Shown here piece by piece: positions 1-64,000 of a stretch of DNA of 64,000 bases. Position numbers and translations under genes: made by a program. Each line of letters begins with the position of its first letter. Position 1 is the stretch's first letter. The notes under the pieces were generated by a model. That model was not told the DNA's origin. It made no database searches and saw nothing but the letters and a program-made list of their open reading frames with translations. Source of the stretch: Bradyrhizobium sp. CB1650 (GTDB taxonomy: Bacteria; Pseudomonadota; Alphaproteobacteria; Rhizobiales; Xanthobacteraceae); the NCBI RefSeq assembly GCF_029761915.1, contig NZ_CP121695.1, forward strand, positions 2,075,501 through 2,139,500. Direction: 5' to 3'.

Positions 1-321
1 GATGAAGCTGCGGCCATCGAGGGCGCGACCCGCTGGTATATTTTTCGCCGGATCACGTTTCCATTGTTGATGCCGACCACGCTCTTCGTCGCGATCAACG
101 CGGTCATCAACTCGTTCAAGCTGGTGGATCACCTGGTCATCATGACCAAGGGTGGTCCGAACAACGCAAGTACGCTGCTGCTCTACTACATCTATGAAGT
201 CGCCTTCACCTTCCAGGACTCCTCCTACGCGGCAACGTTGACGGTCGTGCTTCTCGTGCTGCTGAGCACGCTTGCGCTAATCAAGTTCGGCTACCTCGAT
301 CGCAGGATCCACTATCAATGA
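1..321 (+). CDS. Sugar-type ABC transporter permease (UgpA/MalF-like), 5' truncated by window edge
   Basis: C-terminal 106 residues of an inner-membrane permease; the frame is open from base 1. The first codons encode the EAA loop (E-A-A-A-I-E-G-A) that docks onto the ATPase, followed by a membrane segment. N-F-K/D-H-style residues and the G-G-P-N-N-A-S-T motif are typical of carbohydrate ABC permeases of the MalF/UgpA type. The stop overlaps the start of the next permease by four bases (ATGA), so the two are translationally coupled. The binding protein and ATPase must lie outside the window, so the substrate (sugar, polyol or glycerol-3-phosphate) cannot be fixed here. Confidence 0.85.
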   Translation, partial: DEAAAIEGATRWYIFRRITFPLLMPTTLFVAINAVINSFKLVDHLVIMTKGGPNNASTLLLYYIYEVAFTFQDSSYAATLTVVLLVLLSTLALIKFGYLDRRIHYQ

Positions 322-1127
322 GAGGCCGGACACATCCCGTCGAGGCAATCGCCGCATGGCTCTTGGCCTTGCTGTGGCTCGCGCCACTGGCCTATGCCTT
401 CTGGAGTGCGCTGCATCCCGCCGCCTACGCCACGTCGTTCAGCCTGTCCGCACCATGGACGCTGGAGAATTTTGCCCGGGCCTGGAAGCAGGCGCCGTTC
501 GCCCGCTATTATCTCAACACTATTGTCCTGGTGACCTTGATCCTGGTCGGGCAGCTCATCCTGTCGACGCTGGCCGCCTATGCCTTTGCGCGCTTCAAGT
601 TCAGAGGCAGTGGCGTCGCCTTCGCTCTCGTCCTGCTGCAACTGATGATCATGCCAGACGTGCTGATCGTCGAAAACTATCGCGCGATCGCGAAGCTTGG
701 GCTGCTGGACACGATCCCCGCGATCGCGCTTCCCTACCTTGCAAGCGCGTTTGGCATCTTCCTCCTGCGGCAGACCTTCAAGAGCGTGCCACAGGAATTG
801 GTCGAGGCGGCCCGGGTCGAGGGGGCGGGGCCGCTGGGGATTCTCTGGCGGGTCTATGTTCCGTTGGCGCGTCCGACCTATGTGGCCTTCGGCCTTGTCT
901 CCGTCAGCTATCATTGGAATAACTTCCTGTGGCCGCTGATCGTCACGAACTCCGTGGAGGCCCGGCCACTCACCGTGGGCCTTGCGGTGTTCGGGGCGCC
1001 AGAGACCGGAGTGGACTGGTCGGTCATCACCGCAGCAACCGTCATGACGATGGCACCGCTGCTGGCTGCCTTTCTTCTCTTCCAGCGGCAGTTCGTGCAG
1101 TCATTCATGCGTGCGGGTATTCGATAA
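318..1127 (+). CDS. Sugar-type ABC transporter permease (UgpE/MalG-like)
   Basis: 269 residues, the normal size for the second permease of a CUT1-type carbohydrate importer. An N-terminal membrane segment lies near residues 10-30, followed by about five more hydrophobic segments. A complete EAA motif (E-L-V-E-A-A-R-V-E-G-A) lies around residues 158-168. The ATG is embedded in the stop of the upstream permease. Its own TAA shares an A with the ATG of the downstream phosphoesterase gene, giving a tightly coupled operon. It would pair with the truncated permease upstream to form the membrane channel; the substrate is unknown. Confidence 0.9.
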   Translation: MRGRTHPVEAIAAWLLALLWLAPLAYAFWSALHPAAYATSFSLSAPWTLENFARAWKQAPFARYYLNTIVLVTLILVGQLILSTLAAYAFARFKFRGSGVAFALVLLQLMIMPDVLIVENYRAIAKLGLLDTIPAIALPYLASAFGIFLLRQTFKSVPQELVEAARVEGAGPLGILWRVYVPLARPTYVAFGLVSVSYHWNNFLWPLIVTNSVEARPLTVGLAVFGAPETGVDWSVITAATVMTMAPLLAAFLLFQRQFVQSFMRAGIR

Positions 1128-1972
1128 TGCGGCTTCTGACCTGGAACATTCAGTGTGGCAAAGGCTGTGACGGCGTAACGGATCTTGCGAGAATCGTCGC
1201 AGTTGCAAGGGCGACCGTCGACGCGGACGTCCTTTGCTTCCAGGAGGTGAGCTCGAATTTCTCAGGGCTCGACGGGGATGCCGACCAAAGCGCGCAACTT
1301 GCTGCGCTGCTTCCCGGCTATACCCCCGTATTCCGGCCGGCGATCGAAACCGTAGATCGAGCAGGCCGTCTGCATCGGTTCGGCAACATGACCCTGTCAC
1401 GCTTGCCGGTCATGCAGATCGCCAATCACCTTCTGCCCTGGCCTGGAGCGGCCACCGTGCGCAGCATGCGACGCCACGCCCTGGAGGTGACGGTCCAGGC
1501 AGCCTTTGGCGCGGTGCGCATCGTCAATACGCATCTCGAGTATCATTCGGCCGGTCAGCGAGAAGTGCAAATCGTGCGCCTCCTGGATCTGCAGGAGGAT
1601 TCGTCGACCAGTCCCAAGACGACAGTCGCCAATCACGAGGAGCCGTATGGGAGCCAGACAGTTGCGGCGTCGAGCGTGATGTGCGGCGATTTCAACTTCG
1701 ACATCAGCGATCCGCAACATGCGCTGATTGATCGATCGCGCCGGCCCGGCCTCAACTATCGCGATGCCTGGACGATCGGTCGTCCCGACCGGCAGCGCGC
1801 ACCGACTTGCGGACTATATGATCATGCGCAGTGGGCGAACGGACCAGATTGTCGCGACTTCATTTTCGTGACCGAGGATCTAACGGATCGCGTTCGCGAC
1901 GTTGACGTTAACGGCAGAACCGACGCTTCCGATCATCAGCCGGTTTTTATCGAGTTGGTGGATACCGAGTAA
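1127..1972 (+). CDS. Endonuclease/exonuclease/phosphatase-fold hydrolase coupled to ABC permeases
   Basis: 281 residues from an ATG sharing one base with the preceding permease stop; the reading frame is open further upstream, but that part is only antiparallel coding noise. Conserved EEP-fold motifs are all visible: W-N-I-Q near residue 6, Q-E-V near 42 (metal-binding Glu), N-T-H-L-E in the middle, C-G-D-F-N-F-D (catalytic Asp/Asn), and a C-terminal S-D-H-Q-P (catalytic His). The family hydrolyses phosphodiester or phosphomonoester bonds using Mg2+. No signal peptide is seen, so it is probably cytosolic. Its coupling to the importer suggests it acts on a phosphate-bearing imported compound or its product; the substrate is inferred only. 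Confidence 0.85.
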   Translation: MRLLTWNIQCGKGCDGVTDLARIVAVARATVDADVLCFQEVSSNFSGLDGDADQSAQLAALLPGYTPVFRPAIETVDRAGRLHRFGNMTLSRLPVMQIANHLLPWPGAATVRSMRRHALEVTVQAAFGAVRIVNTHLEYHSAGQREVQIVRLLDLQEDSSTSPKTTVANHEEPYGSQTVAASSVMCGDFNFDISDPQHALIDRSRRPGLNYRDAWTIGRPDRQRAPTCGLYDHAQWANGPDCRDFIFVTEDLTDRVRDVDVNGRTDASDHQPVFIELVDTE

Positions 1973-2083
1973 TTCCGCTCCCAAGCGACGTCCGGTCTGC
2001 TCGCGGCGCGGACAACTGCTTCCGGGCGACCGTCGGCTTAGCGAAGATAGCAGGAGCAGGGAAGCTCCGCGGTCGTAGGCGCA

Positions 2084-2710
2084 TCAGAAGCTCGCAGCTA
2101 TTCCGGCGAGGCGTTGATGCGCCCTCTCACGGGCGGCCTCGATGGGCTGCTGCGGCCCGGTGGTTGGCCCGATCAGTACGAAACCGACGCTGTTGATGCC
2201 AATGAAGCGCAGGATCTCCCGCAGGTAGGGCGTTGCCATATCGATGCGACCGCGGTTCATTCCGGTGACGAAATCGCTGCCGCTGGCGAGGATCACCAGT
2301 GTCGGCCGGTCCTTCAGCAGCGGGAAGTATCCCTCCGAGGGGTCGAACCGAAAGGTGAGCCCGGGCTGGACGATGAGGTCGAACCACTGCTTGAGCTTGT
2401 AGGGAATGCCGAAGTTCCACATCGGCGTTGAGATCAACACCCGGTCAGCGAGCGATAAGCGTATGGCCATGCGCTCGGCCTCGGCAAAGCTGTCGCGCTG
2501 CGGATCGTTGAAGGCCTGTCCCTTCATGCGGGCGTACTTGGCCTCGACGATGGGGCCTGCGAACTCCGGCATCCGCTCCCGCCAGAGGTCGATCACGTCG
2601 ACGTCCCAATCGGGATGCGCTTGGCGAAAGGCTTCAAGGAAGGTGCGCGCGCCCGCACTCGAAGACGAGTCGGGGCGCGGCGAGCAGGACACATGCAGGA
2701 GCTTTGGCAC
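2084..2710 (-). CDS. azoR: FMN-dependent NADH-azoreductase-like flavoprotein
   Basis: 208 residues, flavodoxin-like fold, the usual AzoR length (about 200). The N-terminal S-P-R-P-D-S-S-S loop (residues 10-17) would bind the FMN phosphate. P-M-W-N-F-G-I-P at 96-103 is the family isoalloxazine-binding motif. AzoR enzymes are cytosolic two-electron NAD(P)H oxidoreductases acting on quinones and azo dyes. The start is a GTG six bases after the stop of the fusion hydrolase upstream, so it is the last gene of the long reverse-strand operon. In that setting a quinone or nitro/azo reductase role in the degradation pathway is more likely than dye reduction; this is inference. Confidence 0.85.
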   Translation of the reverse strand: MPKLLHVSCSPRPDSSSSAGARTFLEAFRQAHPDWDVDVIDLWRERMPEFAGPIVEAKYARMKGQAFNDPQRDSFAEAERMAIRLSLADRVLISTPMWNFGIPYKLKQWFDLIVQPGLTFRFDPSEGYFPLLKDRPTLVILASGSDFVTGMNRGRIDMATPYLREILRFIGINSVGFVLIGPTTGPQQPIEAARERAHQRLAGIAASF

Positions 2711-2716
2711 CGGCCG

Positions 2717-4282
2717 TCATCCCAGCGCGCTGATGACGGTATCCGCCTTGGTGACGACCGCGACGTTCTGCATGGCGAAATTGATCGAGGCGTTGTGCCA
2801 GTCGGCATTCATCGTCGAGCAGCAATCCTCGGGCACGATCATGAAGTAGCCCTTGTCCGCGCCGGTGCGAGCAGTGTGTTCGACCGACATGTTGGTCCAG
2901 GCACCGGTGTTGATGATCATGTCGCGGCCGGTGGCTTTCAGGATCGTCTCCAGCCGTGTGCCTTCCCAGGCGCTCATGCGCATCTTCTCGACCACGAAAT
3001 CGCCAGGCCGCGGCTCGAGCCCGGACACGGGCGCGGCGCCCCAGCTTCCACGCACCATCGCCTTGCTGTCGACCAATCCCTCGAACAACGGCGCGTTCAG
3101 CGTCACGCCGGGCGCGCCGGGTTCGACGACGAACCAGACATGGATGATGGCGACGCCGCGGGCCCGCGCGGTTTCCGCGAGGCGACGGACGTTCTCGACC
3201 ACATGCTGCTGGCGCGCGTGAGCCGGTGAACCGGAATCGGCAAAGGCGCCACCATCCATGATGACGTCGTTCTGGAGGTCCTGGATGATCATGGCGCAGC
3301 GATGGGGATCGAGCCGCATTTCGCCCTGGTTAAGGATCGGCGCCGCAGGCGCGACGCTCGCGCCGCCGCTGCGCGTGCCGCTCATATAGGGCTCGTGGCG
3401 CGGACCGACTTTGGTGGGGATCGCGTAAACCGAGTGGGTCGACGTGAGATAGAGCGTGCGGAAATCCGGTCCGCCCCAGGCGAGATTGGCAACAAGCTCG
3501 GGCACGCGGACCTTGCCGAGCAGTTCGCCCCTCGGCGAGTAGACCCAGACGCCGCCCGGCGCAGTGACCCAGATATTGCCGTGCTGGTCGCACTTCATGC
3601 CGTCGGGCACACCTGGCTCGAGCTCGGAGCGGATACCGCTTGCGAACACGCGTGGAGTGGCGAGCGAGCCGTCCGCATCGACGTCGAAGACACGGATCAG
3701 CGCCTGCACGGTGTCGTTGACATAGAGCAGCTTCTCGTCCGGCGAGAAGCAAAGCCCGTTCGGCTGGTCGAACAGGCTGCGATCGACCACGAGCTTGGGC
3801 TCGCCGCCGGGCACGAGGCGATAGACGCCCTGGAAGCCGAGCTGGCGCGGCCGCTCGACGCCATAGACCGGCATGCGGCCATACCAGGGATCCGAGAAAT
3901 AGATGGCGCCGGAAGAATGAACGCAGACGTCGTTCGGGCTGTTGAGCTCCTGGCCCTGGAAATGCGAGGCGAGCACCTCGCGTCGCCCGTCCGGACGTTC
4001 GCGTATCAGCGATGATGTCGCGTGCTCGCAGACGATCAGATTGAGCTCGGCATCATAGGTCATGCCGTTGCACTTGTTCGACGGGCGCTTGACCTCCACG
4101 ACGCCGCGCCGCGCATCCCAGCGCCGTCGCACGTCGCCCGGCATGTCCGAGAACAGGAGATAGTGGTCGACCGGATGCCAGATCGGCCCTTCCGTGAAGT
4201 CGAAACCGGTGCCGACCTGTGCGACCGGGGCGTACGGATCGATCAGGGCCTCGAATTCACTTCGCAACGTGACATGCGTCAT
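2717..4282 (-). CDS. SMP-30/gluconolactonase domain fused to isochorismatase-like hydrolase
   Basis: 521 residues from ATG with an AAGGA-type ribosome site; the open frame continues about 260 codons upstream, but that part is antisense to the neighbouring hydrolase. Residues 1-300 are an SMP-30/gluconolactonase beta-propeller: E31 in D-F-T-E-G-P, N115-D118 in N-S-P-N-D, and D227 in P-D-G-M-K are metal-site positions. Residues 325-521 are a cysteine-hydrolase/isochorismatase fold with I-I-Q-D-L-Q-N-D (Asp335) and V-V-E-K (Lys433). The position that is the nucleophilic Cys in nicotinamidase-type members is Ser466 here (T-N-M-S-V-E). A lactonase followed by an amide or enol-ether hydrolase in one chain suggests consecutive ring-opening steps. 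The substrate is unknown. Confidence 0.88.
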   Translation of the reverse strand: MTHVTLRSEFEALIDPYAPVAQVGTGFDFTEGPIWHPVDHYLLFSDMPGDVRRRWDARRGVVEVKRPSNKCNGMTYDAELNLIVCEHATSSLIRERPDGRREVLASHFQGQELNSPNDVCVHSSGAIYFSDPWYGRMPVYGVERPRQLGFQGVYRLVPGGEPKLVVDRSLFDQPNGLCFSPDEKLLYVNDTVQALIRVFDVDADGSLATPRVFASGIRSELEPGVPDGMKCDQHGNIWVTAPGGVWVYSPRGELLGKVRVPELVANLAWGGPDFRTLYLTSTHSVYAIPTKVGPRHEPYMSGTRSGGASVAPAAPILNQGEMRLDPHRCAMIIQDLQNDVIMDGGAFADSGSPAHARQQHVVENVRRLAETARARGVAIIHVWFVVEPGAPGVTLNAPLFEGLVDSKAMVRGSWGAAPVSGLEPRPGDFVVEKMRMSAWEGTRLETILKATGRDMIINTGAWTNMSVEHTARTGADKGYFMIVPEDCCSTMNADWHNASINFAMQNVAVVTKADTVISALG

Positions 4283-4293
4283 TCGATCGATCC

Positions 4294-5142
4294 TTAGGCC
4301 GGGAACCAGTTCCGCTGGGGCAGGGACTGGACGATTGGACCGGGCACCTGGTCGTGCAGGCGCCCGACGACATTGCCGCCCTCGATCTTGGCGGGACGAT
4401 CGTGCACGGGAAGGAGATAGCGCGAGTTGCTCAGCAGCTTCTTGATCGCCGCCTTTTCCGCACGTTTGGTGGTGCCGTGATTGCCGGTGGTGCGCGGCTC
4501 CCAATCGTGGATCTCGTTGAAAGGCGTGACGATCTGGTCGTTGAAGTCGTAGATCACATCGCCGCAGATGGTCGCGATGCCGTCGGCGGTGTGGACGATG
4601 ATGTTCATCGAGCCCTCGGTGTGGGCGTTGGCGGCGTCGCAATAGACGCCGGGCATCAGCTCGATCGGCCCCGCGACCTCGAGATCCAGGAAGCGCAGCG
4701 CGCTCCTGGTGTGCAGGCGGTCGATCAGGTGCTTGATGTCGGGTGCCGGATATTGCGGATGCATCAGGCCCGAGACGGAATATTCGAGCTCGCGGCGGTT
4801 GAGCACGACGGTCGTGTTCATTGGGAAGAGATCGTCCTTGCCGGCGTGGTCGATGTGCAAATGGGTGTGGCAGACGAAGCGGACGTCGCCCATGCGCACG
4901 CCGTGACGAGCGAGCTGGTTCTCGATCATGTTCTCGTGGTACTGCAGCCCGCGCATGCCCAGCGTTTCCATGATCTGGTTGGAGCGATAGCCGGTATCGA
5001 CCACCACCGGGTAGGGGCCGCCGAGGATCAGGAAGCCGAGGGTGAGGACGCGGCGAGTGCGGCCGCAATCACGACCGAGAACCAGAAAGCTCGATTCCAG
5101 CTCGATATCGCCATAGTCCAGGATCTTGATCTCCAGCGCCAT
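4294..5142 (-). CDS. Metallo-beta-lactamase-fold hydrolase (lactonase-like)
   Basis: 282 residues; ATG at 5142 is preceded by a strong GGAGGG site five bases upstream, which decides the start. The H-T-H-L-H-I-D-H-A-G signature at residues 92-101 supplies H94, H96, D98 and H99. A further His (A-N-A-H-T-E-G), the bridging Asp (I-C-G-D-V-I-Y-D) and the last His (P-V-H-D-R) complete a dinuclear zinc site. Length and layout resemble N-acyl-homoserine-lactonase-family proteins (AttM/AiiB type), but a quorum-quenching role is not implied. It lies 11 bases upstream of the lactonase/isochorismatase fusion, so it probably opens a lactone or ester in the same pathway. Confidence 0.85.
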   Translation of the reverse strand: MALEIKILDYGDIELESSFLVLGRDCGRTRRVLTLGFLILGGPYPVVVDTGYRSNQIMETLGMRGLQYHENMIENQLARHGVRMGDVRFVCHTHLHIDHAGKDDLFPMNTTVVLNRRELEYSVSGLMHPQYPAPDIKHLIDRLHTRSALRFLDLEVAGPIELMPGVYCDAANAHTEGSMNIIVHTADGIATICGDVIYDFNDQIVTPFNEIHDWEPRTTGNHGTTKRAEKAAIKKLLSNSRYLLPVHDRPAKIEGGNVVGRLHDQVPGPIVQSLPQRNWFPA

Positions 5143-5180
5143 TCGTATCCCTCCGTGTTCCTGCTTCTTGCCTGTGATCG

Positions 5181-6071
5181 CTACGCTCCGAGCCGGTAGA
5201 CGCGCGTCGCGGTCGCCTTGAAGATCGCGTCCTGCTGCTCCCCGCTCAACGGCGCGGCTGCCGCGCGAAACGCGCCGACGAGCTCGCGATAGCTGGTCCA
5301 CAACTTCTCGATCGGGAAATTGGAGCCGAACAGGCAGCGCTCTGCGCCGAAGATCGCCACGGTGTCGGCGAGCAGGGCGGCGATGTGCGCGGGATCGTTG
5401 CGATGGATGAAGGTGCCGAGCCCGGAGAGTTTTGAGACCACGTTCGGACATGCCGCAAGCCGGGTCATGCCGGCGCGCCAGGCAGCGCGTCCCGCCGGCG
5501 AGAGGTCTTCCAGCATCCCGGCATGCTGGAGGATGAAGGTCACCTGGGGACACGCCTCGGCAAGCGCTGCCGCATCGGGCATTTGCGGCGTGAACACCTG
5601 CAGATCGAAACTCCAGTCATAGTCGGCGAGCCGAGCGACGTTCCGGCGGATCACTGCATCGGCGCAGAGATCCGGGCGGGCTGCAAAGCGGTAGAGCGGA
5701 TTCTCGTGCCAGTGCAGTTGCATGCGCACGCCGCGCACGAGGGAATAGCGCTTCAGGCGGTCGAGCTGCGGGCGCACGTCGTCTACGGCGAAATTGGCGT
5801 AAGCGACGATCGCATGCGGCCAGCCGTGTTCATCGGCCGTCTGTTGCACCCAGGCGGCCTCGTCCTCGAAACGGTCGTTGGCCCAATTGGTCTGCACGTA
5901 GACCGAGCGGGTGACGCCGGTGCCCTTGAGGTCGTCGAGATACTCCTGGATCGGATAGTCACGCCGGATCGGCTCGTAAGGGCCGAATATCCGCGGCTGC
6001 ATCGGACCGGTCAGCCAGGGCAGGTCGGCCTGCCGCCAGATGTGATGATGCCCATCGACAATATCGGTCAC
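5181..6071 (-). CDS. Amidohydrolase (COG3618-type, pyrone-dicarboxylate/fuconolactone hydrolase-like)
   Basis: 296 residues, a TIM-barrel amidohydrolase-2 protein. D-G-H-H-H-I-W at residues 6-12 provides the first-strand histidines, L-Q-H-A-G the later His. In the last-strand motif the usual G-S-D-W-P is G-S-N-F-P, so the catalytic Asp position is Asn. Relatives hydrolyse lactones such as 2-pyrone-4,6-dicarboxylate or L-fuconolactone. The GTG start overlaps the stop of the VWA gene (GTGA), so it is part of the same operon. It is the third putative ring-opening hydrolase in a row; the substrate is unknown. Confidence 0.82.
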   Translation of the reverse strand: MTDIVDGHHHIWRQADLPWLTGPMQPRIFGPYEPIRRDYPIQEYLDDLKGTGVTRSVYVQTNWANDRFEDEAAWVQQTADEHGWPHAIVAYANFAVDDVRPQLDRLKRYSLVRGVRMQLHWHENPLYRFAARPDLCADAVIRRNVARLADYDWSFDLQVFTPQMPDAAALAEACPQVTFILQHAGMLEDLSPAGRAAWRAGMTRLAACPNVVSKLSGLGTFIHRNDPAHIAALLADTVAIFGAERCLFGSNFPIEKLWTSYRELVGAFRAAAAPLSGEQQDAIFKATATRVYRLGA

Positions 6072-7185
6072 GCCGCTCTCCTTCGCCCCAACGCCAGAAT
6101 GTGCGCGACGATCGACGCGCTCGAACCGCCATCCACGAGATCATCGACGAAGCGCTCGATGGCGATGAGCGCTTCAGTCTGCGGGCGGAAGCCGGGGCTT
6201 GTCGCGAGCGGCGTCAGCCAGCTCAAGCGCCAGGCCCGCCGCGACAATTTTGCGACTGCGTCGCGAAGAGCGTCGGGCTCGCCGCGTTCGAGTCCATCGG
6301 AGACGATGACCACGGCGGCGCCGCGCGCATAGCCACCAAATCGTGGCACCGCGAGGAACGCCTGCAGCGCGTCGCCGATACGGGTGCCGCCGTCCCAGTC
6401 GCTGACCAGATGTGCGGCGGCGTTCAATGCCTGTTCGCGGCGCTTCAGCCGCAAGGGACGGGTGACCCGGGTCAACCGCGTGCCGAAGGTGAACACCTCG
6501 ACATTGGGCGCCGCCTGCACCAGAGCATGCGCGAGCCTCATGTTCTCCTCGGTGCGGCTCTTCATCGAGCCGGAGACGTCGATCAGCAGCAGCATTTTGC
6601 GCGGTCGCTGCCGTCGCTTCAGGTGCCCCAGCCGCAGGATTTCGCCGTCGTTGCGGACAGTCTCGCGCAAGGTGCGGCGCAGATCAGCGAACGGCCCGCG
6701 CCGCGCGCGCATCCGGCGGTGAGCACGCCGGCGCGGCAGACGTCGCGATGCTTCGCGCGCCAGGCGACGCAGGGCGCCGGTGGTCGAGGTCACCGCAAAG
6801 CGGCGCTCGACCAGGGCCTCGGTTCGGGTCGCGGCCAGCCCTGACTCGTTGGCCTCGTCGGAGAGCAGAGGCTCCTCGTCGCCGCGGCCGTCTTCCTGCA
6901 GGCGCACCGTCTCGTCGTCCTCGCTCTCGCCGTCGCGCTCGATCGCCTCGCTGCCGCGGAAGTGGAGATCGAACAGGCGGTCGAAAGTGGCGCGGCGTTC
7001 CGGCGGTGGAGCCAGCGTCGCCAGGGCGGCTTGCCGGACATCCTCGATATGGCCCGGGCCGAGCAGCTCGATCGCAGCCAAAAACGTCGTCGTTTGCTCC
7101 GGCGCCACCGCAAAGCCGTTCGCGCGCAGCAGCGAAACGAAGGCGACGAAGATGCGTGCGGCGCGCGGGAGCTGCAGTTCGGTGC

Positions 7186-7189
<4 letters not shown>
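6068..7189 (-). CDS. coxE: VWA-domain protein, CoxE-type molybdenum hydroxylase maturation factor
   Basis: 373 residues. The first 190 are charged and arginine-rich (DUF58/CoxE-like N-terminal part with an acidic stretch at 83-110). The von Willebrand A domain follows, with a MIDAS D-V-S-G-S at residues 204-208. In Oligotropha CoxE works with the AAA+ protein CoxD to insert the Cu/sulfido ligand in CO dehydrogenase; related pairs accompany other molybdenum hydroxylases. The ATG overlaps the MoxR stop by four bases and its stop overlaps the amidohydrolase start. It is cytosolic, with no signal or membrane segment. Confidence 0.88.
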
Positions 7190-8067
<878 letters not shown>

Positions 8068-8077
8068 GATGAGACCT

Positions 8078-9100
8078 CTAGCGCCGTGGCTGCGGCCGCG
8101 CACCGCCCTGGGCCTTGATTGCGCGCAGCACCTTTTCGGGGGTGATCGGGAGGTCATCGATACGCACGCCGACCGCATTGAAGATCGCGTTCGCGACGGC
8201 CGGCAGCACCGGGTTGGCGCACATCTCGCCGGGACCCTTGGCACCGAATGGACCGTCGGGCGCGGGACGCTCCAGCACGGCGATATCGTGCGGGCAAATG
8301 TCGCCGGGACCGGGCATGAGATATTCGACGAAGTCGCGGGGCCCGTGCACGGGATCGGGATAATAGGGTTCGGGCGTCTCGTAGAGCGCGTGGCTGATGC
8401 CCATCCAGGCGCCGCCGACGAGCTGCTGTTCGACCAGCCGGGGGTTGAGCGCGCGGCCGAGCTCATAGGCGGAATCCATGCGCACCATCGCGACCTCGCC
8501 GGTCTCGTCATCGACCTCGACCTCGGCGACTAGGCAAGCATGGGCGTAGCAGGTCGCCGGCGACATTTCGCCGGTTTCGGGATCGACGTCGGACAGGGGG
8601 ACCAGGAAGATGCCGCGGCCGGAAATGGTCTTGCCCTGCTTGAATTGCGCGGCGATCGCGACATCCTTGGTCGAGATCGAGCGATGCGGAGCGCCTTTGA
8701 CATGGATGTTGCCGCGGCCGTCGGTCTCGAGATCGGCGGCATTGACCTCCAGCTCCTCGGCGGCAGCCTCCATCATGACGCCACGCGCCTCTCGCGCTGC
8801 GGCCATGACCGCATTGCCGACGCGGTGCGTGCCGCGCGAGGCGAACGAGCCCATGCAGTGCGGGCCGGTGTCGGAGTCAGCCGTGTCGACATAGACGTCC
8901 TCGACGGGCACGCCGAGTGTCTCGGCGCAGATCTGCCGCGTCACCGATTTCATTCCTTGGCCGAGATCGATCGACGACAATGCCACCGTGAACTTGCCGC
9001 TGGGATTGGAGTGAACCAGCGCCTGGCTGGGATCGCCGCCGAGATTCATGCCGATGGGGTAATTGATCGACGCCATGCCGCGTCCGCGATGCCTGGTCAT
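8078..9100 (-). CDS. Molybdenum hydroxylase molybdopterin subunit, C-terminal half (separate gene)
   Basis: 340 residues matching only the second molybdopterin-binding domain of xanthine dehydrogenase-family large subunits, which are normally a single chain of about 770-800 residues. It starts with R-G-R-G-M-A, the interdomain motif of the family. It has the G-Q-G-M switch-loop sequence and ends with G-A-K-G-P-G-E, where Glu292 is the catalytic base. The ATG is two bases past the TGA of the N-terminal half and has its own AAGGAGA ribosome site inside the tail of that gene. That favours two coupled polypeptides rather than a sequencing frameshift. Both halves should assemble around one Mo cofactor. 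Confidence 0.88.
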   Translation of the reverse strand: MTRHRGRGMASINYPIGMNLGGDPSQALVHSNPSGKFTVALSSIDLGQGMKSVTRQICAETLGVPVEDVYVDTADSDTGPHCMGSFASRGTHRVGNAVMAAAREARGVMMEAAAEELEVNAADLETDGRGNIHVKGAPHRSISTKDVAIAAQFKQGKTISGRGIFLVPLSDVDPETGEMSPATCYAHACLVAEVEVDDETGEVAMVRMDSAYELGRALNPRLVEQQLVGGAWMGISHALYETPEPYYPDPVHGPRDFVEYLMPGPGDICPHDIAVLERPAPDGPFGAKGPGEMCANPVLPAVANAIFNAVGVRIDDLPITPEKVLRAIKAQGGARPQPRR

Positions 9101-9101
9101 T

Positions 9102-10676
9102 TCAGCGTCTCCTTGTCCCGAACACGGAGGAGAAGCGGGTTGCGCCGTGTGACGGTGCGGGCGGGCGCGGCGGGGGAGGCGGCTCGCGGGGCGGCTCTCT
9201 CATCGCACTCGCCGGGGCGCGATCATAGGTCGTGCGCTGCTGAACGGGCGCCGCCGGCCGCGCGCGCGGCTCCGTCGGCGTCGGCGGGATCATGGCGCGG
9301 CTGCCGCCACCATCCTTCCGGGAGGAAGCGCGCCTGAACTCGTCGCGGATCGGCCACTTGGCCTTTTCGGCCGCGACCTGAACGCATTCGATCAGTGCCG
9401 TGTTCTTGGCCTCGCGCCGGTGCGCCTTCATGTCGCCGTCGCGGTAGGCATTGAGGATGCGGAACTCCATCGGGTCCATGCCGACGAGATTTGCGAGCTT
9501 GTCCATCTGGCATTCGATCGCAAAGTCCATCGCGGTGACGCCGAAGCCGCGCATTGCGGTTGCGGGCGTTCGGTTGGTGAAGACGCAGTAGACGTCGCCA
9601 TAGACGTTCGGGATGGTGTAGGGGCCCGGCAGATGCGCGGCGCATTTCACGGCGGCATAGCTCGACAGCCGCGTATAGGCACCGCTGTCGAAGTAGGCGT
9701 GGATCTTTCGCGCGACGATGCGACCGTCGCGCATCACCCCGTCCTTGATGTAGATGCGCTCGGCGCCGCGCGGCGGACCGTATTGCATCTCTTCCTCGCG
9801 CCCGAACACGTAGCGTACCGGACGCCCCGTCAGCATCGCACCTAAGATGGCGAGAGGCTCGGTCAAGGTATCCACCTTGCCGCCAAAGCCACCGCCGACG
9901 GTACCACCGATGAAGTGGAAGGTGTTGGAAGGCACGTCCAGAATCTTGGCACAGGTGTCGACCGAGAAGAACAACGCCTGCGTCGAGGTGTAGACCACAT
10001 AGCGTCCGTTGGTATCGGGCGCCGCGATCGCGCCGTTGGTTTCGGTCGGCGCGTGTTCGATCGGCGACATCTGGTAGCGCTGCTCGAGCACGTGGTCGGC
10101 GGTCGTGAGCGCCGCGTCGACATCGCCGAAGCGCAGCTTCTGATGATCGTAGACGTCGTGATAGATGAAGGCGTTCTTCGGATAGGTCTCGTTGACCACA
10201 GGCGCGCCGGGTTTCAGGGCTTCTTCGACGTCGAACACGGTCGGCAGCGGCTCGTAGTCGATCCGTACCTTCGCGATCGCTTCGAAGGCCTCGCGCTCGC
10301 TGTCGGCGACGATGGCGACGATCGGTTCGCCCTTGTAGCGCACCTTGTCCACCGCAAGCGAGGGCTCGTCGTCCTTGCCGAAGTTGATGAGGCTCAGCAG
10401 CGTATTGAGATTGCGCGGCACGTCGGCACCGCGGATGATCCGTCGCACGCCGGCCGAGCGCTCGGCCTCCGTGGTGTCGATGCGGCGGAGCCGCGCATGC
10501 GCATGCGTCGAACGGACGATCTTGAGGTGCAGCATGCCCTGGAGCTTGTGGTCGTTGAAATAGCTCGACGTGCCCGTGATGTGGCCGAGCATGTCCTGGC
10601 GCTGCGTGCCCTTGCCGATCTCCTTGAGATTGTCGTCGCGTTCGTCGGCGAAGATGTCCTTGCGTAGTTCCAGCAT
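9102..10676 (-). CDS. Molybdenum hydroxylase molybdopterin subunit, N-terminal half with Pro/Arg-rich tail
   Basis: 524 residues: the a/b-hammerhead domain (about 25-140) and the first molybdopterin-binding domain (about 150-445), including G-G-G-F-G-G-K and the active-site loop A-M-R-G-F-G. That loop is of the xanthine dehydrogenase type and lacks the A-Y-R-C-S-F-R signature of form I CO dehydrogenase. The last 75 or so residues are low-complexity, rich in Pro, Arg and Ala, and replace the normal linker to the second Mo domain, encoded by the next gene. The enzyme hydroxylates an aromatic ring, N-heterocycle or aldehyde carbon using water. It starts ten bases after the 2Fe-2S gene. Confidence 0.88.
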   Translation of the reverse strand: MLELRKDIFADERDDNLKEIGKGTQRQDMLGHITGTSSYFNDHKLQGMLHLKIVRSTHAHARLRRIDTTEAERSAGVRRIIRGADVPRNLNTLLSLINFGKDDEPSLAVDKVRYKGEPIVAIVADSEREAFEAIAKVRIDYEPLPTVFDVEEALKPGAPVVNETYPKNAFIYHDVYDHQKLRFGDVDAALTTADHVLEQRYQMSPIEHAPTETNGAIAAPDTNGRYVVYTSTQALFFSVDTCAKILDVPSNTFHFIGGTVGGGFGGKVDTLTEPLAILGAMLTGRPVRYVFGREEEMQYGPPRGAERIYIKDGVMRDGRIVARKIHAYFDSGAYTRLSSYAAVKCAAHLPGPYTIPNVYGDVYCVFTNRTPATAMRGFGVTAMDFAIECQMDKLANLVGMDPMEFRILNAYRDGDMKAHRREAKNTALIECVQVAAEKAKWPIRDEFRRASSRKDGGGSRAMIPPTPTEPRARPAAPVQQRTTYDRAPASAMREPPREPPPPPRPPAPSHGATRFSSVFGTRRR

Positions 10677-10685
10677 GATCAGGCC

Positions 10686-11162
10686 TCAGGCGCTGGCCCG
10701 GCCGCCCGTGGCGGCGAGGATGGCGTTGATGATGGGTTCGTAGCCGGTGCAGCGGCAGATATTGCCGGAGATCGCCTCGACGACCTCGTCCCGGCTCGGG
10801 GAAGGATTGCGATCGAGCAGTGCCTTTGCGGCCATCAGCATGCCCGGCGTGCAATAGCCGCATTGGGCGGCAAAATTGTCGGCGAACGCGCGCTGGAGCG
10901 GGTGCAGGTTCGGCCCCTGCTTGAGGCCGTCGAGCGTCTCGACGGAACGGCCGGCGACCGTCTCGGCGAGCGTCAGACAGGAGAGGTGGATTTCGCCGTC
11001 GATCAGCACGCTGCATGTGCCGCAGCCGCCCTGGCCACAGCCGAATTTCGGGGTCATGTCGCCGATCAGCTCGCGCAGGGCAACCAGCAGGTTGGTGCCG
11101 CCATCGACGAAGATCGCGACGTCGCGGCCGTTGTGACGAAATTGCAGGGGAGTCTTCGACAT
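10686..11162 (-). CDS. Molybdenum hydroxylase 2Fe-2S subunit (CoxS/NdhS-type)
   Basis: 158 residues, the standard size. All eight iron ligands are present: C42, C47, C50 and C62 for the plant-type ferredoxin cluster (G-C-G-Q-G-G-C-G-T-C), and C101, C104, C136 and C138 for the four-helix-bundle cluster (C-G-Y-C-T-P-G and I-C-R-C-T-G-Y). It carries electrons from the Mo centre to the FAD subunit. There is no Tat signal, so the complex is cytosolic, unlike IorAB-type enzymes. An AAGGAA ribosome site precedes the ATG. Confidence 0.95.
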   Translation of the reverse strand: MSKTPLQFRHNGRDVAIFVDGGTNLLVALRELIGDMTPKFGCGQGGCGTCSVLIDGEIHLSCLTLAETVAGRSVETLDGLKQGPNLHPLQRAFADNFAAQCGYCTPGMLMAAKALLDRNPSPSRDEVVEAISGNICRCTGYEPIINAILAATGGRASA

Positions 11163-11189
11163 GGCGTCTATTCCTTGTCTATTCTCTGT

Positions 11190-12008
11190 CTATTCCTGGC
11201 CGGACAAGAGGCGACGAAGATGCACGCCCACGATCTCGCGGCGATACCAGGCGCTGCCGAGCGCGTTGTCGGAGGGCGATGTTCCTTCGGTTGCCGCCGA
11301 GGCGGCCGCAGCGATGGTTGCCGCATCGAGCATGCGTCCTTCCAGCGCACGCTCCGCTGCCCTGGCGCGGATCTGGGTCGGTGCCATCGAGCCGAGCGCA
11401 ATGCGAGCGCGGGCGATGCGCCCCCCGCTGATCGGCAGGTGCGCGGCCAGCGTGATGACCGAGCCGCCCTTCGGCCTGATGCGGGCAACCTTGCGATAGC
11501 GAAATGCCTCCGCGCTGGCCGGCCGCGTACAGGAAACCGACAGCACCAGTGCGCCGGATTGCCGCTCGCGCGATTGCAAGAATTCCTCGATCGCGATGTC
11601 GCGGGCACCGAAGCCGCCTTGCACCGCGACCGTGGCATCGAGCGCGAGCAGCGCTACGGTGAAATCGCCGTAGGGATTGGGCGCAAAGAGGTTGCCCCCG
11701 ATCGTGCCCATGTTGCGAACGGCGGGGCCTCCGATCGAGCGGGCGGGGCCGTGCAGGAAGGCAAGCTCGCGCTCGCCGAGAATCCTCGCGAAAGTGACGC
11801 CGGCGCCCAGCGTGATGCGCGGGCCGGATGCGTCGATCCGGGTCAGCGCCTGGTCGTTGGCGCGGACGACGGTTGAAATCGAGACGTCGCCCTCGTTCAG
11901 CGCCCGCATCACCAGCGTGCCACCGCCGAGATAGCGCGCGCCGCGATCCGACGACAACGCCGCCGCCGCTTCGTTCGAGCTCGCAAAGGTCTTCACTGTC
12001 ACGGCCAT
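11190..12008 (-). CDS. Molybdenum hydroxylase FAD subunit (CoxM-type)
   Basis: 272 residues from ATG at 12008, two bases after the preceding SRPBCC stop; upstream in-frame codons are antisense noise. The FAD motifs G-G-G-T (near residues 28-31) and T-I-G-G-N-L (near 107-112) are present, followed by the CO_deh_flav_C domain. It passes electrons from the 2Fe-2S subunit to the external acceptor. The gene order FAD, 2Fe-2S, Mo-N, Mo-C, MoxR, VWA follows a CoxMSLDE arrangement with the L gene broken into two. Confidence 0.92.
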   Translation of the reverse strand: MAVTVKTFASSNEAAAALSSDRGARYLGGGTLVMRALNEGDVSISTVVRANDQALTRIDASGPRITLGAGVTFARILGERELAFLHGPARSIGGPAVRNMGTIGGNLFAPNPYGDFTVALLALDATVAVQGGFGARDIAIEEFLQSRERQSGALVLSVSCTRPASAEAFRYRKVARIRPKGGSVITLAAHLPISGGRIARARIALGSMAPTQIRARAAERALEGRMLDAATIAAAASAATEGTSPSDNALGSAWYRREIVGVHLRRLLSGQE

Positions 12009-12010
12009 GT

Positions 12011-12454
12011 CTATGCCGCCTCCTTCAGGTACCGGCGGATCGCCTCGAATCCTGCCTGGTAGATGTCTTCCGCGACCATGTGGGTGATGCGCTCCCTGTC
12101 CTCGGGCTTCGTGGTGAAGCGCGATTCCCAATGCCAGAAGGTGCGATCGCCGTCGGTGACCGGCAGCAGGCGGACGTGGGCGACGTAGTTGAACATCGGA
12201 ATCGGGGTGTCGAGCAGGCAATAGCTGAAGGTCTGTTCGAGGTCGGACAACGCTAGCAACTGCTCGCGCAGCTCGGAGCCGTCCTTGAGCTTGAATCGTC
12301 TGACACAGCCGATCTTGTCGGCGGATTGCGCGCGTTCAATGGAGGAGGTCGCAACCGCCGGATGCCAGCGATCATGTCCGTTGAAATCGCGCAGCACCGA
12401 CCATGCCGCATCAGTCGGCGCGTTCAGGATCGTGCTCTTGACGATATGCGGCAC
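12011..12454 (-). CDS. SRPBCC-fold protein (CoxG/polyketide cyclase-like), copy 2
   Basis: 147 residues from GTG at 12454, with GGAGG nine bases upstream and the stop of its paralogue five bases before. It is an alpha/beta helix-grip protein sharing the order W-H-P-A, I-E-x-x-x-S-D-K-I-G-C-V-R and a final amphipathic helix with the gene upstream, so the two are a tandem duplication. SRPBCC proteins bind hydrophobic ligands; CoxG of CO-oxidisers is a member that recruits the dehydrogenase to the membrane. This copy lacks the C-terminal membrane anchor of CoxG. It may deliver the substrate or recruit the hydroxylase to the flotillin; this is inference. Confidence 0.8.
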   Translation of the reverse strand: MPHIVKSTILNAPTDAAWSVLRDFNGHDRWHPAVATSSIERAQSADKIGCVRRFKLKDGSELREQLLALSDLEQTFSYCLLDTPIPMFNYVAHVRLLPVTDGDRTFWHWESRFTTKPEDRERITHMVAEDIYQAGFEAIRRYLKEAA

Positions 12455-12459
12455 CGCCG

Positions 12460-12897
12460 TCAGCCTCCGAATACACGCTTCAGGGCGTCGAAACCGCCCT
12501 GGAACACGCCGCCGCCGATATTGCTGACGAGCTCGGTTTCCCTCTCGGGCGCACAGTCGAATTCCGCGGTCCATTCCATGAAGGTTTGGTCGCCGTCGGT
12601 GACCGGCGTGAGCCGCAGGGTCGCGACGTAGTTCTCGACGCCCATCGGCGATTCCAGGATCGAATAGGTACAGAACATGTCGTAGTCGGAGAGCCCCAAC
12701 AGCTTCTCGCGGATGCGATCGCCGTTGCGCAGGCGGAAATCCCTGACGCAACCGATCTTGTCGGAAGGCTCGCCGCCCTCGATGCGGCTTTCGGCGATGG
12801 CCGGATGCCAGTTCGGCAGGCCGTTGAAATCGCGCACCCGCGCCCAGACGCGGTCGTTGCGGGCGTTGACGACGGTGGAGACGTAGACGCGGGCCAT
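12460..12897 (-). CDS. SRPBCC-fold protein (CoxG/polyketide cyclase-like), copy 1
   Basis: 145 residues, ATG preceded by GAGGT. N-terminal strand, then W-H-P-A-I near residues 30-34, S-D-K-I-G-C-V-R near 45-52, and P-V-T-D-G-D followed by a W-containing strand, as in its paralogue next door. It is soluble, with a single fold domain, and is predicted to have a hydrophobic ligand cavity. It starts nine bases past the flotillin stop, so it is co-transcribed with the flotillin and hydroxylase genes. The ligand is unknown. Confidence 0.82.
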   Translation of the reverse strand: MARVYVSTVVNARNDRVWARVRDFNGLPNWHPAIAESRIEGGEPSDKIGCVRDFRLRNGDRIREKLLGLSDYDMFCTYSILESPMGVENYVATLRLTPVTDGDQTFMEWTAEFDCAPERETELVSNIGGGVFQGGFDALKRVFGG

Positions 12898-12906
12898 GGT
12901 GCGACC

Positions 12907-15801
12907 TCAGCTCTTCTTCTTCGGCCCGCGCTCGGCCGGCGGCTCGCCTTCGGCGGCGGGCGGGGCGGCAGGCTTGTCGCCGCCGCCACTCTTGCGCGTC
13001 GAGTCCTTGATACCCTGCATGTCGCGGGCCTCGCGGATCAGGCCCGGCATTTTTGCCAGGCTGCCGCCTTCGACGCCGATATCGGACAGGATCGAGTCGA
13101 TCAGCGGCGCCTGGACGCGATAGCGCAGCGCCGAGTCGATCACCTCGTCGGTGGCGCTGCGGCCGCCATTGCCGCCGTGACCATTGCCATTGAGGCCATC
13201 GACCTGAAGGATGCGGATGCCCTCGATCTTCTCCATCGGCTTGACGCTCTCGCGGACGATGCCCTCGATGCGGTCGAGCAGCTTGCGGCGGAACAGCGAG
13301 TAGCGCGCCTGATCCGTCAGCACGTTCTCAGCTTCGTTGAGCATCCGCTGCGCCTCGGCCTCGACAGCGGCGCGCACGCGCTCGGCTTCGGCCGCGATCC
13401 GGGTCTCCTCGGCCTGCTTCTCCGCGAGCAGCACCTCGACCGTCTTGCGGCGTTTTGCAATTTCGCTCTCGCGCGCGGTGACGACGCGTTCGGCGGCTTC
13501 GGTCGCCCGTATGCGGGCCTCCTCGGCGGCGGCGCGAGCCGCGGACTCTTCCAGCGACTTCTGATGGATCGCGATGGCCTTTTCCATCAGGACCGTCTCG
13601 ACCTCCTTCTCGCGATTGACTTCTAGCTTGCGCAACTCGCGCTCGCGGCCGATGCGGGCCTCGTCCAGTCCGCGGTCCGAGGCGATGCGGGCCCGCTCGA
13701 CCTCTTCACGCGAAGAAATCTCGGCCTCCTGCAGCGACTGGACGCGGGCGACCTCGAGCTGCTCGATTGCGCGCCGGCGCTCGATCCGGGCAGCTTCCAG
13801 CGCCTGCTCGCGCGACACGTCGGTGGTCTCGACGTCCTTCCGTGCGACGATCTCCGCCTGCTTGACCTGGCGATCGGCATCGATCCGTGCGGACCGCTTG
13901 GCGGACAGCGCAATGACGCGGTCCTCGTCGGCGATTTCGATGACCTTCTTCTGCTCGATGTTCAGCACCTCGCGCGTTCTCGACGAGTTGATCCGCTCGG
14001 ATTCGAGCGCGAGATCGACGCTGATGCGCTGACGCTCGATGGTATCGCGGCGCTTCAGATCGGCCGCCTCGATCGCAGCGGTGCGCTCGATCTCCAGCGC
14101 GCGGGTCTCCCGGTCGGCCTGGATGCGCTCGGCGGCGACCGCCTTTTCCTGCGCGATCCGCGCGGCCTCGATCGCCTCGCGAGAGGCGATGTCGGCCTCC
14201 TCGACGGCACGGTTGCGGGCGATCTCCAGGGAGCGGACACGCTCCTCCTGGGCGATGCGGGTGGCTTCCGTCGTCTCGCGCGCGGCGATGCCGGCGACGT
14301 CGAGCGCCTGGTTGCGCTCGATCTCGAGCTGCCGCGTTTTCTGCTCGGCGGCGATGCGCTCGGCGGCGAGAGTCCGCTCGCGCGCGATGCGGGCGGCTTC
14401 GACCGCGCGCTGGGCCTCGATCTCGGCCTCCTGGATGGTTCGCACCTGCTGGATCTCCAGCGCGCGGGTGCGCTCGTCCGAGGAGATGCGTTCGACATTG
14501 ACCATCATGGTCTGGGCGATGCGCGCCTTCTCGGTCGCCTCGCGAGCGGCGATTTCGGCCTCGTCGACCGCGCGCGTCCGCTCGATCTCGCGGCGCCTCG
14601 TCTCCTCCTCATTGGCAATGCGGGCATCGGTGACGACGCGGTCCTGCTGGATGCGGGCCTTCTCGATGGCTTCGCGTGCCGCGATCTCGGCTTCCTCGAC
14701 GGTGCGCATCCGTTCGATCTCGCGCTGGCGAACCTCGCGCTCCGAGGCGATGCGGCTCGTGTCGATCGCGCGCTGGTTGGCGATCCTTGTCTTCTCGATC
14801 TCCTCGCGCGCGAGCAGTTCCTTTTCCTCGATGGTCCGGGTCCGCTCGATTTCCTTCTGGCGGGTCTCGCGCTCGGACGCGATGCGGGCTTCGGCTATCG
14901 CCTGATCATTGGCGATGCGGGCGCGTTCGATGGCTTCGCGGGCGGAAATCTGCGCCTGCTCGGCCTCGGTCTCGCGCAGCGCGCGTTCGCGGGCGACTTC
15001 CGTGCGCTGAAGCGCGCGGCGCATCTCGATGTCGCGCTCCTGCTCCAGGCGCGCGGTCTCGCTCTCGCGCTCGATCTCGAGCGCCTGCCGCTCGGCTTCG
15101 AGATTGCGGGAGCGGATCTTGATCATCGAGTCCTGCTCAATGTCGTTGCGGAGCTTTCGTTTCGCCTCGATGTCCTCCATCAGGCGGGTCAGACCTTCGG
15201 CGTCGAACCGGTTCGAGGGGTTGAAGAACTCCAGGTCGGTCTGGTCGAGATCGGTGATCGCGACCGATTCCAGCTCGAGGCCGTTCTGGGCGAGAGCCTC
15301 CGCCGCATTGGTCTTGACGCGCGCGACGTAGTCGCCGCGCCGCTCGTGCATCTCCTCCATCGTCATTTCGGAGGCGACCGAGCGGATCGCGGAAATGAAC
15401 TTGCCGGCGAGGAGGGCGTGCAACTGCTCCGGTTCCATGGTGCGGCGGCCGAGCGTCGCGGCCGCGATCGAGACGGCTTCGCGGGTCGGCTGCACGCGGA
15501 CATAGAAGTCGGCCTCGATGTCGACGCGCATGCGGTCGCGGGTGATCACGGCATCCTGCCTGGAACGGATGATGCCCATCGGCAGCACGTTCATGTTGAC
15601 GGGCGTGTAGTCGTGGATGAACGGCAGCACGAAGGCGCCGCCATTGATCACCACGCGTTCGCCGAGGAAGCCGGTCCGGACGAACGAGACCTCCTTCGAG
15701 GAGCGATGGTAGAGCCAGTTCACGATATAGACACCAACCACGATCACCACGATCGCGACGATCAGCCAGAGGATCAATTCACCGACCAATATCCCTGACA
15801 T
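12907..15801 (-). CDS. Giant flotillin/SPFH-domain protein with hendecad-repeat coiled coil
   Basis: 964 residues, well above usual bacterial flotillins (about 450-700). Residues 5-30 form one membrane segment and about 32-200 an SPFH/band-7 domain. Residues about 250-740 are a highly charged helix built from units of 44, 44, 44, 44, 33, 44, 44, 36, 33 and 44 residues, mostly multiples of 11, each beginning E-I-E-R or similar. Residues 740-860 continue as an Ala/Glu/Arg helix, and the last 100 include a Gly/Asn linker and a Pro/Lys-rich tail. Flotillins scaffold membrane microdomains. GGGAGGG precedes the ATG. Its place between the transporter and hydroxylase genes suggests a platform for that system; this is inference. 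Confidence 0.85.
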   Translation of the reverse strand: MSGILVGELILWLIVAIVVIVVGVYIVNWLYHRSSKEVSFVRTGFLGERVVINGGAFVLPFIHDYTPVNMNVLPMGIIRSRQDAVITRDRMRVDIEADFYVRVQPTREAVSIAAATLGRRTMEPEQLHALLAGKFISAIRSVASEMTMEEMHERRGDYVARVKTNAAEALAQNGLELESVAITDLDQTDLEFFNPSNRFDAEGLTRLMEDIEAKRKLRNDIEQDSMIKIRSRNLEAERQALEIERESETARLEQERDIEMRRALQRTEVARERALRETEAEQAQISAREAIERARIANDQAIAEARIASERETRQKEIERTRTIEEKELLAREEIEKTRIANQRAIDTSRIASEREVRQREIERMRTVEEAEIAAREAIEKARIQQDRVVTDARIANEEETRRREIERTRAVDEAEIAAREATEKARIAQTMMVNVERISSDERTRALEIQQVRTIQEAEIEAQRAVEAARIARERTLAAERIAAEQKTRQLEIERNQALDVAGIAARETTEATRIAQEERVRSLEIARNRAVEEADIASREAIEAARIAQEKAVAAERIQADRETRALEIERTAAIEAADLKRRDTIERQRISVDLALESERINSSRTREVLNIEQKKVIEIADEDRVIALSAKRSARIDADRQVKQAEIVARKDVETTDVSREQALEAARIERRRAIEQLEVARVQSLQEAEISSREEVERARIASDRGLDEARIGRERELRKLEVNREKEVETVLMEKAIAIHQKSLEESAARAAAEEARIRATEAAERVVTARESEIAKRRKTVEVLLAEKQAEETRIAAEAERVRAAVEAEAQRMLNEAENVLTDQARYSLFRRKLLDRIEGIVRESVKPMEKIEGIRILQVDGLNGNGHGGNGGRSATDEVIDSALRYRVQAPLIDSILSDIGVEGGSLAKMPGLIREARDMQGIKDSTRKSGGGDKPAAPPAAEGEPPAERGPKKKS
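13624..14853 (-). repeat. Protein-coding tandem repeats (about 132-bp units) inside the flotillin gene
   Basis: Ten diverged tandem units encode flotillin residues 317-726. Six complete 44-codon units plus shorter 33- and 36-codon units share a pattern in which each 11-mer starts with a charged residue plus Ile/Leu and has a second hydrophobic residue six positions later. The units are similar but not identical in DNA, so they are old duplications, not a recent expansion or a CRISPR-like array. Confidence 0.85.
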
Positions 15802-15828
15802 CTTTCCCTCCCTCAGTCCCTTCCGGCG

Positions 15829-16662
15829 TTATCGCGCGCCGATCGCCTTGAATTGACGCACCTGATCCGTCAGCGCCCGCTCCACGGGCAGTCGCTCCAT
15901 CGAGGACGCGCCGTAGAAGCCGTGGCAATGGCGGGTGTTCTTCATGATGAAATCGGCATCGGCGGGATCCGCGATCGGACCGCCGTGAGCCAGTACCAGG
16001 ATGTCCGGATTGACGCTGAGCGCGGCGGAAGCCCAGATGTCGATATGCGCGGGACAGTCCTCGAGCTTTGGCGCAGTCTGCGCGCCGATCGTGCCGCCGG
16101 TCGTCAGACCCATGTGACAGACGATGATGTCGGCGCCGGCGATTGCCATCGCAGCGGCTTCCTTCTCGCTGAACACGTAGGGCGTGGTCAGCATGTCCTT
16201 TTCGTGCGCCTTCGCGATCATGTCGATCTCGAGCGCATAGGACATGCCGGTCTCTTCGAGATTGGCGCGGAAGGTGCCGTCGATCAGGCCGACGGTCGGA
16301 AAGTTCTGGACACCCGCAAATCCGAGCGCCTTCAACTGGTCGAGGAAGGCATCCATGTCGCGGAACGGATCCGTGCCGTTGACGCCCGCAAGCACCGGCG
16401 TCTTGCTGACCACGGGGAGCACTTCGCCGGCCATTTCGAGCACGATGGCATTGGCATCGCCGTAGGGCATCAGGCCGGCGAGCGAGCCGCGGCCGGCCAT
16501 GCGGTAGCGGCCGGAATTGTAGATGACGATGAGATCGACGCCGCCGGCCTCTTCGCATTTGGCCGACAGGCCGGTGCCGGCACCACCGCCGACGATCGGC
16601 TCGCCGCGCCGCGCCATGTCGCGAAACCGCCTCAAGAGAGCTGCGCGTTCAAACCTGGCCAT
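15829..16662 (-). CDS. TIM-barrel phosphoenolpyruvate-hydrolase-family protein (Tm-1 C-terminal-half homologue)
   Basis: 277 residues of the TIM_br_sig_trns/PEP-hydrolase-like family. It has G-A-G-T-G near residues 27-31, a [11 protein letters not shown] strand, the central G-V-N-G-T-D-P, and C-H-M-G-L-T-T-G-G with L-A-H-G-G-P near the C-terminus, which look like phosphate- and metal-site loops. In plant Tm-1-like proteins a related TIM barrel is fused behind a UPF0261 domain; here the two are adjacent genes three bases apart. The chemical reaction of this family is not well established. A catabolic role with the neighbouring UPF0261 domain is inferred from context. Confidence 0.82.
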
Positions 16663-16665
16663 CGG

Positions 16666-18873
16666 TCACCTCGCTAGTCTTCGGCGCGCCCCGGTGCGGC
16701 CGAACAAAGTCCGGAACGCACCGACAATTGCGGCAGCGAACTCGGGATCGTTGATGTTCTTGGGAACGCGAATGAGCTGACGGTTGCCGGTCTGCCGCAT
16801 TGTGCGCTCCAGCGTGCGAAACAGCGCGGCGTCGGCGTCCGGATCCCAGAACGGTTGGCCGCGCGCATCGAGCGCGGAGACGCCGCCCTCGGGCAGCAAG
16901 AAGCGCACCGGGCCGTCCATCTGGTTGAGCCGTTCGCCGATCCAGCGGCCCATGCGCTCGTTCTCCTCGGCCGTGGTCCGCATCAACGTCACCTGCGGAT
17001 TGTGGACGTGAAACTTGCGGCCACGGTAGCGCTCGGGAATGGTCTCGGGCGCACCGAAATTGACCATGTCGAGCGCGCCGACCGAGGCGACATAGGGCAG
17101 CCGGCTACGGATGATCGCGCCGAAACGGTCTTCCGTCGCAGGAAACACGCCGCCCATGAGAAGATCGCAGACTTCGGTCGTGGTGACGTCGATGACGCCG
17201 GCGAGCTGTCCGGACTCGACGAGCTTCTCCATGGAACGGCCGCCGACGCCGGTGGCATGGAACACCAGGCATTCGAAATCGTCGCGCAAGTCGGCTGCGA
17301 TCTTCTGCACTGCCGGAGTCGTCACGCCGAACATGGTGATGCCGACCGAGGGCAGGCTGCCAGCCTCTCGCACCGTACCGGCGCGCGCATCGAGTCGCGC
17401 TTTGACCATGCCGGCGAGCGCATTGGCGCCGTTGGCCAGCACCGCGCGCGAGATCGAGTTCAGCCCCTGCACGTCGGTGACCGAATACATCATCGTGATG
17501 TCGGCAGGGCCGACATAGGGCCCGACATCGCCGGAGGCGACGGAGGAGATGATCAGCTTGGGCACCCCGACGGGCAGAGCGCGCATGCCCGGCGCGACCA
17601 GCGAAGCCGCGCCGGAGCCGCCCGCCGAAATCACGCCGGCGACATTGCCCTGGCGTCGCAGCCAGTTCGCGAACGCATCGGCCATCGCACTTACGGCGGC
17701 GCCGCGATCGGAGCCGAACACGGCCGCCCCGCCGCGGCCGTGGTTGAGAGCGATCTCCTGCGCCGAGACATCGCAGGTGGAATGCTTGCCGCCGGTCGAG
17801 ACGTCGACGAGGCGCGTGCGCAGGCCGCTTGCTGCGATGATATCGCGGATGAAACGCAGCTCGGTGCCTTTGGTGTCGAGCGTACCGACGACCAGCACGA
17901 CGGGCGGGCCCGAGGTCTGCGCCGCCGCCGGCTCGCGCTTGCGCCGCGCCGTCTCGTCGAGCCGCGCGATCTGGGTCGAGAGCGTGCGAGCTGCGGCCTC
18001 GATGCGGGCGATCGGCACCGGTTGCGACCATCGCGTCGGCGGCGTCGGGTTGGAGACGTAGATGCGGATCGGCCCGCCGGGACGCGGCGGCGCGGGTTTC
18101 GCCTCGGGGGGCGACGCGGCTATGTCGATGTCGCCTTCGAGTTCGGCGTGAAGCCCGACGCCGAGCAGGCGCTGCTGGAGCTCGCGGTCGGCGGCAAGGC
18201 GGCCGGAGTCGATGATGCGGTTGATGCGGCCGTTGACCATGATCGCGACGTTGCGCGAGACCGCGGTGGCGACGCCGATGTTCTGCTCGATCAGCAGCAC
18301 GGACATGTCGCCGTCCTCGCCGAGCTGCAGCAGCATCTCCTCGACCTGCGCCACGATGACGGGCGCAAGTCCCTCGGTCGGCTCGTCCATGATCAAAAGA
18401 TGCGGATTGGTGAGCAGCGCGCGCGAGATCGCCAGCATCTGCTGCTCACCACCGGAGAGCTGGCCGCCGCCATGATCCCTGCGCTCGGCCAGCCGCGGGA
18501 AAGTGTCGTAGATGCGCTCGACGGTCCACGCGCCCGGCCGCATCCCGCCGGCAAGCCGCAAGTGCTCGTCGACGCTGAGCGAGCGCCACAGCCTCCGTCC
18601 TTGCGGCACATAGCCGACTCCGAGCCGCGCAATGTGGGCCGGCGGCCGCCGCGTGATGTCCTCGCCGCGGACGCGGATCGATCCGCCGCTCACGCCCACC
18701 AGCCCCATGATCGCCTTGCACAGCGTGGTCTTGCCCATGCCGTTGCGGCCGACGACGGAGAACACGCCGCTTTCCAGCGCCAGGTCGACGCCCTGCAGTG
18801 CGTGTGAGTGCCCGTAGTAGACGTCGAGGCCGCGGACTTCGAGCGCGGCATTGGTGCGGCGGACCTCATTCAT
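16666..18873 (-). CDS. LivF-type ABC ATPase fused to UPF0261 (Tm-1-like ATP-binding) domain
   Basis: 735 residues. Residues 1-235 are a complete LivF-like ATPase: Walker A G-R-N-G-M-G-K-T-T (42-50), signature L-S-G-G-E-Q-Q (139-145), Walker B L-L-I-M-D-E (159-164). Residues 236-323 are a Pro/Ala-rich linker. From about 324 to 730 runs a full UPF0261/Tm-1-like domain (G-T-L-D-T-K-G-T-E near 330-338, then S-A-G-G-S-G-A-A-S and H-A-T-G-V-G-G). LivF proteins are normally about 235 residues, so the extension is a genuine fusion, with one uninterrupted frame and GGAGG before the ATG. It overlaps livG by eight bases. The fusion may couple import to handling of the imported compound. Confidence 0.9.
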   Translation of the reverse strand: MNEVRRTNAALEVRGLDVYYGHSHALQGVDLALESGVFSVVGRNGMGKTTLCKAIMGLVGVSGGSIRVRGEDITRRPPAHIARLGVGYVPQGRRLWRSLSVDEHLRLAGGMRPGAWTVERIYDTFPRLAERRDHGGGQLSGGEQQMLAISRALLTNPHLLIMDEPTEGLAPVIVAQVEEMLLQLGEDGDMSVLLIEQNIGVATAVSRNVAIMVNGRINRIIDSGRLAADRELQQRLLGVGLHAELEGDIDIAASPPEAKPAPPRPGGPIRIYVSNPTPPTRWSQPVPIARIEAAARTLSTQIARLDETARRKREPAAAQTSGPPVVLVVGTLDTKGTELRFIRDIIAASGLRTRLVDVSTGGKHSTCDVSAQEIALNHGRGGAAVFGSDRGAAVSAMADAFANWLRRQGNVAGVISAGGSGAASLVAPGMRALPVGVPKLIISSVASGDVGPYVGPADITMMYSVTDVQGLNSISRAVLANGANALAGMVKARLDARAGTVREAGSLPSVGITMFGVTTPAVQKIAADLRDDFECLVFHATGVGGRSMEKLVESGQLAGVIDVTTTEVCDLLMGGVFPATEDRFGAIIRSRLPYVASVGALDMVNFGAPETIPERYRGRKFHVHNPQVTLMRTTAEENERMGRWIGERLNQMDGPVRFLLPEGGVSALDARGQPFWDPDADAALFRTLERTMRQTGNRQLIRVPKNINDPEFAAAIVGAFRTLFGRTGARRRLAR

Positions 18874-19648
18874 GGCCGCCTCCGAGATAAAGCTCCTGCA
18901 CCTCGGGATCGGACTCGATCTCCTGCGGCAGGCCTTCCTTGAAGACGCGGCCGTTGTGCATCATCGTGACGCTCTCGACGACGCGCAAGGCGACGTCCAT
19001 GTCGTGCTCGATGATGATGTAGCCGATGTGCGCGGGCAACGAGGTCAGGATCTCGATCAGCTCCAGCCGTTCGGTCGGCGACAGGCCTGCCGCCGGCTCG
19101 TCGAACAGGACGAAGCGCGGAGCGCCGGCGAGTGCGAGCGCGATCTCGAGCTGGCGCTGCTGGCCGTGCGCGAGCTCGGCCACGCGCTGGTCCTTCACCG
19201 CAGCCAGATGCACCGCCTGCACGAGGTTGTCGGCCGCGTGCATCAGGGCATCGTTCTGCCCGGGACGCAGGAACGAGAAGCGCCCGCGCGAGACGCCACG
19301 ACAGGCGAGATAGACATTGTCCTGCACGGTGAGGCCGGGGAACAATGCCGAGATCTGATAGGTCCGGCGCAGGCCGCGGCGGATGCGTTCATGGGGCGGG
19401 AAGTGGGTGACGTCCTCGCCGAAGAAGCGGATGGTGCCGGAGGAGGGCGGGAAGTCGCCAGTGATGCAGTTGAACAGCGTAGTCTTGCCGGCGCCGTTCG
19501 AGCCGAGCACCGCGCGCCGCTCGCCGGGACGCACGGTGATGGTGACGTCGGTCAGCGCGGCGAGCGCGCCGAACAGCCGCGTCACGCCGCGCAGCTCGAG
19601 TGCGGCCCCGGCGCCGACGGCCGAGAGGCGTTGCGCGACGCTATCCAT
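18866..19648 (-). CDS. livG: Branched-chain-type ABC transporter ATPase LivG
   Basis: 260 residues from ATG at 19648 (an in-frame GTG at 19681 is possible, but would overlap livM by 41 bases instead of eight). Walker A G-S-N-G-A-G-K-T-T, Walker B F-V-L-F-D-E-P, and the H-loop in I-I-I-E-H-D-M-D are present. The ABC signature is atypical: L-A-H-G-Q-Q-R replaces the usual L-S-x-G-Q, as seen in some LivG proteins. It energises the LivHM channel together with the LivF-UPF0261 fusion. Both ends overlap their neighbours. Confidence 0.92.
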   Translation of the reverse strand: MDSVAQRLSAVGAGAALELRGVTRLFGALAALTDVTITVRPGERRAVLGSNGAGKTTLFNCITGDFPPSSGTIRFFGEDVTHFPPHERIRRGLRRTYQISALFPGLTVQDNVYLACRGVSRGRFSFLRPGQNDALMHAADNLVQAVHLAAVKDQRVAELAHGQQRQLEIALALAGAPRFVLFDEPAAGLSPTERLELIEILTSLPAHIGYIIIEHDMDVALRVVESVTMMHNGRVFKEGLPQEIESDPEVQELYLGGGHE

Positions 19649-20723
19649 GGCGGCGCCCCCCGCCGGAACGGTTGGCGTCACGGTGCTGATGCTGGCGCCA
19701 GCGCTGCCACAGGCCGATGACGCCGTCCGACGACCAGAACACGATGGCGAGGAAGCCGAGCCCGATCAGCAGCCGGAAGCGGTTGCCGTCGAGCCCGAGC
19801 TTGACCAGGAAATCGAGCGCGAAGGTGCGCAGTAGCACGAAGATCAGCGCGCCGATGAAGGGGCCGATCGGACGCGTGATGCCGCCGACGACGGCGATGA
19901 TCAGCACGTCGATGCAGGCGCCGACGCTGACCGAGCCCGGCGAGATCTGGCGGTAGTTCCAGACCTGCAGGACGCCGGCGAGCGCGGCTACGAAGGAGGC
20001 GAACGCGTAGGCTGCGACGCGATGCGCGTCGACGTTGAAGCCGAGCGCAGCCATGCGCCGCGGATTGTCGCGCACGCCCTGGAGCGCCAGGCCGAACGGT
20101 GCGCGGGAGATGTACTCGACGGCGAAGTAGCAGAGCGCGGCGACGGCGAGCACGACATAATAGAAGGGAATGTCGGCCCGCCAGTTGACGCCAAAGAAGT
20201 GCGGCGTGGCAACGTTGTTGATGCCGGTGTGGCCGTTGAAGATCGCCCAGTTCTGGTTGGTGAAATAGTAGAAGGCGGCGCCGATCGCCAGCGTGATCAT
20301 GATGGTGTAGATGCCTTCGGTGCGCACGGCGAGGGCACCGCCGAGCGTGCCGAAGGCGGTCGCCAGCGCCAGCGCCATCGGGACCGCGAGCCACCACGGC
20401 CAGCCGAGGCTGATATTGGCGTTGTCGCTGGTGCCGAACACGGCGACCATGTAGGCCGCGAAGCCCGCGATGGTGAGCTGCATCAGGCTCACCATGCCGC
20501 CGTAGCCGGCGAGGAACATCAGGCTCAGCGCCATGATGCCGAGGATCAGCGTGGTGGCGAAAATCTCGATCAGGAAGAAGCCGTTGGCGATCAGCGGCAT
20601 GATCAGGAGAATGGCCGCGACGATCCAGGCGGCGGGATTGTTGATCTCCTGCCATGCCCGGGCGGGACGTTGCGCCACGGCGGCGGGACGAACGGCAACG
20701 CGGGCGTCGTGGGCGAGCGACAT
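19641..20723 (-). CDS. livM: Branched-chain-type ABC permease LivM
   Basis: 360 residues with about nine or ten hydrophobic segments. The L-A-G-Y-G-G-M-V-S-L family motif lies near residues 71-80, and the cytosolic coupling region with R-A-P-F-G-L-A-L-Q-G-V-R-D-N-P lies near 207-221. The C-terminus is basic and Gly/Arg-rich. The ATG follows the livH stop by one base with GAGGCGATGAG ahead. It forms the heterodimeric channel with LivH. Such transporters often carry aromatic or short-chain acids and amides rather than leucine. Confidence 0.92.
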   Translation of the reverse strand: MSLAHDARVAVRPAAVAQRPARAWQEINNPAAWIVAAILLIMPLIANGFFLIEIFATTLILGIMALSLMFLAGYGGMVSLMQLTIAGFAAYMVAVFGTSDNANISLGWPWWLAVPMALALATAFGTLGGALAVRTEGIYTIMITLAIGAAFYYFTNQNWAIFNGHTGINNVATPHFFGVNWRADIPFYYVVLAVAALCYFAVEYISRAPFGLALQGVRDNPRRMAALGFNVDAHRVAAYAFASFVAALAGVLQVWNYRQISPGSVSVGACIDVLIIAVVGGITRPIGPFIGALIFVLLRTFALDFLVKLGLDGNRFRLLIGLGFLAIVFWSSDGVIGLWQRWRQHQHRDANRSGGGRRHG

Positions 20724-20724
20724 C

Positions 20725-21735
20725 TCATCGCCTCGCGAGCAGGCCTTGCGGCCGGATTGCCAGCACCAGAACCATGATCAGGAAGGTCACGACGATGGCA
20801 TAGGTCGGGATGTAGACCGAGCCGAGCTGTTCGGCGAGGCCGATGATGAGCGCGCCGAGCGCCGCACCCGGGATCGAGCCCATGCCACCCACGATCACCA
20901 CCACGAGGGAGGCTAGCAGGAAACGGATGTCTTCACCGGGCGACAGCGACTGGAAGGTGCCGCCGACGACGCCGGCGATGCCGGCAAGCCCTGCGCCGAA
21001 CGCGAACACCAGCACGAAGACGAGCTGGATGCGCACGCCAGTCGCGGCCAGAATATCGCGATCGTCGACCCCGGCGCGGATCATCATGCCGACCCGGGTG
21101 CGGTTGAGCGCGAGCCACATCGCCACACCGATGAGCACAGAAGCGGCGAAGATCGCGAGCCGCACCAGCGGATATCGGAGATAGACTGGCTCGCCCGAGG
21201 ATTTGATCGCCGTGATCAGCGGCAGCTCCACGGGGCCGATCAGCCAGTTCGGGGTCTGGATCTGGTAGAAATCGCCGCCGCATGCCCACAGCATGAGATC
21301 GGCAAACACGATCGAGAGCCCAATCGTCACCATGGTCTGCCTGAGATCCTGTCCCTCCATCCTGCGGAACACGATCACCTGGAGCAGGACGCCGACCAGC
21401 GCGGTCAGAATGAAGGCGACGATGAAGCTGAGCAGCCAGGAGCCGGTCGAGGCGCTGATGGCGTAGCCGACATAGCCGCCGAACAGATAGAGCGAGCCGT
21501 GCGCGAGGTTGACGTTGCGCATCAGGCCGAAGATCAGCGTGAAGCCGCTGGCAACGAGGAAGTAGAGGCCGCCGAGCGTGATGCCGTTGAAGACGGCGTT
21601 GAGGAAGACCCGCTTGCGGCCGATCGCCTCTTCGAGGCCCGGCGGCCAGACCGCGAAGACCAGCCAGAGCACGATGACGATGGCAATGATGAGGATCAGC
21701 GCCCAGGCGGGATGGCGCTCGACAAAGCGGGTCAT
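20725..21735 (-). CDS. livH: Branched-chain-type ABC permease LivH
   Basis: 336 residues. An N-terminal membrane segment at about 12-32, then G-L-Y-F-L-V-A-S-G-F-T-L-I-F-G-L-M and N-L-A-H-G-S-L-Y, the hallmark LivH segment near residues 56-83. The coupling helix contains R-V-G-M-M-I-R-A-G-V-D-D-R. The protein ends with the usual R-P-Q-G-L. It is the first of four contiguous transporter genes; about 230 bases separate it from the AraC gene, space enough for a second promoter. Confidence 0.92.
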   Translation of the reverse strand: MTRFVERHPAWALILIIAIVIVLWLVFAVWPPGLEEAIGRKRVFLNAVFNGITLGGLYFLVASGFTLIFGLMRNVNLAHGSLYLFGGYVGYAISASTGSWLLSFIVAFILTALVGVLLQVIVFRRMEGQDLRQTMVTIGLSIVFADLMLWACGGDFYQIQTPNWLIGPVELPLITAIKSSGEPVYLRYPLVRLAIFAASVLIGVAMWLALNRTRVGMMIRAGVDDRDILAATGVRIQLVFVLVFAFGAGLAGIAGVVGGTFQSLSPGEDIRFLLASLVVVIVGGMGSIPGAALGALIIGLAEQLGSVYIPTYAIVVTFLIMVLVLAIRPQGLLARR

Positions 21736-21878
21736 GGCAGCCGCTCGCTGTTCACCTCACCCCGCCAGCGGGGAGAGGGAGTAGGCGGGCGGCAACGCTC
21801 CACGTCGTGCTTCGAATGCAAGTCGGACAGCCCTGCGAAGGCTGCGTACCTCGCCATGGACGTGCATCTCCCTGGGTT

Positions 21879-21901
21879 CGCGATCCTCTATCGGGATCGC
21901 G
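21879..21901. other. Perfect inverted repeat between AraC and livH genes
   Basis: CGCGATCC, a seven-base spacer, then GGATCGCG, about 145-165 bases upstream of livH. It is not followed by a T-run on either strand, so it does not look like a terminator. It could be an operator or mRNA hairpin for livH. A second GC palindrome (CCCCGC-ca-GCGGGG) lies closer to livH, around 21762-21775. Confidence 0.4.
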
Positions 21902-21965
21902 TTGGCCACATCCTAGCGAGGACACAAGGAGAGCGTTTGATCGTCAGTATCTTTTCGCGTGCCGC

Positions 21966-22793
21966 TCAGGCGCGCAAAACCTTGGCTGCACGGCGATAAT
22001 CGGTCGGGGCCATCCCGACATTGGCGGCGAAGAAGCGGGTGAAGCCGCTCTGCGAGGAGAAGCCGAGATCGAAGCCGATATCGGCGATCGGCGTCTCGCC
22101 GGCCACGAGCGCTTCGAGCGCCTGTTCCATGATCAGCGTGTTGAGATAGAGATGCGGCGTGACGCCGGTCTGGACGCGGAACAGCCGGTAGAAATGCGGC
22201 CGCGACAGACCGGATTCCCGCGCGATCGTATCGAGCTCCATTTCCGCCCCGGGACTCTCGGACATCAGCTTGATGCATTTGCGCACGCGAAAGTCGGTCA
22301 CCGCGCCGTTGGCGCGCGCATCGCGCGTGATCTCGGCCTGCTGCCAGCTTTCGTCGTAGCAGATGTCGATCAGTCGCCGCAGCTCGGAATCGAGGCTGGA
22401 GAGCGATGGTGCGCCGCACACGAGCGCGGCGGTCCGCCTGATGTGCTTGTCGAGCGCGACGGTACGCTTGAATTGGGTGCGGCCGAAACGCAGCCGGTCG
22501 GTGCCGGACGTGTCGGGCGCAAACCATTCGGCGTTGACATAGAGCACGAAGAAGATCGCGCCGCTCTCGAGATCCGTCGGCAGGAAATTGTGCGGCTCCC
22601 AGGGGTTGACGGCGACGACGGAGGATTCGGTGAGGTCGTAGTGTCCGTCGGACACGTCGATGCATGCCGGCATGCCCCCGACATGGAAGATCAGATGACC
22701 TTCGCGATGCGCGTGGATGTTGAAAGGGCGGTTCAACTGATAAACCGTCGCCCGACCGAACCGGCCGTGGAAGACGGCGAGCGCCCGGCTCAT
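21966..22793 (-). CDS. AraC-family transcriptional regulator
   Basis: 275 residues. The N-terminal cupin-like sensor (about 1-150) includes H-A-H-R-E-G-H-L-I-F-H near residues 27-37 and N-P-W-E-P-H-N-F. The C-terminal double helix-turn-helix (about 175-275) includes E-S-G-L-S-R-P-H-F-Y-R-L-F and the final A-D-I-G-F-D-L-G-F-S-S-Q-S-G-F-T-R-F-F motif. A strong GGGAGGGG site precedes the ATG. It is encoded on the same strand between the binding-protein gene and livH, so it is probably the local activator of the catabolic operon, responding to its substrate. Confidence 0.9.
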   Translation of the reverse strand: MSRALAVFHGRFGRATVYQLNRPFNIHAHREGHLIFHVGGMPACIDVSDGHYDLTESSVVAVNPWEPHNFLPTDLESGAIFFVLYVNAEWFAPDTSGTDRLRFGRTQFKRTVALDKHIRRTAALVCGAPSLSSLDSELRRLIDICYDESWQQAEITRDARANGAVTDFRVRKCIKLMSESPGAEMELDTIARESGLSRPHFYRLFRVQTGVTPHLYLNTLIMEQALEALVAGETPIADIGFDLGFSSQSGFTRFFAANVGMAPTDYRRAAKVLRA

Positions 22794-22917
22794 GCCTTCC
22801 CCTCCCGAATGTTCTTGTCTTTTCAGTCAGCGTTCAACAACCGGGAAGAGATTGCAAGAGCGGAGCGCGTCCGCGTCAGCAAGTCGCTCCCCGGTTGCGG
22901 TTTGCAAACGTGATGCG

Positions 22918-24168
22918 TCAGTACTTCTTACATTCCGGTACGGTACGGCTCGGCAGCCCGATCTTCGCGAACACCGCCGGATCGTAGCCGAGGGTCTGGT
23001 TCACGTTCGGGATCACCTTCACGACCTTGCTGAACAGCGCTCCCTTGCCGTCGTCGACGACCTCGGTGACGAAATTGGTGCCGATCGCCTGGCGGTTGGA
23101 GTCGAGCTTGATCTTGCCGTTCGGCGCGTCGAGTTCGATCTTCGCCAGCGCCGCCTTGAACTTCGACTGATTGTCGCTGAGATCGCCGTTGACCTCGCGC
23201 AGCGCGAGGATCAGCGCCATGGTCGAGCCGTAATAATTGGTGGCCAGGAGCGACGGGCTCGGGAAGCGCTTGTTGGGCGGGAAGGCGTCCTGATAGGCCT
23301 TCACGAACTTCTGCCAGCCCGGATCCTCCCAGGTGTCGGCCTGGCCGCTCGCCGCGATGGTGCCGATCAGCGCGTTCTTCGCATTGCCCTTGGACGAGAG
23401 GATGGTCTGGTCGATCATGATGGAACCGCCCATCAGATGCGCCTTGCCGCCGGCCTGCTGGTACTGGTTGAGGAAGTTGACGGCGTCAGCGCCGCCGAGG
23501 CCGAGGTAGATGGCGTCGACGTCGTCGGGCAGGGCGGCGATGACGGAGGCAAAATCCTTGGTGCCGAGCGGCACCCATTGCCGGTTCGTGACCTGTCCGC
23601 CCTGTCCGCAGAATTCGAGCACCAGGCCGAACACCTGGGTGTAGATGAAGGAATAGTCTTCGCCGACGGTTGCGATCTTGCGATAGCCCTTGGTTTCATA
23701 GGCGTATTTGCCGAGGCCCACCTGCCACTGCGCGCCGTCCATATTGTAGCGGAAGAAGTTCGGGGCAGGGTCGACATAGGTGGTTTCCTGCGCGCCGGAT
23801 GCCGCATTGATGAAGGTCAGCTCGGGATGGGTCTTGGCGAAGTTCTTCACCGCGATGCCCTCGTCGCCGGAGAGCGGCGAGAGCAGGATCTGCACCTTGT
23901 CCTGCTCGATCAGCTTGCGCACCGCCCGCACCGCCGAATCCGGCGTTGCATCGGTGGATGCGACGATGAACTCGAGCTCCTTGTTCCCGACCTTCTTGCC
24001 CAGCACGTTCAGCGCCGTCTGGTGACCGCGCATGCCGTCCTCGCCGAGCACCGTGTAGGTGCCTTCGAGCGTCGCAGTGACGCCCACTTTGATCTTTTCC
24101 TGGGCGAGTGCGGCGCCTGAAAGAAACAGGCCGCTCAGCGCGATTAGTCCCACACCACATTTCGACAT
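22918..24168 (-). CDS. Periplasmic branched-chain-type substrate-binding protein
   Basis: 416 residues from ATG at 24168, chosen because GGGAGGAG lies just upstream and a clean signal peptide follows (residues 1-22, ending A-A-L-A-Q). The open frame upstream is not coding. The mature part is a type I periplasmic binding fold (Peripla_BP_6): K-V-G-V-T-A-T-L-E-G near residues 25-34 and F-I-N-A-A-S-G-A-Q-E in the middle. It delivers the ligand to LivHM. It begins the reverse-strand operon, is separated from the AraC gene by 124 bases, and has a palindrome 170 bases upstream. Confidence 0.9.
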   Translation of the reverse strand: MSKCGVGLIALSGLFLSGAALAQEKIKVGVTATLEGTYTVLGEDGMRGHQTALNVLGKKVGNKELEFIVASTDATPDSAVRAVRKLIEQDKVQILLSPLSGDEGIAVKNFAKTHPELTFINAASGAQETTYVDPAPNFFRYNMDGAQWQVGLGKYAYETKGYRKIATVGEDYSFIYTQVFGLVLEFCGQGGQVTNRQWVPLGTKDFASVIAALPDDVDAIYLGLGGADAVNFLNQYQQAGGKAHLMGGSIMIDQTILSSKGNAKNALIGTIAASGQADTWEDPGWQKFVKAYQDAFPPNKRFPSPSLLATNYYGSTMALILALREVNGDLSDNQSKFKAALAKIELDAPNGKIKLDSNRQAIGTNFVTEVVDDGKGALFSKVVKVIPNVNQTLGYDPAVFAKIGLPSRTVPECKKY

Positions 24169-24339
24169 TGTGCTCCTCCCTGTGTCGTCGATTGTCGCCG
24201 CCAAACCGGCGCACCGCTTGTGGCTTTCGAAAGGCCCGCGGCTTTGAAGGGAGGCTAACCGAGTTCGGATGCGGTGCATGCGTGGGCACCTCTCTCGGCT
24301 TGACGGGTAGTCTCATTTTTGAATGCTGCGGCGCAAATA

Positions 24340-24356
24340 GCTTCGCATTGCAAAGC
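24340..24356. promoter_or_regulatory. Palindrome upstream of the substrate-binding-protein gene
   Basis: GCTTcGCAtTGCaAAGC is symmetric at all 14 capitalised positions. It sits about 172 bases upstream of the start at 24168 and just before the candidate RNA on the other strand, so it could be an operator for either. Such a compact two-fold site suggests a dimeric helix-turn-helix protein rather than AraC, whose sites are usually direct repeats. Confidence 0.4.
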
Positions 24357-24359
24357 GCC

Positions 24360-24532
24360 AAAACAGGACAGGACTCACGCGCGGGTGCTGTCCCGATTTG
24401 GGCGCCTGCTGAATCGAATTGGGACGGGAACGTCGGGGCTGTTGCCAGGTTTTCCCGGTGCCCTTCCCCAAGGGCAACTCGGTGGCCCCAGCTCTCGTCC
24501 CCATAGCCCCCAAAGGAGCTGGGGCCTTTTTT
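24360..24532 (+). ncRNA. Candidate structured small RNA ending in an intrinsic terminator
   Basis: No ORF explains the strong forward-strand terminator at 24484-24532. The preceding bases fold into hairpins: GGACAG (24366) with CTGTCC (24388), GTTGCC (24441) with GGCAAC (24473), and an inner CCCTT-cccc-AAGGG. A TTGACG hexamer near 24300 could be a -35 element. I do not recognise a known family (not tmRNA, SRP RNA or 6S by eye). The 5' end is arbitrary. Confidence 0.35.
24484..24532 (+). terminator. Intrinsic terminator, forward strand
   Basis: A perfect 11-bp stem, GGCCCCAGCTC with GAGCTGGGGCC, encloses a 21-base loop and is followed immediately by six T. It reads as a terminator only on the forward strand, though no forward-strand protein gene lies upstream. 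Confidence 0.8.
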
Positions 24533-24540
24533 CATGTCCG

Positions 24541-24579
24541 AAATAAAAACGCCGCCTGCTTAAATGACCGCAGGCGGCG
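24541..24579 (-). terminator. Intrinsic terminator, reverse strand
   Basis: A perfect 10-bp stem (CGCCGCCTGC with GCAGGCGGCG, ten-base loop). On the reverse strand it is followed by TTTTTATTT. It would end a reverse-strand transcript coming from the 36-codon ORF or beyond, and protect the region from read-through in that direction. Confidence 0.78.
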
Positions 24580-24771
24580 GCTTTCCAGCCCCGAGAGGGA
24601 ATGCAAAATCCCGGTAAATGTTGGTCTGCATAAGCCGTGCCAAGGTTCAACGCCCTGCGACATCTCTTCAGAATAGCCAATCCGGAACCCGCGCCGGCGA
24701 GGCTCGGGCCGTTTTGGTCCTGGGCGCGCTGGATGGGAATGGCTGCGAGGGGGTCGCCGATCGAGGCGGCC

Positions 24772-24882
24772 TTACCTTTTGAGACGCCTGCGCTCTCGTG
24801 CAGCCCGGGCCTCGGACAAGGCGATGATCGATCCCACGAGAACAACGCCGGCTGTCGTCATGATTAGAATCATCTCAGTCAT
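24772..24882 (-). CDS. Putative 36-residue single-span membrane peptide
   Basis: An ATG-to-TAA ORF of 36 codons. Residues 4-20 are hydrophobic (I-L-I-M-T-T-A-G-V-V-L-V-G-S-I-I-A), followed by a strongly basic tail (R-A-A-R-E-R-R-R-L-K-R), the classic positive-inside layout of a small inner-membrane protein. The ribosome site is weak; a TAGAAT hexamer sits eight bases upstream of the ATG, which could even be a -10 element. A reverse-strand terminator lies about 190 bases downstream. No family is recognised. It could be chance, but composition and terminator support it. Confidence 0.4.
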   Translation of the reverse strand: MTEMILIMTTAGVVLVGSIIALSEARAARERRRLKR

Positions 24883-25063
24883 GGTTTGATTCTAGCACCG
24901 CCGTCGAGGAGTTCATGCGCGATCTGACGCCCTCACTGCGTCGATAATTTGTCGGAGCGGGTTTCTTTGGTAATTCGTTGCTCCTGGGAAGAGCGCATCA
25001 CTATAGTGCCCCGATGATGGCGGCGGCAGCGGGCGATCGGCGCTCCACGACAGGGAACACGCG

Positions 25064-27385
25064 ATGGACGACACAATTGGCTACCCCGATCCCGGCCTGG
25101 ACCTGTCGGACGGCTTCAAGCCGCACACCTCGCATTGGGGCGTGTTCTCGGCGCGTCACGGCGAGGCCGGACTCGAAGTCAGGCATTATGCGGGAGATCC
25201 GGATCCGAACGGCATCATCGACAATTTTCCCGGTGCGTTGCGCCACCAGGCGCGCATCGCCCGGCCGGCGATCCGCCGCGGTTGGCTCGAACGCGGCCCC
25301 GGTCCCGATGATCGCCGCGGCCGCGACGAATTCGTCTCCGTGAGCTGGGAGACGGCGCTGGACTTGTTGGGGAGCGAGCTGTCGCGCATCCGCGACACGC
25401 GCGGCCCCGGTGTAGTGTTTGGCGGTTCCTATGGCTGGTCGAGCGCCGGTCGCTTCCACCACGCGCAGAGCCAGGTTCACCGCTTCCTCAACGTCGCGTT
25501 GGGCGGCTATGTGCGTTCGGTCAACACCTACTCCTCGGGTGCATCCTCGGTGCTGCTGCCGCAGATCCTGGCGGGCTACGAAGACATCACCAAGCGCAAC
25601 GTCACCTGGGAACAGATCGCGGCCGAGAGCGAGATCGTGCTGGCGTTCGGCGGCATGGCACTGAAGAACTCGATGGTGGCCGGCGGTTCGATCAGCAAGC
25701 ACGTCGAGCGCGGCACCATGGAAGCGGCGCGCCGGCGCGGCTGCGAGTTCATCCTGGTCAGCCCGCTGCGTGACGATCTGCCAGTGGAGGCCGGCGCCGA
25801 ATGGATGACATGCGTGCCCGGCACCGACACTGCCCTGATGCTCGGCATCGTCCACTCGCTGGTCGAGGGAAACCTGCACGATCAGGACTTCCTTGATCGC
25901 TACACCGAAGGTTGGCCGGTCTTCCTGCGCTATTTGACCGGCGAGAGCGACGGGCAGGCCAAGAGCGCCGAATGGGCCGCAACGATCTGCGGCGTCGATG
26001 CGGCCACGATCCGCAAGCTGGCGCGCCGCCTTGCCGGAAAGAGGGCGCTCATCACCGTCTCGCATTCGCTGCAGCGCGCCGAGCACGGCGAGCAGCCGGT
26101 GTGGATGGGCCTGGTGCTGGCGGCAGCGCTCGGCCAGATCGGCTTGCCCGGCGGCGGCTACGCCTATTCGCTCGGTGCGATCGGCTATTACGGGCGCCGC
26201 GTCAACGACGTGCCGGGGCCGACGCTGGGGCAAGGCCGCAATGGCGTCGCCGATTTCATTCCGGTGGCGCGCATCGCCGACATGCTGCTCAATCCCGGTG
26301 CGACCTATCGCTACAATGGCGAGACGCGGGTCTATCCGGATATCCGGCTCGTCTATTGGGCCGGCGGAAATCCCTTCCATCACCACCAGGATATCAACCG
26401 TCTGCGCAAGGCCTTCGCCCAGCTCGACACGTTCGTCGTGCATGAACTGGCCTGGACTGCCACGGCCCGACACGCCGACATCGTCCTGCCCTCCACGATG
26501 ACGCTCGAACGCGAGGACATCGGCTATTCAACCAACGATCCCTTGATGGTCGCCATGCACCGGATCGCCGAGCCGTTTGGCCTTGCACGCGACGACTATG
26601 AGATTTTTGCCGATCTCGCCGAGCGTCTGGGCGCTCGCGAACCCTTCACCGAAGGCCGCAACGCGCGGCAATGGTTGGCGCATCTCTACGAGCCGACCCG
26701 TGCGTCGCTCAAGGCGCGCGGCCTCGAGGCCCCGAGCTTCGATGAATTCTGGGAACGCGGCAGCCTGGTCGTGCCGCAACAGCCCGACGACGGCGGCAGG
26801 CTGCGTCGCTTCCGCGAAGATCCGGTCGCGCATGCCCTGCCGACGCCGAGCGGTCGAATCGAGATTTTTTCGCAAAAGATCGCGGGCCATGGCGATGCCG
26901 ACTGTCCGGGCCATCCGGTCTGGCTCGAGAAGACCGACGTGCCCAAGTCCGGCTCGCCGTGTTTCCTCGTCGCCAATCAGCCGGTGACGCGTCTGCACAG
27001 CCAGCTCGACTTCGGCGGACATTCGCTTCAGGCAAAGCATCGCGGCCGCGAGGTCGCGCGCATGAATCCACGCGACGCGGACGCTCGCGGCATCAAGGAC
27101 GGCGACATCATCCGCCTGTTCAACGAACGTGGCGCCTGCCTTGCCGCGGTGCATGTCACCGACGGCATTGCGGCCGGTGTCGTCCAGCTCCCGACCGGCG
27201 CGTGGTACGATCCGATGGACCCCGAGGACGAAGCGCCGCTCTGCGTTCACGGCAATCCCAACGTTCTCACCCGCGACATCGGCACCTCGTCTCTCGCGCA
27301 AGGCTGTACCGGCCAGCTCACGACGGTCGAGGTGGAGCGCTTCACCGGCAACCTGCCGCCGATCCGCGCCTTCGATCCGGTGTAG
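25064..27385 (+). CDS. bisC: Molybdopterin oxidoreductase of the BisC/TorZ type (biotin/methionine sulfoxide reductase-like)
   Basis: 773 residues, the size of BisC. G-S-Y-G-W-S-S-A-G-R at residues 121-130 matches the active-site Tyr/Trp loop of the DMSO reductase group. T-Y-S-S-G-A (155-160) carries the Ser that ligates molybdenum (Ser157 by alignment). There is no N-terminal Cys cluster and no Tat signal, so it is cytosolic and Fe-S-free like BisC, which reduces biotin sulfoxide and free methionine sulfoxide. AGGGAAC precedes the ATG. It stands alone with its own short leader. Confidence 0.88.
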   Translation: MDDTIGYPDPGLDLSDGFKPHTSHWGVFSARHGEAGLEVRHYAGDPDPNGIIDNFPGALRHQARIARPAIRRGWLERGPGPDDRRGRDEFVSVSWETALDLLGSELSRIRDTRGPGVVFGGSYGWSSAGRFHHAQSQVHRFLNVALGGYVRSVNTYSSGASSVLLPQILAGYEDITKRNVTWEQIAAESEIVLAFGGMALKNSMVAGGSISKHVERGTMEAARRRGCEFILVSPLRDDLPVEAGAEWMTCVPGTDTALMLGIVHSLVEGNLHDQDFLDRYTEGWPVFLRYLTGESDGQAKSAEWAATICGVDAATIRKLARRLAGKRALITVSHSLQRAEHGEQPVWMGLVLAAALGQIGLPGGGYAYSLGAIGYYGRRVNDVPGPTLGQGRNGVADFIPVARIADMLLNPGATYRYNGETRVYPDIRLVYWAGGNPFHHHQDINRLRKAFAQLDTFVVHELAWTATARHADIVLPSTMTLEREDIGYSTNDPLMVAMHRIAEPFGLARDDYEIFADLAERLGAREPFTEGRNARQWLAHLYEPTRASLKARGLEAPSFDEFWERGSLVVPQQPDDGGRLRRFREDPVAHALPTPSGRIEIFSQKIAGHGDADCPGHPVWLEKTDVPKSGSPCFLVANQPVTRLHSQLDFGGHSLQAKHRGREVARMNPRDADARGIKDGDIIRLFNERGACLAAVHVTDGIAAGVVQLPTGAWYDPMDPEDEAPLCVHGNPNVLTRDIGTSSLAQGCTGQLTTVEVERFTGNLPPIRAFDPV

Positions 27386-27857
27386 CGGATCGGCGCGACC
27401 GCTCGTCAGCGTTGCGTGGTTCGGCAATCGCGCGCCGACTCACGCGCGCTCGCTTAGGCCGCAGATCGAACGAGAGATGTCGGATGAAGTGATGCGCTTC
27501 ATCGACGCTGACGGCGCGCCGACGCTTATCACGCGACGGCAGCTTGTGGTGTGAGAGCCTGCAAAAGCTCAACGAGAGATACGCGCAATTGCGCCCGTAG
27601 CACTAACGGGAAAAAGTAGCAGGCATGTGAACCGTCTCATATTTGAATCGACTCCTTAAGAGCGACCATTCTCGCACCTGATCGTCGTGCCCGAAGCAAG
27701 CTGCTCACGCGCACGCCAATGCCGGCGACGCCGTCTGCCTCGCCCGCCGTACAGATCTTTTCGAAAGTTGGAATGAAGCGCATCGCGAATGGCGCCTGCC
27801 ACGCAGCCTCTGTCAGGCTCGGCCGGTAGGCCGCTACTTGTTTGGCAGGAGTATCCC
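27386..27857. other. Intergenic region of about 470 bases, one very short ORF
   Basis: The only start-to-stop frame worth noting is 27477-27554 (+), 25 codons from ATG with GAGAG just upstream, encoding a peptide with no recognisable similarity. It may be a remnant or chance. I see no clear terminator after the molybdoenzyme gene and no repeat. Confidence 0.4.
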
Positions 27858-28370
27858 ATGAAGAAAAGCAATGCGGTCTTCAGTGCATTATCGGTGGCAA
27901 GGTACAGCAGCAATCTTCGCATCCCCCGTTCCAGCCTGATCAAATCGGCCCATTTGCTTGAAAGGCTTGGCCTCGCAGCGGTCGGGGGAGCGTGCGGGCT
28001 CTATGTGGGTGCAATCCTGCTGCGCCAGGAGGACGGATTGTTCGAGAGCGGATGGATCGTGCTGCTGGCGATGCTCTACGGAGCTGTAAGCTACTACATC
28101 GGGATCGACCTCGCCGGCAGCAAGGCTCGGAAATCGAGTTCGAACATCTCCGAGGAATGGCATGGCTCCGACGCGCCCGAGATCTTCAGTGCGGCCGGAA
28201 CGTTTGGCGCCGCGATCGCCGCGGCTCTGTCCGTCAGCATCATTGTCCTTGACCAAAATGTCCCCAGCGCAGTGATCGCCATTGTCGCAGGCTGTTGGTT
28301 CGCGGGTTCTTCGCTTCAAGTTGTCGCGGGCACCATGGCTCGCAACCACGACACTGCGGACAAGGGGTGA
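27858..28370 (+). CDS. Small hypothetical integral membrane protein
   Basis: 170 residues from ATG at 27858, chosen because AGGAG lies six bases upstream; the frame is open earlier but without a ribosome site. Four hydrophobic segments are visible: about 38-55 (A-A-V-G-G-A-C-G-L-Y-V-G), 66-85 (W-I-V-L-L-A-M-L-Y-G), 112-131 and 138-157. A short charged loop containing S-K-A-R-K-S-S-S lies between the second and third. Not a family I recognise. It stands alone on the forward strand. Confidence 0.65.
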   Translation: MKKSNAVFSALSVARYSSNLRIPRSSLIKSAHLLERLGLAAVGGACGLYVGAILLRQEDGLFESGWIVLLAMLYGAVSYYIGIDLAGSKARKSSSNISEEWHGSDAPEIFSAAGTFGAAIAAALSVSIIVLDQNVPSAVIAIVAGCWFAGSSLQVVAGTMARNHDTADKG

Positions 28371-28579
28371 TGAAAGCTGCGTCCAGGGAGAGACCTTGCC
28401 CCGGGCATCGTGACACGAGCGCGGATCACTTCGCCGGCTTCTGCTCGCGGCCGGCGTCGTGCCGGTACCGAGCAACCGATCGTAAACAAGGCGTGCCATC
28501 ATGTTGGTGTTGCGATATCGTCTCGGCACGCCGTGATCCAAAATTCTGCTAACTGCCAGCCAGAGTATCGGTGGAGCCT

Positions 28580-31500
28580 ATGCAGCAGATTGCGGAGTGG
28601 CTCGAGAATCTGGGGCTTGGGCAATACGTACAGCGTTTTGCTCAAAATGGGATCGACATAGGCGTCCTTCCCGAATTGATGGACGAAGACTTCGACAAGC
28701 TCGGAGTTCTGCTCGGCCATCGTCGCAAGATGCTGCGTGCCATTGCCGAACTCGATCCAGCCGCATTGATTGCATCGCCGGCTCCTCCGCACGACGCAGA
28801 GCGTCGTCACCTCACGGTCATGTTTTGCGATCTGGTCGGCTCGACTGAGCTTTCCGCGCGCCTCGATCCGGAGGACATGTGGGAAGTAATCCGTGCCTAT
28901 CGCGCCGCCTGCGCCAAAGTCATCGCCGCTTACGACGGCATGATCGCCCGCTTCGTGGGCGACGGAATACTGATCTACTTCGGCTACCCCCGCGCACACG
29001 AGGACGATGCGGAGCGCGCAGTACGAGCGGGACTCGACATCATTGCAGCAATCAGGCAGCTCAAAACACGCGAGCAGGTCGAACTGCGTATCGCGATCGC
29101 AACCGGGCTTGTGGTGGTCGGCGATCTCGTCAGCGGAACTGCATCGGAGGAGCAGGCGACGGTCGGTGATGCGTTGAACCTCGCCGCTCGGCTCCAGAGC
29201 TTGGCGGAGCCCGGCGCAGTCGTCGTTGCCGCGTCGACGCGCCGGCTGCTTGGCGATCTCTTCACCTTTCGCAATCTCGGCCGCCGCGAGGTCAAGGGGA
29301 TCCCCGAAGCCATCGCGGTCTGGGCCGTCGAAGGTGCTGCCGCGTCGGAGAGCCGCTTCGAGGCGGTTCGTGCGGCACGCTCGATCGGCTTCGTCGGTCG
29401 CAAGGAGGAGATCGAATTCGCGCTTTCGCGTCAGCGGCTGGCGTGGCAGGGGCAAGGCCAGATGATGCTGATTTGCGGGGAAGCCGGAATCGGCAAATCG
29501 CGCATGGTTGCCACGCTCTCGGAAAGCCCCACCTTGGGCGCGCACCGCCGGGTGCGGTATCAATGCTCGCCCTATCACACCAACAGTGCGCTTCATCCCT
29601 TCGTTGCGCAGCTCGAGCGTGCCGCCGGCATCGGGCCGAACGATACGCCCGCGCAAAAGCTCGACAAGCTCGAGGCGATGCTCGCACTTGGAACGGCGTC
29701 GGTTGCTCAAGCGACGCCGCTCATCGCGGCGCTCCTTTCGATTCCCACCGGCGACCGTTATCCACCGCTCGGCCTGAGCCCCGCGCAGCAGCGGCGACAG
29801 ACGTTTGCCGCCCTTCTCGATCAGCTCGAAGGGCTGGCGCGGCAGCAGCCTGTACTGATCATCTGCGAAGACGCGCATTGGGCCGATGCCACGACACTCG
29901 AGCTGCTTGATCTTGCGGTCGACCGGATTAGGGGACTGCCGATACTTGTGCTGGTGACGTCCCGGCCCGAATTCGAGCCGTCCTGGGCCGGCCTTGCCAA
30001 TGTCAGCCTGTTGCGGCTCGACCGGCTCGACCGACAGGACACGCGCGCTCTGGTCGAGCAGGTGACCGTCGGCCGCCAGCTTCCGCGCGAGATGATGAAG
30101 CAGATCATCGACAAGACCGACGGAATCCCGCTCTTCGTCGAGGAATTGACCAAGATGGTGCTGGAATCCGGACTGCTCGTCGAAGACGCCGGGCGCTATC
30201 GCCTCGATAGTCCACTTCCGCCGCTCGCCATTCCCGCGACGCTGCAGGATTCATTGATGGCGCGGCTCGACCGGCTCGCTCCCGTCAAGGAAGTAGCGCA
30301 GATCGGCGCCGCGATCGGCCGCGACTTCTCCTACGCATTGCTGAGATATGTCGCGGGGCGCGATGATCTGACGCTGAGCGCCGCGCTAGCGCAGCTCGAA
30401 GGGGCGGAACTGCTGGTGTGCCGCGGAGCTCCACCCGAAGCAAACTATAGTTTCAAGCATGCACTCGTTCAGGAAGCGGCGTATGAGAGCCTGCTCAGGA
30501 GCAGGCGGCAGGTGCTCCACAAGCAGATCGGCGATGTCCTGCGCGATAGATTTCCACTCGTCGCTGCGACCGAGCCGGAAATCCTTGCACACCACTTCAG
30601 CGAGGCGGGACTGAGCGAGATCGCCCTCGAATGGTGGCGCAAGGCAGGCGAACAAGCGCTGAAACGCTCGGCCTATTCTGAAGCGATTGCGCATCTTCGC
30701 AAAGCGATTGCCATCGCCGATGAATTGTCCAGTGAGCCCGGCCGGGTGATGAGCAGGCTCCACCTCCAGATCGCGTATGGCCGCGCATTGCGGGGCAGCC
30801 TCGGGCACAGTGCGCCCGAAACGGTAGCCGCATGGACGCGCGCCCGGCAGCTCGCAGCAGACATCAATGATCCAGTTGAACTTGCGCCGATCCATTCGGG
30901 GCTCTTCAATGCCAGCCTGACGCATGGCGAGATCGCTCCGATGCGAGAGCTGGCGAATGCCATCATGAGTGCCGCCGAGCGACGGCCGGAATCGCCGGTG
31001 GCGGCGGTCGCCGCACACTGGACGAGTGGGGTGACCTGTTGGTTCGGGGGCGACTATTTGAACGCGAGAACGCATCTCGAGCGGGCGCTTGCGATCTATG
31101 ATGCCGAGCCGGATCCGGCGACGTTCAGGATGTCGGCGCTGGATCTCCCGTTCGTCATCCTGAGATTTCTGGCGCTGGTGCTTTGGCCGCTCGGAAAGAT
31201 AGACCGCGCGCGCCGGCTCGCCGCAGAAGCGGTGAGTGCTCAAGGAGAGAAGCGGGCGCTTTCCCAAGCCAATGCGCTCGTTCACAGGGCTGTTTTCGAC
31301 GGGCTATGCGGGGGTATGTTGCAGCAAACAGAGACGATCCTGGCGCTGGGGCTGGCTCGCGACCATACAATGCCTTTGTACGTGGCTGCCGGCACCTACC
31401 TGAACGGCCTGGCAAAGTGGCGTGCCGGCGACCGAGTGGCGGGGCTCACGGACATGCGCCTTGGGTTGATCGCGCTTCATGAGAATGACTGCTACCTCTG

Positions 31501-31900
31501 TGAACCTTTTTGGGGCCTGCATGTTGCCGTGGCAGAAGCGGAGGCGGGTCAGTCCGAAGCCGGCCTGGACATGCTGGGCGAACTGATCGCATGGACCGAG
31601 CATTCCGGTCAGCGTTGGCTTGATGCCGAACTGCATCGCGCGCGGGCCGAACTTCTATTGCGGCAGGCGCCTTCGAGCCTTTCCAGTGCCGAGGATGCCT
31701 TCAGCACAGCCCTGGAAATCGCCCGAGGTCAGCAGACGAAAACTTTCGAGCTCCGCAGCGCACTCGGACTTGCACGCATGCGCAATACGAAGGGCCGGGC
31801 GGCATTCGAGGTGCTCGCTGCCGTCCTCGCTGAATTTGATGCGGAGCGATCTCTCCCCGAAATCGAACAAGCAGAAAGATTGCTCAGGAGCAAACGATAG
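28580..31900 (+). CDS. SAM domain / class III adenylate-guanylate cyclase / ATPase / TPR signalling protein
   Basis: 1106 residues from ATG at 28580 (GGTGGAG four to five bases upstream; a GTG nine bases earlier is the alternative). Residues 1-58 are a SAM domain (W-L-E-N-L-G-L-G-Q-Y). About 70-240 are a class III cyclase with both metal aspartates, D84 in F-C-D-L-V-G-S-T and D128 in F-V-G-D-G, plus N-L-A-A-R-L-Q. About 265-560 are an AAA-type ATPase (Walker A G-E-A-G-I-G-K-S-R near 300). About 620-1100 are TPR-like helices. Catalytic residues look intact, so cyclic nucleotide synthesis is plausible. This architecture recurs in rhizobia; the stimulus is unknown. Confidence 0.9.
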   Translation: MQQIAEWLENLGLGQYVQRFAQNGIDIGVLPELMDEDFDKLGVLLGHRRKMLRAIAELDPAALIASPAPPHDAERRHLTVMFCDLVGSTELSARLDPEDMWEVIRAYRAACAKVIAAYDGMIARFVGDGILIYFGYPRAHEDDAERAVRAGLDIIAAIRQLKTREQVELRIAIATGLVVVGDLVSGTASEEQATVGDALNLAARLQSLAEPGAVVVAASTRRLLGDLFTFRNLGRREVKGIPEAIAVWAVEGAAASESRFEAVRAARSIGFVGRKEEIEFALSRQRLAWQGQGQMMLICGEAGIGKSRMVATLSESPTLGAHRRVRYQCSPYHTNSALHPFVAQLERAAGIGPNDTPAQKLDKLEAMLALGTASVAQATPLIAALLSIPTGDRYPPLGLSPAQQRRQTFAALLDQLEGLARQQPVLIICEDAHWADATTLELLDLAVDRIRGLPILVLVTSRPEFEPSWAGLANVSLLRLDRLDRQDTRALVEQVTVGRQLPREMMKQIIDKTDGIPLFVEELTKMVLESGLLVEDAGRYRLDSPLPPLAIPATLQDSLMARLDRLAPVKEVAQIGAAIGRDFSYALLRYVAGRDDLTLSAALAQLEGAELLVCRGAPPEANYSFKHALVQEAAYESLLRSRRQVLHKQIGDVLRDRFPLVAATEPEILAHHFSEAGLSEIALEWWRKAGEQALKRSAYSEAIAHLRKAIAIADELSSEPGRVMSRLHLQIAYGRALRGSLGHSAPETVAAWTRARQLAADINDPVELAPIHSGLFNASLTHGEIAPMRELANAIMSAAERRPESPVAAVAAHWTSGVTCWFGGDYLNARTHLERALAIYDAEPDPATFRMSALDLPFVILRFLALVLWPLGKIDRARRLAAEAVSAQGEKRALSQANALVHRAVFDGLCGGMLQQTETILALGLARDHTMPLYVAAGTYLNGLAKWRAGDRVAGLTDMRLGLIALHENDCYLCEPFWGLHVAVAEAEAGQSEAGLDMLGELIAWTEHSGQRWLDAELHRARAELLLRQAPSSLSSAEDAFSTALEIARGQQTKTFELRSALGLARMRNTKGRAAFEVLAAVLAEFDAERSLPEIEQAERLLRSKR

Positions 31901-32125
31901 CCGGTTCGCGGGTATCTGACCGGCGGGCCTGACCCGACTTGCACGGGGAAGGCTACTGGTTCCCGCGTCACGGAATAGTGTTCCGATCCATCTTCACCCG
32001 TTGATGCGAGTGCCCCGGGGAAAGTTGCCAGGTGAAGGGCGTTGACTTGGCTTGATGTGCGGACCTCGGACGCATCGCGGCAGTGGCAGTTCCCGTCCGG
32101 GAAAGCGATGGATCGGGAGAATCGA

Positions 32126-32320
32126 ATGAGCGATGGAGCGGACTATTTCGCAAAATTGCTGGGGCGCGCGGCCATGGAGGTGTGGGGCCACATGCCCCGC
32201 GATATCCAGGAAGCGCTGTTCGAGGCCGCGATGAAGGGGCACGACACCGAGCGCGAAGACCTCGCGCGGCTGCTGCACGAGCGTCATCCGCGCACGCTGC
32301 ATCCGGCGAGGCCGCGCTGA
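32126..32320 (+). CDS. Small hypothetical protein, 64 residues
   Basis: ATG at 32126 with GGGAG seven bases upstream; an ATG at 32108 would add six residues. The product is soluble and helical, acidic in the middle (G-H-D-T-E-R-E-D-L-A-R-L-L) with a basic Arg/His-rich end. No membrane span and no metal motif. I do not assign a family. Composition is protein-like and the ribosome site is reasonable, so I list it as likely real. Confidence 0.55.
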   Translation: MSDGADYFAKLLGRAAMEVWGHMPRDIQEALFEAAMKGHDTEREDLARLLHERHPRTLHPARPR

Positions 32321-32529
32321 TCGCGACGGCACTGCACATTGTTGCCATGGTGCCGTCGTCCCAGCTCCAGATTTCCGGCCTTCCGACCATCGTAGACGGA
32401 GCGTGATACCGCCCGCCGATTTGCGCGGATTCGGGAACGTTTGCAGAAGCACTTGGTTGGCAAATTGCGTGTGGCTTCAAGCCCTACGCTTAACGGGTTC
32501 AACGATGTGGACTGATCGGCGTGAGCGAC

Positions 32530-32703
32530 ATGAATATCAAGAAATGGTACGATCCGATCACGCAGCGATGGATTGTGCCGCGTGAGGTTATTCCGGTTGC
32601 GAGCTATTCGGAGCCGAGTACGGAAGAAGAATTGGAGACCCTCGAGAGCGGAGAGACCGAGCGCATTTGGGATCTGTTGGTCGACTGCTGTGCTCGCGGA
32701 TAG
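32530..32703 (+). CDS. Small hypothetical protein, 57 residues
   Basis: ATG at 32530, or GTG at 32521 adding three residues; neither has a strong ribosome site. The product is acidic: an N-terminal K-K-W-Y-D-P-I-T-Q-R-W-I-V-P segment with aromatic residues, a Glu-rich middle (E-E-E-L-E-T-L-E-S-G-E) and an amphipathic end with two adjacent Cys. No family is recognised. Downstream, 32704-32854 holds no gene before the TetR stop. Confidence 0.5.
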   Translation: MNIKKWYDPITQRWIVPREVIPVASYSEPSTEEELETLESGETERIWDLLVDCCARG

Positions 32704-32854
32704 CGCTACCGTGTTGGATTGGGCTGGCCGTCGCCACTGACGATGGCCGAAGCCGGCGGTGGCGAAACAGGTCGTGCGCGTAGCGTGCTGAACAATTTTT
32801 TTTCGCCAGCCAAGATGGCGATGCCTTCGGGCTCGCGGCAGCAGACTTCGCAAC

Positions 32855-33448
32855 TCAATCGATTCCTGTAGCCCTCTTCGGGCCGGCGAGATTGATCGCC
32901 GTATCCACCGCGTCTTGCAGGATCTCCTCCGACAACCGCATGTCGTTGACCGCGCGCGACAATTGCAACGCACCGACCATGGTGGCGTAGATCGCGATCG
33001 CGCTGCGCCGTCGCTCGTCGGGCGACCCCTGCCGGATCTGCTCCGCCATCAGCGCGATGATGTCCGAAATCTTCGCGGTGAAGGCGTCGCGCGTCGTCTT
33101 CGGATGGCGCGCGACCTCGGCGACGAGCGCAGCGGTCGGGCAGCCGGTGCCGGCGCGGTCGCGATGGCGCGGGGAGAGATAGTCGCGGATCGCCGTCTCG
33201 AGGGCGATGCCGTTCTCGAGATTGTCCTTGTGCCGTTGCTCGCGCCGGGACAGCGCGTCGAGCAGCACCTCGCGCACCAGCTCCTCCTTGGAGGCGAAGT
33301 GCATGTAGAAGGCGCCGTTGGTGAGGCCTGCCTCCGACATGATCCCGGCGAGGCCGACTGCGGCGATGCCGCTCTCGCGAAACTGCGCGGAGGCGACTTC
33401 GAGAATGTGCCGGCGCGTCTTATCCCTGTGTCCCTTGTCGTAGCGCAC
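32855..33448 (-). CDS. TetR-family transcriptional repressor
   Basis: 197 residues from GTG at 33448, with AAGGAGG eight bases upstream; TTG at 33451 is an equally close alternative. The N-terminal helix-turn-helix (about 10-60) contains G-L-A-G-I-M-S-E-A-G-L-T-N-G-A-F-Y-M-H-F, the TetR signature. The C-terminal ligand domain has a C-P-T-A-A-L-V motif of the AcrR/TetR_C_11 kind. It is divergent from a MATE efflux gene with a tandem operator between them, so it most likely represses that pump and itself. Confidence 0.9.
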   Translation of the reverse strand: MRYDKGHRDKTRRHILEVASAQFRESGIAAVGLAGIMSEAGLTNGAFYMHFASKEELVREVLLDALSRREQRHKDNLENGIALETAIRDYLSPRHRDRAGTGCPTAALVAEVARHPKTTRDAFTAKISDIIALMAEQIRQGSPDERRRSAIAIYATMVGALQLSRAVNDMRLSEEILQDAVDTAINLAGPKRATGID

Positions 33449-33513
33449 CAATGCCGCCTCCTTCCGAAACGGCCGTCAACCCGGCCACAAAATCGTGAGG
33501 GCCACCCCATTGC

Positions 33514-33547
33514 ATTACGGTCATAATAATACATTATGGTCATAATA
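33514..33547. promoter_or_regulatory. Tandem TetR-type operator between tetR and MATE gene
   Basis: ATTACGGTCATAATA at 33514 and ATTATGGTCATAATA at 33533 are direct repeats, 14 of 15 identical and spaced 19 bases apart. The second contains the palindrome TTATG-GT-CATAA. The pair is framed by CCATTG (33507) and CAATGG (33548), themselves an inverted repeat. AT-rich in an otherwise GC-rich region, it lies about 50 bases from the MATE start and 66 from the repressor start. Confidence 0.75.
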
Positions 33548-33596
33548 CAATGGGCGGCCGACGGCGGCGGTCCGCTGGACACACAGGACGCAACGC

Positions 33597-35042
33597 ATGT
33601 CAGTCGAGGACGCCGCAGCGCCGGCTTTGTCAACCGCGCAAAGTCCGGTCCGCGTCGCGGCGTCCCTGCGCGAGGCGGCGCCGTCCGCCCAGAACGCGAG
33701 CGCGCGGAGGCGAGCCGCGTTGCTGGCCGCGCCGATCCTGCCAACGCTGATCAAGCTCGCACTGCCCACCGTGACTGTTTTGGTGGCGCAGACCGCGGTC
33801 AATATCGCCGAGGCCTACTATGTCGGCTTCCTCGGCACGGACGCGCTGGCAGGCGCCGCGCTGGTGTTCCCGATCTTCATGCTGATGACCATGATGTCGA
33901 ACGGCGGATTCGGCAGCGGCGTGGCCTCGTCGGTGGCGCGTGCGGTCGGTGCCGGTCGCCGCGATGACGCCGATGCGGCGCTGTTTCATGCCGTGGTGCT
34001 TGCCATCATCGTCGGCACGCTGTTCACGCTCGGCGCGATCCTCGGCGGTCCGCATCTATATCGCGCCCTCGGCGGCCGGGATGAGGCGCTCGCCGCCGCC
34101 GTCACCTATTCCAGCTATCTCTTCGCCGGCGCCATTCCCGCCTGGATCGTCAATCTCCAGGCGGCGGCGCTGCGCGGCTCCGGCAACGTGAAGGTGCCCG
34201 CGCTGGTGACCTTGATCGGGGCGATCGTGACCATTCCGGTCTCGCCGGTGCTGATCTTCGGCTTCGGCCCGTTTCCCCGGCTCGGCATCGGTGGCGCCGG
34301 CGTCGCCTTCGGCCTCTATTACGGGGCGGCGATGCTGGTCCTGCTGCGCTACATGGCCTCCGGGCAATCCGGTCTCACCCTGCGCATCGTGCGGCTGCGT
34401 GCTGCGATCTTCGCCGACATGCTGAAGGTCGGTATCCCCACTGCACTCAACGCGGTGCTGAGCAACTTGACCGTCATCCTCGTCACCGGCGTGGTCGGCC
34501 TGTTCGGGACCTCCGCGCTCGCGGGCTACGGTATCTCTTCGCGGCTCGACTACATCATGATCCCGCTCCTGTTCGGCATCAGCACGGCGACTTTGACCAT
34601 GGTCGGCGTCAACATGGGCGCTGGGCAGACGACGCGGGCGCGCAAGATAGGCTGGATCAGCGGTGTGCTCGGCATGATCATGACGGGAACGATCGGCGTC
34701 ATGGTCGCGATCTTTCCGACAGGCTGGCTGCATCTTTTCAGCCATGATGCCGAGGTCGTGCGCGAGGGCACGATCTATTTGCGCATCGTAGCCCCGGCCT
34801 ATGCCGCACTCGGCTTCGGCTTCGTCGCGTCCTTCGCTGCTCAGGGCACCGGCCGCGCGATGGGCCCGCTCGCCTCATCGATCGCGCGGATACTGATCGC
34901 CGCCGGCGGCGGCTGGATCGCCGTCGCCAGCTCTGGCGCGGGAATGGTGGGGGTTGCCGGCATGGTCACGGCTTCGCTCATAGCCTATGCCGTGATCTGC
35001 GCCGCGATCTTGTTGTCGCCGTCGACCTGGCGTCCGCAGTGA
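33597..35042 (+). CDS. MATE-family multidrug/metabolite efflux transporter
   Basis: 481 residues with twelve hydrophobic segments in two homologous halves (starting near residues 45 and 270). Family signs include Q-T-A-V-N-I-A-E-A-Y-Y-V-G-F-L-G in segment 1, the interior R-G-S-G-N loop, and the second-half S-S-R-L-D-Y-I. MATE proteins export cationic or hydrophobic compounds using Na+ or H+. The N-terminal 40 residues are an Ala/Arg-rich cytosolic extension. Divergent from the TetR gene, it is presumably derepressed by its own substrate. Confidence 0.92.
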   Translation: MSVEDAAAPALSTAQSPVRVAASLREAAPSAQNASARRRAALLAAPILPTLIKLALPTVTVLVAQTAVNIAEAYYVGFLGTDALAGAALVFPIFMLMTMMSNGGFGSGVASSVARAVGAGRRDDADAALFHAVVLAIIVGTLFTLGAILGGPHLYRALGGRDEALAAAVTYSSYLFAGAIPAWIVNLQAAALRGSGNVKVPALVTLIGAIVTIPVSPVLIFGFGPFPRLGIGGAGVAFGLYYGAAMLVLLRYMASGQSGLTLRIVRLRAAIFADMLKVGIPTALNAVLSNLTVILVTGVVGLFGTSALAGYGISSRLDYIMIPLLFGISTATLTMVGVNMGAGQTTRARKIGWISGVLGMIMTGTIGVMVAIFPTGWLHLFSHDAEVVREGTIYLRIVAPAYAALGFGFVASFAAQGTGRAMGPLASSIARILIAAGGGWIAVASSGAGMVGVAGMVTASLIAYAVICAAILLSPSTWRPQ

Positions 35043-35254
35043 TCGGGACTGCGGGCTCGTCCGCAACGCAATTTCGGTCCGGTCCCGTTGCGACAGGCCC
35101 GCTCATGCCGTGCCATGCGTTCCATTTCCCTATTGGCCGCGCGGAGAGAAGCAGCGTGCCTGCGCGGGGCCAAATTTGAATTTCCATTTCATTGATTTCG
35201 GGCTGCATACGGGACAAGACGACACGAGTTGTTGCCGGTTCCATGGAGACCAAG

Positions 35255-36037
35255 ATGTCGTTTCGTTCCGCCCTGATCCTCTCAACACTGCTCGCCGCCT
35301 GGTCGGCGAGTGCCGCGGCCGAGACCATCAAGGTCGGCGTGACGCCGGGGCCGCATGCGCAGATCCTCGAAGCCGTGAAGTCGATCGCGGCGAAGAACGG
35401 GGTCGATCTCCAGCTCATCGAGTTCTCCGACTATGTCGTGCCGAACGCCGCGCTCGATGCCGGCGACATCCAGGCCAATTCCTTCCAGAACCAGCCCTAT
35501 CTCGACAACCAGAAGGCCGACCGCGGCTACAAGATCGAGTCGGTTGGGCTGACCGTGAATTTCCCGATCGGGGTCTATTCGAAGAAGCACAAGAGCTGGG
35601 CTGACGTCCCCGACGGCGGCAAGGTTTCGATCCCGAATGATCCGACCAATGGCGGCCGCGTGCTGCTGCTCCTGCGCGACAAGGGCGTCATCAAGCTGAA
35701 GGACGGCGTCGGCTTCAAGCCGACGGTGCTGGACATCGCCGAGAACCCCAAGAAGCTGAAGTTCGTCGAGGTCGACGCGGCGCAGGCGCCCCGCGCGCTC
35801 GACGATGTCGACGCTGCCGCGATCAATACCAATTACGCAACCCAGGCCGGTCTCGATCCCGTCAAGGATCCGATCCTGCGCGAGGATCCGAAGGGGCCCT
35901 ATGTCAACCTGATCGCGGTCCGCACCGCCGACAAGGACAAGCCCTGGGTCAAGATTCTCGTGGACAGCTACCACACGCCGGAGGTCAAGGAGTTCGTCCT
36001 GACCAAGTTCAAGGGCGCGGTGCTGCCGAGCTGGTAG
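35255..36037 (+). CDS. metQ: MetQ/NlpA-family substrate-binding protein
   Basis: 260 residues from ATG at 35255 (GGAG seven bases upstream). The signal peptide is residues 1-22, ending A-S-A-A-A. No lipobox Cys is present, so the protein is periplasmic rather than a lipoprotein. K-V-G-V-T-P-G-P-H-A-Q-I near 26-37 and A-L-D-A-G-D-I-Q-A-N-S-F-Q-N are MetQ hallmarks. No metN or metI gene accompanies it. Instead a luciferase-like/CMD/AhpD-like trio follows on the same strand, so it may serve a sulfur- or methionine-related compound processed by them. Confidence 0.88.
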   Translation: MSFRSALILSTLLAAWSASAAAETIKVGVTPGPHAQILEAVKSIAAKNGVDLQLIEFSDYVVPNAALDAGDIQANSFQNQPYLDNQKADRGYKIESVGLTVNFPIGVYSKKHKSWADVPDGGKVSIPNDPTNGGRVLLLLRDKGVIKLKDGVGFKPTVLDIAENPKKLKFVEVDAAQAPRALDDVDAAAINTNYATQAGLDPVKDPILREDPKGPYVNLIAVRTADKDKPWVKILVDSYHTPEVKEFVLTKFKGAVLPSW

Positions 36038-36167
36038 GCAGGCTGCCCAAACTCCGGCGGAGGGGGCGAACCCGGCGACGTGGCAGCCTTGCGCATTGCC
36101 CGCTTGTCTGAAGCCGCGGCAACCGACATCATCGGGGCCGTGGCGATGTTCGCCCGACAGGGGTCGT

Positions 36168-37205
36168 ATGAAACGCTTTGCAAACCTGAAAAGACTGGGG
36201 TTCTTCACGCGCCTCCTCGACGAGGCGTCTCCGGCCGAGCGATACCGCTTCGCGGCGGAGCAGATCGTGCGCGCGGAAAAGGCAGGCCTCGATTCTGCGT
36301 GGATCGCGCAGCATCATTTTCACGAGCGTGAGGGCGGGCTGCCTTCGCCTTTCGCCTTCCTTGGCTACGTTGCCGCTCAGACCTCGCGCATTCGCCTCGG
36401 CACCGGCATCGTCACCCTGCCGCTGGAGAATGCGGTGAGGGTGGCGGAGGATTCGGCGGTGCTCGACCTCCTCTGCAACGGTCGCTTCGAACTCGGGGTC
36501 GGCACCGGCGGCAATCCGTCGGCCTTTGCCGCCTTCGGCCTCGACAGCGCCCAGCGCAACGAGATTTTCGCCCGCAATCTGGACGTCGTCCGGACTGCGC
36601 TGGCCGGCAAGCCGCTCACCGGTGGCGATACGCTCTATCCGCTGCGGCCGCAATTATGCGACCGCATCTGGCAGGCGACATTCTCGGTGGCGGGCGGGGC
36701 GCGCGCGGGCAAGGCGGGCGATGGCCTGCTGCTGTCGCGTACTCAGCCCCGCACCAAGGAGGCGCCGAAGGCCACGCTGGCCGAGATCCAGAACCCGATC
36801 ATCGACGCTTATCTGGAAGCGCTGCCGGTGGGATGCGAGCCGCGAATCATGGCATCGCGCAGCGTCTTCGTCGCCGAGGACCGTCGCGAAGCGATGCGCC
36901 TCGCCGATATCGGGCTGCGGCGTGCACTCCCGCAGTTCATGAAAGGCGGTCACGCCAAACCGGGCGAGACGCTGGAGGAGATGATCACGGCGTTCGACAC
37001 CCATGTCGGCGCGGCCGACGACGTCATCGCCTCGCTCCGCGCCGACGCCACCCTTGAGCGGGTGACCGATCTCGTCTTCCAGGCGCATTCGGTCGATCCA
37101 CCGCACCCCTATATCCTGCGATCGATCGAGTTAGTCGCAGACAAGGTTGCGCCGGCCCTGGGCTGGACCCGAACGGCTACGTCCGACGTCGCGTTGGCGG
37201 GCTGA
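36168..37205 (+). CDS. FMN-dependent luciferase-like monooxygenase (KPN_01858-type)
   Basis: 345 residues from ATG at 36168. A bacterial-luciferase-fold TIM barrel: G-F-F-T-R-L near the N-terminus, A-Q-H-H-F-H near residues 46-51, R-L-G-T-G-I-V-T-L-P near 76-85, and F-E-L-G-V-G-T-G-G near 107-115. Such enzymes use reduced flavin and oxygen, often to cleave C-S or C-N bonds. It is followed by a CMD protein and an AhpD-like protein, a trio I recall as a recurring cassette. The substrate is unknown; organosulfur oxidation is suggested by the MetQ gene just upstream. Confidence 0.85.
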   Translation: MKRFANLKRLGFFTRLLDEASPAERYRFAAEQIVRAEKAGLDSAWIAQHHFHEREGGLPSPFAFLGYVAAQTSRIRLGTGIVTLPLENAVRVAEDSAVLDLLCNGRFELGVGTGGNPSAFAAFGLDSAQRNEIFARNLDVVRTALAGKPLTGGDTLYPLRPQLCDRIWQATFSVAGGARAGKAGDGLLLSRTQPRTKEAPKATLAEIQNPIIDAYLEALPVGCEPRIMASRSVFVAEDRREAMRLADIGLRRALPQFMKGGHAKPGETLEEMITAFDTHVGAADDVIASLRADATLERVTDLVFQAHSVDPPHPYILRSIELVADKVAPALGWTRTATSDVALAG

Positions 37206-37242
37206 CCCGGATGAACATCATCGCATTGCACGAGGCTGAACG

Positions 37243-37842
37243 ATGAGCACGACGGATATCATCGACACGCTCGCCGGAATCGAACCCGGATCGAGCCTGG
37301 AGGCCATTCGCGCCCGGCGCGCGCAGGCGCGCGAGAATGCGCAGAAGAGCTACCTCGCACTGTTCGAACCGATCGACGCCAGCGATTTCTCGCTTCTCGA
37401 ACGCGCGGCGGTGGCGCTCTTCGTGATCGGTCTCCATGGCGAGCCCACCGTGACCGCGTTCTATCGGGCAAAGCTCGCGGCGACCGCCGGGGGAGCCGGC
37501 CTGGTCGAAGCCATCGACGGCGCAGTCGCGGGAGGCAAAACCTCCGGCCCGTATGGCGCCTTTCCGGCCGGCCCGCTGTCGATAGAGAACAAGGCCGGCG
37601 TGATTTACCGCGTGAGTGTGGATCGCAGGCCGGTCCTCGGCACCCGTCTCGCCGCTGCGCTCGAGCATGCGCATCTCCTGGTGTTCCGGCCGCGCGACGC
37701 CGCGTCCGCCGACATGAAGGCGCTGCTTGACGCCGGCTGGTCGAACACGGGCATCGTCACTTTGTCCCAGCTCGTCGCGTTCCTGTCGTTTCAGGTGCGC
37801 GTCGTTAGCGGCCTGCGCACGCTTGGCGCGGCGAGCGCGTAG
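37243..37842 (+). CDS. CMD-domain protein (Avi_7170-type), cysteine-free
   Basis: 199 residues with GAGGCTGAACG before the ATG. Helical throughout, related to the carboxymuconolactone-decarboxylase/AhpD fold, but there is no cysteine anywhere in the chain, so it cannot act as a thiol peroxidase. Overall it resembles a partner of the AhpD-like protein encoded 12 bases downstream. A structural or substrate-binding role in a complex is the simplest reading; the function is not established. Confidence 0.78.
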   Translation: MSTTDIIDTLAGIEPGSSLEAIRARRAQARENAQKSYLALFEPIDASDFSLLERAAVALFVIGLHGEPTVTAFYRAKLAATAGGAGLVEAIDGAVAGGKTSGPYGAFPAGPLSIENKAGVIYRVSVDRRPVLGTRLAAALEHAHLLVFRPRDAASADMKALLDAGWSNTGIVTLSQLVAFLSFQVRVVSGLRTLGAASA

Positions 37843-37854
37843 GAGACCGCAATC

Positions 37855-38439
37855 ATGAGCGCTGCAAACTCAGTCAATCCACCCGTCGTGTTCACGCAGG
37901 ATGAACTCGGCTGGGTGGCATGGATCGATCCGCTGCCCGAGGCTGAGCTGACCGAGCGGCATTTCGCCGGCCTTGTCGATCGCGCCCGCGCCAAGTCGGA
38001 CTATTTCCGTCTGCTGGTGCGCGATCCCGAGGTGCTGGAAGCCCGGACCAAGACCGACAAGGACATCTTCTACAACACCGCAGACGGCCTGCCGCGCGCC
38101 GAGCGTGAGCTCGCGGCGGCAGCGACCTCGCGTTATAACGGCTGCATCTATTGCGCGTCTGTGCATGCGCGCTTTGCCAGCACCTATTCCAAGCGCCGCG
38201 ACGACGTGCAGCGCCTGCTCGACGAGGGCGTCGGTGCCGATCTCGGCGAGCGCTGGAACGCGGTGGTCCGGGCCTCCGTGGCGCTGGCCGCGACGCCGAT
38301 CGCCTTCGGAAAAGACAACATCGAGGAGCTGCGCCGCGCTGGTCTCGACGATGCCGAAATCGTCGACGTCATCAACGGCGCATCGTTCTTCAATTGGGCC
38401 AACAGGCTGATGCTCTCGCTCGGCGAGCCGACGAAATAG
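37855..38439 (+). CDS. AhpD-like alkylhydroperoxidase-domain protein (Avi_7169-type)
   Basis: 194 residues; TAGGAG precedes the ATG. Y-N-G-C-I-Y-C-A-S-V-H at 94-104 supplies the redox pair C97/C100 and the conserved H104 of the AhpD active site. A preceding E-R-E-L-A-A-A-A motif fits the fold. It is soluble. In the trio with the luciferase-like oxygenase and the cysteine-free CMD protein it could reduce peroxides or peroxy-flavin by-products; that assignment is inference. Confidence 0.85.
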   Translation: MSAANSVNPPVVFTQDELGWVAWIDPLPEAELTERHFAGLVDRARAKSDYFRLLVRDPEVLEARTKTDKDIFYNTADGLPRAERELAAAATSRYNGCIYCASVHARFASTYSKRRDDVQRLLDEGVGADLGERWNAVVRASVALAATPIAFGKDNIEELRRAGLDDAEIVDVINGASFFNWANRLMLSLGEPTK

Positions 38440-38511
38440 GCATCTTGCTTGATCGATTCCTTGGCACAGAACTTGCGACAAATCTCCAATATCTGAACGG
38501 ATGGAGCGAGC

Positions 38512-39669
38512 ATGAGCAACATCGACCGTCGTACCCTTGTGAAGGGCTCTCTTGCCGCCATGATGGCGGGCGCGACCTTCTCGCGCGCGGCCCTCGCGCA
38601 ATCGTCGGAGCCGATCCTGCTCGGCGTCAGCGGCCCCCTGACCGGGCCGAACGCGCAATATGGCACACAGTGGAAGCAGGGATTTGATCTGGCGCTGGAC
38701 GAGATCCAGGCGGCCGGCGGCATCAACGGGCGCAAGCTCGCCTATAATTTCGAGGACAGCCAGAGCGATCCGCGCCAGTCGGTGGCGATCGCCCAAAAGT
38801 TCGTCTCCGATTCCAGGATCGTCATGGAGCTCGGTGACTTCTCCAGCCCGGCATCGATGGCGGCGTCCCCGATCTATCAACGGGGAGGGTTGGTGCAGTT
38901 CGGCTTCACCAACTCGCATCCCGACTTCACCAAGGGCGGCGATTTCATGTGGAGCACCTCCGTCAGCCAGGCCGACGAGCAGCCGCTGCTGGCGCAGTAT
39001 GCGGTGAAGCGCCTAGGCCTCAAGAAGCTCGCGGTGCTGCACCTCAACACCGATTGGGGCCGCACCAGCCGCGACTATTTCGTCAAGGCGGCCAAGGAGT
39101 ACGGCGCCGAGGTCGCGATCACCGAGGGCTATATCGCGGAAGAGCGCGATTTCCGCTCCACCCTGGTGCGCGTCCGTGACGCTGGTCCCGACGGGCTGAT
39201 CCTGATCTCCTATTATTCCGACGGCGCGCTGATCGCGCGCCAAGCGCGCCAGGTCGGCCTGAAGCAGACGATCTGCGCCGCAAGCTCGGTCTATTCGCCG
39301 AAATTCCTGGAGCTCGGCGGCGAGGCGGTCGAGGACGTCCATCTCGGCACCCGCTATTTCCCCGAGGATCCGCGGCCGGAGGTGAAGAAGTTCATCGCGG
39401 GCTTCAAGGCGAAATACAATGGGCAGGAGCCGGACGCCTTCAACGCCTATGCCTATGATGCAATGAACATGGCGGCTGCCGTCGTGAGGATCGGCGGCAC
39501 CGACCGCCGCGCCATCCGCGACGCCTTCACCAAGGTGCGCGATGTCTCGAGCGTCATCTTCGGGGCCGCGACGTTCGACGTCGAGACCCGCCGCGTCAAA
39601 GGCGCGATGAACGCCGAGCTCGTCGTACGCAAGGGCCAGTTCGCGCTTTGGGACGGCAAGCCGACCTGA
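38512..39669 (+). CDS. Branched-chain-type substrate-binding protein with Tat-like signal
   Basis: 385 residues; GGAGCGAGC precedes the ATG. The N-terminus N-I-D-R-R-T-L-V-K-G followed by a moderately hydrophobic stretch ending A-L-A-Q-S looks like a twin-arginine signal, so it may be exported folded. The mature protein is a Peripla_BP_6 fold (G-V-S-G-P-L-T-G near residues 37-44, and D-W-G-R-T-S-R-D-Y-F in the middle). It is the first gene of a second Liv-type operon: binding protein, fused LivHM, LivG, LivF. The ligand is unknown. Confidence 0.9.
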   Translation: MSNIDRRTLVKGSLAAMMAGATFSRAALAQSSEPILLGVSGPLTGPNAQYGTQWKQGFDLALDEIQAAGGINGRKLAYNFEDSQSDPRQSVAIAQKFVSDSRIVMELGDFSSPASMAASPIYQRGGLVQFGFTNSHPDFTKGGDFMWSTSVSQADEQPLLAQYAVKRLGLKKLAVLHLNTDWGRTSRDYFVKAAKEYGAEVAITEGYIAEERDFRSTLVRVRDAGPDGLILISYYSDGALIARQARQVGLKQTICAASSVYSPKFLELGGEAVEDVHLGTRYFPEDPRPEVKKFIAGFKAKYNGQEPDAFNAYAYDAMNMAAAVVRIGGTDRRAIRDAFTKVRDVSSVIFGAATFDVETRRVKGAMNAELVVRKGQFALWDGKPT

Positions 39670-39723
39670 CATCATGGCCGGAGTGGTCACTCCGGCCCGT
39701 TTTCCCTCCATTAGGAACGTCGC

Positions 39724-41546
39724 GTGTCCTCCTGGCTCGATTACACGATCAATGGGCTGATCGTCGGCAATGTCTATGCCCTCGTTGCGGTCGGGCTCGC
39801 GCTGATCTTCGGCGTCAGCCGCCTGATCAATTTCGCTCAGGGCTCGATCTATCTCGTCGGCGCCTATATCGGCTGGGTGGCGGTAGTGCAGCTCCACACG
39901 CCGCTGCCTCTCACCATCATCGTGGTCGCGGTGGCCGCCGCGCTCGTCGGACTGATCATCGAGCGATTCGGCCTGCGTCCCCTGCAGAATTCGGCGCGCA
40001 TCGCGCCGCTGCTCGCGACCATCGGCATCAGCTTCGTGCTCGACCAGCTCGTCATGCTCACCTTCTCGCCCAACCCGCGCGCGCTGCCGAGCCAGTTGCC
40101 CGACGTGCGCTTCCAGGTCGGCAATGGAACGATCGGCCCGCTCGACCTCTTGATCGCCGGCGTCGGCATCACCAGCGCGCTGCTGCTGTTCGTGTTCCTG
40201 CGCTACAGCAAGCTCGGCTGGGCGGTGCGCGCCACCGCGCAGGACCGCGACGCGGCCATGCAGATGGGCGTCGACGTCAATCGCGTCAATCAGGCCGTGT
40301 TCGGCATCGCCGCCGCGCTTGGCGGCGTCTCCGGCATGCTGGTCGGCATGTACTACAACCAGATCGACACGGCGATGAGCCTGCAGGCAACGCTCAAGGG
40401 CGTCGTCGCCGAGGTGGTCGGCGGTGCCGGCAACGTCCCCGGCGCCGTGGTCGGCAGCCTGCTGCTGGGACTTGTCGAAAGCTACGGCGTCGCCGTATTC
40501 GGCACCAGCTATCGCAACCTGTTCGCATTCCTGCTGCTGGTGCTGGTGCTGGTGCTGCGGCCGAACGGCCTGTTCGCAAGCGCGCGGCAGGCGCCGCCCG
40601 AACCGCTCACCGGCACCTTCATCGCGCCGAGCCGCTCCGTTCGCATTCCCCGCTGGGCCCTGGCTGTCGCGGTCGGCGGCTTCGCCGTCCTGCCGCTCTT
40701 TCCGGTGTCGTTCTACGTGCTCCAGACCCTGATCAACGCCTGGCTGCTCGGCATGCTCGCGCTCAGCCTGACGCTGGTCGCCGGCACGATCGGGCAGGTC
40801 TCGCTCGGGCACGCGGCACTGCTGGCGATCGGCGCCTATACCTCGGCACTGCTGTCGCTGAGCCTTTCCGTTCCCGTTGGTCTGGCCGTGATCGCCGGCG
40901 GCCTGATGAGCGCTGCGCTCGGCACGACGCTGATCTCGCCGTCATTCCGCCTGCGCGGGCATTACGTGTCGATCGCGACGCTCGCGATCGGCGAGATCGT
41001 GTCGCTGGTGATCCTGAACTGGGAGGGCGTCACCCGCGGTCCCATCGGCATCTCCGGGATTCCGCCCCTGTCGCTGTTCGGCTACGACCTGATCAGCGCG
41101 TCGTCGGTCTACTGGTTCAGCTTTGCCGTCATGGTCGTGCTGGCGCTGCTGCAGGGGCGGTTGCTCACCTCGCATCTCGGCCGCAGCTTTCGCGCCATTC
41201 GCGACGACGACATCGCCGCGCGCGCCTACGGCCTCAGCCTGAACCGCTACAAGTCGCTGGCCTTCATCTTCGGCGGCTTTGCCGCAGGCGTCAGCGGCGC
41301 CATCGCCGCGCATCTTTATTCCTACATCAATCACGAGACCTTCAACACGCAGCAATCCATCCTGGCGCTGACCGTCGTGATCCTCGGAGGCCTCGGCAAC
41401 GTCGTCGGCGCCGTCGTCGGATCGGTGGCGCTGGTCGGCTTGCCCGAGGTGTTCCGGATCGCTGCGGAATACCGCATCCTGATCTACGGCATCGTGCTCC
41501 TGCTCCTGGTGCGGTTCAGGCCGCAGGGCCTGTTGGGGACGATCTG

Positions 41547-41547
<1 letters not shown>
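39724..41547 (+). CDS. Fused LivH-LivM branched-chain-type ABC permease
   Basis: 607 residues from GTG at 39724 with AGGAACG upstream. Residues 1-290 are a full LivH ([24 protein letters not shown]). A short hydrophilic linker (Pro/Arg, about 290-310) leads to a full LivM (310-607; [20 protein letters not shown]). Both permeases are thus in one chain, forming a pseudo-heterodimeric channel. Its TGA overlaps the livG ATG. Fused LivHM proteins occur in other proteobacteria, so this is uncommon rather than unique. Confidence 0.92.
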
Positions 41548-42415
<868 letters not shown>

Positions 42416-42419
<4 letters not shown>

Positions 42420-43162
42420 CGACGACCGCATTGACCTCCGACCCATTGCTGGCGCTGTCCGGCGTCAACACCTTCTATGGCCAGGCGCAGGTGCATTTCG
42501 ACCTGTCGATCAGCGTCGCGCGCGGTCACATCGTCTGCCTGCTCGGCGGCAACGCCAGCGGCAAATCGACCACGATGAAGATCATCCTTGGCCTGGTGAA
42601 GCCGCGCTCGGGCGGGGTGACCTTCGACGGCGCTTCGCTGCTTGGCCTATCCACGCCGCAGATCGTCCGCCGCGGCATCGCTTCGGTGCCGGAGGCGCGG
42701 CGGCTGTTCGCGGATATGAGCGTCAGGGAGAATATCCTGATGGGTGCGTTCGTGCGCAACGACCGTGCCGAGGTGACGCAGGATCTCGAGCGGATGCTCG
42801 CGCTGTTTCCCAAACTCGGCCAGCGGCTGTCGCAGCGCGCGGGCTCGCTGTCGGGCGGCGAGCAGCAGATGGTCGCCATGGCCCGCGCGCTGATGAGCCG
42901 CCCGCGAATGATCGTGATGGACGAGCCGACGATGGGCCTGTCGCCGCTCTACGTCGACCGCGTGCTGGAGCTGATCGGGACCATCAACCAGGAAGGCGTG
43001 TCGGTCTTCATGGTCGAGCAGAATGCCAGCCTCGCGCTCGAGATCGCGCATGAAGCCTATGTGCTGCAGACCGGCAAGATCGTGCTCTCCGGTCCCGCGC
43101 GGACGCTCAAGGACGATCCCCGGGTCCGCGACGCCTATCTCGGCGGCACCGAGGCGGCGTAA
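42416..43162 (+). CDS. livF: Branched-chain-type ABC ATPase LivF
   Basis: 248 residues; the ATG overlaps the livG stop (ATGA) and GGAG lies upstream inside livG. Walker A G-N-A-S-G-K-S-T, signature L-S-G-G-E-Q-Q, Walker B M-I-V-M-D-E-P, and V-E-Q-N at the H-loop position, as is normal for LivF. It ends without extension, in contrast to the LivF-UPF0261 fusion of the first system. It completes the five-domain importer. Confidence 0.93.
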
Positions 43163-43212
43163 CGAGAGCCTTGCGAAAGTCCGTCTCGGCAATGCGCTGA
43201 CTGCCTCCACAT

Positions 43213-43335
43213 CGTTATGGCCCGGCTTGACCCGGCGATCCACGGCTTTCGCGCGGTACAAGGAACGTGGATGCCCGGGACATAGGCGAGCGGAAGCGAC
43301 GCCGTCCTTCGGACGGCTATGCCCGGGCATGACGG
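43213..43335. repeat. Bradyrhizobium-type intergenic palindromic repeat
   Basis: Begins with ATGGCCCGGCTTGACCCGG and ends with ATGCCCGGGCATGACGG, enclosing a GCCGTCC-ttc-GGACGGC hairpin. I recognise this pattern from many Bradyrhizobium intergenic regions. It follows livF and may stabilise or end its mRNA. Confidence 0.75.
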
Positions 43336-43386
43336 TTTCCGCAAAATCGCATACGCAATCATCCTGCGGTAACCCGGGGCTAGTCA

Positions 43387-43414
43387 GTGTGATCATTCTA
43401 TGAAAAGATCATAC
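43387..43414. promoter_or_regulatory. NikR-like operator upstream of nickel/cobalt permease
   Basis: GTGTGA, 16 bases, then TCATAC: one mismatch from the Escherichia coli NikR site GTATGA-N16-TCATAC, with exact spacing. The half-sites extend to GTGTGATC and GATCATAC. It lies 27 bases upstream of the transporter start, over the likely promoter, where a nickel-bound NikR would repress. Confidence 0.7.
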
Positions 43415-43441
43415 TTGGAGTAGTGGACGGGATTGGGTTGC

Positions 43442-44488
43442 GTGACGAAGCGGTCTTTGCGGGTGGTCGAGCCCAAATTGGTGTTGCTGTTCGGCGGGCT
43501 CGTCATCGCCAATATCGCCGCCTGGGCCTGGGCCCTCGCGCTGTTCGCCGATCGGCCCGCGGTGATGGCCACGGCGCTGCTCGCCTGGGTATTCGGCCTC
43601 CGCCACGCGGTGGACGCAGACCACATCGCCGCCATCGACAATGTCGTGCGCAAGCTGATGCATGCGGGCGAGGCGCCACGAACCGCGGGGCTGTACTTCG
43701 CGCTCGGCCATTCCACCGTCGTCGTGGTCGCGACCATGCTGCTGGCGCTCGGCGTGGTGAGCCTTGGTGGCGATAGCCTGCTCAAGACTGTCGGCGGCCT
43801 GATCGGCACCTCGGTCTCCGCGATCTTCCTGCTGGTGATCGCAATCCTCAACCTTGTCATCTTCATCGGCCTGTGGCGGACGTTTCGTGCGGCACGTACG
43901 CACGGGATTCATGATCCCGAAGGGCTCGATGCGCTGCTCGCCAATCGCGGATTTCTGGCGCGGTTGCTCGGCCCGATGTTCCGTCTGGTCACGAAACCCT
44001 GCCACATGTATCCGCTCGGACTGTTGTTCGGGCTTGGCTTCGACACCGCAACCGAGATCGGGCTGCTCGGCATCTCCGCAACGGAAGCCGCGCGCGGCGT
44101 GTCGCTGGCGCATGTCCTGGTCTTCCCCGCGCTGTTCACCGCTGGCATGGCGCTGGTCGATGCCGCCGACTCGGCGCTGATGGTGAGCGCCTATCGCTGG
44201 GCCTTCGTCGATCCCTTGCGAAAGCTCTGGTACAACCTCACCATCACCGGCGCTTCCGTCGCGGTCGCGCTGTTCATCGGCGGCATCGAGGCGCTCGGCC
44301 TGATCGGCGACCGCCTTGATCGCTCCGGCGGGGTGTGGACGCTGATTGCCGGCCTCAACGAGTCGCTTGCGAATATCGGCTTCGCGGTGATCGCGCTGTT
44401 CGCGATCGCCTGGCTCGTCTCGATCGTGCTCTATCGCCGCGTCGTTACCCGACACGTTCTGAATGGGGAGCGAGCGTCGGTCGCCTGA
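43442..44488 (+). CDS. NiCoT-family nickel/cobalt permease (HoxN/NixA-type)
   Basis: 348 residues from GTG at 43442 (TTG at 43433 would add three). R-H-A-V-D-A-D-H-I-A-A-I-D-N at 54-67 is the metal-selecting NiCoT signature in helix 2. L-G-H-S-T-V-V and L-G-F-D-T-A-T-E-I are the other two family motifs. Eight hydrophobic segments. It imports Ni2+ and/or Co2+ for hydrogenase, urease or cobalamin. The operator upstream points to nickel. The UPF0261 and hydroxylase genes elsewhere in the window have no evident nickel link. Confidence 0.93.
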   Translation: MTKRSLRVVEPKLVLLFGGLVIANIAAWAWALALFADRPAVMATALLAWVFGLRHAVDADHIAAIDNVVRKLMHAGEAPRTAGLYFALGHSTVVVVATMLLALGVVSLGGDSLLKTVGGLIGTSVSAIFLLVIAILNLVIFIGLWRTFRAARTHGIHDPEGLDALLANRGFLARLLGPMFRLVTKPCHMYPLGLLFGLGFDTATEIGLLGISATEAARGVSLAHVLVFPALFTAGMALVDAADSALMVSAYRWAFVDPLRKLWYNLTITGASVAVALFIGGIEALGLIGDRLDRSGGVWTLIAGLNESLANIGFAVIALFAIAWLVSIVLYRRVVTRHVLNGERASVA

Positions 44489-46000
44489 TCAAGCAGAGGC
44501 CGCGCTCCGCGCCTGTTCCAAGGGCAGGTCATCGCCGTTGGGATCGCCCGGCGCCGTCGCCCAGGCGAGCTCCACCAGTGTCACGATCCTGCGTCCACCG
44601 CCGTCGAGCTGGCAGACGATCAGGCCTTGCTCCTCCATGTAACCGAGCAGCCGCTGCGCACGACGTAGCGAATGCGAGCCATAGGCCCGTGCAATCGCGG
44701 CATCGCCCGGGCACGGCCAGCCTTCCTTGGCCGCGCGGGCGACCATCATGAACACGCCCTGCATGTCGTCGGGCAGGATCGAGGCGCGCAGCGTCACTTC
44801 CTGCCAGGCGTCGTCTTCGGCGAGCTCGGTACCGAGCCCTGCGCGCGCATGCGTCAGCATGCGGCGGAACTCGCTGAGGTCGGGCACGGCCGAGCCGAGC
44901 CCCTCGATGCGGCAGCGGACCACGAACTCCTGATAGAGCACGCCGATGGCGCGGAAGCCGGCGTCGGGCTCGGCCAGCACGGCGCGCAAGGTGCGGTCGA
45001 CGCGCTCGCGCCGCTCCGCGAGCTCCTCGGCGCTGACCGGCAGCTCGATGGCTTCGGGGCGGGCTTCCGTCGCAGCGGACTTCGCCGCCCTGAGCTGCTC
45101 CAGCAGATCCGGTGCGGGCCGACGCTGTGGGCGGTTCGTCTCCGGCGGGGGCGCGGCGAGGATCACCGCGCGCGCATCCTCCAGCATCGCCTCGGGCAGC
45201 GGCAGCAGCCGCGGCGTGGCGTTGCGCGGCTTGGTGTCGGTCGGGCCGATATGCAGGCGCAAGGGGCGACGCGACAGCGCCGGGCCCAGCGCCATGAACT
45301 GTCCGCGCTCGAGATCGCGGAAGGTCTCCGCCTGCCGCCGTTCCATGCCGAGGAGATCGGCGGCGCGCGCCATGTCGATGTCGAGAAAGGTGCGGCCCAT
45401 CAGGAAATTGGACGCTTCCGCCGCAACGTTCTTGGCGAGCTTCGCCAGCCGCTGGGTCGCGATGATGCCGGCAAGCCCGCGCTTGCGGCCGCGGCACATC
45501 AGGTTGGTCATGGCACTTAACGAGAGCTTGCGCGCCTCGTCCGATACCTCGCCCGCGACCGCCGGTGCGAACAACTGCGCCTCGTCCACGACCACGAGCA
45601 TCGGATACCAATGGTCGCGCTCGATCTCGAACAGGCCGCCGAGGAAGGCTGCAGCGCGCCGCATCTGGTTCTCGGCATCCAACCCTTCGAGATTGAGCAC
45701 GGTGGAGACGCGATGCAGCCGCGCGCGCTCGCCGGCGACCTGAAGGCCGCGCTCGGTATGATCCTCGGCGTCGATGACGAGATGGCCGAAGCGCTCGGCC
45801 AGCGTGACGAAATCGCCTTCGGGGTCGATGATGGCCTGCTGCACCCAGGGCGCACTCTGCTCGAGGAGCCGGCGCAAGAGATGCGATTTGCCGGAGCCGG
45901 AATTACCCTGCACCAGGAGGCGGGTGGCCAGCAGTTCCTCGAGGTCCATGGCCGCCGCGGCGCCCGCCGTGGTCTGCCCCATCTCGATCGCAACCGTCAT
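44489..46000 (-). CDS. HerA-like (DUF87) ATPase
   Basis: 503 residues from ATG at 46000 (weak GGGAC ribosome site; an upstream in-frame ATG would add 14). Walker A G-N-S-G-S-G-K-S at 32-39, Walker B M-L-V-V-V-D-E-A-Q (D139/E140), and the R-G-R-K-R-G-L and T-Q-R motifs of HerA/FtsK-type pumping ATPases near 175-190. The C-terminal 200 residues look helical, with a small winged-helix-like end. HerA proteins work on DNA, typically with a NurA nuclease. No nurA is adjacent, so its role here (DNA translocation or defence) is open. Confidence 0.82.
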   Translation of the reverse strand: MTVAIEMGQTTAGAAAAMDLEELLATRLLVQGNSGSGKSHLLRRLLEQSAPWVQQAIIDPEGDFVTLAERFGHLVIDAEDHTERGLQVAGERARLHRVSTVLNLEGLDAENQMRRAAAFLGGLFEIERDHWYPMLVVVDEAQLFAPAVAGEVSDEARKLSLSAMTNLMCRGRKRGLAGIIATQRLAKLAKNVAAEASNFLMGRTFLDIDMARAADLLGMERRQAETFRDLERGQFMALGPALSRRPLRLHIGPTDTKPRNATPRLLPLPEAMLEDARAVILAAPPPETNRPQRRPAPDLLEQLRAAKSAATEARPEAIELPVSAEELAERRERVDRTLRAVLAEPDAGFRAIGVLYQEFVVRCRIEGLGSAVPDLSEFRRMLTHARAGLGTELAEDDAWQEVTLRASILPDDMQGVFMMVARAAKEGWPCPGDAAIARAYGSHSLRRAQRLLGYMEEQGLIVCQLDGGGRRIVTLVELAWATAPGDPNGDDLPLEQARSAASA

Positions 46001-46146
46001 GTCCCGACTCAAACCTTCTCTTCGCGGCAAGCGGCTTATCAACCCGATCGCGGCCCGTCGAGCCGCGCATGGCGAATCACGCCGCGTTGCCCACGGCGAC
46101 GTTCAGGGAACGGGTCGATGCTTGCTCAGGTGTGGCCGCGCGCCCT

Positions 46147-46968
46147 TCAGGCGTTCGCGTGATTCGATAGCCGGAGCAGGGCTGGCCGGTAGGGCGGGTG
46201 AGGATCGTCGTCCTCGTTCTCGGGGATGGCGCAGGAGCCGAACTCCCGCCGGATGCGCTCGATCTCGGCGACGCGTTCGTGCAGCCGCTGCAAATGCTCG
46301 GCCGACTGCGCCTTCCAGAAGCGGAACGTGTCCAACGTCAGGGGCAGGAACGCGGTGCCGAACAGCGTGGGATCGGGAACGATGGTGCGTCCGAGCAGGA
46401 GGAACCGATCGGGGCCGGAGACGATCAGGGTCGCATAGCCGCGGTTTCCGATCCGCCTGATCCCGTTCAGCGACCACTCGCACAATTTGCTGAAGTAGGG
46501 CTCTTCCCGCCAGCGATCCGGGCAATGATCATCGACCGTGACGTTGACGGCGTCCTGGCTGAAATGCACCACGAGACCGGCCTTCTCGGGAAACCAGGCG
46601 TCGTCGAGATGGCCTTGCAGCCAGGCGCAAGCGAATGAGCGGCACATCTGGGGGCGGCGCCCGTAGATGGTGCATCCGGTGTCGGCCTGCCAATGCTTGC
46701 ACAACTGGTGCACCGGCTTGTCGACGGCGGCGACCTCGAGAATGTCGCAGCAGGCGTTGCACGACCCGCATTGCCGGGAAGGCGGCGGGGCCTGTCGACC
46801 AGCTACCCTGAAACCCTGGCGATCGCGAACAAGGAGCTTCTGCTTTTCCAGCGCGTTCAGCGCGCGTTCGACCTTGAGGCGGGACAATCCGGTCGCGTCG
46901 ATCACACCTTTCATCGTCGTCGCGCCCGCTTCCACCGCGCGAACGGCGACCAACATTGCCTGGTCCAT
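46147..46968 (-). CDS. YkgJ-type zinc/iron-sulfur cysteine-cluster protein with N-terminal helix-turn-helix
   Basis: 273 residues from ATG at 46968. Residues 5-55 resemble a winged helix (T-G-L-S-R-L-K-V-E-R-A-L-N-A-L). The cysteine cluster follows: C67, C70, C73, C74, C90, C99, C109 and C114 in a C-x2-C-x2-C-C pattern with C-T-I-Y-G-R-R-P-x-x-C-R, the CxxCxxCC/YkgJ family signature thought to bind zinc or an Fe-S cluster. The remaining 150 residues are unassigned. A DNA-binding head on a metal cluster suggests a sensor, but YkgJ proteins are uncharacterised. It has the same strand as the HerA-like gene, 146 bases away. Confidence 0.78.
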   Translation of the reverse strand: MDQAMLVAVRAVEAGATTMKGVIDATGLSRLKVERALNALEKQKLLVRDRQGFRVAGRQAPPPSRQCGSCNACCDILEVAAVDKPVHQLCKHWQADTGCTIYGRRPQMCRSFACAWLQGHLDDAWFPEKAGLVVHFSQDAVNVTVDDHCPDRWREEPYFSKLCEWSLNGIRRIGNRGYATLIVSGPDRFLLLGRTIVPDPTLFGTAFLPLTLDTFRFWKAQSAEHLQRLHERVAEIERIRREFGSCAIPENEDDDPHPPYRPALLRLSNHANA

Positions 46969-47604
46969 TCTTGTTCTTCTTGTTCTTCTAATTTTTGCTG
47001 GCGATCGAGCTCCCGCTTCGGGATCAATCGCCAGAACCGCATTCAAAGCACGTCGTGGCCGAAGCAGAATTCGGCAAGCGCATCTTGCGTGCGCGCGTTG
47101 GCGAGACAAGCAGGCGAGCCCGACTCATATGCATGCGGCGCTTGCACAAATGAAGGATCAACTGATGGTCGCAGAAGACTGTCAAAAGCCTTGCAGTCAT
47201 CAAGAACGCCTGGCTTTGGCTCGATTTGCGATGAAAACGCTCAATCTCGCGCCGTGGGGGAGCAGAGTATGATGCACGACATGCCTTTCTGTCACGCAGT
47301 CGTGATGTTTGCGTCGCGCGAAGGTGTGGCCGCCGACTCGACACGTTTTTGTGATAGGCGACACGTCGCCCCCGTCGATGACTTCGACGTCACAATGGGA
47401 AGTGTGCGTCGTGGCGGTCTCTCGCAATCCGCTCAATCGATGTGAGCGAGATGTGCGTCACTCCGGCATGAACTCAAACGCATCTCCGCGGCGTGACGAA
47501 TGGTCAAGCCGTCGCCATGATCGGCCCGAGAGAGCTTCAACCGTTCTGGAGTGCCCTGAGTGCTCAAGCCTCACTGGTCGATTGGAAGGGAAGCTGCGGC
47601 GCCG
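46969..47604. other. Intergenic region of about 640 bases, no convincing gene
   Basis: The only start-to-stop frame I would note is 47129-47272 (+), 47 codons, encoding a peptide with a helical, Leu/Ala-rich C-terminal half but no ribosome site or family. A short palindrome GGCGAC-ac-GTCGCC lies at 47357-47370. No terminator with a T-run is visible. Confidence 0.4.
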
Positions 47605-48669
47605 CTACTGCGCGCCGGATCCGCCCTGCACGATCTTCTCGTTCAGCTTCTGGTCCACGATCTCGACCGTGCGGTCGATCTCGGCATTGGGCGTACCGAG
47701 CTGATGCGAGATCAGCTTCACCAGCAGGTCGACGCGTTCGATGAAGGGCGCGCCGCTCGCGACCGCCCGCGCCGCCGATGACGGCTTGAGCAGGCTTTCC
47801 GCGGCCTTGGCGTATTTTGCGAACGGCACCTGGTCCTGCGGATCGGCCCCGAGGCGCCGGGCGATCGCATCGACATGATCGTAGATCGTCTGCGAGCGTT
47901 CGAGATCGCCGTGCACGGCGTCACGGATCGACTGCGGATCGTGCGGCGTGATGCAGCGGTAGTTGCCGGTGAGCAGCATCGACCATTTCGCCAACGGCAC
48001 GAACAGCGAGGAGAACACCTTCAGCTTCACCGGAACGTCCTGCCCGGCGAGCGTGACCGCCTCGATATCGGCTTCGAGCTCGCGCAGCACCTTGTTGTGT
48101 TTCTCGTCCGCAAACACCGACGCCTTGAAGTTCGTGGGCAGGCCGACATGCAGCACGTTCGCCGCTTCTTCCGGCGGGCGGAATGCCTGCGGATCGGGCG
48201 AGCACAGTGTCACCAGGCCCGGCTCGAAGCGCTCCCACACCTGCGCATTGGTATAGGCCTCCTCGAGGTCCATGTCTGCAAGTGCAGGGATCCGCTTGAG
48301 GTAGGGCAGCGGCGGCATGTTCATGATCGAGAGGCACGGCAGCTTCGCCGCGGCGATCTTGACCATGAGAACGCGGACGGTGTGGTTGGTGTATTGCGGC
48401 TCCTGCATCGCAAGGCCAACCATGTCGTAACGCGACACGTCGACATTGGCGGGCGTCACCGCATCCAGCTTGCCGGGCAGGTCGCGCGAGAAGATCGCGC
48501 GGTGCACCGCCTCATCGCGCAGCTTGATGCGCACCTCGGTACCGTCGCGATTGATGAGCTCCGCAGTCTTCGCGCGGCAGACCAGGGTCACGTTGTGCCC
48601 CGCCATCAACAGCTTCGTGCCCAGCAGCGACCCGTAAGAAGCCCCGAGAATCAGGATGTTGCGCGCCAT
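47605..48669 (-). CDS. Ketopantoate reductase-like NAD(P)-dependent dehydrogenase
   Basis: 354 residues; GGAGGGAAGAGC precedes the ATG. The N-terminal Rossmann motif is I-L-G-A-S-Y-G-S-L-L-G (residues 7-17), a variant of GxGxxG, with a strand ending V-C-R where an NADP phosphate would sit. The C-terminal helical domain has K-L-K-V-F-S-S-L in the catalytic-Lys region and N-Y-R-C-I-T. It is about 50 residues longer than PanE (about 300), so pantothenate synthesis is doubtful; an opine- or 2-oxoacid-reductase-like role is possible. It stands alone, facing left. Confidence 0.72.
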   Translation of the reverse strand: MARNILILGASYGSLLGTKLLMAGHNVTLVCRAKTAELINRDGTEVRIKLRDEAVHRAIFSRDLPGKLDAVTPANVDVSRYDMVGLAMQEPQYTNHTVRVLMVKIAAAKLPCLSIMNMPPLPYLKRIPALADMDLEEAYTNAQVWERFEPGLVTLCSPDPQAFRPPEEAANVLHVGLPTNFKASVFADEKHNKVLRELEADIEAVTLAGQDVPVKLKVFSSLFVPLAKWSMLLTGNYRCITPHDPQSIRDAVHGDLERSQTIYDHVDAIARRLGADPQDQVPFAKYAKAAESLLKPSSAARAVASGAPFIERVDLLVKLISHQLGTPNAEIDRTVEIVDQKLNEKIVQGGSGAQ

Positions 48670-48897
48670 GCTCTTCCCTCCGACAAATCACGCCGTATTT
48701 GGTCCCCGGCTGTAGTCCGGGGGCCGGATTGGGGCGGCATGTAAAGCGAAGTCCCCCACGATGGCAACTGGTATATTGTATGCAAGGTGGCGCATTCCCG
48801 CTTCGTCTTGGCGTGATGGGGGTCGCGGGCTATGGCGGCGGTGAGCTGGGAGGCGTCTTACTTGGCGTCGGGCAAAACACCGCGCCGCTCCTGAAAC

Positions 48898-49620
48898 CTG
48901 TCAAGTCGCCACGATCAAAATATTCTGCTTTACCGAAATTCGGATTTGTCGTATGTGTCGCCCATCCCGGTCCATCAAGAGGGGCGATCGTACGTCGTCA
49001 CGATTTCGCGGGCCGGGTTGCGGTGGACGCGGCAGCGTCGGCACGAGAGGCGCGGGCAGGGCGGGTCGTCCCTGTGAGCCCGAGGCCACGTGCGGATGAG
49101 CGGCGCTGCAAGGTTCGTCTCGCCAACAATCGCCGGCGCATGTGCACACTGCCGGTGACCTGTGGCGATGGGCGAGCTCGCGTACGGCAAAACCGTGTGG
49201 TCCTGGCCGTCGTTGCTACGGTCAAGCTCTCGCGAAGGTGCATGCGAGCCCAACCGGGCGGACGGCACCGTCAATTCGCGGGGCGAGGGAGGCCAGAGGG
49301 AATTCGGCTCCCGGGAGATCGCGGCATAAGCCGTAGGCCCACTGCGCAGGGAAGGCTGCGTGTTGGGCTTCACCTGTATGCCGCTGTGCAGTTTCTTATG
49401 CGCTACATGCGCACAGCGGACCTTTCGGGTGCCAGCCGGCACCCGGCCTTCCCTGCGCCCTCTTGGCTCAAGAGGGTGGAGAGATGAAGCAAAGCTCGGG
49501 CGAAATCCGCCGCGAGACTGCGAAGGTGTGTCTGCTTGTCGAAATGGAAATCGGACGCTGCAGCGGTCGATGTTGATGACCCTCACCTCGAGACGCGCGT
49601 TCCGCGCTCCTCAGAATTGA
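48898..49620. repeat. Long dispersed intergenic repeat of Bradyrhizobium type
   Basis: Part of a gene-free stretch of about 1.07 kb (48670-49743). From GTCAAGTCGCCACGATCAAA at 48899 to about 49620 it matches a long element I remember from many Bradyrhizobium and Nitrobacter genomes, including the segment GCGCAGGGAAGGC, a structured middle and GCAAAGCTCGGGCGAAATCC. Short frames inside it are spurious. 48670-48897 and 49621-49743 hold nothing I recognise. Confidence 0.6.
49344..49458. other. Three-stem fold inside the dispersed repeat
   Basis: The outer stem is GCGCAGGGAAGGC (49344-49356) with GCCTTCCCTGCGC (49446-49458), 13 bp perfect. Inside are CCGCTGTGC (49381) with GCACAGCGG (49411), and GGGTGCC-agcc-GGCACCC (49427-49444). 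Together they form a three-way junction on either strand. It may be an RNA or a recombination/processing element; no terminator follows. Confidence 0.5.
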
Positions 49621-49743
49621 GGAACTGTCGCGCACACTCCGTCATTACGAGCCTGTGGGAAACAGTGTACATGACGTCTCCCCAACGTCGTCCTGGCGGA
49701 AAGCCAGGGCCCATTATCCCTGTCAGCGTTATTGGGGCTGCCA

Positions 49744-51066
49744 ATGTCGTCCGCAATCGTGCAAGCCGAGCCGTTTAGCGTCAAACGCGCCGCATTGGCC
49801 GCCACCGTCGGCAATATGCTCGAGTTCTACGACTTCATCACCTACAGCTTCTTCGCGATCCAGATCGGCCACACCTTCTTCCCGACCCAGAGCGAGTACG
49901 GCAGCCTGATGCTGTCACTGGCGACCTTCGGCGCGGGCTTCGTCACCCGGCCGATCGGCGGAATCGTGCTCGGCATCTATTCCGACCGGATCGGTCGGCG
50001 GCCCGCGATGCTCCTGAGCTTTGCCTTGATGGGCGGTGCAATCCTGACCATCTCGCTGACCCCATCTTACGACACGATCGGCCTTGCGGCGCCGATCATC
50101 GTGATCGCAGCGCGCATGACGCAGGGGTTTGCCCTCGGTGGAGAGGTCGGGCCGACCACCGCCTATCTCATCGAGATCGCGCCGCCGGAGCATCGGGCGC
50201 TGGTGGTGGCTTGGCAGCCGGCGAGCCAGGAGATTGCCGCGACCGCGGGCGCCCTGGTCGGCGTCGTCCTCAGCAAGACGATAGCGCCGGAGATGCTGGA
50301 TTCCTACGGCTGGCGGGTGGCGTTCCTGATCGGCGCGATTTGCCTGCCGTTCGGCTTCTGGATGCGCCGGACGCTGCCGGAGACGATTCCGCAAGGCGAG
50401 GCCGCCGTCGGCATGCACGAGAGCACGAACCACCTCTCGCTCGCGCGCCGTTACATCGGCGTCATCGCGCTTGCGTTGATGATCCTGGCGAGCGGCACGA
50501 TCTCGACCTACGTCACGCAGTACATGACGACTTACGCGCAAAACACGCTGCATGTGACGCCCACGCTGGCCTTCACCGTATCCCTCGTCAGCAACGGCCT
50601 TCAATTCGTGGGTGCGCTCTACGGTGGCTGGCTGGCCGACCGCCTGGGCCGCAAGCCGATCATGGTCTGGCCGCAACTTGCTACGCTTGCGCTGACCTAT
50701 CCGACCTTCCTGTGGATCGTCCACGCACCTGGCGCGTTGTCGCTTCTGGTCGGCTTCGGCGTGCTCTCGATCATCGGCTCGCTGCCGTTCACCGCATTCT
50801 ACGCGACCTTCACCGAGGCACTGCCCCAGAATATCCGCGGCGGCGTGTTCGCCACCGTCTATGCGGTCGCGATCGCGAGTTTCGGCGGCACCGCCCAGCT
50901 TGTCGTCACCTGGCTCCTCCATGTCACCGGCAACCCGCTGGCACCGGCCTGGTACCTTCTGCTTGCGGCGGTCGTCGGACTTGTCGCGATGTGCCTGATG
51001 CCGGAGACCGCGCCGGTGAAACAAGGGCAGGCTCGGGCCCGAAGGCGCGCGCTCGCAGGCTGGTGA
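49744..51066 (+). CDS. MFS transporter, metabolite:H+ symporter (MHS) type
   Basis: 440 residues from ATG at 49744. Twelve membrane segments. N-M-L-E-F-Y-D-F near residues 23-30 and the loop 2-3 motif D-R-I-G-R-R-P near 82-88 are signatures of the citrate/proline/alpha-ketoglutarate symporter group. A second D-R-L-G-R-K-P repeats the motif in the C-terminal half. It imports an organic acid or betaine with protons. It lies upstream of a Tat-exported dienelactone-hydrolase-like gene on the same strand, 137 bases apart, with no clear functional link. Confidence 0.9.
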   Translation: MSSAIVQAEPFSVKRAALAATVGNMLEFYDFITYSFFAIQIGHTFFPTQSEYGSLMLSLATFGAGFVTRPIGGIVLGIYSDRIGRRPAMLLSFALMGGAILTISLTPSYDTIGLAAPIIVIAARMTQGFALGGEVGPTTAYLIEIAPPEHRALVVAWQPASQEIAATAGALVGVVLSKTIAPEMLDSYGWRVAFLIGAICLPFGFWMRRTLPETIPQGEAAVGMHESTNHLSLARRYIGVIALALMILASGTISTYVTQYMTTYAQNTLHVTPTLAFTVSLVSNGLQFVGALYGGWLADRLGRKPIMVWPQLATLALTYPTFLWIVHAPGALSLLVGFGVLSIIGSLPFTAFYATFTEALPQNIRGGVFATVYAVAIASFGGTAQLVVTWLLHVTGNPLAPAWYLLLAAVVGLVAMCLMPETAPVKQGQARARRRALAGW

Positions 51067-51203
51067 TTTGCGTTTCGCCGGCAATTATTGGCGAATGCGC
51101 CGCCGAAGGGGTTGGACCAAGGCATCAGGCCAACGTATCAAACCAGCGCATCAGGCCAGGCATCAGGACAAGGGTACGGGGACAACGCATAAGGGATAGA
51201 CCG

Positions 51204-52091
51204 ATGAGCATCGAAACCACCATGACATCCGACGTCGTCGGGTTGACCAAACCAGCTCCGGTGTCACGCCGCGGTTTCATGAGCGCAACCGCGGCCGTTG
51301 CCGCCGGCTACACGCTGGCAGCCGGGCCGGTCCGCGCCGAGGTCATCACCACCGACACAGGCGGTCTGCAAGCCGGTGACGCCAAGATCAAGGTCGGCGC
51401 CGAAGAGATGCCGGCCTATTATGCCCGGCCGGCCGGCAACACCAGGGCGCCGGTGATCATCGTGGCGATGGAGATCTTCGGCCTGCACGAATACATCAGG
51501 GACGTGACGCGGCGCCTCGCCAAGCTTGGCGCACTCGCGGTCGCGCCGGATTACTACTTCCGCAAAGGCGTTGACCTGACCAAGGTCACCGAGATCAAGG
51601 ACCTGCTGGCGGTCGTCAATGCCAAGCCGGATGCTGAGCTGTTATCCGATCTCGATGCGACGGCGGCGTGGGCCGGATCGCAAGGCGGCGACATCACGAA
51701 GCTCGGCATCATCGGCTTCTGCCGGGGCGGGCGCACCGTCTGGGAATATGCAGCACACAGCGGCGCGCTCAAGGCCGGCGTTGCGTTCTACGGCCCACCG
51801 GTCGATCCTGCCAATCCGCTGTGGCCGAAGAGCCCGCTTCAGCTCGCCCCGGAGATGAAGGCGCCGGTGCTCGGCCTCTATGGCGGCGCCGATACCGGCA
51901 TTCCGGTCGCGCAGGTCGAGCAGTTCAAGGCAGCGCTCGAGCAGAACAAGAAGACGGCCGAGTTCAAAATCTATCCGGACGCGCCGCACGGATTCCATGC
52001 CGACTATCGCGGCAGCTACCGCAAGGAGGCGGCGAAAGATGCGTGGAAGCAGGCGCAGGCCTGGTTCAAGAAATACGGCGTCCTGAGCTGA
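51204..52091 (+). CDS. Dienelactone hydrolase-family protein with Tat signal
   Basis: 295 residues from ATG at 51204, with AAGGGAT upstream; the frame is open 330 codons earlier but that is the MFS gene out of frame. Residues 20-26 (V-S-R-R-G-F-M) followed by a hydrophobic stretch and G-P-V-R-A-E form a twin-arginine signal peptide. The alpha/beta-hydrolase domain has the dienelactone hydrolase triad C173 (G-F-C-R-G-G), D230 and H262 (P-H-G-F-H), with E90 as the nucleophile switch. Most family members are cytosolic; the periplasmic location is notable but known. Confidence 0.88.
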   Translation: MSIETTMTSDVVGLTKPAPVSRRGFMSATAAVAAGYTLAAGPVRAEVITTDTGGLQAGDAKIKVGAEEMPAYYARPAGNTRAPVIIVAMEIFGLHEYIRDVTRRLAKLGALAVAPDYYFRKGVDLTKVTEIKDLLAVVNAKPDAELLSDLDATAAWAGSQGGDITKLGIIGFCRGGRTVWEYAAHSGALKAGVAFYGPPVDPANPLWPKSPLQLAPEMKAPVLGLYGGADTGIPVAQVEQFKAALEQNKKTAEFKIYPDAPHGFHADYRGSYRKEAAKDAWKQAQAWFKKYGVLS

Positions 52092-52096
52092 CGACG

Positions 52097-52145
52097 GAGC
52101 ATGATCCGGAAAAGTGTGCAGCGGTTTTTCGACAAGATCATGCTC
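52097..52145. repeat. REP-like palindrome common in alphaproteobacteria
   Basis: GAGCATGATC (52097) and GATCATGCTC (52136) bracket a CCGGAAAAGTG...CGGTTTTTC core. I recognise this unit from intergenic regions of Bradyrhizobium and relatives. It sits between convergent genes. Confidence 0.75.
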
Positions 52146-52153
52146 AAAGAATT

Positions 52154-52182
52154 GCGCGGGCGGCCGCATCGGCCGCCCGCGC
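52154..52182. terminator. Strong GC hairpin between convergent genes
   Basis: GCGCGGGCGGCCG, three-base loop, CGGCCGCCCGCGC: a perfect 13-bp stem. It is flanked by ATT/ATTT rather than a long T-run, so it is a probable bidirectional transcription barrier or mRNA 3' end for the dienelactone-hydrolase and beta-lactamase-family genes rather than a textbook terminator. Confidence 0.6.
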
Positions 52183-52197
52183 GATTTCGAAGCGCGC

Positions 52198-53466
52198 TCA
52201 CTTCACCATCGCGCCATAGACGATGTCCTGGACCTGCTCGCGGTAATATTTGCGCAGCTCGCCGGGCGCCGCGGTCCCCACCACCACGACGAGACGTTCC
52301 TTGGGGTCGCAGAAGAACTGCGTCCCGTATGCGCCATTCCAGGTGAACTCGCCGGGATTGCCGGGGACCGACGACAGGCCTTCGCTGGTGCGGACCGCAA
52401 CCGCGAGGCCGAAGCCGAATCCGGCGCGATGCGGCTCGACATTGGCCACGTTGTTCTTGATCTCGGGACCGAGATGATTGCTCGTCATGTGATGCACGGT
52501 CTTGGGCCCGAGAATGCGCTGACCGTCGAGCTCGCCGCCGTTGAGCAGCATCTGCCCGAAGCGGACGTAATCGCCAATCGTCGCAAAGGAACAGGCGCCG
52601 CCGCAATCGAACTGGGTCGGCTCATCCAGCAGCTTGATGGCCTGCGGCTTGCCCGTCAGCGGATCGTTGGCAAATGGGCGGGCGAGGCGAGGCCGCTGTG
52701 CTTCGGTGGGATGAAAGGTCGCGTCCTTCATGCCGAGCGGCTGCCAGACGTTGGCGGCGAGATAGTCGCCGAGCTTCTGCTCGCTCACCTTCTCGATCAC
52801 GGCGCCGAGCACGTCGATCGAGAATCCGTACTCGAACTCGGTCGAGGGTTGGTGCGCCAGCGGCAGCTTAGTGATGCGTTCGATGAAGGCATGCGTGTCG
52901 CCTTCCAGCGCCGGCGCGATGCCGTCGGGATATTGCCGCGCCACCGGGCTCGAGCTGTCCGGGCGGCCGCCATACATCAGGCCCGACGTGTGCCGGTAGA
53001 GGTCGTGAATGAAGATCGGCGAAGCCTGCGGCTCGAGCTTGAGCGAGCCGTCGCCTTGCGGCACGCCGACCTTCATGTCGGCAAATCCCGGATAGTAATC
53101 GGCAAGCTTGGCCTGGAGCGGCAGCCGGCCTTGCTCCATCAGCGTCAAGCCCGCCACCGCGGCCATCGGCTTGGTCATTGATGCCAGCGCGAATATCGCG
53201 TCGATCGGCATCGGTGTGCCCTTGGCCGGATCGAGCATGCCGTAAGCCTTGTAGTGGACGAGCTTGCCGTCGCGTGCGATCGCGACCACGGCGCCGGGCA
53301 CGCGCTTGGCGGCGATCTCGCGCGCGAAGAAATCATCGAGGCGGGCCAGGCCCTGTTTCGAGAACCCGACCTCGTCGGGATTTGCCTCGGGCAGTGGTGC
53401 AGCGCTGGCCGCGTTGAACGTGATGACGGCAGCCGCCGCAGCGATCATGGCGATCGTCTTCTTCAT
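52198..53466 (-). CDS. Serine beta-lactamase-family hydrolase (class C/esterase-like), exported
   Basis: 422 residues; GGGAGGACTCA precedes the ATG. Signal peptide 1-22, ending A-A-S-A-A. S-M-T-K at 96-99 supplies the nucleophile Ser96 and Lys99; a Tyr in E-Y-G-F-S near 213 takes the YxN position. The late motif is H-R-A-G-F-G rather than K-T-G. This pattern fits the EstB/DAP-type beta-lactamase-fold esterases better than true antibiotic-hydrolysing enzymes. It is periplasmic, and encoded alone. Confidence 0.88.
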   Translation of the reverse strand: MKKTIAMIAAAAAVITFNAASAAPLPEANPDEVGFSKQGLARLDDFFAREIAAKRVPGAVVAIARDGKLVHYKAYGMLDPAKGTPMPIDAIFALASMTKPMAAVAGLTLMEQGRLPLQAKLADYYPGFADMKVGVPQGDGSLKLEPQASPIFIHDLYRHTSGLMYGGRPDSSSPVARQYPDGIAPALEGDTHAFIERITKLPLAHQPSTEFEYGFSIDVLGAVIEKVSEQKLGDYLAANVWQPLGMKDATFHPTEAQRPRLARPFANDPLTGKPQAIKLLDEPTQFDCGGACSFATIGDYVRFGQMLLNGGELDGQRILGPKTVHHMTSNHLGPEIKNNVANVEPHRAGFGFGLAVAVRTSEGLSSVPGNPGEFTWNGAYGTQFFCDPKERLVVVVGTAAPGELRKYYREQVQDIVYGAMVK

Positions 53467-53598
53467 TGAGTCCTCCCAGGGCGAGCTCGTTATGCGAATT
53501 GGCTCGCTGAACTCTCAGATCACGTCCGCGACGGATCGAAGTCAACTGCGGGGAAAGCGGAGCAGGGGCGCGCATTTCGATGTCGCGGAACGCCTGGC

Positions 53599-54444
53599 CT
53601 AGCGTCCTTCGCCTGCGTCCCAGAGCGCATCGAGACCTTGGCGATAATTCGGGAAGGCCAGCGTAACGCCGAGCTCGCGCGTCAATCGTGTGTTGGAGAC
53701 GCGGGCGTTCCCGGCGTAGAAGCTGCGTGCCATCGCCGACATCTTGGCGGTCTCGAAGGCTTCCTCCGCCGGCGGTGGAACGCCCATCAACTTCACCGCA
53801 TAGGCGATCACGTCTTGCGGCGGGGCGGGCTCGTCGTCGCAGACATTCCACGTGCCGCCGCGCGGGCAGCGAACCGTGGCCATGATCGCGCCGGCGATAT
53901 CGTCGACGTGAATCCGGTTGAAGACCTGCCCCGGCTTGACGATGCGCCGGGCGGATCCCGCCCGCAGCGTCGCCAGCGCGTTGCGGTCGGGGCCGTAGAT
54001 TCCGGCAAGCCGCAGGATGGCGGCCTCGCCGCGCGTTGCATCCAGCCAGGCCTGTTCGGCCGCCACTCGCATTCGCGTGCGGTCGAGGCCGGCCCGTGCG
54101 GGGGTGCTCTCGTCGACCCATGCGCCGCCATGATCGCCGTACACGCCCACGGTGGAAAGATAGATCGTCTTCCGGCCGCGGCGTGCCGCGAGCGCATCTG
54201 CGAAGGCCGCGATCACGGGATCGCCGCCGCGATCAGGCGGAATCGATACAAGCAGGATATCGGCGCTGCGCATCCGCTCGACCAGGGCGCGATCGTCGCC
54301 CGGGAATGGATGGAGCTCGATGCCGGAAAGGTTCGCCTGCTTCGCAGAATCGCGCACCGTGGCGGTGATATGCGAGAACGCGCCGCCAAATCTGTGAACG
54401 AAGTGCCGGGCACTATAGCCGAGGCCAAAGATGAAGAGCCGCAT
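53599..54444 (-). CDS. NAD-dependent epimerase/dehydratase (extended SDR-like)
   Basis: 281 residues from ATG at 54444 with AAGGAG four bases upstream. N-terminal I-F-G-L-G-Y-S-A-R is a compact Rossmann motif. S-T-V-G-V-Y-G-D near residues 109-116 corresponds to the active-site strand, but the Tyr is not followed by the usual x3-Lys; H-V-D-D near 188 and F-P-N-Y-R-Q near the C-terminus match YeeZ/YbjT-like SDR relatives. The reaction is unknown. It is divergent from the HAD gene to the right. Confidence 0.8.
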   Translation of the reverse strand: MRLFIFGLGYSARHFVHRFGGAFSHITATVRDSAKQANLSGIELHPFPGDDRALVERMRSADILLVSIPPDRGGDPVIAAFADALAARRGRKTIYLSTVGVYGDHGGAWVDESTPARAGLDRTRMRVAAEQAWLDATRGEAAILRLAGIYGPDRNALATLRAGSARRIVKPGQVFNRIHVDDIAGAIMATVRCPRGGTWNVCDDEPAPPQDVIAYAVKLMGVPPPAEEAFETAKMSAMARSFYAGNARVSNTRLTRELGVTLAFPNYRQGLDALWDAGEGR

Positions 54445-54622
54445 GCGTCTCCTTGCTGAATCGCCGTCGGGCTGTCCGGGCTGCCGCGCGCAGCCGCTCA
54501 TAAGAGATTTTTGGGTCCGGGAAAAGATATTGCAATTTTACTCGTCTGCCAGTCCACGCCATGTTCGGTTGGAGCCGATCAACCGGGAGCGTTTGTTGGA
54601 AAGGGCATTGTCCCTGGCGTCG

Positions 54623-55333
54623 ATGATGAAGGACCGCGCGCCAGCCGCGGCGCTGGTCCAGCGCGCGGCCGCGCTGATCTTCGACGTCGACGGCACCCTG
54701 GCGGAGACGGAGGAGCTGCACCGCCAGTCCTTCAACCAGACCTTTGTCCGTTGCGGGCTCGACTGGCATTGGGACCGTGCCGTCTACAGGGATCTGTTGC
54801 GGGTGACGGGCGGCAAGGAACGCATCCGTCATCACGACGCGGTGCAGGGCAGCCTGCCGTCATTGTCGGATGAAGAGATCGCAAGACTTCATGGCATCAA
54901 GACCGCGCATTATGCCGAACTGGTCGAAGCGGGCTGCTGTCCGCTCCGCCCGGGCGTAGCGGCGCTGCTTGCCGCGGCGAGGGCGCGGGGCCAGCGGCTC
55001 GCGATCGCGACCACCACCTCGCGCGGCAATATCGATGCGCTGCTGTCGCAGGCGTTGGGCAACGGCTGGGCCGCGGACTTCGACGCGATCGTCGCCGGTG
55101 ACGAGGTCCGCGACAAGAAGCCCGCGCCGGACGTGTATCTGGAGATACTGGCGCGGCTGCGGCTCGACGCGTCCGACTGCGTCGCCATCGAAGATTCCGC
55201 CAACGGCCTGATTGCGGCCTCTCGCGCGCGCATTCCCGTCTTGATCACGCGCAGCATGTATTTTCATGACGATGATTTTACCGGCGCGCACCTCGTGCTG
55301 GACGATTTGTCGGAACTGGAACGTCCAGGCTGA
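54623..55333 (+). CDS. HAD-superfamily phosphatase (CbbY/beta-phosphoglucomutase-like)
   Basis: 236 residues if it starts at ATG 54623 (54626 is equally possible; the frame is open to 54431 but the start of the domain favours the later codon). D-V-D-G-T-L at 21-26 gives the nucleophile Asp21 and acid/base Asp23. A helical cap follows, then T-T-T-S (motif II), the K-K-P-A-P-D Lys and E-D-S motif. CbbY proteins dephosphorylate sugar bisphosphates such as xylulose-1,5-bisphosphate; no Calvin-cycle genes are nearby, so that activity is only a family guess. Confidence 0.85.
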   Translation: MMKDRAPAAALVQRAAALIFDVDGTLAETEELHRQSFNQTFVRCGLDWHWDRAVYRDLLRVTGGKERIRHHDAVQGSLPSLSDEEIARLHGIKTAHYAELVEAGCCPLRPGVAALLAAARARGQRLAIATTTSRGNIDALLSQALGNGWAADFDAIVAGDEVRDKKPAPDVYLEILARLRLDASDCVAIEDSANGLIAASRARIPVLITRSMYFHDDDFTGAHLVLDDLSELERPG

Positions 55334-55354
55334 AGCTGCGTGTGCTATTGCGCT

Positions 55355-55768
55355 TCAGTGAAACCGGCGGCTCGAGCCGGGTGCATCCTCGTGGGCCTCC
55401 TCGACGATCTGAGCGATCGGGCTCGACTGGTGGTGAACGAGACGCCAGCCGTCAGCAACGCGCCGGAAATGGTTGGCCGCCGCGAGCGCCGTGCCGTCGA
55501 CAATCTCGATGCAGAGCACGCGCGCGCTGTCGCCGTCGACGATTGCCTGCGGCTCGGCGCATACGATCTGCGGCCGCTCCGGGTTTTGCAGGATGTCGCG
55601 CCAGCTCCCGATTACGGTGGCCCGTCCGACGATGGCCGGCCAGCCGGGATGGATGCAGGAAATGGTGTCGTCATCCGCCCACATCCGCTCCATGCCCGCG
55701 ACGTCGCCGGTCGCGAAGGCGGCATAGAAGGCTGCGTTGGCGGCAATGACCTTGCTGTCCTTCGTCAT
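55355..55768 (-). CDS. NTF2-like/SnoaL-type protein
   Basis: 137 residues from ATG at 55768. The start is uncertain, since GGAGG is only one or two bases upstream, but the domain begins right after. A small cone-shaped NTF2 fold is indicated by A-F-A-T-G-D-V-A-G-M-E-R-M-W-A (about 17-31), H-P-G-W near 41-44, and a long antiparallel sheet ending V-H-H-Q-S-S-P. Members include ketosteroid-isomerase-like enzymes and binding proteins. No pathway context: it lies convergent with the HAD gene. Confidence 0.8.
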   Translation of the reverse strand: MTKDSKVIAANAAFYAAFATGDVAGMERMWADDDTISCIHPGWPAIVGRATVIGSWRDILQNPERPQIVCAEPQAIVDGDSARVLCIEIVDGTALAAANHFRRVADGWRLVHHQSSPIAQIVEEAHEDAPGSSRRFH

Positions 55769-55865
55769 GCCTCCGGGGTGAGCCAATGACGCGGAAAAAT
55801 CAAGCGCGACTTCGACTGATTTTGACCGCAGTGCAGCATCGAGATGGCCGCGGCGCGAACTGCCG

Positions 55866-57335
55866 TCACGTGGCGACGTGCGTCTCCACCGCGCGCCGTG
55901 CGCCCAGCGCATAGAGCCGGCCGAGCGCGGCGGTCACCGCCTCGCGCAGGCGCGGATCGTCTCCGAGGGGACCGAACACTTTTCCGACGCCGAGCAGAGC
56001 GGGCGCGAGCCGCTCGGCGACGGGACCTGCCTCGCGCGCGAGCGCTGCAAGTTCACCGGCCAGGGGATCGCGGACGTCGATCGCGCGGCCCTGTTCGTCG
56101 ATCGCGGTGACATAGCGCATCCAGGCGGCGACGGCGAGTGCGTGCGTCTCGACCGGCAGGTTCTTGTCCAAGCGATCCTGCATCGCGCCGAGCAGCCGCT
56201 GCGGAAGCTTCTGCGAGCCGTCCATTGCGATCTGCCAGGTGCGGTGATGCAGCGCCGGATTGGCGAAGCGCCTCAGCAGCGAGGCGCGGTAGGCGGCGAG
56301 GTCAGTGCCGGCAGGCATTGTCAGCGTCACCGCGGCCTCTTCCATCACTTGCGCGGCGAGGTGCGCGAAATGCGGATCGGTCATGGTGTCGGCGATCGTC
56401 TCATGGCCCGCGAGATAGCCGAGATAGGCGAGCGCCGAATGGCTGGCGTTGAGCAGCCGCAGCTTCATCAGCTCGAACGGCTTGACATCAGTGACGAGCT
56501 CGACGCCTGCGGCGGCGAGATCGGGCCGGCTCGCGGAGAAGCGATCTTCCACGACCCATTGCGTGAACGGCTCGGTCATTACCGGCCATGCGTCGCCCAT
56601 GCCGAGCGCCGCGGAGACGGCGTCGCGATCGGCAGCAGTCGTCTCCGGCACGATACGGTCGACCATGGTCGAGGGGAAGGCGACCGTATCCGCGATCCAC
56701 TTGCCGAGATCTTTCGAGCGCAGCGCTGCAAACTGCGTCACGATCCGCTTCACGGTGTGACCGTTGGCGGCGAGGTTGTCGCAGCACAGCACGGTGAAGG
56801 GGTTAAGGCCCTGCACGTGCCGCCGCGCAAGCGCGGCCACGATGAAGCCGGGCGCAGAGCGCGGCGCGTCGGGATTGTTCAGGTCGTGCACGACATCCGG
56901 ATGCCGCTCGTCGAGATCGCCGGTCTGCGGGTTGTGGCAATAGCCCTTCTCGGTGACCGTGAGCGAGACGATGCGGATGGCGGGATCCGCCATCCGCATC
57001 ATCAGCCGCGCCGGGTCCTCGCGGGCGACGACGCTATCGAGCAGCGCGCCGATGACGCGATGCTCGGTGCCTTCGGCAGCGCGAATTGCGACGGTATAGA
57101 GGTGATCCTGCGCGGCGAGGGCGTCGCGCGTATCCGGACTGCGCAGGCTCGCGCCGACGATGCCCCAGGCGGTGGCACCGGCTGCAAGACAATCGTCGAT
57201 GACGACAGCCTGATGGGCGCGATGAAATGCGCCCAAACCGAGATGCACGATGCCAGCGCTGACGCGTGAACGGTCATAGGCCGGGCGGCGAATGGCCGAC
57301 GGCAACCGGTCGAGATTGGCGCGGCCAAGTCGCAT
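55866..57335 (-). CDS. uxuB: D-mannonate (fructuronate) oxidoreductase of the mannitol dehydrogenase family
   Basis: 489 residues from ATG at 57335 with GGGGAGA five to six bases upstream; an ATG 12 codons earlier lacks a good site. Polyol-specific long-chain dehydrogenase family: H-L-G-L-G-A-F-H-R-A-H near 31-41, T-V-T-E-K-G-Y, and the catalytic K-L-R-L-L-N-A-S-H region near 310. UxuB interconverts fructuronate and D-mannonate with NADH. It is divergent from the GntR gene across a 144-base region with palindromic operators, so both are probably under that regulator. It works with UxuA at the other end of the cluster. Confidence 0.88.
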   Translation of the reverse strand: MRLGRANLDRLPSAIRRPAYDRSRVSAGIVHLGLGAFHRAHQAVVIDDCLAAGATAWGIVGASLRSPDTRDALAAQDHLYTVAIRAAEGTEHRVIGALLDSVVAREDPARLMMRMADPAIRIVSLTVTEKGYCHNPQTGDLDERHPDVVHDLNNPDAPRSAPGFIVAALARRHVQGLNPFTVLCCDNLAANGHTVKRIVTQFAALRSKDLGKWIADTVAFPSTMVDRIVPETTAADRDAVSAALGMGDAWPVMTEPFTQWVVEDRFSASRPDLAAAGVELVTDVKPFELMKLRLLNASHSALAYLGYLAGHETIADTMTDPHFAHLAAQVMEEAAVTLTMPAGTDLAAYRASLLRRFANPALHHRTWQIAMDGSQKLPQRLLGAMQDRLDKNLPVETHALAVAAWMRYVTAIDEQGRAIDVRDPLAGELAALAREAGPVAERLAPALLGVGKVFGPLGDDPRLREAVTAALGRLYALGARRAVETHVAT

Positions 57336-57400
57336 GGTCGTCTCCCCCTTTGCTTTGCCGCTGCTTGACATGGTGCCCGTCCTCGGTCAATGCTCCGGTC

Positions 57401-57428
57401 AATTGGTAAGACCAATTTTCCAAATTGG
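57401..57428. promoter_or_regulatory. Overlapping GntR/FadR-type operators between uxuB and gntR
   Basis: AATTGGT-aag-ACCAATT (57401-57417) is a perfect seven-base inverted repeat with the TGGT-N3-ACCA core of FadR-type GntR sites. It shares CCAATT with a second perfect palindrome, CCAATTT-tcc-AAATTGG (57412-57428). The site is 66 bases from the uxuB start and about 50 from the gntR start, where one regulator could control both directions. Confidence 0.75.
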
Positions 57429-57479
57429 CGGGACGCCCGGACGTGAACCATCCGGCGCGACCCTTTCGGGGAGGCCAGC

Positions 57480-58292
57480 GTGCCGCTGGAAGCTGTGGAG
57501 GCGAGACGGCTCTATCGCCAGGTCGCCGATCAATTGCGAAGCCTGATCGACAGCGGTGAATACGCGGTCGGTAGCCGCTTGCCGACCGAGCGCGAGCTCG
57601 CCGAGCAGCTCAAGGTGTCGCGGCCGACCGTGCGCGAAGCCCTGATCGCGCTCGAGGTCGAGGGTCGTGTCCGAATCCGCGTCGGTTCAGGCATCTACGT
57701 CATCGAGCCTGCAGAGGCCGCCGCGCCCGTGCCGGCGGCCGCGGTCATCGAGGGGCCGTTCGAGCTCTTGCGCGCCCGCGAATTCCTCGAAGGCGCGATC
57801 GCCGAGCAGGCGGCACGGATGGCGACGAAGGACGACCTCGCGCGCATCGACGCCTCGCTCCTTGCGATGGAAAAGGTCGAGCATCCCGGCGAAGCATCGA
57901 TGATCCATGACCGCGCCTTCCACGTCGCGATCGCAGGTTCCGTCGGTAATGCCGTCCTGGTGCGCGTGGTCGGCGAGCTGTTCGACCAGCGCCTCAATCC
58001 ATACTTCGCACAGCTTGCGCACTATTTCGAGAACCCGCGCACCTGGCGCGCCGCGCTCGACGAGCACCGCGCGGTCCGCGATGCCATCGCGGTGCGCGAT
58101 CCGGGTGCTGCGCGCGACGCGATGCGCAATCATCTCGCCCGCTCGCAGGAGCGGTTCGCGCAAAATTTCGGTGTCGAGCTCGCGGTTGCGGCGTCCGATC
58201 GAAATCGGATGGGACGATCCGCGGCGGCACCGTCGAAACCAAAACGACCGCCGAAAAAGCAGGCCGCGCGCAGCGACGTGCGGCGGCGATGA
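57480..58292 (+). CDS. GntR-family (FadR/UxuR-type) regulator of the hexuronate cluster
   Basis: 270 residues from GTG with GGGGAGG five bases upstream. Winged helix at about 10-75 (G-S-R-L-P-T-E-R-E-L-A near 31-41, then V-S-R-P-T-V-R-E-A-L). The FCD ligand domain spans about 95-230 and includes E-F-L-E-G-A-I-A-E and three His residues suited to metal-bound ligand (H-D-R-A-F-H and later D-E-H). The C-terminal 25 residues are an unusual Lys/Arg/Pro-rich tail. UxuR/ExuR relatives are released by fructuronate or similar acids. It precedes the TRAP genes on the same strand. Confidence 0.9.
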   Translation: MPLEAVEARRLYRQVADQLRSLIDSGEYAVGSRLPTERELAEQLKVSRPTVREALIALEVEGRVRIRVGSGIYVIEPAEAAAPVPAAAVIEGPFELLRAREFLEGAIAEQAARMATKDDLARIDASLLAMEKVEHPGEASMIHDRAFHVAIAGSVGNAVLVRVVGELFDQRLNPYFAQLAHYFENPRTWRAALDEHRAVRDAIAVRDPGAARDAMRNHLARSQERFAQNFGVELAVAASDRNRMGRSAAAPSKPKRPPKKQAARSDVRRR

Positions 58293-58362
58293 CGTTGGCT
58301 GGGCCGCGCCCGCTTGGGACCGGACGAGCAAGAAACAGACTTGAGCCATGGAGGAAAAATCG

Positions 58363-59340
58363 ATGTTCAGGAAAATGACGACGATGCTGGCGGTTTCGGT
58401 CGCCGCAATGCTTGGCGCCACCACTATCGGTATGGCGCAGACCAAGCTGAAATGGGCCCATGTCTACGAGACCTCGGAGCCGTTCCACACCGCCTCGGTC
58501 TGGGCCGCGCAGGAGATCGGCAAGCGCACCAATGAGCGCTACCAGATCGACGTCTATCCGGCGTCCCAGCTCGGCAAGGAGGCCGACATCAATCAGGGCC
58601 TCGCGCTCGGTTCCGTCGACATCATCATCTCGGGCTCGAGCTTCGCGGCGAAGAGCTTCCCGCCGATCGGCGTTACCTATTATCCCTACACGTTCCGCGA
58701 CGCCGACCATCTGCTCGCCTACACCAAGAGCGACATCTTCAAGGAGCTCGCCAAGGGCTACGAGGACAAGAGCGGCCACCACATCATCGCAGTCACCTAT
58801 TACGGCGTGCGCCAGACTTCGTCGAACAAGCCGATCAAGACTTGCGCCGACCTGAAGGGCCTCAAGATGCGCGTGCCTGACGTGCCGGCCTATCTCGCGA
58901 TGCCGCGTGCCTGCGGCGCCAACACCGCGCCGATCGCCTTCGCTGAAGTCTATCTCGCGCTCCAGAACGGCACCGTCGAGGCGCAGGAAAATCCGCTGAC
59001 CACGATCGAGGCCAAGAAGTTCTACGAGGTCCAGAAGCACATCGTGCTGACCGGCCATATCGTCGACCATCTCAACACGGTCGTCTCGGGCAATCTCTGG
59101 AAGAAGCTCAGCGACGAGGACAAGAAGATCTTCACCGACGTCGCCCAGGAAGCCGCCGCCAAGGCGACCGGGGAGATCAAGCAGAACGAAGCCAAGCTGG
59201 TCGCCTTCTTCAAGGAGAAGGGCCTGACCGTGACCGAGGTCGACAAGAACGAATTCCGCGACATCGTGCTGAAGAACGTCCCGTTCGAGACCTTCGGCTA
59301 TCGCAAGGCCGATTGGGAGCGCATCCAGGCGGTGAAGTGA
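58363..59340 (+). CDS. dctP: TRAP transporter solute-binding protein (DctP/UxuP-type)
   Basis: 325 residues from ATG at 58363 with GGAGG eight bases upstream (five residues shorter than the longest frame). Signal peptide 1-26, ending G-M-A-Q. The mature protein has L-K-M-R-V-P-D-V-P near residues 163-171, whose Arg clamps the substrate carboxylate, and E-A-Q-E-N-P-L-T-T-I near 206-215, both typical of sugar-acid-binding TRAP proteins. It feeds the membrane pair encoded downstream. With uxuA and uxuB beside it, the likely ligands are uronates or aldonates. Confidence 0.9.
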   Translation: MFRKMTTMLAVSVAAMLGATTIGMAQTKLKWAHVYETSEPFHTASVWAAQEIGKRTNERYQIDVYPASQLGKEADINQGLALGSVDIIISGSSFAAKSFPPIGVTYYPYTFRDADHLLAYTKSDIFKELAKGYEDKSGHHIIAVTYYGVRQTSSNKPIKTCADLKGLKMRVPDVPAYLAMPRACGANTAPIAFAEVYLALQNGTVEAQENPLTTIEAKKFYEVQKHIVLTGHIVDHLNTVVSGNLWKKLSDEDKKIFTDVAQEAAAKATGEIKQNEAKLVAFFKEKGLTVTEVDKNEFRDIVLKNVPFETFGYRKADWERIQAVK

Positions 59341-59346
59341 CGACGG

Positions 59347-59450
59347 TTCGTCATTCCCGGGCGACGCGTAAGCGTCGAACTATGGTGCGCAGTTGCGCAC
59401 CTGAGAATCTCGAGGTTCCGGGTCTGGTGCTGACGCATCATCCCGGATCG
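59347..59450. repeat. Intergenic palindromic repeat within the TRAP operon
   Basis: CATTCCCGGGCGACGC...GGATCG with two perfect hairpins, GACGC-gtaa-GCGTC and GGTGCGC-agtt-GCGCACC, then GGTTCCGGGTCTGGTGC. I recognise the style from Bradyrhizobium/Rhodopseudomonas genomes. It sits between dctP and dctQ and could raise dctP mRNA stability relative to the membrane genes. Confidence 0.7.
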
Positions 59451-59483
59451 ATGTGAGTTCCGGCCAGTTTGGGGAGTAAACAC

Positions 59484-60062
59484 ATGTCGATCGCCGAAAT
59501 GCACCGGCAGATCACCGCGGACGAGATCGCCCATACATTCGAGGAGGAGGCGTCGCCGAAGGTCGATCTCGGCGTCTATGCTTTCGAGGACTGGCTGGCG
59601 CTTGCGATCTTCTGGGTGATGGCGCTTGCCGTCTTCCTCCAGTTCTTCACCCGCTACGTGCTCAACGACAGCTACGCCTGGACCGAGGAGATAGCGACCT
59701 ATTGCCTGATCGGCGTAGTGTTCATCGGCTCGTCGATGTGCGTGCGGCTGTCGCGGCACATCCAGGTCGATCTCGTCTACCGCTATCTGCCCCATCTCGT
59801 CGCGCGCGCGCTGTCGACGGTAATCGACGTGATCCGGATCGCCTTCTTCGCCTATGCGACCCGCCTGGTCTGGATCTACATCCAGGTGATCGGCGACGAG
59901 CCGATGACGACGATCAATTTTCCCAAGAACTACGTCTACTACGCCGCGCTGCTCGGCTTCGCTCTGATGTGCGCGCGTTCGGTGCAGGTAGCCATCGAGA
60001 ACTGGCGGCAGGGCTATTCGATCCTCGAACGCCCGGGCGCCTACGACGGAACGGAGGGCTGA
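59484..60062 (+). CDS. dctQ: TRAP transporter small membrane subunit (DctQ-type)
   Basis: 192 residues from ATG at 59484 (GGGGAG eight bases upstream). Four hydrophobic segments: about 38-58 (W-L-A-L-A-I-F-W-V-M-A-L), 70-90 (with E-E-I-A-T-Y-C), 105-130 and 145-165. The Y-A-W-T-E-E and S-R-H-I-Q-V-D motifs are typical of DctQ. The N-terminal 30 residues are an acidic cytosolic extension. It partners DctM, whose gene follows after one base. Confidence 0.9.
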   Translation: MSIAEMHRQITADEIAHTFEEEASPKVDLGVYAFEDWLALAIFWVMALAVFLQFFTRYVLNDSYAWTEEIATYCLIGVVFIGSSMCVRLSRHIQVDLVYRYLPHLVARALSTVIDVIRIAFFAYATRLVWIYIQVIGDEPMTTINFPKNYVYYAALLGFALMCARSVQVAIENWRQGYSILERPGAYDGTEG

Positions 60063-60063
60063 C

Positions 60064-61470
60064 ATGCTGTTGTTGCTTGGGGGCTTCCTCATCCTGATGC
60101 TGCTCGGCCTGCCCGTGGCGCTCGCCATGGCGGCGTCGTCGCTGATCTACATCCTGGTTACGGGGATTACGCCCGATGTCACGCTGGCGCAGCGCATGAT
60201 CGCCGGCGTCGAGAGCTTTCCACTACTTGCCGTGCCCTTCTTCATCCTTGCCGGCAATCTCATGAACATCGCTGGCGTCACCGGCCGCATCTACAAGTTT
60301 GCCGTCGCGTTGGTCGGCTGGATGCGCGGCGGTCTCGGCCACGTCAACATCATCGGCTCGGTGATCTTCTCGGGCATGTCCGGCACCGCGATCGCGGATG
60401 CCGCCGGTCTCGGCACCATCGAGATCAAGGCGATGAAGGACCACGGCTACTCCACCGAGTTCTCGGTCGGCGTCACCGCGGCCTCTGCGACGCTCGGGCC
60501 GATCATCCCGCCGTCGCTGCCCTTCGTGATCTACGGCATGATGGCCAACGTCTCGATCGGCGCGCTGTTTTTGGGCGGCGTCATTCCCGGCGTCGTCATG
60601 ACGCTGCTCATGATGGCCACCGTCACCTACTTCGCGTACAAGAACAAATGGGGCAGCGATACCCCGTTCTCGTGGCCACAGCTCGGCTCTGCGGGTCTCG
60701 AAATCGTCATCGTGCTCAGCTTCCCGCTCGCGATCTGGCTGATGACGCTCGCCGGCATGTCGACCAACCTCGCGGTCGTCATCGGTCTTGGCACGCTGCT
60801 CGTGATCGACTGGTACTTCGATTTCTCCGCGGTGATGGCGCTGATGGCGCCGGTGATTCTGATCGGTGGCATGACGCTCGGCTGGTTCACGCCGACGGAA
60901 GCCGCGGTCGCGGCGGTGATCTGGTCGCTGTTCCTCGGCCTCGTGCGCTATCGCACCATGACGCTGAAGACGGTGGCCAAGGCGACCTTCGACACCATCG
61001 AGACCACGGCCTCCGTGCTCTTCATCGTCACGGCCGCTTCGATCTTCGCATGGCTGCTGACGGTGTCGCAGGCGGCGCAGACGCTGACCGATGCGATGCT
61101 TGCCTTCACCCACAACAGATGGGTGTTCCTGCTGCTGGCCAACATCCTGATCCTGTTCGTCGGTTGCTTCATCGACACCATCGCGGCGATCACCATTCTG
61201 GTGCCGATCCTGCTGCCGATCGTGCTCAAGCTCGGCATCGATCCGATCCACTTCGGCCTGATCATGACGCTGAACCTGATGATCGGCCTGCTGCATCCGC
61301 CGCTCGGCATGGTGCTGTTCGTGCTCGCGCGCGTCGCAAAACTCTCGGTCGAGCGCACCACGGTCGCGATCCTGCCCTGGCTGGTGCCGCTGCTGCTCGC
61401 GCTGATCGCAATCACCTACATCCCCGACCTGACCCTCTGGCTGCCAAAATACATGGGACTGTCCAAATGA
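60064..61470 (+). CDS. dctM: TRAP transporter large permease (DctM-type)
   Basis: 468 residues, about eleven or twelve membrane segments, the channel subunit for Na+-driven uptake. Family motifs F-S-G-M-S-G-T-A-I-A-D-A-A-G-L-G near 101-116 and G-P-I-I-P-P-S-L-P near 139-147 are clear, plus G-C-F-I-D-T-I-A-A-I-T near 360. GGAGGGC precedes the ATG. The stop overlaps the dehydrogenase start by four bases. TRAP systems carry organic and sugar acids. Confidence 0.93.
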   Translation: MLLLLGGFLILMLLGLPVALAMAASSLIYILVTGITPDVTLAQRMIAGVESFPLLAVPFFILAGNLMNIAGVTGRIYKFAVALVGWMRGGLGHVNIIGSVIFSGMSGTAIADAAGLGTIEIKAMKDHGYSTEFSVGVTAASATLGPIIPPSLPFVIYGMMANVSIGALFLGGVIPGVVMTLLMMATVTYFAYKNKWGSDTPFSWPQLGSAGLEIVIVLSFPLAIWLMTLAGMSTNLAVVIGLGTLLVIDWYFDFSAVMALMAPVILIGGMTLGWFTPTEAAVAAVIWSLFLGLVRYRTMTLKTVAKATFDTIETTASVLFIVTAASIFAWLLTVSQAAQTLTDAMLAFTHNRWVFLLLANILILFVGCFIDTIAAITILVPILLPIVLKLGIDPIHFGLIMTLNLMIGLLHPPLGMVLFVLARVAKLSVERTTVAILPWLVPLLLALIAITYIPDLTLWLPKYMGLSK

Positions 61471-62516
61471 CCGCCACAGCTCTCGCCGCAACCCTGTTCG
61501 GCCCCGAAGACCTGCGCATGATCGAGCACCCGCTCGAGAAACTCGCCGCAGGCATGGTGCGCATCCGCTTCGGCGCCGGCGGCATCTGCGGCTCGGACAT
61601 ACACTATTTCCGTCACGCCCGTACCGGCGATTTCGTGGTGAAGTCGCCCCTGGTGCTCGGCCACGAGATATCCGGTGAAGTGGTGGAGATCGCCGGATCC
61701 GCAGTTAGCCTGAAGGTCGGCGATCGCGTCGCCGTCAATCCATCGCGCTGGTGCGGCCATTGCGTCGCTTGCCGCGAGGGCCGGCCGAATCTCTGCGAGA
61801 ACATCTACTTCATGGGCTCCGCCTCGAAGACCCCGCACATGCAGGGCGGCTTCGCCAATTATTTTGACGCGATCCCCGCGCAATGCGTGAAGATCCCCGA
61901 TCATGTCTCCTATCAGGCTGCGGCGCTCGCCGAGCCGCTCGCGGTCTGCCTACATGCGGTCGCGCGCGCCGGCAACATCAAGGGCAAGCGCGCGATTATC
62001 TTCGGCGCGGGTCCGATCGGGCTTTTGACGATGCTTGCCGCGCGCCGCGCCGGTATCGCGGACATCACGGTCGCCGACATCGCGCCCGCGCCGCTCGCCT
62101 TCGCAAGCCGGCTCGGTGCGGATCATGTCGAGAACGTCGCGAGCGGCGAGAATGGCTTGAAGGCCCAGGCCGCGGCGCGTCCATATGACGTCGCCTTCGA
62201 AGTGTCCGGCACGGCCGCAGGCCTCGCCAGCGCGATTCGGATCGTCAGGCGCGGCGGCACGGTGGTGCAGATCGGCAATCTGCCGGGCGGCCAGATTCCG
62301 GTGCCGGCGAATGCGGTGATGGCGAAGGAGATCGATCTCCGCGGCTCGTTCCGCTTCGGCTTCGAGTTCATGACGGCCGTGGAACTGATCGCCGCCGGCA
62401 GCGTCGATGTGCTGTCGCTGGTCACGGCGGAGCGCCCGCTGTCGACGGCGCCCGACGCGCTCAGGCTGGCGCTCGATCGCTCGCAGAGCGTCAAGGTCGT
62501 GCTGACCGCGAACTGA
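61467..62516 (+). CDS. Zinc-dependent polyol/aldonate dehydrogenase (L-idonate/L-gulonate 5-dehydrogenase-like)
   Basis: 349 residues; the ATG overlaps the dctM stop. A medium-chain zinc dehydrogenase: catalytic zinc C41 (G-G-I-C-G-S-D-I-H-Y) and H-E in L-G-H-E-I-S-G, structural zinc C-G-H-C-V-A-C-x7-C around 95-111. The nucleotide fold is G-A-G-P-I-G near 180. It is close in layout to IdnD and to L-gulonate/L-galactonate dehydrogenases, which oxidise C5 of aldonates. In this cluster it would make fructuronate (from L-gulonate) or 5-ketogluconate; the exact substrate is inferred. Confidence 0.85.
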   Translation: MTATALAATLFGPEDLRMIEHPLEKLAAGMVRIRFGAGGICGSDIHYFRHARTGDFVVKSPLVLGHEISGEVVEIAGSAVSLKVGDRVAVNPSRWCGHCVACREGRPNLCENIYFMGSASKTPHMQGGFANYFDAIPAQCVKIPDHVSYQAAALAEPLAVCLHAVARAGNIKGKRAIIFGAGPIGLLTMLAARRAGIADITVADIAPAPLAFASRLGADHVENVASGENGLKAQAAARPYDVAFEVSGTAAGLASAIRIVRRGGTVVQIGNLPGGQIPVPANAVMAKEIDLRGSFRFGFEFMTAVELIAAGSVDVLSLVTAERPLSTAPDALRLALDRSQSVKVVLTAN

Positions 62517-62530
62517 TCGGAGAAGAACGC

Positions 62531-63721
62531 ATGATGCTGGAGGGATGGCGCTGGTACGGGCCCGATGATCCCGTGTCGCTCGACGATGTCAGGCAGGCCG
62601 GTGCGACGGACATTGTCTCGGCGCTGCATCAGGTCCCGATCGGTGAGGCCTGGACGCGCCAGGCGGTCGAGGAGCGCAAGAACTTCATCGAGCGCGGCCA
62701 GCCCGGCCGCTCGCAACTGACCTGGTCGGTGGTGGAATCGATTCCGGTCCCCGACGACGTCAAGCGATTAGGGGGCAAGGCGACGCGATCGATCGAGGCG
62801 TGGATCGCGAGCCTCGAGGCGGTGGCGAGCGCCGGCATCAAGATCATCTGCTACAATTTCATGCCGGTGGTCGACTGGTGCCGCACCGATCTCGAATGGG
62901 AGCTGCCGAACGGCGCCCGCGCGATGCGCTTCGACCAGGACCGCTTTGCCGCCTTCGAGCTGCACATCCTGGAGCGCCCCGCCGCGCGCCAGGAATATCC
63001 GCCCGAGGCGCAGGCGCGCGCGAAAAAGCTGTTCGAGCAGATGACGCAGGCCGACATCGACTATCTGATCATGGTCATCGCCAGCGCGCTCCCCGGCTCG
63101 ACCACCGAGCCGATGACGATCCCGCAATTCCGCGACCGGCTCGACCAGTATCGCGAGATCACGCCAAAGATCCTGCGTCAGCATCTCGCCGAGTTCCTCG
63201 CGCGCGTCGCGCCGGTCGCCGAGCAGCTAGGCGTATCGCTGACGCTGCATCCCGACGATCCGCCGCGTCCGCTGTTCGGCCTGCCGCGCGTCGCCTCGAC
63301 TGCCGACGACTACCAGGCGCTGTTCGATGCCGTGCCGTCGAAGGCCAACGGCATCTGCCTTTGCACCGGCTCGCTCGGCGTGCGCGCCGAGAACAACCTG
63401 CCCGGGATGGCCGAGCGCTTCGGCCCGCGCATCGCATTCGCGCATCTGCGCGCGACCAAGCGCGAGGCCGACGGTCTGTCGTTCTACGAGTCCGATCATC
63501 TCGACGGCGACGTCGACATGGTCGCGGTGCTGAAGGCGCTGCTGAAGGAGAACGCGCAGCGTTCGCCGGACCGCCAGATCGTGTTCCGCCCCGATCATGG
63601 CCATCGCATGCTTGACGATCTCGCCGCTACCAAGCGCACCAATCCCGGCTACACCGCAATCGGCCGCCTGCGCGGCCTTGCCGAGCTGCGCGGCGCGATT
63701 CGAGCGATCGAGCATCGATAG
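62531..63721 (+). CDS. uxuA: Mannonate dehydratase
   Basis: 396 residues, the size of Escherichia coli UxuA (394), and the whole length is similar by eye: G-W-R-W-Y-G-P-D-D-P-V-S-L-D-D-V-R-Q-A-G-A-T at residues 5-26, Y-N-F-M-P-V-V-D-W, H-P-D-D-P-P-R-P, C-T-G-S-x-G-V-R, and R-P-D-H-G-H near the C-terminus. The His, Cys, Asp and His residues of the last three motifs form the metal site. It dehydrates D-mannonate to 2-keto-3-deoxy-D-gluconate. GGAGAAG precedes the ATG. No kdgK or aldolase gene follows within the window. Confidence 0.95.
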   Translation: MMLEGWRWYGPDDPVSLDDVRQAGATDIVSALHQVPIGEAWTRQAVEERKNFIERGQPGRSQLTWSVVESIPVPDDVKRLGGKATRSIEAWIASLEAVASAGIKIICYNFMPVVDWCRTDLEWELPNGARAMRFDQDRFAAFELHILERPAARQEYPPEAQARAKKLFEQMTQADIDYLIMVIASALPGSTTEPMTIPQFRDRLDQYREITPKILRQHLAEFLARVAPVAEQLGVSLTLHPDDPPRPLFGLPRVASTADDYQALFDAVPSKANGICLCTGSLGVRAENNLPGMAERFGPRIAFAHLRATKREADGLSFYESDHLDGDVDMVAVLKALLKENAQRSPDRQIVFRPDHGHRMLDDLAATKRTNPGYTAIGRLRGLAELRGAIRAIEHR

Positions 63722-63743
63722 GGAGGCCGTCCGTCGGGGTGCT

Positions 63744-63840
63744 TTCAACAAAAATGCGAAAACAACCCCATGCAAAGTAGCACGGCCGTCGGCGGCAAGG
63801 ATACCTCGCGCGCCGTAACACATTGACGGCTCGGGCAAAA
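63744..63840. repeat. Dispersed intergenic repeat of Bradyrhizobium type
   Basis: Contains ATGCGAAAACAACCCCATGC followed by AAAGTAGCACGGCCG and TGACGGCTCGGGCAAAAAAC, a string I recall from many Bradyrhizobium intergenic regions. It lies between uxuA and the reverse-strand gene at the window end. No gene function. Confidence 0.55.
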
Positions 63841-63898
63841 AACCGAGTCGCGCGCATCGTCGCGCGGCCGCGATAATCCACCCTGCCAGACGGCGTTG

Positions 63899-64000
63899 CT
63901 ATCCGGGCGCCTTCACCGCCAGCCAGGCCAGAATCATCTCCACGATCTGCTGCCGGCTCTTCGCCAGCACCTTCGGCTCGCTCAGGTCGCGATCGAACAG
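63899..64000 (-). CDS. C-terminus of a reverse-strand gene, possibly TetR-family, truncated by window edge
   Basis: 33 codons ending in TAG at 63899-63901, open to the edge. The peptide is an amphipathic helix pair (L-A-K-S-R-Q-Q-I-V-E-M-I-L-A-W-L) like the last helices of TetR-type regulators, but the family cannot be settled from this fragment. Confidence 0.5.
   Translation of the reverse strand: MFDRDLSEPKVLAKSRQQIVEMILAWLAVKAPG

What the first reader, a model, noticed from the sequence alone, without database searches (positions are those of the whole stretch)
2084..24168. Twenty-gene reverse-strand uptake-plus-degradation unit built around a molybdenum hydroxylase and flotillin
Seen: about twenty genes on one strand, mostly overlapping or within 30 bases of each other, combining a Liv-type importer, AraC regulator, flotillin, two CoxG-like SRPBCC proteins, a molybdenum hydroxylase with CoxDE-like maturation factors, and three successive ring-opening-type hydrolases plus a flavoprotein. 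Known: each family alone occurs in aromatic, N-heterocycle or lactone catabolism. Inference: one pathway for an imported ring compound, with hydroxylation at a membrane platform followed by lactone/amide hydrolysis. I know of no described pathway with this gene set.
Basis: partly seen in the sequence, partly recalled or inferred. Interest (0 to 1): 0.75.

Follow-up and report, generated by a model that had tools for sequence, protein, structure and literature searches.

The report
Conserved flotillin and molybdenum-hydroxylase gene cluster
Soil bacteria related to Bradyrhizobium carry a conserved twenty-gene cluster in which an importer, an unusually long membrane-scaffold protein (flotillin) and a molybdenum enzyme travel together, and the enzyme ends in a short conserved tag that looks like a docking peptide, which would be a new way to hold a metabolic enzyme at the membrane.

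Summary
In detail: 20 genes lie on the minus strand (24168-2084), 16 of 19 junctions at 30 bp or less. The block is conserved in order in Bradyrhizobium and in several other families of its class. It has two modules. The platform (importer, Tm-1, flotillin, SRPBCC proteins) occurs without this Mo hydroxylase (15 loci), and the Mo hydroxylase without the platform beside it (5 loci). In the loci examined, only the combination has a Mo subunit with a Pro-rich linker ending in RFSSxxGxRRR or a variant (107 of 108; the other is cut by a contig end) and a long flotillin (865-1165 aa against 532-744), lengthened by 44-residue coil repeats. Best reading: the Mo hydroxylase is docked to the flotillin platform by its C-terminal tag. 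Shown: cluster, conservation, tag, length split. Inferred: the docking and its partner; the tag arose once, so partner assignment rests on co-occurrence. Substrate unknown; N-heterocycles are not established.

The parts
22918..24168 (-). periplasmic substrate-binding protein (Liv type, Peripla_BP_6), 416 aa
   Evidence: nearest solved 4zpj, then 4evq and 4ey3
21966..22793 (-). AraC-family regulator, 275 aa
   Evidence: also next to the compact Mo clusters at 32-34%
20725..21735 (-). LivH permease
19641..20723 (-). LivM permease
18866..19648 (-). LivG ATPase; start codon uncertain
16666..18873 (-). LivF ATPase fused to UPF0261 (Tm-1 N-terminal, ATP-binding) domain, 735 aa
   Evidence: UPF0261 part matches tomato Tm-1 3wry and 9mpy; full-length matches in 48 of the 79 order-level genomes with a hit, 279 searched
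15829..16662 (-). Tm-1 C-terminal TIM-barrel partner (PF09370, PEP hydrolase-like)
   Evidence: 2p10 Mll9387, E 2.4e-120; not universal: no hit in 6 of the platform loci
12907..15801 (-). long flotillin, 964 aa: N-terminal hydrophobic segment, SPFH domain, about 600-aa coil with 44-residue period, Flot domain
12460..12897 (-). SRPBCC1 (Polyketide_cyc2), 145 aa; shared by platform and compact Mo clusters
12011..12454 (-). SRPBCC2 (Polyketide_cyc2), 147 aa; in platform clusters without the Mo hydroxylase it is 484-524 aa, and a Zn-dehydrogenase fusion in the two scanned
11190..12008 (-). Mo hydroxylase FAD subunit
10686..11162 (-). Mo hydroxylase [2Fe-2S] subunit
9102..10676 (-). Mo hydroxylase large subunit, first half (MoL1), with Pro-rich C-terminal linker
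9102..9137 (-). C-terminal tag RFSSVFGTRRR plus stop of MoL1
8078..9100 (-). Mo hydroxylase large subunit, second half (MoL2), with GAKGPGE at the position of the catalytic Glu loop
7186..8067 (-). CoxD-like (MoxR/MadB-type) AAA ATPase; start codon uncertain
6068..7189 (-). CoxE-like VWA protein
5181..6071 (-). Amidohydro_2 protein, L-fuconolactonase-like
4294..5142 (-). metallo-beta-lactamase-fold protein, weakly like AHL lactonases and 4-pyridoxolactonase
2717..4282 (-). SMP-30/gluconolactonase domain fused to isochorismatase-type hydrolase
   Evidence: one match covering 90% or more in 77 of the 77 Bradyrhizobium-group loci with a hit
2084..2710 (-). flavodoxin-fold quinone/azo reductase-like protein; seen only in the Bradyrhizobium group

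Best explanation
The cluster is a membrane-centred catabolic unit made of two modules. Platform: a Liv-type importer whose LivF ATPase carries a Tm-1/UPF0261 domain, usually the separate Tm-1 TIM-barrel partner, a flotillin and SRPBCC proteins. Payload: a four-subunit Mo hydroxylase (large subunit split in two genes) with CoxD/CoxE-type maturation factors, followed by lactonase/amidase-type hydrolases. The imported compound is probably handled first by the importer-bound Tm-1 domain in an ATP-dependent step, then oxidised by the Mo hydroxylase, then opened by the hydrolases. The Mo hydroxylase is held at the platform by a disordered Pro-rich arm ending in the tag RFSSxxGxRRR; the most likely receiver is the long flotillin, whose coil is lengthened only when this enzyme is present. 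SRPBCC2 is the second candidate. SRPBCC proteins may carry a hydrophobic ligand, such as substrate or quinone, between enzyme and membrane. Shown: gene content, order, conservation, tag, flotillin length split, swapped payloads. Inferred: docking, disorder of the arm (from composition), Tm-1 step and order, ligand of SRPBCC, substrate class.
For: Order conserved across families. Platform without this Mo hydroxylase in the stretch read: L183-L187 and L209-L218, 15 loci; Mo hydroxylase without platform beside it: 5 of 5 compact loci. Tag: 107 of 108 loci of the full type, the one missing being cut by a contig end (three of the 108, L029, L046 and L068, are too short on that side to show the flotillin); 0 of 5 compact loci, 0 of 3 nearer and 0 of 3 farther outgroup rows. 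Tag is 0.88 identical over 66 pairs of 12 representatives, against 0.71 body and 0.46 linker. Its last-11 identity of 75% is the highest of the 18 proteins compared, the others 12-63%. 62 different DNA versions among 90 tags. Flotillin length: 865-1165 aa in 11+17 other-genus loci of the full type, 917-975 in 76 Bradyrhizobium-group loci, 532-744 in the 15 platform loci without the enzyme. The sample was drawn after the pattern had been seen and kept the length split in every classifiable locus (17 with the enzyme, 10 without). Two genomes with an untagged compact Mo cluster (G812, G870) hold a short-flotillin platform elsewhere (L209, L213), so the tag goes with the linked long flotillin, not with any flotillin in the genome. 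Three tagged loci (L194, L219, L222) have no Tm1C hit, one (G157) no Amidohydro_2 and two (G543, L219) no MBL, which makes these unlikely receivers.
Against: No binding evidence for the tag. The tag arose once (the full type is one clade, 98/97), so its co-occurrence with long flotillin is one event, and it co-occurs equally with the fused importer and SRPBCC2. In most loci the RRR codons also hold a ribosome-binding-site core for MoL2 (104 of 107). In the second sample only 11 of 17 tags fit the strict pattern; six are variants that keep RF and RRR, and the pattern was widened to admit them. Class-specific columns are nearly absent in the flotillin itself (1 of 320 and 2 of 128), so no binding surface is pointed out. 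Tm1C is missing in 6 of 26 platform loci (3 of 17 with, 3 of 9 without the enzyme), so the Tm-1 pair is not a fixed part. Two loci have the importer+Tm-1 part with no flotillin in the stretch read (L204, L206).
Confidence: 0.5

Rival explanations
1. The tag is a docking peptide, but for another partner: SRPBCC2, the LivF-UPF0261 importer complex, or directly the acidic membrane surface (it is short, aromatic and basic). The flotillin is long for another reason.
For: SRPBCC2 and the fused importer co-occur with the tag as flotillin does; in the other platform type the oxidoreductase is covalently joined to SRPBCC2 in the two proteins scanned.
Against: Of the platform proteins measured only the flotillin changes length with the payload, apart from the SRPBCC2 fusion. 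Sequence gives no decision: class-specific columns are 0 of 138 in SRPBCC2 and 3 of 448 in the flotillin ends.
Confidence: 0.25
2. The tail is an assembly or translation device: it helps MoL1 and MoL2 join or couples MoL2 translation, with no docking.
For: It sits at the MoL1/MoL2 junction; Arg codons hold a Shine-Dalgarno-like core in 104 of 107 tagged loci.
Against: Compact and outgroup split enzymes, and the 425-aa nicotinate dehydrogenase chain, lack it. RFSS lies upstream of the ribosome-binding site and is kept with several codons. L135, L141 and L221 keep RRR without such a core in it.
Confidence: 0.12
3. An ordinary catabolic operon in which the flotillin is a passenger or general membrane organiser, and linkage reflects co-inheritance only.
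For: Flotillins are widespread, and two other flotillins examined lie among no other genes of this cluster (L188, L189).
Against: Flotillin is kept just before SRPBCC1 in most platform loci over several families (L218 differs in order; L204 and L206 have none) and its length follows the payload.
Confidence: 0.13
4. One reading: hydroxylation of an imported N-heterocycle, then lactone/amide ring opening. (This concerns the substrate and can be true together with docking.)
For: Nearest solved relative of both halves is nicotinate dehydrogenase; isochorismatase-type domain resembles RutB and biuret hydrolase; MBL weakly resembles 4-pyridoxolactonase.
Against: The NCBIfam matches of the payload enzymes are far below their equivalog cut-offs. 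Three of the four hydrolase domains are lactonase-like rather than amidase-like. Compact clusters lie by a sugar-type binding protein or an aldehyde dehydrogenase, equally fitting lactol or aldehyde oxidation.
Confidence: 0.2

Closest known systems
Nicotinate dehydrogenase (PDB 3hrd; NdhFSLM of Eubacterium barkeri, organism and gene names recalled)
   Same: Mo-binding subunit split at the same place into two chains; best PDB match for both halves
   Different: its large chain (425 aa) ends before the arm and tag; no flotillin or Tm-1 partner known to me; substrate here unknown
Mo-CO dehydrogenase cox cluster
   Same: CoxD-like AAA and CoxE-like VWA genes and small SRPBCC proteins beside a Mo hydroxylase
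   Different: no CoxF gene recognised, no CoxL-type Cys loop in the alignment, large subunit split, SRPBCC not matched to the COXG family
SPFH cages (HflK/C around FtsH; mammalian flotillin cage, PMC11260169, passages read)
   Same: SPFH plus long coil plus Flot domain; a precedent for enzymes enclosed by an SPFH cage
   Different: here dedicated to one catabolic cluster, coil about 600 aa against 186 aa in the mammalian cage, no NfeD in the cluster, client peptide not described in what was searched
Tm-1 / UPF0261 + TBST proteins (PMC5028733, passages read)
   Same: both Tm-1 halves adjacent, as the fused plant protein has them
   Different: N half is fused to an ABC importer ATPase; 'ABC transporter' occurs 0 times in that paper

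Membership tests
NDH-type split molybdenum hydroxylase | large subunit in two chains at the MoCoBD_1/MoCoBD_2 boundary | tested here: met
   MoL1 ends by a stop before MoL2 in 28 of 28 rows and 17 of 17. Against: 3 of the 120 closest database proteins (P0054, P0076, P0093) are single chains, which I take for frameshift artefacts without having checked their DNA
NDH-type split molybdenum hydroxylase | catalytic Glu loop near the C-terminus | tested here: met
   GAKGPGE aligns with GAKGVGE of 3hrd_B; role of the Glu recalled
NDH-type split molybdenum hydroxylase | nicotinate as substrate | not testable with these tools
   needs enzyme assay
Mo-CO dehydrogenase | CoxL Cys-Ser-Phe-Arg active-site loop | tested here: not met
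   alignment to 8uem_A shows no Cys at the loop; motif recalled
CoxG | match to the COXG family and a membrane anchor | tested here: not met
   only PF10604 reported for both SRPBCC proteins; they are 145 and 147 aa, nearly filled by the domain
Flotillin | SPFH/Band_7 plus Flot domain | tested here: met
Flotillin-NfeD operon | NfeD partner gene | tested here: not met
   no NfeD family among the 20 genes; partner role recalled
Tm-1 (UPF0261 + PF09370) pair | both domains, adjacent | tested here: met
   in the window; PF09370 partner missing in 6 related loci
Encapsulin-like cargo loading (works-like comparison) | conserved terminal peptide after a flexible linker that binds the shell | tested here: inconclusive
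   peptide and linker found; binding not testable; comparison recalled
Liv-type importer | SBP, two permeases, two ATPases | tested here: met

The most novel reading that the evidence does not exclude
A flotillin acts as a dedicated membrane-attached compartment for a metabolic enzyme: the Mo hydroxylase is loaded by a C-terminal targeting peptide (RFSSxxGxRRR on a disordered arm), the coil has been lengthened by 44-residue repeats to fit it, and substrate is handed over from an importer whose ATPase is fused to the first (Tm-1) enzyme. The same platform with another payload (SRPBCC-dehydrogenase fusion) shows it is a reusable bacterial metabolic scaffold.
Probability: 0.25. Interest if true: 0.93.

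Novelty: new variant of a known kind. Interest (0 to 1): 0.7.

Why it matters
Flotillins are known as scaffolds, but one search gave me no described client-recruitment peptide for them (listing only). A natural three-way comparison (platform with enzyme, platform alone, enzyme alone) gives a concrete 11-residue candidate that can be tested by simple deletion. It also ties the little-understood Tm-1/UPF0261 family to substrate import, which could help explain what these proteins do in bacteria.

Tried and rejected
Substrate assignment from homology: NCBIfam matches of the Mo hydroxylase subunits and hydrolases were all far below equivalog cut-offs, so I did not name a substrate. Neighbours of the compact clusters (sugar-type importer, 3-hydroxyisobutyrate-type dehydrogenase, aldehyde dehydrogenase) were too varied to decide.

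Chance or sequencing-error explanations for the split subunit and the two fusions: rejected because the same junctions recur (one match covering 90% or more of g06 in 75 of the 76 loci with a hit and of g19 in 77 of 77; split Mo subunit in 28 of 28 and 17 of 17 rows). Flotillin fusions in two database proteins (P0123, P0133) look like frameshift artefacts and were not used.

Class-specific residues as a pointer to the tag's receiver: nearly none in any platform protein compared apart from 8 of 391 in the SBP (22 full-type and 12 other loci chosen from those held), so no help. Regulatory RNA and tRNA: none at threshold. Papers: no hit for CoxG+flotillin, for flotillin+xanthine dehydrogenase+ABC transporter+operon, or for 'Tm-1-like ATP-binding'. 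One proteomics paper reports a flotillin varying between fractions of B. diazoefficiens (PMC11996625, one passage read), but I cannot tell which flotillin.

It showed that six platform loci have no Tm1C hit and that the last two compact loci (L190, L191) have no flotillin in the 12 kb read. 
Full report
What is there. The window lies in a 9.43-Mb single-contig genome whose closest relatives carrying the cluster are Bradyrhizobium. On the minus strand 20 genes run from 24168 to 2084 (families): SBP, AraC, LivH, LivM, LivG, LivF fused to UPF0261, PF09370 protein (Tm1C), flotillin, SRPBCC1, SRPBCC2, FAD subunit, 2Fe-2S subunit, MoL1, MoL2, CoxD-like, CoxE-like, Amidohydro_2, MBL fold, SMP-30 fused to isochorismatase, flavodoxin-fold reductase. 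Gaps are 124 and 230 bp around AraC and -8 to 38 bp elsewhere.

Conservation. In the named-genome collection 236 stretches encode a relative of MoL1; the best 80 were kept. All 80 keep gene order and strand over the part fetched; L038 differs upstream of LivF-UPF0261 and L047 has no flavodoxin hit. MoL2 at E <= 1e-120 occurs in 149 of 195 genomes of the genus draw, so 46 lack it at that threshold. At class level 8 of 385 genomes match at E <= 1e-90, including the own genome and one other of the genus, and at phylum level 16 of 398 at E <= 1e-75, all of them labelled same class or nearer. Outside the genus the block is found in other genera of the family (L113-L123), in other families (L135-L142; L159-L160) and in 17 loci of a later order-level sample; several of these are cut by contig or fetch ends. 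Losses occur: no Amidohydro_2 hit in G157, no MBL hit in G543 and L219, no Tm1C hit in L194, L219, L222. The flavodoxin-fold gene was seen only in the Bradyrhizobium group. SBP is inverted in G049 and G115.

Two modules. Five compact loci (G812, G912, G1060, G870, G1010) hold AraC, SRPBCC1, FAD, FeS, MoL1, MoL2, CoxD, CoxE and Amidohydro_2 without flotillin, LivF-UPF0261, Tm1C, SRPBCC2, MBL or SMP-30 protein in the stretch read. Conversely the importer with fused LivF-UPF0261, flotillin and SRPBCC proteins occurs without this Mo hydroxylase in L183-L187 (L186 has a distant Mo hydroxylase next to it, 32% identical, and L187 has a different order) and L209-L217, with L218 as a variant without SRPBCC2 hit; Tm1C has no hit in L209, L212 and L213. 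There SRPBCC2 is 484-524 aa and, in the two cases scanned, is fused to a zinc-binding dehydrogenase (L184, L209); neighbours scanned in L183, L184, L185 and L187 include FAA hydrolase, alpha/beta hydrolase and Amidohydro_1. Two genomes hold both a compact Mo cluster and, elsewhere, such a platform (G812 with L209, G870 with L213). Of 48 full-length matches to the fused LivF-UPF0261 among 79 matching genomes (279 searched) I fetched 30, plus one shorter match (G1137), 31 in all: 17 with the Mo hydroxylase, 9 without, 1 variant (L218), 2 with no flotillin in the stretch (one of these, L206, has a dienelactone hydrolase after Tm1C), 2 cut by contig ends. So there is a platform and an exchangeable payload.

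The tag. MoL1 of full-type clusters continues about 60-130 aa beyond the body as a Pro/Ala/Arg-rich linker and ends in RFSSxxGxRRR. It is present in 107 of 108 loci examined (window, 80 named loci, 10 and 17 others); L016 is cut at a contig end. The pattern was widened to admit the variants seen, where 11 of 17 fit the strict form and six keep RF and RRR only. It is absent in 5 of 5 compact loci and 6 of 6 outgroup rows. In the database 104 of the 120 closest MoL1 proteins fit the strict pattern; by eye the other 16 are variants, truncated or frameshifted forms, three of them fused to MoL2 (the best 120 listed of 3544). Over 28 full-type loci the last 11 residues of MoL1 are 75% identical pairwise, while the other 17 proteins with enough rows give 12-63% (g19 and g20 had too few rows). 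The DNA varies (62 versions in 90). The RRR codons usually contain a ribosome-binding-site core for MoL2 (104 of 107), a real alternative constraint for those three residues; L135, L141 and L221 keep RRR without it.

The flotillin. The coil has a 44-residue period (autocorrelation 0.33 at lag 44; 14 of the 15 top lags are multiples of 11). Length is 865-1165 aa in full-type loci (11 other-genus and 4 Bradyrhizobium-group loci, 17; 917-975 in 76 Bradyrhizobium-group loci) and 532-744 aa in 15 platform loci without the enzyme, with no overlap. Two other flotillins are 583 and 591 aa. The mammalian flotillin cage has a 186-aa coil and HflK/C cages can hold proteases inside (PMC11260169, passages).

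Tree. MoL1 bodies of full-type clusters form one clade (98/97), compact clusters another (100/100), next to it in the midpoint-rooted tree. The tag was therefore probably gained once; its co-occurrence with the long flotillin is one evolutionary step, kept afterwards through large divergence.

How it may work. Importer delivers the compound; the ATPase-borne UPF0261 domain, usually with Tm1C, acts on it at the membrane (inference from fusion and adjacency; both are bacterial counterparts of plant Tm-1 parts, and PMC5028733, passages). Tm1C is nearly as alike between platform types as within the full type (0.75 and 0.76; LivF 0.68 and 0.74), suggesting a shared class of compound, while the flotillin C part differs more (0.55 and 0.69). 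The Mo hydroxylase, with catalytic Glu loop present, oxidises the product; CoxD/CoxE-type proteins mature it by analogy with Mo-CO dehydrogenase (PMC4240915, passages). SRPBCC proteins may carry a hydrophobic ligand; CoxG is reported to bind menaquinone and pass electrons to the quinone pool (PMC13240472, passages, citing Kropp 2025, which I could not read), but these are not CoxG by family. Hydrolases of lactonase and amidase kinds open the ring. Every step after gene content is inference.

Comparison and verdict. The Mo hydroxylase is of the split nicotinate-dehydrogenase type; the flotillin and Tm-1 parts are clear family members. What is new is the combination, the LivF-UPF0261 fusion in this setting, and above all a tag and a flotillin length that follow the presence of one enzyme on a reusable platform. 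I found no description in the searches made, which cover open-licence PMC papers only.

Noticed in passing
window 25064-27385 (+): A second, unrelated molybdoenzyme (DMSO-reductase family) starts about 900 bp from the SBP start, on the other strand; conservation beside the cluster not examined.
   Followed up: no
L147 (own genome C1:8012000-8029000): A second UPF0261 + PF09370 pair, unfused, near another Liv-type importer (36-38% identical to g06/g07).
   Followed up: partly
window 39724-41547 (+): One 607-aa protein with two BPD_transp_2 stretches, apparently fused LivH-LivM, next to an SBP gene at 38512-39669.
   Followed up: no
L206 5488-7405: Importer + Tm-1 part followed by a dienelactone hydrolase and no flotillin in the stretch read: possibly the simplest form of the platform.
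   Followed up: partly
L222 5062-6822: About 1.8 kb between LivF-UPF0261 and flotillin where Tm1C is expected, with no Tm1C match; content not examined.
   Followed up: no
MoL1 linker, window 9102-10676 (-), just after the body: A second, looser Gly-rich motif followed by R..[IVL]P recurs at the start of the linker in 10 of the 12 representatives printed, counted by eye.
   Followed up: no
L186 4147-6894: A different Mo hydroxylase with single-chain large subunit lies beside a platform cluster, on the other strand.
   Followed up: no
window 36096-37205 and 43433-44488 (+): Luciferase-like monooxygenase after an NlpA lipoprotein gene, and a NicO nickel transporter, elsewhere in the window.
   Followed up: no
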